In this document: piece after piece, positions 1-34,021 of the stretch
How positions within the stretch are numbered: position 1 is the first letter of the stretch
Layout: each line of letters begins with the position of its first letter
Assembly: GCA_002712765.1 (NCBI GenBank)
Contig: PAUP01000035.1
Coordinates: forward strand, 1-34,021
Direction of reading: 5' to 3'
Source of the DNA: Cytophagaceae bacterium
GTDB lineage: Bacteria; Bacteroidota; Bacteroidia; Flavobacteriales; Flavobacteriaceae
Length of the DNA: 34,021 nucleotides
Position numbers and translations under genes: made by a program
Notes under the pieces: model-generated
What the model saw: only the letters and a program-made list of their open reading frames with translations
What the model was told of the DNA's origin: nothing
Database searches by the model: none

Positions 1-1
1 A

Positions 2-2515
2 AATGGAAGTTATCAGATACCGGTGAGCTATGTGGGGATGAAAACCTATGAAGAAAGCCTAACAACGCAAGAAAGCGATATTACCAAAGACTTTACCATC
101 TATCCAGACAATTCATTGGATGCGGTCGAACTTACCTACGAGATGCCAGTCACCATAAAGGGTGATACTTTGATATACAACGCCGATTCATTTAAAAATG
201 GTACCGAACGCAAATTAGAGGATGTCTTAGAAAAATTACCAGGCGTAGAAATTAATGAAGATGGACAAATAGAGGTCGAAGGAAAGGTAGTTAATAAACT
301 TATGGTAGATGGCAAAGATTTTTTTGACGGCGATACCAAATTAGCGACCAAAAATATCCCGTCAAAAGCGGTAGACAAAATTCAAGTGTTGCGCAACTAT
401 GCAGAAGTGGGCCAACTGAGCAGCGTAACCAATAATCAAGATAATGTGGCTCTGAATATCAAATTAAAGGAAGGAAAAGAAAATTTTTGGTTTGGCAATG
501 TAACTGCTGGTGGTGGTGTTGCTCCAGATAATGGGCTTTATTTACTTCAGCCCAAATTGTTTTATTACAGTCCTAAATATAGTATCAATTTTATTGGTGA
601 CGTCAATAATATTGGCGAAGTAGCCTTGTCTCGACGCGATATCAGGAATTTGAGTGGTGGTTTTAGGGCACCTAGCAGAAGCAGCGGGACCAATATCAAT
701 CTAGGTGATAACGGCCTCAATTTTTTGACCAATCAGGCCAATGCCCTCGAGATAGAAAACCGCTTGGGCACAGCCAATTTTAGCTACTCCCCAACAGCAG
801 CATTAGATTTGAGCGGTTTTGTCATCTTTAATAGTAGCGATATACTTTCTAGAGAAACCAATCTGATACAATACACCGATCCGAGCTTAGGAATTCCAGA
901 CGAGCGTACCGAACAGTCTAGTACCGAACGCTCCAATCAAGGTTTGGTCAAGCTAAGCGCCAAGTATCAACCTAATTTTAGCAATCAGTTAGACTATGAT
1001 GTATTAGGTCGCATCTCTGACGATCGCCAACGGCAAGACTTGGTCTCATCTGTGGTGGGTGCTACCAACCAGCTAGACGAGGTCACTCCTTATAGTATCA
1101 ATCAAAGTCTTAATTATTACTACACCCTAAACGAAAACAATATTTTTGCCTTTGAAGCACAGCATTTATACAAGAATGAAGACCCATTTTACAATGCTGT
1201 ACTCAACAATGATCCAGATGGAGATGATGCCTTTGACCCTACCGCCATTGCGCTGGGCCTTGATACGACAGCTAACAGTTATGATCTCAATCAAACCCGA
1301 AGAATCAAGTCCAATCAACTGGATGCCAAATTGGATTATTACAATATTTTAAATTCCAAAAGCAATCTCAATGTCACCTTTGGCACCATTTTGAGCAGAC
1401 AATCGTTTAATTCAAACATTTTTCAATTTTTAGAAAACGGCGATCGGTTTGAGCCCACACCAAACTTTAATGAGGGCCTAGCGACAAATGACGTGATTTA
1501 TAATTTTAGCGATGTGTATATGGGACTGCACTATAGAGTGCGCACGGGAAAATTTACCTTAACCCCTGGCTTTTCGGTACATGCCTATGGCAACAAGAAT
1601 ACTCAAGGAGGGCAAACTTTTGAAGATAATTTCTTTAGAATACTTCCCGATTTTGAAACGCGTATTCAACTCAAAAAAAGCGAAGCCCTTACTTTGAGAT
1701 ATGATATGCGCAATCAATTTACCGATGTGACCAGACTGGCACAAGGTGTAGTGCTCAACAACTTTAACAACATTCAATTTGGGGCACCAGACCTACAAAA
1801 CGCACTTTCACATAATCTAAGTTTGTTTTACAGTAGTTTTAATCTTTTTAATTATACAAATGTATTTGCTAGAGCCTCCTACTCTAGTAATATTGATCAG
1901 ATTAGAAGCCTGACCAATTTTGAAAATGTGATTAGAACCAGTACCTTTTTTAATTCGAGCTTTGCAGACGAAAACGTGAATGTCTTTGGACGCGTACAAC
2001 GCACCTTTGGAAAGATTCGAGCGAGTTTAAGAGCGAGTTTTAATTACAGTAAGATCAATCAGTTTATTCAAGAACAGCAATCGCTCAACGAAGGCTATAC
2101 CCAAACCTATACCCCAAGTATACGTACCAATTATAGAGAAGCGCCTAATGTTAGTGTGAGTTATCGCTACAGTGTCACCGATAACAATCAAGGCGGGCGT
2201 AAAACCACTTTTATTACCAATGCCCCATCTATAGCATTTGATGCCTACATCTGGGAAGCCTTAACCTTTAGAACCAATTACACCTATACCAATCAGGATC
2301 TAGGCAATGGCGAGTCTCAATCGTTTCAAAACTGGGATGCTACCCTCGCCTACAGGAAGGATAGAGATGCCAAATGGGAATACGAAATCAAAGCAACTAA
2401 TTTGCTCAATATTGATTCTCAGGTGCGTAACAGCGCAAACAACATCTCAGTGTTTTCGTCAGAGACCTTTATACAGCCTAGATTTATTACCTTAAGACTA
2501 GTCTACAATTTATAG
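2..2515 (+). CDS. TonB-dependent-receptor-like outer-membrane beta-barrel protein, 5'-truncated by window edge
   Basis: The reading frame is open from base 2, so the signal peptide and most of the N-terminal carboxypeptidase-D-like regulatory domain lie outside the window. The visible start (…PVSYVGMKTYEES) looks like the last strand of that domain. A plug-like region follows at about residues 45-150, with the motif GTERKLEDVLEKLPGVEI and then VDGKDFFDGDTKLATKNIP. The rest, about 680 residues, is rich in alternating aromatic and polar beta-strands and ends in LRLVYNL, a typical outer-membrane barrel terminus. In Flavobacteriia this family (OMP_b-brl_3 type) is outer-membrane localised and often linked to TonB-type uptake or to GLPGLI-family proteins. 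No substrate can be assigned. No clear terminator follows the stop codon. The GTG at base 23 is merely the first start-like codon in the window and is not the real start. Confidence 0.88.
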   Translation, partial: NGSYQIPVSYVGMKTYEESLTTQESDITKDFTIYPDNSLDAVELTYEMPVTIKGDTLIYNADSFKNGTERKLEDVLEKLPGVEINEDGQIEVEGKVVNKLMVDGKDFFDGDTKLATKNIPSKAVDKIQVLRNYAEVGQLSSVTNNQDNVALNIKLKEGKENFWFGNVTAGGGVAPDNGLYLLQPKLFYYSPKYSINFIGDVNNIGEVALSRRDIRNLSGGFRAPSRSSGTNINLGDNGLNFLTNQANALEIENRLGTANFSYSPTAALDLSGFVIFNSSDILSRETNLIQYTDPSLGIPDERTEQSSTERSNQGLVKLSAKYQPNFSNQLDYDVLGRISDDRQRQDLVSSVVGATNQLDEVTPYSINQSLNYYYTLNENNIFAFEAQHLYKNEDPFYNAVLNNDPDGDDAFDPTAIALGLDTTANSYDLNQTRRIKSNQLDAKLDYYNILNSKSNLNVTFGTILSRQSFNSNIFQFLENGDRFEPTPNFNEGLATNDVIYNFSDVYMGLHYRVRTGKFTLTPGFSVHAYGNKNTQGGQTFEDNFFRILPDFETRIQLKKSEALTLRYDMRNQFTDVTRLAQGVVLNNFNNIQFGAPDLQNALSHNLSLFYSSFNLFNYTNVFARASYSSNIDQIRSLTNFENVIRTSTFFNSSFADENVNVFGRVQRTFGKIRASLRASFNYSKINQFIQEQQSLNEGYTQTYTPSIRTNYREAPNVSVSYRYSVTDNNQGGRKTTFITNAPSIAFDAYIWEALTFRTNYTYTNQDLGNGESQSFQNWDATLAYRKDRDAKWEYEIKATNLLNIDSQVRNSANNISVFSSETFIQPRFITLRLVYNL

Positions 2516-2814
2516 CAATAGCTGTAGGCTGTAATTGATCTGCGCACCTTGGGGTCACCGCCAATACAATGGTTTAGGTTGCGCTTTTTAGTATCCTAGC
2601 TTGCAGGCCTGACCATGAATAGCAAAGATAGCGGCCGAACCCCATTTGAACCCATTAATGTTCAAGCAACCCATATACGTGACGATGATTTTTAGGATCA
2701 CTCTTTTTATAGGCTAAAGACATGATGCGAATTACACCCCATTTTTACTGACATAGCTTGCTATAGATCTATTGGATTGATTATCTTTGCCCCCTTTACA
2801 AAAACACGCAAAAT
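2516..2814. other. Intergenic stretch between receptor gene and purB
   Basis: These 299 bases hold no convincing gene. The last 60 bases contain the purB promoter. A 26-codon open frame at 2615-2695 (starting MNSKDSGRTPFEP) has no recognisable match and no promoter, and I do not call it a gene. I see no tRNA, and no strong hairpin follows the receptor stop codon. Confidence 0.6.
2758..2789 (+). promoter_or_regulatory. purB promoter, Bacteroidetes primary-sigma type
   Basis: TATCTTTG at 2782-2789 is an exact TAnnTTTG -7 box. A TTG at 2758-2760 lies 21 bases upstream, close to the usual -33 spacing. The purB ATG follows 25 bases after the -7 box. Confidence 0.7.
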
Positions 2815-4158
2815 ATGTCGTTGTCACCACTGCAAGCCATATCGCCTATCGATGGACGCTATGCATCAAAAACGGATACTTTAATCCCTTTTTTTTCTGA
2901 AGAAGCCTTAATTAAGTATCGCGTCAAGGTTGAAATAGAATATTTTATTGCCTTATGCGAGCTTCCCTTACCGCAACTAGAATCTGTAGACAAGCATTCT
3001 TTTATTGCTTTGCGCGAAATCTACTCAGAATTTACCACAGCAGATGCACAGGCGATAAAAGACATAGAGAAAGTGACCAATCACGATGTCAAAGCCGTAG
3101 AATACTTTATCAAAGAAAAATTTGATCGTCTACATTTATCAGACTACAAGGAGTTTATTCACTTTGGACTGACCTCTCAGGATATCAATAATACCGCCAT
3201 CCCACTTAGTTTGAAGGATGCGATGAATCAGGTGTATATCCCTCAACTTTTAGAAGTTGTGGATCATTTGAGACAACTAGTTGATGAGTGGGAGTCTATC
3301 CCGCTTTTGGCGCGCACCCATGGGCAACCGGCATCTCCTACTCGTTTAGGAAAAGAAATTGAAGTTTTTGTAGTGCGTATTGAAGAACAACTCAATCTTT
3401 TAAACGATATTCCTAGCGCTGCCAAATTTGGCGGTGCTACTGGTAATTTTAATGCGCATAAGGTGGCCTATCCCGAGGTAGATTGGAAAGCTTTTGGATC
3501 GCGATTTGTACATGACACCCTAAAGATGCAGCATTCATTTCCTACCACCCAAATAGAGCACTATGACCACATGGCCGCCCTCTTTGATGGATTAAAACGC
3601 ATCAACACCATCCTTATTGATCTAGACCGAGATTTCTGGACCTATATCTCTATGGATTATTTTAAGCAAAAAATTAAAAAAGGAGAGGTCGGATCTAGCG
3701 CTATGCCGCATAAGGTAAATCCTATCGACTTTGAAAATAGTGAAGGAAATCTAGGGATGGCCAATGCCATTTTTGAACATCTATCGTCAAAATTACCTGT
3801 TTCAAGATTACAACGTGATTTGACCGATAGTACGGTACTTAGAAATATTGGTGTACCAATAGGCCACACTATTATCGGATTACAATCTACCTTGAAAGGA
3901 CTTAACAAGCTATTGTTAAACGACACTAAGATCGCAGCCGATTTGGACAATAATTGGGCGGTAGTTGCCGAAGCGATTCAAACAATATTACGTCGTGAAG
4001 GCTATCCTAATCCTTACGAAGCCTTAAAAGCATTGACTCGAGTAAATACAGGCATCAATCAAGCCTCTATTGCAGCCTTTATAGAAACGCTTGATGTTTC
4101 AGAATCGATTAAAGCCGAATTAAAAGCGATTACACCACAAAACTACACAGGTATTTAA
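2815..4158 (+). CDS. purB: Adenylosuccinate lyase
   Basis: PurB acts twice in cytoplasmic purine synthesis. It releases fumarate from SAICAR, giving AICAR, and from adenylosuccinate, giving AMP. The 447-residue protein has the usual length for the E. coli-type family. It opens with LQAISPIDGRYASKT, carries the TSQDINNTA substrate-binding segment (about residues 122-130) and ARTHGQPASPT with the catalytic-region histidine (about 166-176), and has the fumarate-lyase signature GSSAMPHKVNP (about 296-306) with the mobile-loop serine. The ATG lies 25 bases after an exact TAnnTTTG promoter, and a strong GC-rich terminator follows the stop, so it is probably transcribed alone. Nothing is unusual. 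Confidence 0.97.
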   Translation: MSLSPLQAISPIDGRYASKTDTLIPFFSEEALIKYRVKVEIEYFIALCELPLPQLESVDKHSFIALREIYSEFTTADAQAIKDIEKVTNHDVKAVEYFIKEKFDRLHLSDYKEFIHFGLTSQDINNTAIPLSLKDAMNQVYIPQLLEVVDHLRQLVDEWESIPLLARTHGQPASPTRLGKEIEVFVVRIEEQLNLLNDIPSAAKFGGATGNFNAHKVAYPEVDWKAFGSRFVHDTLKMQHSFPTTQIEHYDHMAALFDGLKRINTILIDLDRDFWTYISMDYFKQKIKKGEVGSSAMPHKVNPIDFENSEGNLGMANAIFEHLSSKLPVSRLQRDLTDSTVLRNIGVPIGHTIIGLQSTLKGLNKLLLNDTKIAADLDNNWAVVAEAIQTILRREGYPNPYEALKALTRVNTGINQASIAAFIETLDVSESIKAELKAITPQNYTGI

Positions 4159-4176
4159 ACTTCATATCTAACTATA

Positions 4177-4205
4177 AAAAGGCGCCCAAAGGCGCCTTTT
4201 TTAAT
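4177..4205 (+). terminator. Intrinsic terminator after purB, probably bidirectional
   Basis: The arms GGCGCC (4181-4186) and GGCGCC (4191-4196) form a hairpin with a 4-base loop, flanked by an A-run and a T-run that lengthen the stem. Because of the A-run on the left it could also stop the minus-strand sigma/anti-sigma operon, which ends at 4215. Confidence 0.88.
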
Positions 4206-4214
4206 GTTCAAGAA

Positions 4215-4616
4215 TTATTGAAAGCGTTTTTTGCCTAGAGAAATTTCTAACCCCATCCAAAGCGCCACCGCCAGCATACCATAGGTCAAACTTGATGGCA
4301 CCTGCCACTCCAGGTCTAATGGTAAAAATGTTAACTGTTCTAACTGCTGCTCCACAGAACGACTAACTCCAATTGAAGTCTCCAAGGAGGTTGACGTAAA
4401 AAGTGTATAGGCCAATAATGCACATACTGTAAAAGCGATACACAGCCACCCTATTCGGCTTATCAAGGGTTTATAAACCAGTACAGGTTTTTCTGAGGCT
4501 TTCTCTACAGCCTGCATCACTTGAGCCGTAAAGTCTGATGAGGGCTGCTCTACCCCTGCTTCTTTAATGTGCTTGGCACTCCATCTGTCCAAGGCTTGCT
4601 CTTGCTCATTTTTCAT
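4215..4616 (-). CDS. Small two-TM membrane protein, putative anti-sigma factor
   Basis: This 133-residue protein matches no family I can name with confidence. It has a hydrophilic N-terminal segment of about 50 residues, starting MKNEQEQALDRWSAKHIKEA. TM1 is at about 52-72 (GWLCIAFTVCALLAYTLF), followed by a roughly 35-residue presumably periplasmic segment and TM2 at about 108-126. Its start overlaps the end of the upstream ECF sigma gene by 11 bases, which implies translational coupling. That position, plus a cytoplasmic N-terminus ahead of a membrane anchor, is the classic arrangement of a membrane anti-sigma factor. No HxxxCxxC zinc motif is present, so it is not a ZAS-type anti-sigma. 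The function is inferred from context only. Confidence 0.6.
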   Translation of the reverse strand: MKNEQEQALDRWSAKHIKEAGVEQPSSDFTAQVMQAVEKASEKPVLVYKPLISRIGWLCIAFTVCALLAYTLFTSTSLETSIGVSRSVEQQLEQLTFLPLDLEWQVPSSLTYGMLAVALWMGLEISLGKKRFQ

Positions 4617-5187
4617 AACGCATCTTAATTTCTTGTGGAAGTCTGCTTTGCATAATAATAAATAATTTTTTTCTGATCCGAAACAATTTGACCTTTGTAT
4701 TGTTCTTGGTTAGCCCTATAATTTGAGCAATTTCTTCCAAGGATTGCTCGTGCAAATAATACAGAGTAATCAAAAAGGCATCGGCTTGAGGCAAAAGCGC
4801 AATGCACTGTACTACTTCAGCACGCTCGTATTGGGCGTCTATCTGTGCTTCTATTTCGGGGGTTGTTATGCTCAATACATTATCATGAATCTCATAGGCG
4901 TGGTGGGTGGGGCTGTTACGCTTTCGCGAAAGCGCATCCAGACACGCATTATAGGTAATACGATATAACCAAGTGCTAAATTTAGAATCACCTTTAAAAC
5001 TTTGCAATTTCTGAAAGGCTTTAAGAAATACATCTTGAGCGATCTCTTCTGCTTCTTCCCGCTGTTTGATCATGCGTATGGTTAGGGTAAAAACCAATTG
5101 TTTATAGCGATCTACTAAAATGGCAAAGGCATTAACATCACCGCCTAAGGTCTTCTCAATGATTATGTGATCTGGTGGATGGTTCAT
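4606..5187 (-). CDS. RNA polymerase sigma factor, ECF subfamily
   Basis: A 193-residue ECF sigma factor with only regions 2 and 4. Region 2 (about 22-95) contains YKQLVFTLTIRMIKQREEAEEIAQDVFLKAF and GDSKFSTWLYRITYNACLDALSRKR. Region 4 (about 128-178) contains the helix-turn-helix around SLEEIAQIIGLTKNNTKVKLFRIRKKL. It directs polymerase to alternative promoters. The predicted partner anti-sigma overlaps its 3' end. Its own promoter region carries TGTAACC-N15-GCGTC, the same element found in front of the divergent DUF6249 gene, so autoregulation is likely. The ATG is only 9 bases past the -10-like GCGTC, implying a leaderless or nearly leaderless mRNA. The next methionine would delete part of region 2, so this start is preferred. 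A 16-bp CTTTCGCGAAAG-type palindrome lies in the linker and encodes ALSRKR. Confidence 0.93.
   Translation of the reverse strand: MNHPPDHIIIEKTLGGDVNAFAILVDRYKQLVFTLTIRMIKQREEAEEIAQDVFLKAFQKLQSFKGDSKFSTWLYRITYNACLDALSRKRNSPTHHAYEIHDNVLSITTPEIEAQIDAQYERAEVVQCIALLPQADAFLITLYYLHEQSLEEIAQIIGLTKNNTKVKLFRIRKKLFIIMQSRLPQEIKMRYEK
4919..4934. repeat. Palindrome CGCTTTCGCGAAAGCG in sigma-factor gene
   Basis: A perfect 16-bp palindrome within the ECF sigma coding sequence, read there as ALSRKR. It is one of six copies in the window sharing the CTTTCGCGAAAG core. Confidence 0.9.
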
Positions 5188-5196
5188 TTTTTGTAA

Positions 5197-5223
5197 GACG
5201 CATAAACCGCTTATGCGGTTACA
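5197..5223 (-). promoter_or_regulatory. Probable ECF-type promoter of the sigma operon (TGTAACC-N15-GCGTC)
   Basis: On the minus strand TGTAACC occupies 5223-5217 and GCGTC 5201-5197, with 15 bases between. AAC in the -35 and CGTC in the -10 match the general ECF promoter pattern. The same seven- and five-base blocks with the same spacing lie in front of the divergent gene. Inverted repeats (CGCATAA at 5199-5205 with TTATGCG at 5211-5217, and AACCGC at 5205-5210 with GCGGTT at 5215-5220) fall inside this promoter only, and could be an extra operator. Confidence 0.72.
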
Positions 5224-5279
5224 CCTTAGTGCAACATATTATCTAATTGTATACTTCACTAGAAAAACATTAGATTTTC

Positions 5280-5306
5280 TGTAACCCATTTTACAATAAT
5301 TGCGTC
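5280..5306 (+). promoter_or_regulatory. Probable ECF-type promoter of the DUF6249 gene (TGTAACC-N15-GCGTC)
   Basis: TGTAACC at 5280-5286 and GCGTC at 5302-5306 are separated by 15 bases, identical in sequence and spacing to the element upstream of the divergent ECF sigma gene. A TSS shortly after 5306 would give a leader of about 40 bases before the ATG at 5353. No TAnnTTTG box is seen here. Confidence 0.72.
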
Positions 5307-5352
5307 ATAAGAGAGAAGAACAAAAAAACATTTCAATCTAAAAACAACAATT

Positions 5353-5694
5353 ATGGGAGGCGAAGTATTAATATTTATCTGTTTATTCTTAGTATTATTT
5401 GGAATTGCGTATTTGCATTATTCTACAAGAAACAAAGAGCGACTTGCCCTTATTGAAAAGGGAACTGATGCGGGCATCTTTAATCAATCACGAGAAACTC
5501 CCCCGGTGTGGAAAGTACTCGTATTAAATCTAGCGCTTTTGCTTATGGGTATAGGCATTGGCGTACTCTTAGCGTTGCTCATTCAGGAATCACTGGATTT
5601 TTACAGTGATGCCCTCTACCCAGGTTTAATCTTCTTGATGGCCGGCACAGGGCTCATGACAGGCTTTTTTATGACCAAAAAGTACGTCAACTAA
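5353..5694 (+). CDS. DUF6249-type small membrane protein, likely target of the neighbouring ECF sigma factor
   Basis: A 113-residue protein with three predicted TM helices, at about 4-24, 52-75 and 86-108. A cytoplasmic motif (RNKERLALIEKGTDAGIF) follows TM1, and the KERLALIEKG sequence is what I recognise from DUF6249 proteins of Bacteroidetes. No biochemical role is known to me. The gene is divergent from the ECF sigma operon, and both promoters carry TGTAACC-N15-GCGTC, so it is probably part of that sigma factor's regulon. It may take part in membrane-stress response or sensing; that is inference. A hairpin terminator follows the stop codon. Confidence 0.82.
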   Translation: MGGEVLIFICLFLVLFGIAYLHYSTRNKERLALIEKGTDAGIFNQSRETPPVWKVLVLNLALLLMGIGIGVLLALLIQESLDFYSDALYPGLIFLMAGTGLMTGFFMTKKYVN

Positions 5695-5715
5695 GCGCAT
5701 ACCAAAGATGAGATC

Positions 5716-5748
5716 AAGTCTAGACTCAAGCAGTTCTAGACTTTTTTT
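5716..5748 (+). terminator. Intrinsic terminator after the DUF6249 gene
   Basis: AAGTCTAGA (5716-5724) pairs with TCTAGACTT (5735-5743) across a 10-base loop and is followed by a T-run. Confidence 0.8.
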
Positions 5749-5783
5749 ATGCGTATCAAATCAATAGCGTGCACTAATCCTAA

Positions 5784-6497
5784 CTAGGCCAATAGCGGCA
5801 ACATATCACTAGCCTTTTCAAAAGATCTAAACTTTTGATGCTCGATCTCATAATCGATTTGCTCGTGAATCCAAGTTGTGTGAAAAGGAATGTGAAAGGC
5901 TGTTCCTCCTATTTCCAATACAGGAATAATATCTGATTTTAACGAATTACCCACCATCAAAAATTGCTCGGGGGCTATGTCCAAATGTGCAATGAGCTCT
6001 TTGTAGTTTTTGGGCTGCTTATCTGACATCACTTCGATGTGATGAAAATAAGGAGCAAGCCCCGAACGTTGCAACTTGCGCTCTTGATCTAGTAAATCGC
6101 CTTTGGTGGCCACAACCAATCGTATATTTTTCTCAGTCAAATGTTGCAATACCACTTCGATGCCGTCTATGAGTTCTACAGGGGCATTGAGCATTTCTTT
6201 CCCCAAGTCAATCAAAGCTTGGATCACCTCTAGGGTGACTGCGCCTTCTGTAATTTCGATAGCCGCTTCAATTAATGACAAGGCAAAGGGTTTTATACCA
6301 TAACCATAAAGCGGAAGATTGCGCATCTCCATTTCAAACAAGCGTTTTTGACATTCTTCATAGGGTAAATAGTCGCTTAAGAGGGCACAAAATTGATCTT
6401 CGGCATCTCTAAAAAAGGTTTCATTAATCCATAAAGTATCATCGGCATCAAAGGCAATAGCCTTAATGGATTGGAGAGATAGGGGTTGATCGTTCAT
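5784..6497 (-). CDS. HAD-superfamily hydrolase (phosphatase)
   Basis: A cytoplasmic haloacid-dehalogenase-fold phosphatase of about 237 residues. Motif I is FDADDTLW (about 15-22), holding the nucleophile and acid/base aspartates. Motif II is VVATKGD (about 127-133). The motif III lysine is in SDKQPKNYKEL (about 158-168), and motif IV is VGNSLKSDI. A helical cap (about 30-105) sits between motifs I and II, as in subfamily I enzymes such as phosphoglycolate phosphatases and YjjG-type nucleotidases. The substrate cannot be read from sequence. I start at 6497 (MNDQPLSLQSIKAIAF) because the extra 19 upstream codons (MRSIVFKPKK…) do not resemble the family. Confidence 0.88.
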   Translation of the reverse strand: MNDQPLSLQSIKAIAFDADDTLWINETFFRDAEDQFCALLSDYLPYEECQKRLFEMEMRNLPLYGYGIKPFALSLIEAAIEITEGAVTLEVIQALIDLGKEMLNAPVELIDGIEVVLQHLTEKNIRLVVATKGDLLDQERKLQRSGLAPYFHHIEVMSDKQPKNYKELIAHLDIAPEQFLMVGNSLKSDIIPVLEIGGTAFHIPFHTTWIHEQIDYEIEHQKFRSFEKASDMLPLLA

Positions 6498-6615
6498 ATG
6501 ATTAAAGGTACTAAAGAATCGCAGTTTTTTAGGCTTAAAGACAATACTTCTCAAAAAAATAAACGCTGCTTTAACTTCGTTGCGTCAAGCAAACCGCCTC
6601 CCAACTATCCCACAT

Positions 6616-6646
6616 AAAAAAAGCCCATGTTTTAAAAACATAGGCC
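6616..6646 (-). terminator. Intrinsic terminator after ettA
   Basis: Read on the minus strand, GCCTATGTTTT pairs with AAAACATGGGC (one G-T wobble) and is followed by a run of seven T. It lies just beyond the ettA stop codon. Confidence 0.85.
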
Positions 6647-6668
6647 TTGCACAGTGTCATCATAAAGG

Positions 6669-8360
6669 TTAACGCACCAATTTCTTGTATTTAATTCGTT
6701 TTGGCATCAAATCACCACCCAAGCGTTTTTTCTTGTTCTCTTCGTAATCAGAAAAACTGCCTTCAAAGAAATACACCTGACTGTCTCCTTCAAATGCCAA
6801 TATATGCGTACAGATACGATCTAAGAACCAACGGTCGTGACTAATAACGACAGCACAACCCGCAAAATTCTCTAAACCTTCTTCTAGCGCACGAAGTGTA
6901 TTGACATCGAGATCATTGGTAGGCTCATCCAGCAATAATACATTTCCTTCTTCCTTTAGCGTCATCGCTAGATGCAGGCGGTTACGCTCTCCTCCAGAAA
7001 GGGTGGCTACCTTTTTGTTTTGTTCGCTTCCGCTAAAGTTAAAACGGCTCAAATAGGCTCTAGAATTGACCTCCTTGCCTCCCATTAAAACCAATTCCTG
7101 CTCGTCAGAAAAATTTTGCCAGATTGTTTTGTCAGCATCAATATTACTATGACTCTGATCTACATAAGCGATCTTGGCTGTTTCTCCTACGGTAAAGGTC
7201 CCCTTATCGGGTTGCTCTTCGCCCATGATCATTTTAAAGATGGTCGTTTTACCAGCCCCATTGGGACCAATAATACCTACTATACCCGCTTGAGGTAGAT
7301 TAAAATTTAAGTCTTCATATAACAATTTGTCGCCAAAGGCTTTACTCACACCCTGAGCCTCTATCACATTCGTACCCAGACGCGGGCCATTTGGGATATA
7401 GATTTCTAATTTCTCATCGACTTGTTTTTGATCTTGGCTCAATAGCTTGTCGTAATTCTTTAAACGCGCCTTTTGTTTGGTTTGACGTCCTTTGGCTCCT
7501 TGTCTTACCCATTCCAGCTCTCGCTCTAAGGTCTTTTGACGTTTAGATGCTGTTTTGCTTTCCTGAGCCATACGCTTGGACTTTTGATCCAACCAAGAAG
7601 AGTAATTACCCTTCCAAGGGATACCTTCTCCTCGATCTAATTCCAAAATCCAACCCGCTACATTATCCAAGAAATAACGGTCGTGGGTAACAGCAATCAC
7701 CGTTCCTTTATACTGTGCGAGATGGTGCTCTAACCAATGTACAGACTCTGCGTCCAAGTGGTTGGTAGGCTCATCTAATAATAGTACGTCGGGTTCTTTA
7801 AGCAATAATCGACACAAAGCAACACGACGTTTCTCTCCTCCAGAGAGCACGCCAATTTTTTGATCGCCTGGCGGGGTGCGTAAGGCATCCATAGCGATTT
7901 CTAACTTGGTGTCTAGCTCCCAGGCTCCGCGCGCATCAATCTCATCTTGCAATACAGCTTGGCGTGCCATGAGCTTCTCCATTTTATCGGCATCACTATA
8001 TACCTCCTCTAGACCAAACTGATCATTAATACTATTGTACTCGTCAAGAATGGCTACAGTCTCGGCTGCACCTTCTTTAACCACTTCCAATACCGTTTTA
8101 TCAGGATCTAAGGTAGGTTCTTGCTCTAGATAGCCCACGGTATAATCTTGTGAAAAAACTACATCTCCTTGGTAGTTTTTATCAATACCTGCAATTATTT
8201 TCATCAAGGTAGATTTACCTGATCCGTTGAGACCTAATATGCCTATTTTGGCTCCGTAAAAGAAGCTTAGGTATATTTTTTTAAGTACAGGGGTCTGGGC
8301 GCCTGGATAGGTTTTTGAAACCCCAGACATTGAAAATATTATTTTTTTATCGTCGCTCAT
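6669..8360 (-). CDS. ettA: Energy-dependent translational throttle protein EttA (ABC-F ATPase)
   Basis: A cytoplasmic ribosome-associated ABC-F protein of about 563 residues, with two nucleotide-binding domains and no membrane segment. NBD1 has Walker A GLNGSGKST (about 42-50), signature LSGGEKRR and Walker B LLLDEPTNHLD. A charged linker with KGRQTKQKARLKNYDKL follows (about 290-310). NBD2 has [17 protein letters not shown] and LLLDEPTNDLD. The N-terminus IIFSMSGVSKTYP and the overall length match EttA. In E. coli EttA gates the first elongation steps according to the ATP/ADP ratio. The start is set at 8360 (MSDDKK) because the family begins there and a TATTTTTG promoter box lies upstream. 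The ABC-F subfamily assignment is strong; EttA-equivalent activity in this lineage is inferred. Confidence 0.94.
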   Translation of the reverse strand: MSDDKKIIFSMSGVSKTYPGAQTPVLKKIYLSFFYGAKIGILGLNGSGKSTLMKIIAGIDKNYQGDVVFSQDYTVGYLEQEPTLDPDKTVLEVVKEGAAETVAILDEYNSINDQFGLEEVYSDADKMEKLMARQAVLQDEIDARGAWELDTKLEIAMDALRTPPGDQKIGVLSGGEKRRVALCRLLLKEPDVLLLDEPTNHLDAESVHWLEHHLAQYKGTVIAVTHDRYFLDNVAGWILELDRGEGIPWKGNYSSWLDQKSKRMAQESKTASKRQKTLERELEWVRQGAKGRQTKQKARLKNYDKLLSQDQKQVDEKLEIYIPNGPRLGTNVIEAQGVSKAFGDKLLYEDLNFNLPQAGIVGIIGPNGAGKTTIFKMIMGEEQPDKGTFTVGETAKIAYVDQSHSNIDADKTIWQNFSDEQELVLMGGKEVNSRAYLSRFNFSGSEQNKKVATLSGGERNRLHLAMTLKEEGNVLLLDEPTNDLDVNTLRALEEGLENFAGCAVVISHDRWFLDRICTHILAFEGDSQVYFFEGSFSDYEENKKKRLGGDLMPKRIKYKKLVR

Positions 8361-8435
8361 ACTAGCTTGGTTGTTTAATATTAGGTCTATGCCCAAATCA
8401 GATTAGGCCGTGACATCGTCATTTGCAAATTCCTT

Positions 8436-8443
8436 CAAAAATA
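8436..8443 (-). promoter_or_regulatory. ettA -7 promoter box
   Basis: TATTTTTG on the minus strand is an exact TAnnTTTG match between pabB and ettA. A TTTG lies about 25 bases upstream inside the pabB 3' end, longer than the usual spacing, so the -33 is doubtful. Confidence 0.5.
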
Positions 8444-8453
8444 CAAAATTAGG

Positions 8454-9761
8454 TTAGGATTTACCTTCCAAAACACTACGCATTGCACGCGCTTTGAGCA
8501 GGCATTCTTCATATTCTTTATCAGGATCTGAAGCTGTGGTAATGGCACCACCTACATGGTAAGAAATGTACTGCTTGTCTGCATTATACAGTATGCTTCT
8601 GATAATGACATTAAAATCAAAATCCCCCTTAGGATCAAAATAACCTACAGCGCCACTGTAAAGCCCGCGCTTTGAGGCCTCCAAAGCTTCGATGAGTTGC
8701 ATTGCCCGTACTTTTGGAGCTCCTGTCATACTGCCCATAGGAAAGGTGGTGCGCAACACATCCACTGGTGTTATTTGTGAATCTACCTCAGAGACCACCG
8801 TAGAAATCATCTGATGTACTTGTTTAAAAGCGTAAACTTTGCAGAGTTCTTCGACCTTCACCGATCCTTTTTTGGCCGTCCGGGATAAGTCATTTCGCAC
8901 CAAATCTACGATCATTATATTTTCTGAGCGCTCTTTAGGATCTTCAGATAACGCTTTCGCGAAAGCGTGATCAGACAACACATCACTGCCTCTAGCCGCG
9001 GTACCCTTGATAGGTTGACTCACAATCTTGGCGCCTATCTTTTTGATATAGCGCTCTGGTGAGGCCGAGAGCAAGTACTGTTGATCGAGCCTGAGAAAAG
9101 TAGCAAATGGCGGCCTACTGATGGCGTTGAGTTGGGTGTAGGTAGCCCAAGGGTCTATGCTACCCTGAGCATAAAACTCCTGACACAAATTGGCCTCGTA
9201 GATATCTCCTCTTGCGATGTGATCAAGCAAGGTGCGCACTTTGTTTTTATAGGCCTCTTTGTGAATTCTAAGCGAGATAGCGAGTTGACTCGTTGATGCT
9301 GTCACATCCGTATTATTGGATTTGATTTTAGAAATATGCTTCCAATCTTGGTCCATTTCATCATCTACCATCCTCAGGTAATGCAACTCGATGCGATCGT
9401 GGTAAAGTAAAAAAAGCTTTTTGGGTTGAAAAAAACAAAGGTCAGAAAAACCGAGATGGTCTTCATTATTGGACGAAAGTTTTTCGGTGTCATTTTTTAA
9501 ATCGTATCCCAGATAACCAAAAATCCAATCTTGAGTACTTTGCTGGTATTCTTCTAATCGATCAAATCCCCCTTCGCTATCGGTTTGTATACTTGTGAAG
9601 GCTTCGACGGCCAGAAGTCCTTCAAATTCTGGATAGGTTTGGCCTTCATAACTATTGCTATCGAGCCATACGACCTCTTCAAACTGTTTTGCCCAGGTCA
9701 ACAAACTGCGCTTACAGTCTTGAATATTTGAAAATGTATACCTCTTGACGCTTCTCATCAT
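8454..9761 (-). CDS. pabB: Aminodeoxychorismate synthase component I
   Basis: A chorismate-binding enzyme of about 435 residues that makes 4-amino-4-deoxychorismate for folate. The N-terminal half is the variable TrpE-like beta-sandwich (DWIFGYLGYDLKND, about 78-91). The C-terminal catalytic half has GDIYEANLCQ, the active-site lysine motif PIKGTAARG, DLVRNDL, TFPMGSMTGAPK and the end motif HVGGAITTASDPDKEYEE. Lysine in PIKGT (versus alanine in anthranilate synthase PIAGT) favours PabB over TrpE. folE, another folate/pterin gene, is also in the window but not adjacent. No PabA or PabC neighbour is visible. An 18-bp CTTTCGCGAAAG-type palindrome lies in the catalytic domain, encoding HAFAKAL. 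Confidence 0.93.
   Translation of the reverse strand: MMRSVKRYTFSNIQDCKRSLLTWAKQFEEVVWLDSNSYEGQTYPEFEGLLAVEAFTSIQTDSEGGFDRLEEYQQSTQDWIFGYLGYDLKNDTEKLSSNNEDHLGFSDLCFFQPKKLFLLYHDRIELHYLRMVDDEMDQDWKHISKIKSNNTDVTASTSQLAISLRIHKEAYKNKVRTLLDHIARGDIYEANLCQEFYAQGSIDPWATYTQLNAISRPPFATFLRLDQQYLLSASPERYIKKIGAKIVSQPIKGTAARGSDVLSDHAFAKALSEDPKERSENIMIVDLVRNDLSRTAKKGSVKVEELCKVYAFKQVHQMISTVVSEVDSQITPVDVLRTTFPMGSMTGAPKVRAMQLIEALEASKRGLYSGAVGYFDPKGDFDFNVIIRSILYNADKQYISYHVGGAITTASDPDKEYEECLLKARAMRSVLEGKS
8951..8968. repeat. 18-bp palindrome ACGCTTTCGCGAAAGCGT in pabB
   Basis: The longest perfect copy of the dispersed CTTTCGCGAAAG palindrome. It is read as HAFAKAL in PabB. Confidence 0.9.
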
Positions 9762-9889
9762 AGTGGCTGCAAAAGTAAGGCTAGATAGCTAGGCTACCAA
9801 CAACAGTCATAAAAAGAGCGAGAATACTTATATTTAATAGCCCGATGACAATAGCCTATCGCGCAATTTAACCTTAAACACATACAACT

Positions 9890-10261
9890 ATGAAACTTGG
9901 TGCTTTTTCTATGAGTCTTAGTGTAAAAGACATTAATGCCTCAAAAGATTTTTACGAAAAATTAGGATTTACTGTTTTTGCTGGCGATGTACAACAGCAC
10001 TATCTCATCTTAAAAAATGGAAATGCCCTTATCGGCATTTTTGAAGGTATGTTTGAAGATAACATTCTAACCTTTAATCCTGGATGGGATGAGAATGCCA
10101 ATACCCTTGACAAATTTGACGATGTTAGAGCCATACAAAAAGAGCTGCTGGCCAAAGGCATGACCCTAGAACGCAACGCCGACCCAGATACTCAAGGGCC
10201 TGCAAGTATAGTATTGGTAGATCCAGATGGTAACCCCATACTCATTGATCAGCACGTCTAA
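9890..10261 (+). CDS. VOC-family protein (glyoxalase/bleomycin-resistance fold)
   Basis: A small cytoplasmic protein of 123 residues with the paired beta-alpha-beta-beta-beta pattern of the vicinal oxygen chelate fold. Module 1 is [25 protein letters not shown] (about 5-30). Module 2 ends with [19 protein letters not shown], where DPDGNPI is the characteristic last strand. Glu/His metal ligands cannot be assigned with certainty, so the enzymatic role is unknown. Its stop codon overlaps the ATG of the next gene (TAATG), so the two are translationally coupled. It is divergent from pabB. Confidence 0.88.
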
Positions 10262-10731
10262 TGCCTAGGGTCCTTACGCTTGAGCTGCAACAAGACATTG
10301 CTGCCAATGCCGGTTTGGTATGGGATGTTATTAGCAACATTGCAGAAGCACCCCGCTATATGTCTGGCATAGCGGCTACTCAAATTCTAAGCAAACCCGA
10401 AGAAGGGTTATTAGGCCTTAGATGGAAAGAAACTCGAGTCTTATACGGTAAGCAAGCCGATGAAATACTTGAAATCATTGAGGTAGTTCCTAAAAAGAGC
10501 TATACCGTTGTGGCGTTTAATCACGGCATGCGATATCACTCACGTATGCAAGTCATCCCAAAAGACAGCCTTAGTATATTAAAAATGAGTTTTACGGCCA
10601 CTCCAAAAACCTTGAGCGCCAAAATCATGAGTAACGTGATGTGGCCATTCATACGAAAGTCTATGAATACTATACTGCTCCAAGACCTAAGAGACATTAA
10701 AACACAGGCCGAGCAATTGGCTTGTCATTGA
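10261..10731 (+). CDS. SRPBCC-family (START/polyketide-cyclase-like) protein
   Basis: A 156-residue protein with the helix-grip pattern of SRPBCC proteins. The N-terminal strand LTLELQQDIAANAGLVWDVISNIAEAPRYMSGI is followed by GLRWKETR and DEILEIIEVVPKKSYTVVAF, and a long C-terminal helix runs at about 120-150. These proteins bind hydrophobic ligands in a deep cavity; ligand and role are unknown here. A one-base TAATG overlap couples it to the upstream VOC protein, suggesting a joint detoxification or small-molecule-binding role, which is inferred only. Confidence 0.82.
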   Translation: MPRVLTLELQQDIAANAGLVWDVISNIAEAPRYMSGIAATQILSKPEEGLLGLRWKETRVLYGKQADEILEIIEVVPKKSYTVVAFNHGMRYHSRMQVIPKDSLSILKMSFTATPKTLSAKIMSNVMWPFIRKSMNTILLQDLRDIKTQAEQLACH

Positions 10732-10781
10732 AATATACTAAAACACGATAATTTGGGTTATTACCTAAATACCTTCACGCT

Positions 10782-11675
10782 ATGAACAACTTTAAATTTC
10801 TAGTATCACTTTTGCCATTGTTTTTACTGAGTGGTTGTGATCGTGATACTACAGATGATAGTGCCACCGATGATCCCGTAAATACAGAGGCGCGCCTTAT
10901 TATCAAATTAGCTGTAGATCCCGATCAAGCCCGTTTGGGTAATTTGGGGGAGCCAGCTAGCATACCCGATGGGCATGCCGCCCAAAGCCCTAGATTCAAT
11001 ACGATATCTGCACATTATCTCGAACTGTCTCCAACAGCAACTACACCATTGGGTCAAGGCAGTATTCTTTATAATGCTCCTGAGACCAATCAAGGCGGAA
11101 GTACCGCCATAGATTTTGAACAAGCCTTGATCGTATCGCCTGGTGAAGAATTTCTAAATATTCCTTTGAGCCAATTGAGCGCAGGCAGCTATCAGTGGGT
11201 ACGCTTGTCTTTATCCTATCAAAATTACGATATAGACTTTCAGTTTAATGATATCCCCTTATCAGGTACCGTAGCGAGTTTTGTTGGTTTTGACACCTAT
11301 ATTGACTCCTATCTAATCAAAGACGAAACTGTAACGGTTACTGACAATAAAAAACAAGGGTATTGGGGCTTTGAAAGCAATGGCATTGTGCAAACAGGAC
11401 AAGCGCCAGAAGGTGCCACGACAGTACCCAATCCACTTTTTGATAGCTCACCCATACCACAAGGTTCTTGTGTAGTCACGGCTGGTTTTGAAACACCCTT
11501 GCAAATAAATGGAGATGAGACCCAAGATATTGTCCTTACGCTTTCACTATCGACCAATCAAAGTTTTGAATGGATAGACACCAACGGCAACGGGATATGG
11601 GATGTGACTTCAGATGCTACAGAGCCTGTGGTTGATATGGGACTACGTGGGCTCAAACCTAGCTACGAAAACTAG
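10782..11675 (+). CDS. Putative lipoprotein of unknown function
   Basis: A 297-residue protein with a lipoprotein signal peptide ([20 protein letters not shown]) whose lipobox is LLSGC, so the mature protein begins at Cys19, probably envelope-anchored. An acidic linker ([12 protein letters not shown]) follows, then a beta-rich domain starting at about residue 38 ([18 protein letters not shown]). Near the C-terminus, the [11 protein letters not shown] segment looks like a calcium-binding loop, followed by [12 protein letters not shown] recognise this as a type of hypothetical flavobacterial lipoprotein but cannot name a family. A weak promoter-like TAATTTG sits about 30 bases before the ATG. 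The next gene starts 8 bases after its stop. Confidence 0.8.
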
Positions 11676-11683
11676 AAAGACCT

Positions 11684-11923
11684 ATGGAAAGACAACCCAA
11701 TAATCCGCTACACGGAGTAACCCTCGCCAAAATGGTCACTTTTCTATCTGAGAAGTATGGATGGGAAGCCCTGAGTTATCAGATTGATATCAATTGCTTT
11801 AAAAAAAATCCATCGATTACATCCAGTTTAAAATTTTTGAGAAAGACGCCCTGGGCTAGAGAAAAAGTCGAGCAACTCTATTTACAATCTATTCCTTACA
11901 CAAAAGACGAAAACAACAACTAA
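11684..11923 (+). CDS. VF530-family (DUF2132) small protein
   Basis: A 79-residue protein with the hallmark run [15 protein letters not shown], then [33 protein letters not shown] and REKVEQLYL. These are diagnostic for the VF530/DUF2132 family, named after a Vibrio fischeri protein of known structure and suggested to bind DNA. It is cytoplasmic with no signal peptide. It starts 8 bases after the lipoprotein gene, so probably co-transcribed, though no functional link is evident. Confidence 0.9.
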
Positions 11924-12018
11924 TCTGTAGGACTGTCAGACTTCTTTACTACCCTATACGAATAAATAGTATCTTGTTGGTGTTTGCAAATGATTGATAA
12001 TCAAACAAAACACCTTTT

Positions 12019-13656
12019 ATGACACTGTCAAAAGCCAAACAAAGTCTGTATCGCGCCAGGCTATTTCAACATCTCGATGGGCTGGTCACGGCACCTTCGG
12101 CCTACGAATTACATGCTTGTGGGCTTACGCAGTATTTATTAGAGCATCAAGAAAGTAGCCTTTCTAATCTCACTGCTCATTACAAGGCCAACGAAGGCTA
12201 TCTAAACGTCGCCCTTCGTGTATTGTGCTCTCAAGGCTGGCTAGAGCAACGTATCGATACTACCACCAATGATATACAGTTTACCCTCAACGCCAAAAGT
12301 AGTCAAGCCTTTGCTCATTTTTATCTATACCAAGATGTTGTAGAACTCATACGATTTTCTGAAGGGTATCACGAGCGTAAATTTGAAAAAGCCCCTTTTG
12401 AAAAGATGTATGCGATCTTTCAAAAACTAAGTCAATCTTATCATCTAGAAGACACTCCCAATACCATTACACAAGAGATCCGAGATCAAATCTTTACCCA
12501 TATTGAAGGTGTCCTATTGGGCCCAACCTTTGTAAGACTAGCCATAAATGGTATGTTTCACAAGTATTTTATGCAAGCTAGTTTTAAGCCAGAAGAGTTT
12601 CATAAGGATGCAGAGAGTTTTGAACGATTGCTCGATATGCTCACCTATTTTAAACTTTTTACCAAGCATAAAGCCACCTATCAATTTACAGACAAAGGGC
12701 TCTTTTTTGCCAAAAGAGCCTCGGCTTACGGGGTAACTGTTTCTTACCTTCCCACCTTGCGAAAACTAGACCAACTCCTTTTTGGCAATCCTATGGCAGC
12801 CATGGCAAGTGGAGATGAAAATAAAGAAGGTCACGTAGATCGAGCGATGAATGTTTGGGGAAGTGGCGGGGCACATTCTAGTTATTTTAAAATGGTCGAT
12901 CAAATTATCATCTCCCTATTTAACAAACCCATCACAGAGCAGCCCAAAGGGATCTTGGACATGGGCTGTGGCAACGGCGCTTTTTTGATTCACCTATTTG
13001 ATGTGATCGAAAAACAAACGCTAAGAGGCCGTTTGCTAGATGAGCACCCTCTTGTACTAGTAGGTGCCGATTATAATGAAGCTGCCCTATCCATAACTCG
13101 CGCCAATCTCATTCAGGCCGATATCTGGGCAAAAGTCATATGGGGAGATATTGGCAACCCAGAACAACTGGCTGTCGATCTTAAAAATAATTACGAGATC
13201 AACTTAGAAGATTTGCTCAATGTGCGCTCTTTTTTAGATCACAACCGTCCTTGGAATGCACCAACACAACCAGAAAGACCTACTACCTCAACGACTACTG
13301 GAGCTTATGCCTATAGAGGGCAAAGACTCTCCAATAGCCTTGTAGAAGCCTCCCTTTACGAGCACTTTTTAAAATGGGCACCTTATGTCAAAAAATTTGG
13401 ATTACTCATTATCGAATTACATACGGTAGCTCCTAAGCTGGTAGCCCAACATCTAGGAGAGACGGCCGTAACCGCCTACGATGCAACCCATGGCTATTCA
13501 GATCAATATATCGTAGAGGTAGATGTCTTTCTAAAGATACTCGCCAAGGTGGGACTGTATCCACATCAATCACTTTATAGGAAATTTCCCAACTCGGCCT
13601 TAGCCTCGGTAACGGTAAACATATTTTCGATGCAAAAAACAATAGATTACACCTAG
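12019..13656 (+). CDS. Large class I SAM-dependent methyltransferase with winged-helix-like N-terminal regions
   Basis: A 545-residue cytoplasmic protein. Residues about 1-95 look like a winged-helix/dimerisation module as in small-molecule O-methyltransferases (SAYELHACGLTQYLLEH, then YLNVALRVLCSQGWLEQ and a FTLN wing). A second winged-helix-like segment is at about 190-240 (ERLLDMLTYFKLFTKHKATYQFTDKG). The Rossmann methyltransferase domain begins at about 310, with motif I GILDMGCGNGAFLIHLF, the acidic loop VGADYNEAAL, and ADIWAKVIWGDIGNP. The C-terminal part has LLIIELHTV and YDATHGYSDQYIVEVDVF. The substrate is unknown; the family resembles methyltransferases associated with polyketide or lipid metabolism, but no such genes surround it. 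The upstream 95 bases show no clear promoter. Confidence 0.82.
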   Translation: MTLSKAKQSLYRARLFQHLDGLVTAPSAYELHACGLTQYLLEHQESSLSNLTAHYKANEGYLNVALRVLCSQGWLEQRIDTTTNDIQFTLNAKSSQAFAHFYLYQDVVELIRFSEGYHERKFEKAPFEKMYAIFQKLSQSYHLEDTPNTITQEIRDQIFTHIEGVLLGPTFVRLAINGMFHKYFMQASFKPEEFHKDAESFERLLDMLTYFKLFTKHKATYQFTDKGLFFAKRASAYGVTVSYLPTLRKLDQLLFGNPMAAMASGDENKEGHVDRAMNVWGSGGAHSSYFKMVDQIIISLFNKPITEQPKGILDMGCGNGAFLIHLFDVIEKQTLRGRLLDEHPLVLVGADYNEAALSITRANLIQADIWAKVIWGDIGNPEQLAVDLKNNYEINLEDLLNVRSFLDHNRPWNAPTQPERPTTSTTTGAYAYRGQRLSNSLVEASLYEHFLKWAPYVKKFGLLIIELHTVAPKLVAQHLGETAVTAYDATHGYSDQYIVEVDVFLKILAKVGLYPHQSLYRKFPNSALASVTVNIFSMQKTIDYT

Positions 13657-13695
13657 AAGATATAGAACTGTAGGTATAAAACCCACTAATACTCG

Positions 13696-13703
13696 TACTT
13701 TTG
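13696..13703 (+). promoter_or_regulatory. -7 promoter box of the lipoprotein gene at 13722
   Basis: TACTTTTG is an exact TAnnTTTG match 18 bases before the ATG at 13722. No convincing -33 TTG is seen. Its position argues against the longer open frame beginning at 13701. Confidence 0.5.
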
Positions 13704-13721
13704 CGCCCTAAAAATATAGCT

Positions 13722-14090
13722 ATGCGTTTTATTTTTCTATGTATGATACTCACCCTGGTAAGCTGTAACAGCTCTAATACAGCGAGCAATACCGGTCTTA
13801 TCTCTTCAAAAGGCGCCCTCAAACACATTAGCTTTGAAGGTGGTGATGGTAGCTCTCTGGTACGGGCGGTTATCATTAAAAACGCAAAAAATGGGTATCA
13901 AGGTATTCAGGCACAATCACTTTATATCGAAAACCGTTATGGCATTAGAAATCTAGATTGGCGTATGAAGTCACAAGAATTAAAACAGGAGCGCAATAAA
14001 ACCTTTGATAAGATCACTATAGAACGTATTGCGGCACAAAAAGAAGCTGTGATCTACTTTGATATCAGCGAATTTTACGGAAAACTATAA
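13722..14090 (+). CDS. Small putative lipoprotein
   Basis: A 122-residue protein starting MRFIFLCMILTLVSCNSS, a lipoprotein signal with lipobox LVSC and lipidated Cys at about 15. The mature part is about 108 residues and basic, with GGDGSSLVRAVIIKNAKNGYQGIQAQ and NRYGIRNLDWRMKSQEL. It ends KEAVIYFDISEFYGKL. I do not recognise a named family. The start is set by the signal peptide and the upstream TACTTTTG box. Its 3' end overlaps the convergent mazG stop by 6 bases. Confidence 0.78.
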   Translation: MRFIFLCMILTLVSCNSSNTASNTGLISSKGALKHISFEGGDGSSLVRAVIIKNAKNGYQGIQAQSLYIENRYGIRNLDWRMKSQELKQERNKTFDKITIERIAAQKEAVIYFDISEFYGKL

Positions 14091-14858
14091 GCGTTTCGCT
14101 TCTTCCCAAAATACATCCATCTCGGCCAAGCTCATATCGGCTAGCGAGGTATTGAGGTCTTTGGCTTTGGCCTCGAGATATTGAAATCGTTTGATAAATT
14201 TTTTGTTGGTGCGCTCTAATGCACTTTCAGGATCTATGTTGAGAAAACGTGCATAGTTAATCATAGAAAAGAGTACATCGCCAAACTCGGCCTCCATTTT
14301 TTCCTGGTCATTACGATCAATTTCTTGTTGTAACTCGGCTAATTCTTCCTGTAATTTCTCAAATACTTGCTCGGGTTGTTCCCAATCAAAACCTACCCCA
14401 GCTACTTTATCTTGTATACGGCTGGCTTTCACCATAGCGGGTAAACCTTTTGGCACGCCTTCTAAAACCGACGTCTTCCCTTCTTTGAGTTTCAATTTTT
14501 CCCAATTTTGGGCAACCTCTTTTTCGTTGGCTACTTTGGTATCACCATAAATATGTGGGTGTCTGCTTATGAGCTTTTCACTAATACTCGTTGCCACATC
14601 GGCTATGTCAAAGTCATCGGTTTCGCTCCCAATTTTGGCGTAAAAAATGATGTGCAACAACAAATCGCCTAATTCTTTTTTAACCTCCTGAAGATCGTTT
14701 TCCAAAATAGCATCTCCCAGTTCATAAGTCTCTTCTATAGTGAGATGCCTAAGGCTTTGCATGGTCTGCTTTTGATCCCAAGGACAACCTTCCCGCAATT
14801 CATCCATTATGGTCAAAAGGCGGTCTAAGGCAGTGAGTTGTTGTGAACGAGTGTGCAT
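14085..14858 (-). CDS. mazG: Nucleoside triphosphate pyrophosphohydrolase MazG
   Basis: MazG hydrolyses (d)NTPs to NMP and pyrophosphate, cleaning the nucleotide pool and modulating stress. The protein is about 257 residues with two tandem all-alpha MazG domains. The first contains GCPWDQKQTMQSLRHLTIEETYELGDAI (about 25-52) and EVKKELGDLLLHI, with the EExxE and ExxD metal-binding pattern. The second contains EELAELQQEIDRND and EAEFGDVLFSMINYARF. The start at 14858 (MHTRSQQLTALDRLL) fits the family better than the ATG 15 bases upstream. It is the last gene of ruvX-def-DUF5606-mazG but is preceded by a hairpin, so its expression may be partly independent. Confidence 0.95.
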   Translation of the reverse strand: MHTRSQQLTALDRLLTIMDELREGCPWDQKQTMQSLRHLTIEETYELGDAILENDLQEVKKELGDLLLHIIFYAKIGSETDDFDIADVATSISEKLISRHPHIYGDTKVANEKEVAQNWEKLKLKEGKTSVLEGVPKGLPAMVKASRIQDKVAGVGFDWEQPEQVFEKLQEELAELQQEIDRNDQEKMEAEFGDVLFSMINYARFLNIDPESALERTNKKFIKRFQYLEAKAKDLNTSLADMSLAEMDVFWEEAKRL

Positions 14859-14883
14859 AGTGTTTCTTTTCATAATTAAAACT

Positions 14884-14918
14884 AAAAAAGCCCCAGCAAA
14901 ATAGATCGCTAAGGCCTT
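14884..14918 (-). terminator. Hairpin terminator between the DUF5606 gene and mazG
   Basis: On the minus strand AAGGCCTTAGC pairs with GCTGGGGCTT (several G-T wobbles) across a 10-base loop, followed by a T-run. It would end most transcripts leaving the DUF5606 gene before mazG. Confidence 0.68.
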
Positions 14919-14941
14919 GGTCTTTTATAAAAAGTTATACA

Positions 14942-15361
14942 CTATTCTTCTTCGTCTGAAGTGATCGCTTCTGGCTCCTCAAAATCCAACATATCATTTT
15001 TTTGTAGGATGTTATACCATTGCACAACTTTTTTAATATCGCTTGGATAGACGCGATCTTCGTCATAATCTGGGATCAGATCAAAGAAATAGGCTTCTAG
15101 CTCGTCTTTAGAGACTTTGTGACTTATTGTCTGGGCGCCATTTTCTTTATCCTTGATTTTTTGAAATACCTCCCTTAGTGGTAATTCTTGAGAAAGCGTG
15201 TAAATGGCAATCTCAGAAAGAATGCTCACATTATGACGAATCCCTACAGATAAGCGTTTTCCATCGACCAACGATTCGGCAACAAAACCACTTCTCGTTT
15301 GTGTTTTTAGTGAATAGATTCCAGGTTTTCCAGATATGGCTAATACTTTGTCTAAACTCAT
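14942..15361 (-). CDS. DUF5606 domain protein
   Basis: A 139-residue cytoplasmic protein beginning MSLDKVLAISGKPGIYSLKTQTRSGF, which I recognise as the Bacteroidetes DUF5606 family. The N-terminal half (about 1-50) is beta-rich (GFVAESLVDGKRLSVG), suggesting a small barrel. A helical middle follows (PLREVFQKIKDKENG), then an acidic C-terminal tail (DFEEPEAITSDEEE). No enzymatic motif is visible and the function is unknown. It lies between def (77 bases upstream) and mazG. This linkage to peptide deformylase and RuvX is common in flavobacteria and suggests a translation- or rRNA-related housekeeping role, but that is inference. Confidence 0.85.
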   Translation of the reverse strand: MSLDKVLAISGKPGIYSLKTQTRSGFVAESLVDGKRLSVGIRHNVSILSEIAIYTLSQELPLREVFQKIKDKENGAQTISHKVSKDELEAYFFDLIPDYDEDRVYPSDIKKVVQWYNILQKNDMLDFEEPEAITSDEEE

Positions 15362-15438
15362 AGTTTTTTAAAATTGGGTGGCAAATATGCGTTTGCTTCA
15401 AGAGATATCAAAACGCTACGCCTTATTTTTTTGTTAAT

Positions 15439-16029
15439 CTATCTTTTTTTAGAAACCATAGGAAACTTCATACGGTACTCTGCGCTGCATTTTCCTTTAG
15501 AAATATTGGTGAGTTTTCCTTTTATCAAGCGCTTTTTAAGACTGGATAATTTGTCGGTAAACAACACACCTTCGATATGGTCATACTCGTGCTGTATCAC
15601 CCTTGCGATAAGACCTGTGTAGGTTTCGGTATGGGTATTAAAGTCTTTGTCTTGATACTTTATAGTCACTACAGGTTTTCTAAATACATCTTCATTGATA
15701 CCAGGTATACTTAGACAGCCTTCAGAAAATCCCCACTCTTCACCTTCTTCTTCTAATATTTCGGCATTAATAAAGGTTTTTTTAAAATTTTCTAATTGCT
15801 TTTGCTCCTCTGGCGAAAAACTTTCGTCTCCAGCAAAAGGTGAGGTGTCTACTAGAAATACCCGAATAGCCAAACCTATTTGTGGTGCAGCCAGACCAAC
15901 GCCACTGGCACCGTACATGGTTTCATACATATTTTCTAAAAGCGTACTCAGATTGGGATAATCTGGAGTGATGGGTTTTGCTTTCTTTTTTAAAACGGGA
16001 TCGCCATAGGCAACTATAGGTAATATCAT
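15439..16029 (-). CDS. def: Peptide deformylase
   Basis: Def removes the formyl group from the N-terminal methionine of nascent proteins, in the cytoplasm at the ribosome. All three family motifs are intact in the 196-residue protein: GVGLAAPQIG (about 43-52), EGCLSIPG with the metal-ligand cysteine (about 103-110), and QHEYDHIEG with the two histidines and catalytic Glu (about 145-153). A roughly 20-residue acidic insertion (FAGDESFSPEEQKQLENF) lies between motifs 1 and 2, as is usual in Bacteroidetes enzymes. Only 3 bases separate it from the upstream ruvX, so the two are almost certainly co-translated. Confidence 0.97.
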   Translation of the reverse strand: MILPIVAYGDPVLKKKAKPITPDYPNLSTLLENMYETMYGASGVGLAAPQIGLAIRVFLVDTSPFAGDESFSPEEQKQLENFKKTFINAEILEEEGEEWGFSEGCLSIPGINEDVFRKPVVTIKYQDKDFNTHTETYTGLIARVIQHEYDHIEGVLFTDKLSSLKKRLIKGKLTNISKGKCSAEYRMKFPMVSKKR

Positions 16030-16032
16030 AGC

Positions 16033-16443
16033 TTATTTATTATATAGATAATCCTGAAGGATAATGGTTGCGCTTATTTGATCAACCAATGCTTTATTTC
16101 GTCGTTTCTTTTTCCCGATCCCACTATCAATCATGGTTTGAAACGCCATTTTGGAAGTAAAGCGTTCATCCTGTCTAATAATTTCTAGATTAGGAAATTC
16201 CATTTGCACGCTTTCGCGAAAGCTACTAATGGCAGCTTCAACTTGAGATGGCTCATTATTCATACGTTTGGGTTCTCCAATGACCATTGCTTCAACCTTT
16301 TCTTCACTCATATACTGCTTTAAAAAGGACATCAACGTTTTGGTATCGACCGTAGTAAGGCCTGAGGCAATAAGCTGTAACTCATCGGTTACGGCTATTC
16401 CTGTACGTTTGGTTCCAAAATCTATCGCAATAAGGCGCGCCAT
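16033..16443 (-). CDS. ruvX: Putative Holliday-junction resolvase / pre-16S rRNA nuclease YqgF
   Basis: A 136-residue RNase-H-fold protein. It contains ARLIAIDFGTKRTGIAVTDE (first catalytic Asp, about 7), VIGEPKRMNNEPSQ, and RQDERFTSKMA with the conserved DERxTS. The C-terminal segment KKRRNKALVDQISATIILQDYL provides the last Asp. Family members process the 5' end of 16S rRNA in E. coli and have been proposed as junction resolvases. The start is taken at 16443 (MARLIAIDFG) because the longer frame runs through the promoter box at 16459-16466. It heads the ruvX-def-DUF5606-mazG cluster. A CTTTCGCGAAAG palindrome lies mid-gene, read as SSFRESV. Confidence 0.93.
   Translation of the reverse strand: MARLIAIDFGTKRTGIAVTDELQLIASGLTTVDTKTLMSFLKQYMSEEKVEAMVIGEPKRMNNEPSQVEAAISSFRESVQMEFPNLEIIRQDERFTSKMAFQTMIDSGIGKKKRRNKALVDQISATIILQDYLYNK
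16210..16223. repeat. Palindrome GCTTTCGCGAAAGC in ruvX
   Basis: A perfect 14-bp copy of the dispersed palindrome. Here it is in a third reading frame (FRES). Confidence 0.9.
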
Positions 16444-16458
16444 AGTTAAAATTTGGGG

Positions 16459-16466
16459 CAAAAATA
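16459..16466 (-). promoter_or_regulatory. ruvX operon -7 promoter box
   Basis: TATTTTTG on the minus strand is an exact TAnnTTTG match 15 bases ahead of the ruvX ATG at 16443. Confidence 0.6.
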
Positions 16467-16556
16467 AACAATTCTTAAGGATGAAATGCCTTACAACTAC
16501 CCGAATTGCCAAAAAAGAAATATGCTCGATACGGGTATCCTAGCCATCTATATTTT

Positions 16557-16564
16557 TATCTTTG
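16557..16564 (+). promoter_or_regulatory. dapD -7 promoter box
   Basis: TATCTTTG is an exact TAnnTTTG match 22 bases before the dapD ATG. I see no clear -33 TTG. Confidence 0.6.
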
Positions 16565-16586
16565 AATACCAAAGTTAATCTAAGCC

Positions 16587-17402
16587 ATGACACAACTACA
16601 AAATCTGATAGAAGATGCCTGGGAAGACCGTTCCCAATTGACCAATAGAGTCACTATTAACGCCATACGTGAGGTGGTGGATATGCTAGATCGGGGCACC
16701 CTACGCGTGGCCGAACCTACTGCCGATGGATGGCAAGTGAATGAGTGGGTCAAAAAAGCAGTGGTGCTTTACTTTCCCATTCAGCAAATGAAAACACTAG
16801 AAGCTGGTATTTTTGAATACCACGACAAGATACCGCTTAAAACCGATTACGAAAATCGCGGTATTAGAGTAGTACCCAACGCCGTAGCACGTCATGGTGC
16901 CTTTATCTCTAGCGGGGTTATTTTAATGCCTAGTTATGTGAATATTGGCGCCTATGTAGACGAAGGCACCATGGTAGACACTTGGGCTACTGTAGGAAGT
17001 TGTGCCCAAATAGGTAAAAATGTACACTTGAGTGGTGGTGTAGGCATTGGTGGGGTCTTAGAACCCCTGCAAGCTGCGCCTGTCATTATAGAAGACAATG
17101 CTTTTATAGGTAGTCGTTGTATCGTAGTAGAAGGCGTGCGCGTAGAGCGTGAGGCTGTTTTAGGTGCTAATGTGGTATTGACAGCATCGACCAAAATAAT
17201 TGATGTCACTGGCGACGAGCCTAAAGAAATGAAAGGCATAGTACCGGCCAGATCTGTAGTTATTCCTGGAAGCTACACCAAGACTTTTGCCGCTGGAGAC
17301 TACAACGTGCCTTGTGCACTTATCATTGGAACACGTAAGGAAAGTACAGACAAAAAGACCTCCTTAAACGATGCCTTGCGCACATACGACGTGGCAGTTT
17401 AA
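16587..17402 (+). CDS. dapD: 2,3,4,5-tetrahydropyridine-2,6-dicarboxylate N-succinyltransferase
   Basis: DapD transfers succinyl from succinyl-CoA to tetrahydrodipicolinate in the succinylase branch of lysine/diaminopimelate synthesis, which feeds peptidoglycan. The 271-residue protein has the family length. The N-terminal helical domain (about 1-100) contains GWQVNEWVKKAVVLYF. A left-handed beta-helix of hexapeptide repeats follows (about 105-225), with GAYVDEGTMVDTWATVGSCAQIGKNVHLSGGVGIGGVLEP, a strong DapD signature. The C-terminal segment includes FAAGDYNVPCALIIG. It stands 16 bases ahead of the GT9 gene, so the two may share a transcript. Confidence 0.97.
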   Translation: MTQLQNLIEDAWEDRSQLTNRVTINAIREVVDMLDRGTLRVAEPTADGWQVNEWVKKAVVLYFPIQQMKTLEAGIFEYHDKIPLKTDYENRGIRVVPNAVARHGAFISSGVILMPSYVNIGAYVDEGTMVDTWATVGSCAQIGKNVHLSGGVGIGGVLEPLQAAPVIIEDNAFIGSRCIVVEGVRVEREAVLGANVVLTASTKIIDVTGDEPKEMKGIVPARSVVIPGSYTKTFAAGDYNVPCALIIGTRKESTDKKTSLNDALRTYDVAV

Positions 17403-17418
17403 CTAAAAGCTTGAGCCT

Positions 17419-18483
17419 TTGAAATTTCTGGTCATTCAACAAAAAATGATAGGTGATGTGCTCACCTCTTCCATCTTGTGTGAAGCGCTAAAAATGCGAT
17501 TCCCAGAAAGTGAGGTGCATTACCTGATCAATAGTCACACGGCGGCCGTGGTAGCTCATCATCCCTTTATTGATCAATTGATATACTATACCCCAGCCAT
17601 TGAAAAAAGCAGTCGTTTACAAAAACAATTGCGACAAGAGCTTTACGATCATACCTATGACGTTGTAATTGATGTTTATTCAAAATTGGGCAGTGCTCGT
17701 ATGGCAAGAGCTACCAAGGCAAAGATGATTATAGGGTATAAAAAGTGGTATACTCATACGGCCTATACCCACAGCTATACTTATAATGAGGTGGCCCAAA
17801 CCGAAGCGGGTTTGGCCATAGAAAACAGAATGAAATTACTTCAAGCGATCGATAGTAATTTTCCTGCAGCCATCAAGCCCAAGATTTATTTGACCGCTGC
17901 AGAGATCGCTTTCGCGAAAGCGCAATTAGACCAACACCAACTGCTACAGAAGGGGTCTCTATTTATGATTGGGGTTTTGGGAAGTAGTCCGGACAAAACC
18001 TATCCACTAGAGCAACTCGCGCACATTCTAGATGCACTGGTCGCTGAGACTTCAGGACAACTCCTATTTAATTACATCCCAAGCCAACTAGAGCAGGTTG
18101 AGGCGTTGTACCACTATTGCAAGGCCGAGACAAAAAAGCATATTCACCTTGAGATTTATGGCAAGAGTTTAAGAGAGTTTATGGCCCTTACCTACCATTG
18201 TAAGGCTCTTATCGGTAATGAAGGTGGTGCTGTAAATATGGCCAAAGCCCTTGAAGTACCTACCTTTGCTATCTTTTCGCCTTGGATAAAAAAGCAAGCC
18301 TGGGCCTTATATGAAAACGATAAAAATGTAGCCGTACACCTAGCCGATCTCTATCCAGAATACTATGATAGGCCCAATTATAAAAAGCTTAAGAAAAAGG
18401 TAAGCTCCTATTACGACCAATTGAAATCGTCTTATGTCATTGCTCGTTTACAAGAGTTTCTAAGGGTCATTGAGCAAATTTAG
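17419..18483 (+). CDS. Glycosyltransferase family 9 (heptosyltransferase-like)
   Basis: A 354-residue GT-B fold protein that probably adds a sugar to LPS core or other surface glycan on the cytoplasmic face. The N-terminus KFLVIQQKMIGDVLTSSILCEALKMRFPESEVHYL is the typical GT9 acceptor domain. The C-terminal nucleotide-sugar domain contains FMIGVLGSSPDKTYP, YGKSLREFMALTYHCKALIGNEGGAVNMAKAL and PTFAIFSPW. The start codon is TTG at 17419. An in-frame stop lies just upstream, and the first ATG (codon 10) would delete the first beta-strand. The 3' end overlaps the convergent epimerase gene by 17 bases. A CTTTCGCGAAAG palindrome at 17907 encodes IAFAKAQ. Confidence 0.9.
   Translation: MKFLVIQQKMIGDVLTSSILCEALKMRFPESEVHYLINSHTAAVVAHHPFIDQLIYYTPAIEKSSRLQKQLRQELYDHTYDVVIDVYSKLGSARMARATKAKMIIGYKKWYTHTAYTHSYTYNEVAQTEAGLAIENRMKLLQAIDSNFPAAIKPKIYLTAAEIAFAKAQLDQHQLLQKGSLFMIGVLGSSPDKTYPLEQLAHILDALVAETSGQLLFNYIPSQLEQVEALYHYCKAETKKHIHLEIYGKSLREFMALTYHCKALIGNEGGAVNMAKALEVPTFAIFSPWIKKQAWALYENDKNVAVHLADLYPEYYDRPNYKKLKKKVSSYYDQLKSSYVIARLQEFLRVIEQI
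17907..17922. repeat. Palindrome CGCTTTCGCGAAAGCG in GT9 gene
   Basis: A perfect 16-bp copy of the dispersed palindrome, read as AFAKA. Confidence 0.9.
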
Positions 18484-19411
18484 ACCAATACCAAGCCACT
18501 TGTGCCTTTAATCCATCTTCAAAACTTGTCGAAGGAGTATACCCCAAAATAGCTTTAGCCTTTGCTATAGTGGCAGCTGTTTTTAATTGATCTCCAGGGC
18601 GTTGGGGCACGCGTTTGAGCCTTGCTTTTTTGCCAGTGATTTTTTCGATTAAGGCCATGCCTTCGGCAGTGGTATTGACACGGGTACTTCCCAAATTGAT
18701 GATTTCACCATCACAACGCGCCACGTTATTTAAAATAGCTGCCAGTCCGGCTACAATATCCCCCACATAGGTAAAGCTTCTTTGGTGTTTTTCGCTTCCC
18801 TCATATAGTGGAAACTCTTTTTGTTGGTAGATCGATTTGATGAGCTTAGTATATAATTTTTCAGGACGCTCTCGTGGGCCATACACCGAAAATAGTCGGA
18901 CAGAACAAGCCGATATTTTTGCGGTGCGTTGTGCTGCAAGCACCAATTGCTCTGCCGCCAGCTTAGTCACACCATAATCTGAAACAGGTTGTGGGGCTTC
19001 ATCTTCGGTGGATACTGCGTGTATGCCGTAAATCGAAGAGGTGGCTATGTTGACAAAATGTTGGGTGTGCGCATTGGTCGTTATCGCCCATTGCAATAGG
19101 TTTTGTGTGGCCACAATATTGTTGCGCTCATACTCGGTAAAGGGGGTAGTGGCAGATATGCCTGGTTGGGCCGCAAAATGGTAGATCACATCAATATCTG
19201 ATGGCAATACCTGATCGAGGTCATTGACCAAATCGGCCTCGATAAGCACAACTCCCTTTGCCTCGATATCTCGGGCGTTTAAGCGTTTGAGCTCAGGATC
19301 GTAATAAGGTGAGAAATTATCTACCCCTATCACCTGATGTCCCATAGCGGCAAGACCCTCGCACATATGAGACCCGATAAATCCGGCTGCACCGGTTACG
19401 AGAATCTTCAT
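18467..19411 (-). CDS. NAD-dependent epimerase/dehydratase, UDP-glucuronate 4-epimerase-like
   Basis: A 314-residue extended short-chain dehydrogenase/reductase acting on nucleotide sugars in the cytoplasm. The NAD site is GAAGFIGSHM (about 7-16), followed by GVDNFSPYYDPELKR, which resembles UDP-glucuronate epimerases. The catalytic Ser/Tyr/Lys set is in IATSSIYG (about 122-129) and SDYGVTK (about 143-149). RLFSVYGPRERPE and HQRSFTYVGDIVAGL complete the sugar-binding site. Its ATG overlaps the upstream GT2 stop by 4 bases (ATGA), indicating a two-gene operon. The 3' end overlaps the convergent GT9 gene by 17 bases. The exact sugar cannot be fixed from sequence. Confidence 0.9.
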   Translation of the reverse strand: MKILVTGAAGFIGSHMCEGLAAMGHQVIGVDNFSPYYDPELKRLNARDIEAKGVVLIEADLVNDLDQVLPSDIDVIYHFAAQPGISATTPFTEYERNNIVATQNLLQWAITTNAHTQHFVNIATSSIYGIHAVSTEDEAPQPVSDYGVTKLAAEQLVLAAQRTAKISACSVRLFSVYGPRERPEKLYTKLIKSIYQQKEFPLYEGSEKHQRSFTYVGDIVAGLAAILNNVARCDGEIINLGSTRVNTTAEGMALIEKITGKKARLKRVPQRPGDQLKTAATIAKAKAILGYTPSTSFEDGLKAQVAWYWSKFAQ

Positions 19412-20244
19412 TCTAAATCATCTCCTTTTTTAATCCCATAATAGGTGTATGCATACCTCTTTTTACGTGTATTGCGACGTATAGCCGCGTTTTTGGTCAA
19501 GGTTTCCTCAGTTTTATAACCTCTGGGATGGTCCAAGTGCAAACAAAGAGCGCTGTAGCGTATTTGTTTTGACTTTAATCCCATATTGATCAAGCGCTCT
19601 CCAAGCTCACGATCTTGACCTCCATATTGCATCCGCTCATCAAAACCGTTTACCGATAAAATGTCTTTTTTCCAACCACTAGCATTATGCCCGTTCCAGC
19701 TGGCATTGGTGGGTGTGATATTGTTAAGTAAATCTGCGGTTAAACCTTTGGCGGTAAGCTTTGTATTTTTGAACGATGTTTTTAATCCTCGCTCTTTTAA
19801 CCAATCTATATCAAAACAGTGTTCCTTTTCTATATCTTCTCTAGAGATTTGTTGTGATATATCTAAGGGGAGTTTAAAATAGCCCCCAGACAAAAAATGA
19901 TCCTTTTCGCGATATTTCAAATGTTGCTCCAAAAAATCTGATTTGGCAATACAGTCTCCATCACTCATCAAGATATAATCAGAATTACAAGCCAAAATCG
20001 CTTTGTTTAAAATGCGTGATTTCTGAAAACCATCATCTTCCTGCCAAACGTGAATCATTGGTATCTTAGTACGCTCATGAAAAGCCTCTATACATCGTTT
20101 GGTCTCTTCGCCCGATCCATCATCGGCAATGACAATTTCAAAATCACTGACGGTTTGAAACTCATAGCTCCACAAGGTCTTCTTGAGCCACTCTACCGAA
20201 TTGTAGGTACTGATTATTATAGAAATATTGGGTGTTGTCTTCAT
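19408..20244 (-). CDS. Glycosyltransferase family 2 with C-terminal galactosyltransferase-type segment
   Basis: A 278-residue GT-A enzyme without membrane segments. The N-terminal nucleotide-binding part has ISIIISTYNSVEWLKKTLWS and IVIADDGSGEETK. The DxD-type metal motif is SDGDCIAKSDFL (about 94-105). The C-terminal part contains GFDERMQYGGQDRELGERL, the pattern seen in the chondroitin-synthase/Glyco_transf_7C region. The donor and acceptor are unknown. It lies first in an operon with the epimerase (ATGA overlap), so it probably uses a sugar made by that enzyme; this is inferred. Confidence 0.9.
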   Translation of the reverse strand: MKTTPNISIIISTYNSVEWLKKTLWSYEFQTVSDFEIVIADDGSGEETKRCIEAFHERTKIPMIHVWQEDDGFQKSRILNKAILACNSDYILMSDGDCIAKSDFLEQHLKYREKDHFLSGGYFKLPLDISQQISREDIEKEHCFDIDWLKERGLKTSFKNTKLTAKGLTADLLNNITPTNASWNGHNASGWKKDILSVNGFDERMQYGGQDRELGERLINMGLKSKQIRYSALCLHLDHPRGYKTEETLTKNAAIRRNTRKKRYAYTYYGIKKGDDLE

Positions 20245-20257
20245 AACTTTAATAATC

Positions 20258-20265
20258 CAAAATTA
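20258..20265 (-). promoter_or_regulatory. -7 promoter box of the GT2-epimerase operon
   Basis: TAATTTTG on the minus strand is an exact TAnnTTTG match 13 bases before the GT2 ATG. The -33 is unclear. Confidence 0.5.
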
Positions 20266-20289
20266 CGGTTTTAATTATAAAAAAGTTGT

Positions 20290-20297
20290 TAGTTTTG
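20290..20297 (+). promoter_or_regulatory. -7 promoter box of the WaaE-like GT2 gene
   Basis: TAGTTTTG is an exact TAnnTTTG match 16 bases before the ATG at 20314, back to back with the divergent box at 20258-20265. The -33 is unclear. Confidence 0.5.
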
Positions 20298-20313
20298 CGC
20301 TGTACCACATTTT

Positions 20314-21072
20314 ATGGAGAAACTAACAGCCATCGTCCCTACAGGGAACGAAGAACATAACATTCGAGAAGTCCTTGAATCTGTCTCTTTTGCAGATGAA
20401 ATCATGGTGGTTGATTCGTTAAGTACAGATAACACCCTTGACATTGCTAAAGAATACGCCCACACCATATTAAGCAGAAAGTATCACTATTCGGCTTCTC
20501 AAAAAAACTGGGCTATTCCGCAAGCCAAGCATCAATGGATTTTACTGGTCGATGCCGATGAGCGTGTCACTCCAGAGTTAAAGGAAGAAATTATCCAAAT
20601 TTTAAAAAATCCACCTACAGACGGTACGGTAGCCTATTGGATATATCGTATGAACCATTTTATGGGCAAACGCATCAAGTTTTCGGGATGGCAAAATGAT
20701 AAAGTGATACGGCTGTTTAAAAAGGAGCACTGTGTCTATGAAGATAAAATGGTGCATGCCGAAATTATCGCCGATGGAAAAGTAGGTTTTTTAAAAAATA
20801 AGTTCTTACACAACACCTATATCACACTCAACCACCACATCGAAAAACTCAATCGATATGCCGCCTGGCAGGCACGAGATTATGACAAACGCACTTTTAA
20901 GTTGACGCCTTTTCATTTTGTCATTAAACCTTTTTGGGGGTTTTTTAAACACTATGTGATTCAAATGGGATTTAGAGATGGTGTCCCTGGCTTGGTGATT
21001 AGCTATTTGCACGGATATGCCGTACTGATGCGATATGCCAAACTTTGGTTGTATCGTCGCGGGCTCAAATAG
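20314..21072 (+). CDS. Glycosyltransferase family 2, WaaE/KdtX-like
   Basis: A 252-residue GT-A enzyme likely to act on LPS core or a related surface glycan. LTAIVPTGNEEHNIREVLESVSFADEIMVVDSLSTDNT (about 4-41) is typical of the WaaE/KdtX group. The metal-binding motif is LLVDADERVTPEL (about 76-88). Further on are FSGWQNDKVIRLFKK and YEDKMVHAEI, and then a C-terminal segment with amphipathic helices (about 205-245) that probably touches the membrane. It is divergent from the GT2-epimerase operon and shares a 69-base promoter region with it. Confidence 0.9.
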   Translation: MEKLTAIVPTGNEEHNIREVLESVSFADEIMVVDSLSTDNTLDIAKEYAHTILSRKYHYSASQKNWAIPQAKHQWILLVDADERVTPELKEEIIQILKNPPTDGTVAYWIYRMNHFMGKRIKFSGWQNDKVIRLFKKEHCVYEDKMVHAEIIADGKVGFLKNKFLHNTYITLNHHIEKLNRYAAWQARDYDKRTFKLTPFHFVIKPFWGFFKHYVIQMGFRDGVPGLVISYLHGYAVLMRYAKLWLYRRGLK

Positions 21073-21156
21073 CACCTAATTGTAGGCCAACAGACCATTT
21101 GAAATTTGCTATCTTTAACTAAGTAGTTGCACCATTATCTAATCGATTTAAGACCT

Positions 21157-22242
21157 ATGTCAAATAAATACATATTGTTGCTGTGTTGCCTTTCAATTTC
21201 CTTAGCATTGTCTGCTCAGGATTTGAGTTTTGAAGCCTACAATCCCACCTCGACTTTAGTGGTTCCTGGCAAAAAAATCACTCGTGCCAAATATCCTTTT
21301 ATCGATGTACACGGGCATCAGTATCGCATGCCTACCCAAGACCTATCTCCAGTAGTAGCAGCTATGGATACTTTAAATATGGCAATTATGGTCAATCTAA
21401 GCGGTCGCTCTGCAGACCTCCTACAACAAAGTGTTCAAAACATTGCCAATAATTATCCCAACCGCTTTGTCGTTTTTGCCAATATTGATTTTAGTGATGC
21501 GGGTCGTGAGGGGTGGATCAAAAAAACAGTAGCTCAATTAAAAGAAGATGTAAAAAACGGAGCACGTGGTTTGAAAATTTATAAGAGTTTAGGACTGAGG
21601 TATAAAAAACCAAATGGTGATCGTCTGGCCGTCAATGACCCCATCTTAGATCCAATTTGGGAAACCTGTGCCGCATTGAAGATACCCGTTTTGATTCATA
21701 CCGCCGATCCCAAATCGTTCTGGGATCCCTATGATGGAAACAATGAACGCTGGCTCGAATTAAAAACACACCCAAGAAGAAAACGTGAGGCCAATGATCC
21801 TGCTCCTTGGGAGACGCTTATCTCAGAACAACATCAATTGTTTAGAAAACACCCTAATACCACCTTTATCAATGCACATATGGGTTGGTTGGCCAATGAC
21901 TTGGCTCAATTAGGTCGATTACTGGACGAGCTACCTAATATGAATGTGGGCATAGGAGCCATCATTGCCGAATTGGGACGGCAACCTCGTTTTGCCAGAG
22001 CGTTTTTTATCAAATATCAGGATCGCATATTGTTTGGAAAAGACAGCTGGAAGCCAGAAGAGTTTCCTACCTATTTTAGAGTTCTAGAAAGCGCCGATGA
22101 GTATTTTAGGTACCATAAAAAATATCATGCTTTTTGGCCCATGTACGGTCTTGACTTGCCCGACGAGGTGCTCAAAAAGGTGTACTACAAAAATGCACTT
22201 CGTATCGTGCCTGGTTTAGATCATTCTGCCTTTGCCAAGTAA
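21157..22242 (+). CDS. Secreted amidohydrolase-family protein
   Basis: A protein of about 361 residues with a Sec signal peptide (MSNKYILLLCCLSISLALSAQ, cleavage probably after SAQ), so it works in the periplasm or envelope. A TIM-barrel amidohydrolase (Amidohydro_2 type) follows: first-strand DVHGHQ (about 50-55, HxH metal pair), GARGLKIYKSLG, IHTADPKSFWDPYDG (third His), NAHMGWL (fourth His) and LFGKDSW carrying the last Asp. The final Asp is usually in F-G-T/S-D; here the residue before it is Lys. The substrate is unknown. The start at 21157 is set by the signal peptide. Its stop codon directly abuts the convergent DinB gene. Confidence 0.88.
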   Translation: MSNKYILLLCCLSISLALSAQDLSFEAYNPTSTLVVPGKKITRAKYPFIDVHGHQYRMPTQDLSPVVAAMDTLNMAIMVNLSGRSADLLQQSVQNIANNYPNRFVVFANIDFSDAGREGWIKKTVAQLKEDVKNGARGLKIYKSLGLRYKKPNGDRLAVNDPILDPIWETCAALKIPVLIHTADPKSFWDPYDGNNERWLELKTHPRRKREANDPAPWETLISEQHQLFRKHPNTTFINAHMGWLANDLAQLGRLLDELPNMNVGIGAIIAELGRQPRFARAFFIKYQDRILFGKDSWKPEEFPTYFRVLESADEYFRYHKKYHAFWPMYGLDLPDEVLKKVYYKNALRIVPGLDHSAFAK

Positions 22243-22779
22243 TTACCAGTTTTCTCGAATCACGGTGTTTTTAATATGCATGTAGTGATGCATACTATGC
22301 CATGCGTATTGCCCCACATTTTGACGAAGATTTATTTTTTTATCACCATCAGGATGAATAAAACTGCGTTCCCATTGCTGGGTAGACAATGACTTTAAAA
22401 GACGTACTAGTTTATAATGTACCACCTCCAAATGTCTTAATGACCACTCTACAGGCATACCTTTTAGATCAGGAAGATCGGTCCATTTTTTTTCTAAATA
22501 AGGTTTAATTACTGGCGTGTCTTCTGTTAAGGCCCACTTAAAGCGTGTGTAGCTGTGATGATGACTATCGGCGAGGTGGTGAACTACCTGACGTATGGTC
22601 CAACCTTCTGGTCTATATGGAGTATCTAACTGCGTATCGGGCATCTCGCTTACTAGATCTCGTAATTGTGCTGGCATCACTTCTAAGATGGTGATCCACT
22701 CATTCAATTTTTGATCAGAAATGTGATCTGGCATCGAATATTTCCCAATAGGGTACTGTAATTTTGTTAGGTTTTCCAT
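22243..22779 (-). CDS. DinB-superfamily protein, YfiT/bacillithiol-transferase type
   Basis: A 178-residue four-helix-bundle protein. The motifs YRPEGWTIRQVVHHLADSHH, YTRFKWALTEDTPVIKPYLE and GQYAWHSMHHYMHI are those of the YfiT group of DinB-like metalloproteins, with His ligands near 67 and in the WHSMHH stretch. Relatives are annotated as putative metal-dependent hydrolases or bacillithiol S-transferases, and the thiol co-substrate is not known for this lineage. It is cytoplasmic. It abuts the convergent amidohydrolase gene with zero intergenic bases, so the two transcripts must overlap. The PPIase terminator lies just upstream, so it has its own promoter, which I could not identify. Confidence 0.87.
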   Translation of the reverse strand: MENLTKLQYPIGKYSMPDHISDQKLNEWITILEVMPAQLRDLVSEMPDTQLDTPYRPEGWTIRQVVHHLADSHHHSYTRFKWALTEDTPVIKPYLEKKWTDLPDLKGMPVEWSLRHLEVVHYKLVRLLKSLSTQQWERSFIHPDGDKKINLRQNVGQYAWHSMHHYMHIKNTVIRENW

Positions 22780-22790
22780 GGGTTAAAAGT

Positions 22791-22823
22791 AAAAAAGTGC
22801 GCTCGCTAGAGCACACTTTTTTT
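22791..22823 (-). terminator. Intrinsic terminator after the PPIase gene
   Basis: The arms AAAGTGCGCTC and GAGCACACTTT (one C-A mismatch) with a 4-base loop are flanked by A- and T-runs. It lies 46 bases beyond the PPIase stop on the minus strand and looks bidirectional. Confidence 0.8.
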
Positions 22824-22868
22824 ATTAGTACTTATTCACATTCAATAAAGTATGTGATATGTGTTTAA

Positions 22869-23801
22869 TTATTTGACATCCATTAATTCGACATCAAAGA
22901 TTAAGGTGGCGTCTGGAGGAATTACTCCACCTGCGCCAGCACTACCGTAGGCCAAATCTGAAGGAATGACCAAACGGGCTTTATCGCCAACGCTCATTAA
23001 TTGTATGCCTTCGTCCCAACCTGGAATTACTTGACCTACCCCTAAGGTAAAGTCTATAGGCTGATTGCGCTTGTAAGAACTATCAAATACAGTTCCGTCG
23101 GTGAGTTGTCCTTTATAATGTACAGAAACTGTTTTTCCTTTTGCTGCGGGCTGTCCTTTTGCTTTGTGAACAAACTGATAACGCAAACCGCTATCGGTTT
23201 GATCAAAACCTGCTGCCACCTTTTCAATTTCGGCAGCTTGAGCGGCCTTGGTCTCGGCAATACGCTTAGCTCGTGCACCTTCAAAAGTTCTAAAGGCCTC
23301 AACAGCATTCCATTCTTGCGCCTGATCTCCTACTCGTATAATTTCTACCTTGTCCATAGTGTCACCTTGCGCTATGGCGTCTACCGTATCCTGACCTTCT
23401 ACTACTTTTCCAAAAACAGTATGCTTACCATCTAACCAATCTGTGGCAATATGCGTAATAAAAAACTGGCTCCCATTAGTACCAGGACCAGCATTGGCCA
23501 TACTCAAAACACCAGGACCGTCGTGTTTTAATTCTGGGTGAAACTCATCGTCAAACTTATATCCTGCATCACCCGTTCCTGTACCAGTTGGGCAACCTCC
23601 TTGAATCATAAAATCTGGAATAACCCTGTGAAATTTTAGACCGTCGTAATAAGGTGTGCCTTGTGGCTTTACCTCATTTTCTAAATTCCCTTCGGCTAAG
23701 GCAACAAAATTACCTACAGTTCCTGGAGTCTTTTCGTGTTCTAATTTTACTAGAATTTCGCCTTTAGGCGTTGTAAACTTTGCGTATATACCGTCTTGCA
23801 T
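22869..23801 (-). CDS. Bifunctional peptidyl-prolyl isomerase: cyclophilin-FKBP fusion
   Basis: A 310-residue protein joining two prolyl-isomerase folds. The cyclophilin domain (about 1-165) contains [19 protein letters not shown] with the catalytic Arg, then [12 protein letters not shown] and [15 protein letters not shown] helical Ala/Glu/Lys-rich linker lies at about 165-205 ([20 protein letters not shown]). The FKBP domain (about 206-310) contains [34 protein letters not shown] and [27 protein letters not shown], with ligand-pocket residues intact. There is no signal peptide, so it is cytoplasmic. Such dual-family immunophilins are known from Bacteroidetes and some protists. It has its own promoter and terminator. 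Confidence 0.94.
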
Positions 23802-23823
23802 GCTACTCTTTTTTAATGAGGTG

Positions 23824-23831
23824 CAAAGATA
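23824..23831 (-). promoter_or_regulatory. PPIase -7 promoter box
   Basis: TATCTTTG on the minus strand is an exact TAnnTTTG match. A TTTA 19 bases upstream (23851-23854) could serve as -33. Confidence 0.6.
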
Positions 23832-23882
23832 CGCAGGAAGTATGAGGTGATAAAATGGAAAAGGCCTAATTTAAGGCAGCAC

Positions 23883-26081
23883 TTAGTTGGCCACCTCGCT
23901 CATAAACTTAATACGGTAGAGTCTCAACTCTTCATCGTCATAATCGCCATCAAATTCTTCAAGAGCAGCCTCTATCTTATCGGTTTCGGCATCCATAAAG
24001 TACTCGTGGAGTTCTTCTTGCTGGTCTTCGTCCAATAACTCATCTATCCAGTAATCGATATTGAGTTTGGTCCCGCTAAAGACAATAGCCTCCATTTCTT
24101 TAATAAAGTCTGGCATGTCTTTCCCTTTCGCAGAAGCGATATCATCAAGCGGTAATTTTCGATCTACATTTTGAATGATGTACAATTTAAGGGCACTATT
24201 GGCTCCTGTACTTTTAACCACCAAATCATCGGGTCTGATAATGTCGTTATCTTCGACATAACTAGCGATAAGCGAGACAAATTCTTTTCCAAACTTTTTG
24301 GCCTTTCCTTCTCCTACACCATGTACAGCGCCTAGCTCTTCTAAGCTCATAGGGTACTTGACCGCCATATCGTGAATAGAGGGGTCTTGAAAGACAACAA
24401 AAGGAGGTACATCCGCTTTTTGAGCCACCTTTTTACGCAAATCTTTAAGCAGGGCTACCAATTGTTTATCGGCCTCTCCACCCGCTCTAGCTGCCGATAC
24501 AATGGCATTGTCGGTCTTTTCATCAAAGACGTGATCATCGGCCATCATAAATGACACAGGACTGGCAATAAAGTCATGACCTTTGTCTGTTAGTTTGACC
24601 ACCCCATAGGTTTCTATGTCCTTTCTGATATAACCCGCTACCAAACTTTGACGCAAAAGTGCATGCCAATAGGCTTTATCGCGATCTTTACCAGACCCAA
24701 AAAAGGGCTGTTCATCGGTTTTATGAGATGAGATGATCGCATTTTCTTTTCCAATCATAGTAAAGACAACCTCCTTACTTTTATAGATCTGGTTGGTGTC
24801 TCGAATTACTTTGAGTAGTTTTTGCAATTCGTCTTTGGCCTCGTGTTTCTTTTTTGGGAAGCGCATATTGTCATCGAGCATACCGCCTTCGCCGGTCTCA
24901 TTGTCAAAAGCTTCTCCAAAATAGTGCAAAATAAATTTTCGTCTAGAGATACTTGTTTCGCAGTAGGCTACCACTTCTTGTAGCAAGGCATGTCCTATTT
25001 CCTGTTCGGCGACAGGCTTGCCACTCATAAATTTTTCTAACTTTTCGATGTCCTTATAGGCGTAAAAAGCCAAACAATGTCCTTCGCCCCCATCGCGACC
25101 CGCTCTACCCGTTTCTTGATAATAGCTTTCGATACTCTTAGGGATGTCGTGATGAATTACAAAGCGCACATCGGGTTTGTCAATACCCATCCCAAAGGCA
25201 ATGGTTGCCACCACCACATCGGTATCTTCCATCAAAAACATATCTTGATGCCGCACTCGGGTCTTGGCATCCAGCCCTGCGTGATAGGGTACCGCTTTTA
25301 GACCGTTTACCTGTAGGGTTTGAGCGAGTTCTTCTACACGCTTTCGCGAAAGACAATAGATGATACCACTCTTCCCTTCATTTTGCTTGACAAAGCGGAT
25401 AATATCTGCGTCTACATTTTTGGTCTTAGGTCGTATCTCGTAATAGAGATTAGGCCTATTAAAAGAAGCTTTAAACGTATTGGCATTTGTGATCCCTAGA
25501 TTTTTTAAAATATCCTCTTGAACTTTTGGTGTAGCCGTAGCGGTAACAGCTATAATCGGAATATCGTCACCTATTCTTTTGATGATACGACGCAAGTTGC
25601 GGTATTCTGGTCTAAAATCATGACCCCACTCAGAGATACAATGTGCTTCATCTACAGCCATAAAAGAAATCTTGACCGTGCGTAAAAACTCTACATTCTC
25701 TTCTTTGGTCAAGGATTCTGGAGCTACGTATAACAACTTAGTCACCCCATTGGTGATGTCTTCTTTAACGCGTTTTACCTCGTTTTTTGTTAGAGAAGAA
25801 TTAAGGACATGCGCAATTCCTTCCTGTTGCGAAATCCCTCTAAGGGCATCTACCTGATTTTTCATCAAGGCAATAAGCGGCGAGACAACAATTGCTGTGC
25901 CTTCTTGTATAAGGGCAGGTAATTGGTAACATAAAGATTTACCACCTCCTGTGGGCATAATCACAAAGGTGTGATTCCCATTTACGATGCTTGTAATTAC
26001 CTCTTCCTGAAGACCTTTGAATTGGCTAAAGCCAAAGTATTTTTTTAGTGATGTGTGTAAGTCTAATTCTACCGAATTCAT
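23883..26081 (-). CDS. recQ: ATP-dependent DNA helicase RecQ
   Basis: A superfamily 2 3'-5' helicase of about 732 residues acting in recombination and fork repair. It contains FGFSQFKGLQEEVI (motif 0), MPTGGGKSLCYQLPA (Walker A), VDEAHCISEWGHDFRPEY (DEAH plus aromatic loop), VTATATP, IAFGMGIDKPDVRFVIHHD and YYQETGRAGRDG (motif VI). The RQC region follows (about 340-500), then an HRDC domain (about 500-600, LGAVHGVGEGKAKKFG) and an acidic C-terminal tail. In the RQC zinc site only one cysteine (VAYCETS) is present; the expected CxxC…C after HYFGE is replaced by NETGEGGMLDDN. The start is 26081 (MNSVELDL), because the longer frame runs through the promoter. A CTTTCGCGAAAG palindrome encodes CLSRKRVEE. 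Confidence 0.96.
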   Translation of the reverse strand: MNSVELDLHTSLKKYFGFSQFKGLQEEVITSIVNGNHTFVIMPTGGGKSLCYQLPALIQEGTAIVVSPLIALMKNQVDALRGISQQEGIAHVLNSSLTKNEVKRVKEDITNGVTKLLYVAPESLTKEENVEFLRTVKISFMAVDEAHCISEWGHDFRPEYRNLRRIIKRIGDDIPIIAVTATATPKVQEDILKNLGITNANTFKASFNRPNLYYEIRPKTKNVDADIIRFVKQNEGKSGIIYCLSRKRVEELAQTLQVNGLKAVPYHAGLDAKTRVRHQDMFLMEDTDVVVATIAFGMGIDKPDVRFVIHHDIPKSIESYYQETGRAGRDGGEGHCLAFYAYKDIEKLEKFMSGKPVAEQEIGHALLQEVVAYCETSISRRKFILHYFGEAFDNETGEGGMLDDNMRFPKKKHEAKDELQKLLKVIRDTNQIYKSKEVVFTMIGKENAIISSHKTDEQPFFGSGKDRDKAYWHALLRQSLVAGYIRKDIETYGVVKLTDKGHDFIASPVSFMMADDHVFDEKTDNAIVSAARAGGEADKQLVALLKDLRKKVAQKADVPPFVVFQDPSIHDMAVKYPMSLEELGAVHGVGEGKAKKFGKEFVSLIASYVEDNDIIRPDDLVVKSTGANSALKLYIIQNVDRKLPLDDIASAKGKDMPDFIKEMEAIVFSGTKLNIDYWIDELLDEDQQEELHEYFMDAETDKIEAALEEFDGDYDDEELRLYRIKFMSEVAN
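25341..25352. repeat. Palindrome CTTTCGCGAAAG in recQ
   Basis: A perfect 12-bp core copy with CG on its left and AC on its right. Read as LSRKR, the same frame as in the sigma gene. Confidence 0.88.
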
Positions 26082-26102
26082 GTATTCTACTGCATTTTTG
26101 CA

Positions 26103-26110
26103 TACCTTTG
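26103..26110 (+). promoter_or_regulatory. kpsF-tatC -7 promoter box
   Basis: TACCTTTG is an exact TAnnTTTG match. It lies downstream of, and facing, the recQ promoter, so the two start sites would overlap. The -33 is unclear. Confidence 0.55.
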
Positions 26111-26117
26111 TTATATC

Positions 26118-26148
26118 TAAATATACTAAATTCCCTACTGTATACAAA
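26118..26148 (-). promoter_or_regulatory. recQ promoter
   Basis: On the minus strand TTTG (26148-26145) is followed by exactly 19 bases and TATATTTA (26125-26118), one base from the Bacteroidetes consensus TTTG-N19-TAnnTTTG. It lies 36 bases ahead of the recQ ATG at 26081. Confidence 0.68.
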
Positions 26149-26165
26149 CTTTAAAAAACCAAGTT

Positions 26166-27134
26166 TTGAACATTCATCAGCAGATTATTGCTAGTGCTCA
26201 AAAAACCATTACCATTGAGCAAGAAGCCATAGCCCATCTGACCTCCCTTATAGACGAAGAATTTGCCCAGGCCGTAGCCACCATTTACAGCGCTAAAGGT
26301 CGTGTGATCATCACCGGAATAGGAAAAAGTGCTATTATCGCCCAAAAAATTGTTGCAACCTTAAACAGTACGGGAACTCCGGCTATTTTCATGCACGCCG
26401 CAGACGCCATACACGGTGATCTGGGAACCATTCAGCATGACGATGTGGTGATTTGTATCTCAAAAAGTGGAAATACTCCAGAAATAAAGGTATTGGTCCC
26501 TTTAATCAAAGACACCAATAATACCTTAATTGCCATTACCTCTAATCGAGATTCCTTTTTAGGGACTCAGGCCGATTATGTTTTACACGCTTTCGCGAAA
26601 GCGGAAGCCTGCTCCAACAATTTGGCACCCACAACAAGCACAACGGCACAATTGGTCATAGGCGATGCCGTAGCTGTGGCTTTATTAGATCTCAAAGGAT
26701 TTTCGAGTACCGACTTTGCCAAATATCATCCAGGCGGTGCTTTGGGTAAAAAATTATATTTGCGGGTAAGTGATCTCACTGGGATGCACGACAAACCACA
26801 AGTAACACCAGATGCTAGTGTAAAAGAAGTCATTGTTGAGATTTCTGCAAAAATGCTAGGGGTTACTGCAGTGGTGGAGAACAAAAAAATAGTAGGCATA
26901 ATCACCGATGGCGATTTAAGAAGGATGCTGGCTACCAATGACCAATTAGACGGGCTTAGTGCCGCCTCAATAATGAGCCCAGCTCCTAAAACAATTGCCA
27001 ATGACGCCATGGCTATAGCTGCCAAAGAACTTTTAGAAACTCACGGCATTAGTCAATTACTCGCTATTGATGACAAGGGCGTTTATGCAGGAGTAGTACA
27101 CATCCATGATTTGATTAAAGAAGGTATTATCTAA
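26166..27134 (+). CDS. kpsF: KpsF/GutQ-family D-arabinose-5-phosphate isomerase
   Basis: It converts ribulose-5-phosphate to arabinose-5-phosphate, the first step toward Kdo for LPS. The protein has 322 residues. The SIS isomerase domain (about 30-200) contains GRVIITGIGKSAIIAQKI, FMHAADAIHGDLGTI, CISKSGNTPE, EACSNNLAPTTSTTAQLVIGDA and KYHPGGALGKKL. Tandem CBS domains (about 205-322) contain ITDGDLRR and GVVHIHDL. The start is TTG at 26166, because the next methionine is deep inside the SIS domain. Its stop overlaps the tatC ATG (TAATG). lptB, also LPS-related, is close by. A CTTTCGCGAAAG palindrome encodes HAFAKAE just before the conserved EAC motif. Confidence 0.93.
   Translation: MNIHQQIIASAQKTITIEQEAIAHLTSLIDEEFAQAVATIYSAKGRVIITGIGKSAIIAQKIVATLNSTGTPAIFMHAADAIHGDLGTIQHDDVVICISKSGNTPEIKVLVPLIKDTNNTLIAITSNRDSFLGTQADYVLHAFAKAEACSNNLAPTTSTTAQLVIGDAVAVALLDLKGFSSTDFAKYHPGGALGKKLYLRVSDLTGMHDKPQVTPDASVKEVIVEISAKMLGVTAVVENKKIVGIITDGDLRRMLATNDQLDGLSAASIMSPAPKTIANDAMAIAAKELLETHGISQLLAIDDKGVYAGVVHIHDLIKEGII
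26588..26603. repeat. Palindrome CGCTTTCGCGAAAGCG in kpsF
   Basis: A perfect 16-bp copy of the dispersed palindrome, read as AFAKA. Confidence 0.9.
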
Positions 27135-27976
27135 TGGCTAAAAAAGTAAAAAAACACCCCGACGAAATGTCCTTTTTGGATCATCTTGAAGAACTGCGTT
27201 GGCATTTAATTCGATCTACGCTGGCTATTCTAATTATTGCCATTGTAGCTTTTATTTTTAAGCGCTTTTTATTTGATGTTATCATTTTTGGACCAGCCTA
27301 TCCCGATTTTGTATCCTACGAAATGCTGTGTAATGTTTCAAAAATGTTTGGAATGGAAAAGGGCTGTATCAACGAAGGTGATATGGAATTTGTTTTGCAA
27401 AGTCGTAAGGTGTCGGGGCAATTTAGTGTTGCTATTTGGACTTCGATCACCGCAGGCTTTGTGCTAGGATTTCCGTATTTGTTGTATGAATTTTGGCGTT
27501 TTATCTCGCCGGGCTTATACGCCAACGAACGCAGTAGTTCTAAAGGGTTTATCTTTGCTGCTTCTTTCTTATTTTTTCTAGGCGTGCTATTTGGTTACTT
27601 TATCGTTGTGCCTTTATCGATAAATTTCTTATCCAATTTTACAATTTCTGATACGATAGAAAATCAATTCGATATAGAATCCTTTATCAGTATCGTAAGA
27701 TCGTCTGTACTGGCGGGAGGAATTATATTTGAACTTCCTATCATTATTTATTTTCTGAGTAAGATTGGGCTTATTACCCCGCAATACATGCGTAAGAATC
27801 GTAAATTTGCCTTGGTTATCGTGCTCATTATTGCCGCGGTAATTACGCCTCCAGATTTACCCACTCAGATCATTGTCTCTGTGCCTATTCTTATTTTGTA
27901 TGAAGTGAGTATCCATATATCTAGAGTTGTGGTCAAAAGAGAACTGAAAAAAGCAAAAAAAGCAGGTCTAGCCTAA
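27134..27976 (+). CDS. tatC: Twin-arginine translocase subunit TatC
   Basis: TatC is the polytopic receptor of the Tat system that exports folded proteins with twin-arginine signals. The 280-residue protein has the cytoplasmic N-terminal motif MSFLDHLEELRWHLIRS, six predicted TM helices and FWRFISPGLYANER, the signal-binding loop. Its fourth-helix region holds FGYFIVVPLSINFL with the conserved Pro. A Bacteroidetes-type insertion of about 45 residues in the first periplasmic loop contains two Cys (about 65 and 76). It is coupled to kpsF by a one-base TAATG overlap. No tatA is in the window. Confidence 0.95.
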   Translation: MAKKVKKHPDEMSFLDHLEELRWHLIRSTLAILIIAIVAFIFKRFLFDVIIFGPAYPDFVSYEMLCNVSKMFGMEKGCINEGDMEFVLQSRKVSGQFSVAIWTSITAGFVLGFPYLLYEFWRFISPGLYANERSSSKGFIFAASFLFFLGVLFGYFIVVPLSINFLSNFTISDTIENQFDIESFISIVRSSVLAGGIIFELPIIIYFLSKIGLITPQYMRKNRKFALVIVLIIAAVITPPDLPTQIIVSVPILILYEVSIHISRVVVKRELKKAKKAGLA

Positions 27977-28028
27977 TATAACGGCCACAAATGACATTAA
28001 TAATAGTATTTCCTTATCCATTTACACT

Positions 28029-28382
28029 ATGAATAATCCCGTTCAAGAATTTAACTCTTATCGTTCTAAAATGAACGACAAGCTTCTGGCCGAAAACAAT
28101 AAAATCATCAAGCGTATTTTTAACCTAGATACCAATGCTTTTGCCGAAGGTGCCTTAGATAAAAAAACCAAAGAGCTCTTAGGGCTTGTGGCCTCGGCTG
28201 TACTGCGTTGTGATGATTGTGTCAAATATCATTTGGAGAGTTCTTATGACATGGGCGTGACCCGTGAAGAAGTCATGGAGACACTTAGTATTGGTACCTT
28301 GGTAGGTGGTACGATAGTTATCCCTCATTTAAGAAGAGCCTTTGAATATTGGGAAGCCTTAGAAACACAGTCTGAGCAATAG
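28029..28382 (+). CDS. Carboxymuconolactone-decarboxylase/AhpD-like protein
   Basis: A 117-residue all-helical protein with LGLVASAVLRCDDCVKYHLESSYDMGVTREEVMETLSIG. CDDCVKYH is the CxxCxxxH redox motif (about 58-65) typical of AhpD-like members with peroxidase or disulfide activity. The C-terminal helix carries VGGTIVIPHLRRAFE. It is cytoplasmic. The substrate is unknown, and the CxxC favours a thiol-redox role over true decarboxylation. It follows tatC by 52 bases, with no strong promoter seen. Confidence 0.9.
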   Translation: MNNPVQEFNSYRSKMNDKLLAENNKIIKRIFNLDTNAFAEGALDKKTKELLGLVASAVLRCDDCVKYHLESSYDMGVTREEVMETLSIGTLVGGTIVIPHLRRAFEYWEALETQSEQ

Positions 28383-28453
28383 ACGTTAAGGCAATCCTAA
28401 AGTAACTAGAGCCCTTCTATCAACTCCTTTGAAACTCCTATCTTTAACGCCAT

Positions 28454-29191
28454 ATGAAATTACGCGCAGAAAACTTAATGAAATCCTACAAGGGCCGCAA
28501 GGTCGTTAAGGGAGTGTCTGTAGAGGTCAATCAAGGTGAGATTGTGGGATTATTAGGGCCTAATGGCGCTGGAAAAACCACCTCTTTTTATATGATCGTG
28601 GGCTTGGTCAAACCCAACGGTGGCCAGATATTTCTAGACCAACAAGAAATCACCAAATACCCGATGTATAAGCGTGCCCAAAACGGTATAGGGTATCTGG
28701 CGCAGGAAGCTTCGGTTTTTAGAAAGTTGAGTATCGAAGATAATATTCTGAGCGTGCTTCAACTCACCACCCTGTCCAAAAAAGAACAGCTTCACAAAAT
28801 GGAAGAGCTCATCGAAGAATTTAGTTTGGGGCATATCCGCAAAAACCGAGGTGACCTATTGTCTGGAGGAGAAAGACGCCGCACCGAAATTGCACGCGCC
28901 CTGGCCACCTCGCCTAACTTTATTTTATTGGATGAACCTTTTGCAGGCGTAGATCCTGTGGCAGTAGAAGATATTCAACGTATTGTTGCCCAGCTCAAAA
29001 ATAAAAATATCGGTATCCTCATTACCGATCACAATGTACAAGAAACCCTAGCCATTACAGATAGAACCTATCTTATGTTTGAGGGTAGTATTTTAAAACA
29101 CGGCGTCCCTGAAGAGCTAGCCGCAGACGAGATGGTACGAAAAGTATATTTGGGTCAAAATTTTGAACTTCGTAAAAAGAAAATCTTTTAA
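28454..29191 (+). CDS. lptB: LPS export ABC transporter ATP-binding protein
   Basis: The cytoplasmic ATPase that powers extraction of LPS from the inner membrane with LptF/LptG. The 245-residue protein has Walker [20 protein letters not shown] (about 32-50), a Q-loop in [15 protein letters not shown], signature [15 protein letters not shown], Walker [14 protein letters not shown] and switch His [22 protein letters not shown] and [12 protein letters not shown] are specific to the LptB group. A TATCTTTA near-consensus box lies 8 bases before the ATG, too close for a usual leader. The upstream gene is the CMD-family protein, 71 bases away. Confidence 0.95.
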
Positions 29192-29238
29192 CTGCGCTGT
29201 AGCGTGAGATACTCGAATAACAAACAGTCAATCCAATT

Positions 29239-29814
29239 ATGATTTTAGAAGCCCTGCAGCAAAGGAGGAATTCTTCTTGTGAACTTTGTCAATCTACTCA
29301 AAATCTGACCCCACATATCGTTGCACCACATACGAGAGAGGCCTTAGAATATGCCGTGTATATCTGTGAGCGCTGTACATCTCAAATTGAGAATCCTGAA
29401 ACTGCAGACCCTAACCATTGGCGTTGTCTTAACGATAGCATGTGGAGTACAGAGCCAGCCGTACAAGTATTGGCCTGGCGTATGCTACACCATTTGAAGG
29501 AGCATGGGTGGTCACAAGATTTATTAGAGATGATGTATATAGAAGAAGACACTCTATCTTGGGCCAAGGCTGGATATCAGGATCTGGATAGCATTGTAAA
29601 ACATCGTGACAGTAATGGTGCCATACTTGAAAATGGAGATGATGTGGTTTTAATTAAAGACCTAGATGTCAAAGGTGGTGGAAATTTTACCGCAAAACGA
29701 GGCACTGCAGTAAGACGAATTTCGCTTGTGCACGACAACCCTGAACACATAGAAGGTAAAGTAGAAGGCGTTCACTTAGTTATTCTTACCAAATTTGTAA
29801 AAAAAAGCTCCTAA
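29239..29814 (+). CDS. PhnA/YjdM-family zinc-ribbon protein
   Basis: A 191-residue cytoplasmic protein. The N-terminal part (about 10-50) has two Cys pairs, CELCQS and CERC, forming a zinc ribbon with VAPHTREALEYAVYI between. A helical middle follows (about 60-110). The C-terminal PhnA domain (about 120-190) has the strong motif HRDSNGAILENGDDVVLIKDLDVKGGGNFTAKRGTAVRRISL. Despite the name, PhnA-type proteins have no proven general role in phosphonate use, and no phosphonate genes are nearby. Function unknown. Confidence 0.88.
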   Translation: MILEALQQRRNSSCELCQSTQNLTPHIVAPHTREALEYAVYICERCTSQIENPETADPNHWRCLNDSMWSTEPAVQVLAWRMLHHLKEHGWSQDLLEMMYIEEDTLSWAKAGYQDLDSIVKHRDSNGAILENGDDVVLIKDLDVKGGGNFTAKRGTAVRRISLVHDNPEHIEGKVEGVHLVILTKFVKKSS

Positions 29815-29840
29815 TCGTTTGACCGACCAAAAGCTTTTTC
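29802..29840 (+). terminator. Probable terminator after the PhnA-type gene
   Basis: AAAAAGCT (29802-29809) pairs with AGCTTTTT (29832-29839) and an inner TTTG/CAAA pair shortens the loop. The 5' arm is inside the end of the gene. The long loop makes it a moderate candidate. Confidence 0.45.
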
Positions 29841-29867
29841 TACTTTAAGGTAAATGTAACTAATTTG

Positions 29868-30230
29868 TTACGGTGTATCTGCTCGCAAGGCTATAACGAA
29901 CATAGCAGCGCGGCCCACTAAAAATGCAATACACCCAAATAAGGTCGACAATAATGCAACCTTTAAACCACCAGCTACAATAGGTGTAGCTACATTATCT
30001 ATCGCTTCCATAGCATCAAAGGCAGTAATAAGACCTAGTGTCGAGCCTAATAGCCCCCAAACTAACGCAAATAGACTGATGTGACTTATCAATTTGCTCA
30101 TCTTTGAGGCATCGCGTTTCCCCCCAAGTGTCAGAAATAATAAAAGAAGAATGACTCCTATAAAAAGAAGTAATGGAATCATAAAAGCAGGACCTCCATC
30201 CATAATGGGATTAATAAGTGCTGTCATCAT
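29868..30230 (-). CDS. Small MotA/TolQ/ExbB-like membrane protein
   Basis: A 120-residue protein with three predicted TM helices, at about 15-35, 48-70 and 83-112. The last two carry LFALVWGLLGSTLGLITAFDAM and TPIVAGGLKVALLSTLFGCIAFLVG, matching the conserved proton-channel core of the MotA/TolQ/ExbB family (P…GL..AL..T..G). It is half the length of TolQ/ExbB and has no ExbD/TolR partner next to it, so a standard proton-channel role is uncertain. It is divergent from the LytS/LytTR genes across a 300-base region with inverted and direct repeats, so it could be a target of that system. Met at 30227 is an equally good start. Confidence 0.78.
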   Translation of the reverse strand: MMTALINPIMDGGPAFMIPLLLFIGVILLLLFLTLGGKRDASKMSKLISHISLFALVWGLLGSTLGLITAFDAMEAIDNVATPIVAGGLKVALLSTLFGCIAFLVGRAAMFVIALRADTP

Positions 30231-30299
30231 AAAAAGTGATTTTTGAAAATAATTAATAATTAAAACAATCGTATACTTCTGTACACCTCATTAAAAGCT

Positions 30300-30319
30300 T
30301 GAATCAAAATTTTGGTTCA
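30300..30319. repeat. 20-bp near-perfect inverted repeat, possible operator
   Basis: TGAATCAAAA at 30300-30309 faces TTTTGGTTCA at 30310-30319, with one mismatch pair and no spacer. With no T-run and no gene ending here, it looks like a binding site rather than a terminator. Confidence 0.5.
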
Positions 30320-30464
30320 CTTGTTTTTCAGATTATGCTTTCAACAGGGCCAAAATAGGCCGTTTTCTCTTTCGTATTTTAAAAAAGAGACCGCTTGCAG
30401 TATTTTACCCATTTTTGACCTAATTTACAGTTGTACCAACAATTGGAGTATCAGAAAGGTTATC

Positions 30465-30508
30465 TGTCGTACAAAATATGGAGATTGTCGTAAAAGTCCT
30501 GTCATTTG
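30465..30508. repeat. TGTCGTA direct repeats upstream of LytS
   Basis: TGTCGTACAAAA starts at 30465 and TGTCGTAAAA at 30486, exactly 21 bases (two helical turns) apart. TGTCATTTGA follows at 30500. LytTR-type regulators bind paired imperfect direct repeats, so these are candidate binding sites. Confidence 0.45.
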
Positions 30509-30531
30509 ATAGATTTTACCACCTTTGCAGG

Positions 30532-31584
30532 ATGCAAAAGATGGTCCGTCATTTGTTATCGATACTCCCACTGCACCTCTTACTTTGGGGAGTAGTTTGG
30601 AGTTTCTATTATTACTTCTTTAGTTATGCGACAACAAACTCCTCATTTGTGTTGTCTTTTTCGACGGCCTTGTTACCTGTAACTATGGTCACAACATATA
30701 CTATGGCTTATTATTTAATACCGCATTATCTCTTGCAAAAGCGCTATGGTATGTTTGCCTTGTATAGCAGTTATGTCCTTATAGGCACTTTGTTTCTGAT
30801 TGTAATTATCACCTTTGTTAATTTCATATTTCTTTCTGGCTTTAATATGCGTGAAATGCCAGTGCTTACGCGAAATTTTGCATTTGTATTTATTCTCGTT
30901 TACATCGTTGTCATTATGGTGAGTTTGGTTCGAGTTCTCATTTCACAAAACAAAACAGCCCAACGTATTATAACCTTAGAAAACAGCCTACTAGAACGTC
31001 AATTGCTATCTCGTCAAAAAGAGCTCACATATCTCAAACAACAAATCCATCCTCATTTTTTGTTTAACACCTTAAATACTATTTACGGTTTTGCACTAAA
31101 ACAGTCTGAAAAAACGCCATCCTTGATTCTAAAATTATCTCAATTAATGGACTATATGCTTTATCAGATGGATAAACCAACTGTCGATATTTATGAAGAG
31201 ATTGCACATTTAGAAGCCTACATAGGCCTAGAGAAAGTTAGATTTAGAGATAGCCTTGTAGTTCAATTTGATACAGATATCGAAGCAGCCATTGAGATAC
31301 CTCCTATGTTATTTCTTGCATTTGTTGAAAATGGTTTTAAGCATGGCAACACTCAACACCCTCCCTTACAAATACATATTGCGATTGCAGCCACAAAGAA
31401 TCAATTAAATTTTAATATGACCAACACCCATATTGACAAGAAGATAAAAACACCCACACACGGATTTGGGATAAAAAACACCAAACAACGGTTGCAAACG
31501 CTCTACCCCAATAGTTTTTCACTAGAAACTAAAAAAACAGACCAACAGTTTCATGTTTCATTAACAATAGATCTTTCTGTATGA
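30532..31584 (+). CDS. LytS/YehU-type sensor histidine kinase
   Basis: An inner-membrane histidine kinase of about 350 residues. Four TM helices occupy about 10-145 (HLLLWGVVWSFYYYFF, LLPVTMVTTYTMAYYL, IGTLFLIVIITFVNFIFL, FVFILVYIVVIMVSLV). A coiled linker follows (LENSLLERQLLSRQKELTYLKQQ). The His_kinase domain starts with IHPHFLFNTLNTIYGF, where the His in HPHF is the phosphorylation site. The ATPase part has FVENGFKHG and HGFGIKNTKQRL. It overlaps the response-regulator gene by 4 bases (ATGA). The start is taken at 30532 (MQKMVRHLL). The frame upstream to 30478 runs through the repeat and promoter region, and 30541 is also possible. The signal sensed is unknown. Confidence 0.92.
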   Translation: MQKMVRHLLSILPLHLLLWGVVWSFYYYFFSYATTNSSFVLSFSTALLPVTMVTTYTMAYYLIPHYLLQKRYGMFALYSSYVLIGTLFLIVIITFVNFIFLSGFNMREMPVLTRNFAFVFILVYIVVIMVSLVRVLISQNKTAQRIITLENSLLERQLLSRQKELTYLKQQIHPHFLFNTLNTIYGFALKQSEKTPSLILKLSQLMDYMLYQMDKPTVDIYEEIAHLEAYIGLEKVRFRDSLVVQFDTDIEAAIEIPPMLFLAFVENGFKHGNTQHPPLQIHIAIAATKNQLNFNMTNTHIDKKIKTPTHGFGIKNTKQRLQTLYPNSFSLETKKTDQQFHVSLTIDLSV

Positions 31585-32282
31585 CCCAAACGTATAAGGC
31601 GCTTATTATTGATGATGAGCCTACTGCAAGAGAAATATTAGAACTACATCTCTCAAAGATTGACGCCATAGAAATTATAGCGAGTTGCCCCAGTGCCACT
31701 ACTGCTTTTTCATTTCTAAACAAAGAAATTATTGACCTTGTATTTTTAGACATACAGATGCCTAATCTTAGCGGGTTACAATTTGCCAAAGCCATAGGAG
31801 CTACTACAAAGATTATTTTTACTACTGCCCATCGCGATTATGCCGTTGAAGGCTTTGAACTACAAGCGATAGACTATGTGTTAAAACCTATTTCTTTAGA
31901 AAGACTTTTAAGTGCTGTCAATCTGTTTCTTTCCTATCACTCGGTACCAAAAGCTATCAACACAGACGAGACTTTTATTTTTATAAGGGTTGATAGGAAA
32001 ATGGTTAAGCTGTTCTTATCAGAAATCCTCTATGGCGAAAGCAGAGGGGATTATATGCAACTACACACAAAAACGACCACCTATACGACTAGGGAGACCA
32101 TGCAGCATTTGCTTTCCAAACTCCCTTCATCCCTCTTTTTGCGTCTTCACAGATCATTTGTCGTATCTATTTCTAAAATCGAGAGCTATACAACAGAACA
32201 CGTAACCATTCAAAGAAAGGCATTGCCTATAAGTCGAACCTATAAAGATCATGTGTTACAAACCTTACAACAATGGGGGTAA
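31581..32282 (+). CDS. LytTR-family response regulator
   Basis: A 233-residue regulator. The receiver domain (about 5-120) has the acidic pair IIDDEP, phospho-acceptor Asp in LVFLDIQMPNLSG (about 57), TTAHRDYAVEGF and the Lys in YVLKPIS. The LytTR DNA-binding domain (about 135-230) has FIFIRVDRKMVKLFLSEILYGESRGDYMQLH and LPSSLFLRLHRSFVVSISKIES. It is coupled to the kinase gene by an ATGA overlap. Likely targets are itself and the divergent ExbB-like gene, judging from the repeats at 30300 and 30465; this is inferred. Confidence 0.94.
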   Translation: MTQTYKALIIDDEPTAREILELHLSKIDAIEIIASCPSATTAFSFLNKEIIDLVFLDIQMPNLSGLQFAKAIGATTKIIFTTAHRDYAVEGFELQAIDYVLKPISLERLLSAVNLFLSYHSVPKAINTDETFIFIRVDRKMVKLFLSEILYGESRGDYMQLHTKTTTYTTRETMQHLLSKLPSSLFLRLHRSFVVSISKIESYTTEHVTIQRKALPISRTYKDHVLQTLQQWG

Positions 32283-32307
32283 GCCTACAGAAAGCGTAAA
32301 ATTTCGT

Positions 32308-32315
32308 ACCTTTGC
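32308..32315 (+). promoter_or_regulatory. folE -7 promoter box
   Basis: TACCTTTG is an exact TAnnTTTG match 44 bases before the ATG at 32360. The TTG inside this box could be mistaken for a start codon of a longer reading frame. Confidence 0.6.
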
Positions 32316-32359
32316 AAGCTATTTGTAACCTTTTCGACAGAGAGGTAATCAAAACGTCT

Positions 32360-33043
32360 ATGAAAACAGAATTAGAGAAACAATTGGAAGAAATTGAAGC
32401 CATGGGAGATGATCATATGAGCTCTAGTGCAACTACTCCTTTGCGAGAAGATGCTTTTGAGCTTAGTGATATCGAAAAAATCGCAAGCATAAAAAAAGAT
32501 GTCGCTAATATCTTAGAGACATTGGGAATGGATTTAACAGACGACAGTCTTAAAGGTACACCCAATAGGGTGGCAAAAATGTTTGTTAACGAAATCTTTG
32601 GAGGCCTGCACCCAGATCGAAAGCCAACGGCATCAACCTTTAACAACAATTACAAATACGGCGAAATGCTCGTCGAAAAAAACATAACCGTCTATTCTAC
32701 CTGTGAGCACCACTTGCTGCCTATCGTAGGAAGAGCCCATGTCGCGTATATTTCTAATGGCAATGTGGTGGGTCTTTCGAAGATGAATCGCATTGTAGAT
32801 TATTTTGCGAAGCGTCCACAAGTGCAAGAGCGATTGACCATGCAAATCGTACAGGAATTGCAAAAGGTATTAAATACAGAAGATGTAGCCTGCGTGATTG
32901 ATGCCAAACATCTATGCGTTAATAGCCGTGGAATTCGAGATATCGAGAGTAGTACCGTTACTAGCGAATTTGGCGGAAAGTTCAAAGAAGAAGGAACGAG
33001 ACGTGAATTTTTGGATTACATCAAATTGGATACCGAATTCTAA
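32360..33043 (+). CDS. folE: GTP cyclohydrolase I
   Basis: FolE converts GTP to dihydroneopterin triphosphate, the first step toward folate and other pterins. The protein has about 228 residues. An acidic N-terminal extension (about 1-50, MKTELEKQLEEIEAMGDDH) precedes the catalytic core. DSLKGTPNRVAKMF starts the core. VYSTCEHHLLPIVGRAHVAYI holds the zinc Cys and His, VGLSKMNRIVDYFAKRPQVQERLT is the substrate loop, and DAKHLCVNSRGI holds the second zinc Cys. Both cysteines are present, so this is the zinc-dependent type IA enzyme. The ATG at 32360 is chosen because the longer frame begins inside the promoter box. Confidence 0.96.
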   Translation: MKTELEKQLEEIEAMGDDHMSSSATTPLREDAFELSDIEKIASIKKDVANILETLGMDLTDDSLKGTPNRVAKMFVNEIFGGLHPDRKPTASTFNNNYKYGEMLVEKNITVYSTCEHHLLPIVGRAHVAYISNGNVVGLSKMNRIVDYFAKRPQVQERLTMQIVQELQKVLNTEDVACVIDAKHLCVNSRGIRDIESSTVTSEFGGKFKEEGTRREFLDYIKLDTEF

Positions 33044-33071
33044 ATCATCATTTACTACCTAGTTTAGTATA

Positions 33072-33099
33072 AAAACGGTAACCTAGGTGTTGCCGTTTT
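33072..33099 (+). terminator. Hairpin terminator after folE
   Basis: AAAACGGTAAC (33072-33082) pairs with GTTGCCGTTTT (33089-33099) with one T-G wobble and a 6-base loop. The T-run is within the arm, so efficiency may be moderate. Confidence 0.7.
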
Positions 33100-33128
33100 G
33101 AGTTTTACCATTAGGTTGAATATCTTAG
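33098..33128 (+). promoter_or_regulatory. Probable cysS promoter
   Basis: TTG at 33098-33100 is followed by 20 bases and TATCTTAG (33121-33128), one base off TAnnTTTG. The cysS ATG is 27 bases further on. Confidence 0.5.
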
Positions 33129-33155
33129 CTTCAACAATTCTATATAAAAATACAC

Positions 33156-34021
33156 ATGGCCTTATACCAATCACAGACCTTAAAGATGTACAATTCTTTG
33201 ACTGGAACCAAAGAAGTATTTGAACCCCTACTAGAAGGACATGTTGGGATGTACGTGTGTGGCCCTACGGTTTACAGCAATGTTCACCTTGGTAATGTGC
33301 GCACATTTATGAGCTTTGATATGATTTTTAGGTATTTAAAGCATTTGGGATATAAGGTGAGGTATGTACGCAATATTACTGATGCAGGACATCTCACAGA
33401 CGATGGTGATGGCGGTGAGGATAAAATTGCAAAAAAGGCAAGGCTTGAAAAAATTGAGCCTATGGAGGTGGTACAACAATACACGGTAGACTTTCACAAC
33501 ATATTAAATACGTTTAATTTTTTACCTCCAAGTATTGAACCCACTGCCACCGGCCATATTATAGAACAGATAGAACTTATTAAAAAGATCCTAGACAATG
33601 GCTACGCCTATGAAAAAAATGGATCGGTTTATTTTAATGTCCTTCGTTTTAATAAGGATCATCAATACGGCAAGCTCTCTGGTCGCAAGCTAGAAGATAT
33701 GATTGCCAACACCCGCGCGCTTGCCGCTCAAGATGAAAAAGAAAATCCACAGGATTTTGCTTTGTGGAAAAAAGCAGAGCCTCAACACATTATGAGATGG
33801 CCAAGCCCTTGGGGCGATGGTTTCCCTGGTTGGCATTTGGAATGTACAGCCATGAGCACCAAATACCTAGGAGAGCAATTTGACATACACGGGGGTGGTA
33901 TGGATCTAAAATTTCCGCATCATGAATGTGAAATCGCTCAAAACGAGGCTGCTATTGGACAGGAACCTGTACGCTATTGGCTACACACCAATATGCTAAC
34001 GCTCAATGGTCAAAAAATGGC
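33156..34021 (+). CDS. cysS: Cysteinyl-tRNA synthetase, 3'-truncated by window edge
   Basis: A class I aminoacyl-tRNA synthetase charging tRNA-Cys; the first 288 residues are visible. The N-terminal Rossmann domain has [21 protein letters not shown], with the zinc Cys and the HIGH-type motif [25 protein letters not shown] follows in the connective region, then [27 protein letters not shown] (zinc Cys) and [20 protein letters not shown] (zinc His and Cys). The window ends in NGQKMA, at the start of the expected KMSKS loop, so the anticodon-binding part is missing. No stop occurs in the visible frame. It has its own promoter after the folE terminator. Confidence 0.96.

What the first reader, a model, noticed from the sequence alone, without database searches (positions are those of the whole stretch)
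4919..26603. Dispersed perfect palindrome with core CTTTCGCGAAAG, six intragenic copies in three reading frames
Copies lie at 4919-4934 (sigma), 8951-8968 (pabB, 18 bp perfect), 16210-16223 (ruvX), 17907-17922 (GT9), 25341-25352 (recQ) and 26588-26603 (kpsF). They are read as AFAKA three times, LSRKR twice and FRES once, so protein constraint cannot explain them. At roughly 40% G+C the 12-mer would be expected far less than once in 34 kb by hand estimate. In recQ and kpsF the flanking motifs keep normal family spacing, so the copies look like in-place substitution rather than insertion. Known parallels in kind are the cyanobacterial HIP1 palindrome and chromosome-organising sites. Possible roles are a binding site for a nucleoid, segregation or repair protein, or a methylation target (NruI core TCGCGA).
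Basis: partly seen in the sequence, partly recalled or inferred. Interest (0 to 1): 0.78.

Follow-up and report, generated by a model that had tools for sequence, protein, structure and literature searches.

The report
Evenly spaced genome-wide palindrome, Dokdonia/Nonlabens
Some marine bacteria carry hundreds of exact copies of one 12-16 letter mirror-image DNA word, spaced fairly evenly and preserved where the DNA around it has changed, which points to an unknown protein that reads it as a marker on the chromosome.

Summary
All six CTTTCGCGAAAG copies are in the window; Markov expectation is about 0.002. The window's draft genome has 383 copies, the reversed control 0. All 18 genomes of its genus have 383-937, all 23 of a second genus 297-879. 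Named hits point to Dokdonia and Nonlabens. The other genera sampled have 0-19.

The site is a 16-bp core (CGCTTTCGCGAAAGCG) with GT-rich, C-poor 5' flanks on both strands, to about 30 bp from the centre. Flanks show little or no pairing excess, so duplex DNA is read rather than a hairpin. It favours intergenic DNA. Copies avoid each other below 1 kb; gaps peak near 3 kb. Of 68 alignable sites, 62 are unchanged between two species at 83% identity, against 22-33% of random 12-mers.

Not supported: hairpin/terminator, peptide motif, parS switch, a shared C5 or PF01555 methyltransferase. The reading protein is unknown. Best inference: a self-DNA marker for uptake or recombination; a HIP1-like chromosome-organising site is the close rival.

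The parts
4919..4934 (.). palindromic site, 16 bp (core 4921-4932), in a sigma-70 factor gene (4606-5187, -)
   Evidence: exact match; reading frame LSRKR; Pfam Sigma70_r2/r4
8951..8968 (.). palindromic site, 18 bp (core 8954-8965), in a chorismate-binding (pabB-like) gene (8454-9761, -)
   Evidence: reading frame AFAKA; Pfam Chorismate_bind
16210..16223 (.). palindromic site, 14 bp (core 16211-16222), in ruvX (16033-16512, -)
   Evidence: reading frame FRES; Pfam RuvX
17907..17922 (.). palindromic site, 16 bp (core 17909-17920), in a glycosyltransferase family 9 gene (17419-18483, +)
   Evidence: reading frame AFAKA; Pfam Glyco_transf_9
25341..25352 (.). palindromic site, 12 bp, in recQ (23883-26147, -)
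   Evidence: perfect in 8 of 18 genomes of the genus; longest invariant run (20 columns) in the aligned stretch of those 8
26588..26603 (.). palindromic site, 16 bp (core 26590-26601), in a kpsF-like SIS/CBS gene (26166-27134, +)
   Evidence: present in 3 of 18 genomes of the genus, others (except one with a gap there) have other codons in place; Pfam SIS and CBS

Best explanation
Shown: a lineage-specific, two-fold symmetric DNA site (core CGCTTTCGCGAAAGCG, graded GT-rich 5' flanks on each strand to about 30 bp from the centre), present at 297-937 copies per genome in the genomes counted, quasi-regularly spaced (mode about 3 kb, few pairs under 1 kb), preferring non-coding DNA, and kept unchanged at most alignable positions between two species. 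The absence of a clear pairing signal in the flanks says that it is read as duplex DNA. Inferred: an unidentified dimeric DNA-binding protein reads it as a 'this is our DNA' mark for uptake and/or homologous recombination, so that loci near a perfect copy are favoured and an extra copy close to an existing one brings nothing. That would give over-representation, saturation at one copy per roughly 3 kb, and preference for unconstrained DNA. This is how DNA uptake sequences are thought to work and what Chi does for RecBCD. The GT-rich strand running 5' to 3' into the site from both sides would suit RecA loading (RecA's preference for GT-rich DNA is recalled, not tested).
For: Copy numbers and controls. 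110 sites in 400 kb of G149 and 86 in 400 kb of G166 against 0.01-0.03 expected at Markov orders 1-3. Complementarity of flank positions close to the independence expectation, e.g. 0.73 vs 0.73 at -8. C fraction 0.085-0.087 in the ten bases 11-20 left of the 12-mer and a shortage of C-containing trimers. Spacing in 860 kb: CV 0.664, 9 gaps under 1 kb against a simulated median of 71; 0 of 2000 simulations that keep the coding/intergenic numbers reach either value; gap histogram peaks at 2.5-3.5 kb. Conservation 62 of 68 alignable sites. In-place gain or loss in recQ and kpsF. 0 copies in two Nonlabens phages where the density of G166 would give about 8 each. Fewer sites in unshared than in shared coding DNA (0.092 vs 0.149 per kb; modest) and 1 site in a 20-kb integrase-bearing stretch. 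Even spacing and non-coding preference are reported for DNA uptake sequences (PMC1939737, passages seen).
Against: Known uptake sequences are not palindromes (PMC1939737 passages), nor is Chi. Several GC-poor viral contigs, one clearly a temperate siphovirus by its ORFs, carry 2-5 copies each, where uptake sequences would be expected to be rare (recalled); their hosts are unknown. No competence gene, receptor or binding protein was linked to the motif; competence genes were not searched, and a comparison of shared proteins in the sampled parts gave no candidate. The single-mismatch class is small (43 against 246), so any drive must be very specific. In G166 the even spacing is weaker (CV 0.824, about the 5th percentile of random placement). 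Two flank positions show some pairing excess in one or both genera (-9: 0.49 vs 0.43 and 0.56 vs 0.46; -12: 0.48 vs 0.38 in G166 but 0.29 vs 0.38 in G149).
Confidence: 0.42

Rival explanations
1. A chromosome-organising or replication/repair site, like the role proposed for HIP1 (recalled): a dimeric nucleoid or repair protein binds at about 3 kb intervals all round the chromosome, and selection on spacing keeps one site per interval.
For: Even spacing, distribution without visible ori/ter gradient in 20 samples of one chromosome, strong per-site conservation, presence in viral contigs of which one is clearly temperate, absence from two Nonlabens phages without annotated integrase.
Against: The variation in copy number inside the genus (383-937; genome sizes and completeness differ too) and gaps up to 17 kb mean the spacing is not strict. 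No protein is identified. It does not by itself explain the GT-rich 5' flanks.
Confidence: 0.36
2. A methylation-linked HIP as in Elhai's model: an orphan methyltransferase marks an internal sequence (TCGCGA or CGCG) and methyl-directed mismatch repair ratchets sequences towards the palindrome.
For: HIP1 and alternate HIPs in cyanobacteria go with such enzymes (PMC4390886: abstract and part 1 of section 3.4 read). In G149, 9 of 17 single-mismatch copies in 400 kb differ at the outermost base, as reported for HIP1.
Against: G154 and G155 have no C5 (PF00145) and no PF01555 methyltransferase match, and G152 no C5 and only a sub-cut-off PF01555 match, yet carry 734-843 copies. G166 shows only 1 of 9 single mismatches at the outermost base. 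TCGCGA outside the sites is near base-composition expectation (42 vs 52 and 64 vs 59 in 400 kb). Flank preference out to about 30 bp is long for a methyltransferase. MethyltransfD12 (Dam-like) and type I enzymes were not tested.
Confidence: 0.1
3. A structured-nucleic-acid signal: RNA hairpin, terminator or cruciform.
For: The core can form a short stem; folds of the six window sites have z-scores from -1.88 to 0.03. Position -9 shows a small pairing excess in both genera.
Against: No consistent excess complementarity in the flanks. T-runs after intergenic palindromes are rarer than 200 bp away (13 of 127 against 23 of 127). 43-64% of the sites are inside coding sequence, in all three frames. 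No Rfam match in the window.
Confidence: 0.03
4. A tiny mobile or inserted element (REP-like, or remains of a transposon).
For: Hundreds of near-identical copies. Intergenic copies lie in gappy alignments, so insertion was not excluded there.
Against: Congener alignments show in-place substitution without length change at recQ and, except one genome with a gap, at kpsF. No longer repeated unit beyond the graded flanks. Copies repel instead of clustering.
Confidence: 0.02

Closest known systems
HIP1 (GCGATCGC) and alternate HIPs of cyanobacteria
   Same: Short exact palindrome at hundreds to thousands of copies, in and between genes, far above Markov expectation; conservation between species is recalled for HIP1 and shown here.
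   Different: Different and longer core (12-16 bp plus graded flanks), another phylum, strong preference for intergenic DNA, copies repel below 1 kb, no shared C5 or PF01555 methyltransferase in the genomes tested.
DNA uptake sequences (USS of Pasteurellaceae, DUS of Neisseriaceae)
   Same: High copy number, even spacing, enriched in non-coding DNA (PMC1939737 passages); a long graded flank as in the extended USS is recalled.
   Different: Palindromic; no uptake data; carried by some viral contigs; small single-mismatch class.
Chi (GCTGGTGG of E. coli, RecBCD)
   Same: Similar abundance (1008 copies in E. coli K-12, table passage in PMC1939737) and GT-rich strand character.
   Different: Chi is 8 nt, non-palindromic, strand-oriented and read in single-stranded DNA (recalled); this site is symmetric and appears to be read as a duplex.
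parS / Noc-binding site / matS
   Same: Two-fold symmetric site of similar length; TTTC..GAAA resembles parS.
   Different: Those are fewer and regional (recalled); canonical parS coexists with the motif in 11 of 11 motif-rich genomes tested.

Membership tests
Highly iterated palindromes (HIP1 class) | Palindrome hyper-abundant genome-wide against Markov models | tested here: met
   110 vs about 0.01 and 86 vs 0.01-0.03 expected in 400 kb at orders 1-3; 383 in own genome, control 0
Highly iterated palindromes (HIP1 class) | Sites conserved between species beyond surrounding sequence | tested here: met
   62 of 68 alignable sites (of 110) perfect vs 21.5% coding and 33.0% intergenic random 12-mers
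Highly iterated palindromes (HIP1 class) | HIP1 sequence itself, in cyanobacteria | tested here: not met
   Sequence is CTTTCGCGAAAG; named carriers are mostly Dokdonia and Nonlabens (55 of 80 listed stretches)
Highly iterated palindromes (HIP1 class) | Accompanying methyltransferase for an internal sequence | tested here: inconclusive
   No PF00145 in 4 of 11 motif-rich genomes and no over-cut-off PF01555 in 7 of 11, so neither family is shared by all. MethyltransfD12 and type I enzymes not tested
DNA uptake sequence (USS/DUS) | Even spacing round the genome | tested here: met
   CV 0.664 vs 1.07 simulated median, 0 of 2000 simulations as low, 860 kb of G149; gamma shape 2.54 and 2.07 in G153 and G166; G166 weaker, CV 0.824
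DNA uptake sequence (USS/DUS) | More copies in non-coding DNA than expected | tested here: met
   1.206 vs 0.143 per kb (G149), 1.083 vs 0.154 (G153), 0.733 vs 0.154 (G166), own ORF caller
DNA uptake sequence (USS/DUS) | Non-palindromic, oriented word | tested here: not met
   The word equals its own reverse complement
DNA uptake sequence (USS/DUS) | Preferential uptake of DNA carrying it | not testable with these tools
   Needs uptake assays
DNA uptake sequence (USS/DUS) | Competence machinery present | not tested
   Competence genes were not searched
DNA uptake sequence (USS/DUS) | Rare in phages (recalled) | tested here: inconclusive
   0 in two Nonlabens phages, but 2-5 copies in 14 of 16 viral records picked for holding the motif, hosts unknown
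ParB/Noc site (parS, NBS) | Confined to one chromosomal region, replaces or resembles parS | tested here: not met
   1-7 copies in each of 20 samples of 20 kb round a 3.29-Mb chromosome; canonical parS kept in 11 of 11
REP/RAYT elements | Extragenic inserted palindromes, often in pairs (recalled) | tested here: not met
   Intragenic copies by in-place substitution at the two places aligned; close pairs depleted
Intrinsic terminator | Hairpin followed by a T-run | tested here: not met
   13 of 127 intergenic sites vs 23 of 127 control positions

The most novel reading that the evidence does not exclude
A palindromic self-DNA marker in Bacteroidetes that no paper found here describes: a dimeric protein reads a 16-bp duplex site with GT-rich 5' arms, copies are spaced like a ruler at about 3 kb, and both strands are prepared for RecA loading, so that one symmetric site serves entry or repair from either side. 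It would be an uptake/recombination word of a symmetric kind that I know of nowhere else.
Probability: 0.3. Interest if true: 0.92.

Novelty: new variant of a known kind. Interest (0 to 1): 0.78.

Why it matters
The function of hyper-abundant genomic palindromes has been open since HIP1 was described. Here is a second case in a different phylum, in genera with named strains, with a long unambiguous core, readable flanks, strong spacing and no C5 or PF01555 methyltransferase shared by the genomes tested. That makes the question testable: one pulldown and one uptake assay could separate uptake, recombination, nucleoid and methylation models. The motif also works as a tracer of gene transfer, as in a copper-type island shared with other genera.

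Tried and rejected
ParB-switch idea: ParB_N scores of the 11 motif-rich genomes (108.9-112.2 bits) lay at the low end against 18 motif-poor ones (111.7-119.9), and the motif resembles parS. Rejected: the printed HTH alignment shows no consistent change, the only column that separates the groups (63) lies outside it, and canonical parS pairs are kept in 11 of 11 motif-rich genomes (10 of 18 motif-poor genomes matched at up to one mismatch).

Independent gain in two distant genera: RecQ identity put Nonlabens (G010) far down the list (74%), but a ParA-ParB-neighbour tree of 29 genomes joins Dokdonia and Nonlabens, with weak support (68) and a long Nonlabens branch. At aligned codons, 2 of 7 mappable Dokdonia sites are exact in Nonlabens and 1 more appears one base off (some Nonlabens loci there had been fetched because they hold the motif, so this is biased upward). 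A single older origin is therefore at least as likely; unresolved.

Driver protein by shared outlier similarity: the 40 most similar pairs printed look like ordinary conserved genes; only parts of the genomes were compared. Close site pairs as a sign of autoregulation: the script failed after the first pair and was not repeated. Phage and plasmid collections searched with a 30-base consensus: only weak matches, E 2 or worse. Literature searches for the motif letters and for palindromes, uptake or methylomes in these genera gave nothing on this motif; open-access papers only, listings and abstract starts seen. Structure prediction was not used, as no protein is known.
Full report
WHAT WAS CHECKED. 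Markov models of order 1-3 expect 0.0014-0.0029 copies in the window. They are read as AFAKA (3), LSRKR (2) and FRES (1), in a sigma-70 factor, a chorismate-binding enzyme, RuvX, glycosyltransferase 9, RecQ and a SIS/CBS protein. No Rfam family reaches its threshold and no tRNA is found in the window.

HOW WIDE IT IS. The window's draft genome (2.77 Mb, 107 contigs, 78% complete) holds 383 copies; the pattern read backwards, 0. 369 copies extend to GCTTTCGCGAAAGC. 18 of 18 genomes of the genus have 383-937. In 149 genomes of the family, one per genus and drawn from a larger group, only the own genus and one other exceed 19 copies; all 23 genomes of that other genus have 297-879. In 196 genomes drawn from the order, only the own genome is rich; the next highest count of the 14-mer is 4 (the second rich genus was not in that draw). 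The complete genome G149 of the own genus matches a named Dokdonia locus at 94.6% over 8 kb and its best Nonlabens loci at 68-72%; G166 of the second genus matches the BBFL7 locus best, at 74%. So the own genus is taken as Dokdonia and the second as Nonlabens. In that small set of motif-bearing loci the window itself matches only one, a Nonlabens locus (74.8% over 642 bp), and 15 other loci of its genome match one Dokdonia locus (68%); the genus of the window therefore rests on the tool's grouping with G149.

ANATOMY. In 400 kb each, G149 has 110 sites and G166 (second genus) 86, against 0.01-0.03 expected (orders 1-3); it is by far the commonest 12-bp palindrome. Single-mismatch copies are few: 43 against 246 perfect in 860 kb of G149, still 29 times expectation; two mismatches 2.6 times, three or more near expectation. 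The core is CGCTTTCGCGAAAGCG. Outside it, position -9 from the centre is mostly A in G149 (0.62) and T in G166 (0.63); named Dokdonia loci agree (A 0.58), named Nonlabens loci (T 0.40, C 0.31, A 0.26) and loci of the window's own genome (A 0.37, T 0.30) are more mixed. The 5' flank of both strands is T/G-rich and C-poor to about 30 bp from the centre (C 0.085-0.087 in the ten bases 11-20 left of the 12-mer, background 0.19-0.20), in coding and intergenic copies alike; GGG, GTT, TGT and GTG rise and C-containing trimers fall. Flank positions on the two sides are complementary about as often as independence predicts; -9 shows a small excess in both genera (0.49 vs 0.43; 0.56 vs 0.46) and -12 goes opposite ways in the two. 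I read this as selection on each half of a DNA duplex, not on a hairpin.

WHERE IT SITS. Density is 1.206, 1.083 and 0.733 per kb between genes against 0.143, 0.154 and 0.154 inside genes in G149, G153 and G166, with my own simple ORF caller; 43-64% of copies are still coding (47 of 110 and 55 of 86; 119 of 246). Convergent, tandem and divergent gaps all carry it. Twenty samples round the 3.29-Mb chromosome hold 1-7 each; the canonical parS pair places the origin near 0.74 Mb (inference) and the neighbouring samples (6 and 3) are not special. In 860 contiguous kb (5 kb of it masked) the gaps have CV 0.664, 4 below 500 bp and 9 below 1 kb; 2000 simulations that keep the coding and intergenic numbers have median CV 1.068, 46 and 71, and none reaches the observed CV or the count below 1 kb. 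The gap histogram peaks at 2.5-3.5 kb. G153 agrees (CV 0.614); G166 is weaker (CV 0.824, about the 5th percentile of random placement; 2 gaps below 500 bp against 9 expected). The two largest gaps (16.7 and 16.8 kb) are mostly giant ORFs of 4431 and 5060 aa. Unshared coding DNA has somewhat fewer sites (10 in 109 kb) than shared (37 in 248 kb). The poorest spread sample (1 site in 20 kb) holds an integrase, a metal-transport-type ATPase and methyltransferase-like ORFs by my reading of the sequences, i.e. looks like an island.

HOW IT EVOLVES. In 18 congeners aligned over recQ-kpsF, the recQ copy is perfect in 8 and the kpsF copy in 3. The other ten have the same length at the recQ place with other codons (CTTACGCGCGAG, TTTACGTGCAAG and so on), one of them with a single mismatch; at kpsF 14 have other codons in place and one has a gap. 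Nine genomes without these two copies have copies outside ORFs about 1.6 and 2.7 kb away, which may be replacement; but two of the eight recQ carriers (G161, G165) also have a copy outside ORFs near the first of these places, and G157 one near the second. The seven other recQ carriers are 71-73% identical to the window's sequence, and the site is the longest invariant run among the eight, 20 columns. Across G149 and G153 (266 kb aligned, 82.7% identity) 62 of 68 alignable sites are perfect, against 21.5% of random coding and 33.0% of random intergenic 12-mers and 106 of 413 (25.7%) at 60-100 bp from sites; 42 of the 110 sites lay outside alignable sequence and were not counted.

OUTSIDE THE TWO GENERA. 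The few copies elsewhere are often clustered. The pair 933 bp apart seen in several genera lies in one ORF that looks like an outer-membrane efflux protein, beside a multicopper-oxidase-like ORF; the stretch is 97-99.98% identical between the Aquimarina locus L176 and L246, L247 and L249, so recently moved, but only 77% to L244. Two Nonlabens phages without annotated integrase, taken as lytic (35.7 kb; 35.0 of 35.7 kb of the second fetched), have none, even with two mismatches, and no TCGCGA. Of 16 viral records that I counted whole, 14 have 2-5 copies; they were picked from the 43 GC-poor of 120 motif-bearing stretches, mostly for several copies, so they are no random sample. L068 in one of them has tail-type genes and an integrase-like ORF. 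Hosts are unknown.

MECHANISM. Shown: hyper-abundance, graded symmetric flanks, spacing, non-coding preference, per-site maintenance, substitution-type gain or loss at two places. Inferred: duplex reading by a dimeric protein. I favour a self-DNA marker for uptake or recombination (0.42), because benefit that saturates within a few kb, non-coding preference, and strand-specific GT-rich arms fit a word that acts on fragments or ends. A HIP1-like chromosome-organising site (0.36) fits nearly as well and fits the viral contigs better.

LITERATURE. PMC4390886 (abstract, part 1 of section 3.4, and a term search) links HIPs to methyltransferases in cyanobacteria; its text has none of the terms Bacteroidetes, Flavobacteria, TCGCGA or CTTTCGCGAAAG. 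PMC1939737 (passages) reports even spacing and non-coding preference of uptake sequences, says that they are not palindromes, and lists 1008 Chi sites in E. coli K-12. A 2018 study on selection and periodicity of HIP1 (Xu, Lawrence and Durand) is recalled; it is not held. No paper on this motif turned up in nine searches of an open-access library only; the one paper holding the 11-mer letters is on another subject (listing).

VERDICT. A real feature, wider and stronger than the finding claimed: a new, long, evenly spaced variant of the hyper-abundant palindrome kind, in Dokdonia and Nonlabens, with the reading protein and its job unknown.

Noticed in passing
L176 158-1102; L246, L247, L249 (and, more diverged, L244): A copper-type island (outer-membrane efflux-like ORF with two motif copies 933 bp apart, multicopper-oxidase-like ORF) is shared by several Flavobacteriaceae genera, 97-99.98% identical between L176 and L246, L247, L249, so recently transferred; the motif acts as a tracer.
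   Followed up: partly
L068 1-14278 and the other viral records: GC-poor viral contigs, one clearly a temperate siphovirus by its ORFs, carry 2-5 motif copies each, some with recurring 4480-bp spacing (G380, G381, G386, G389), while two Nonlabens phages carry none.
   Followed up: partly
G149:C1:288426-301721 and 305125-320307: Two giant ORFs (4431 and 5060 aa), each beside a 318-aa secreted-protein-like ORF with the same first 75 residues, suggesting a tandem duplication; neither giant ORF contains the motif, which sits between them.
   Followed up: no
L411, L414, L418, L419, L422, L423; L412, L413, L415, L420, L421: Nonlabens parB genes carry the motif inside the gene at nearly the same place in 6 of 6 genomes; 5 of 5 Dokdonia genomes carry one just after parB.
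   Followed up: no
G144 (13 copies), G051 and G076 (19 each), G042 (11): A few other genera have 11-19 copies, well above the reversed control; the 7 of 13 places listed for G144 are each on a different contig, so they may be old remnants or separate transfers.
   Followed up: no
G171:C1:1269093 (L417): A second, longer ParB (598 aa) in one Nonlabens genome; second matches with a similar open frame (599 aa) in G118 and G021.
   Followed up: no
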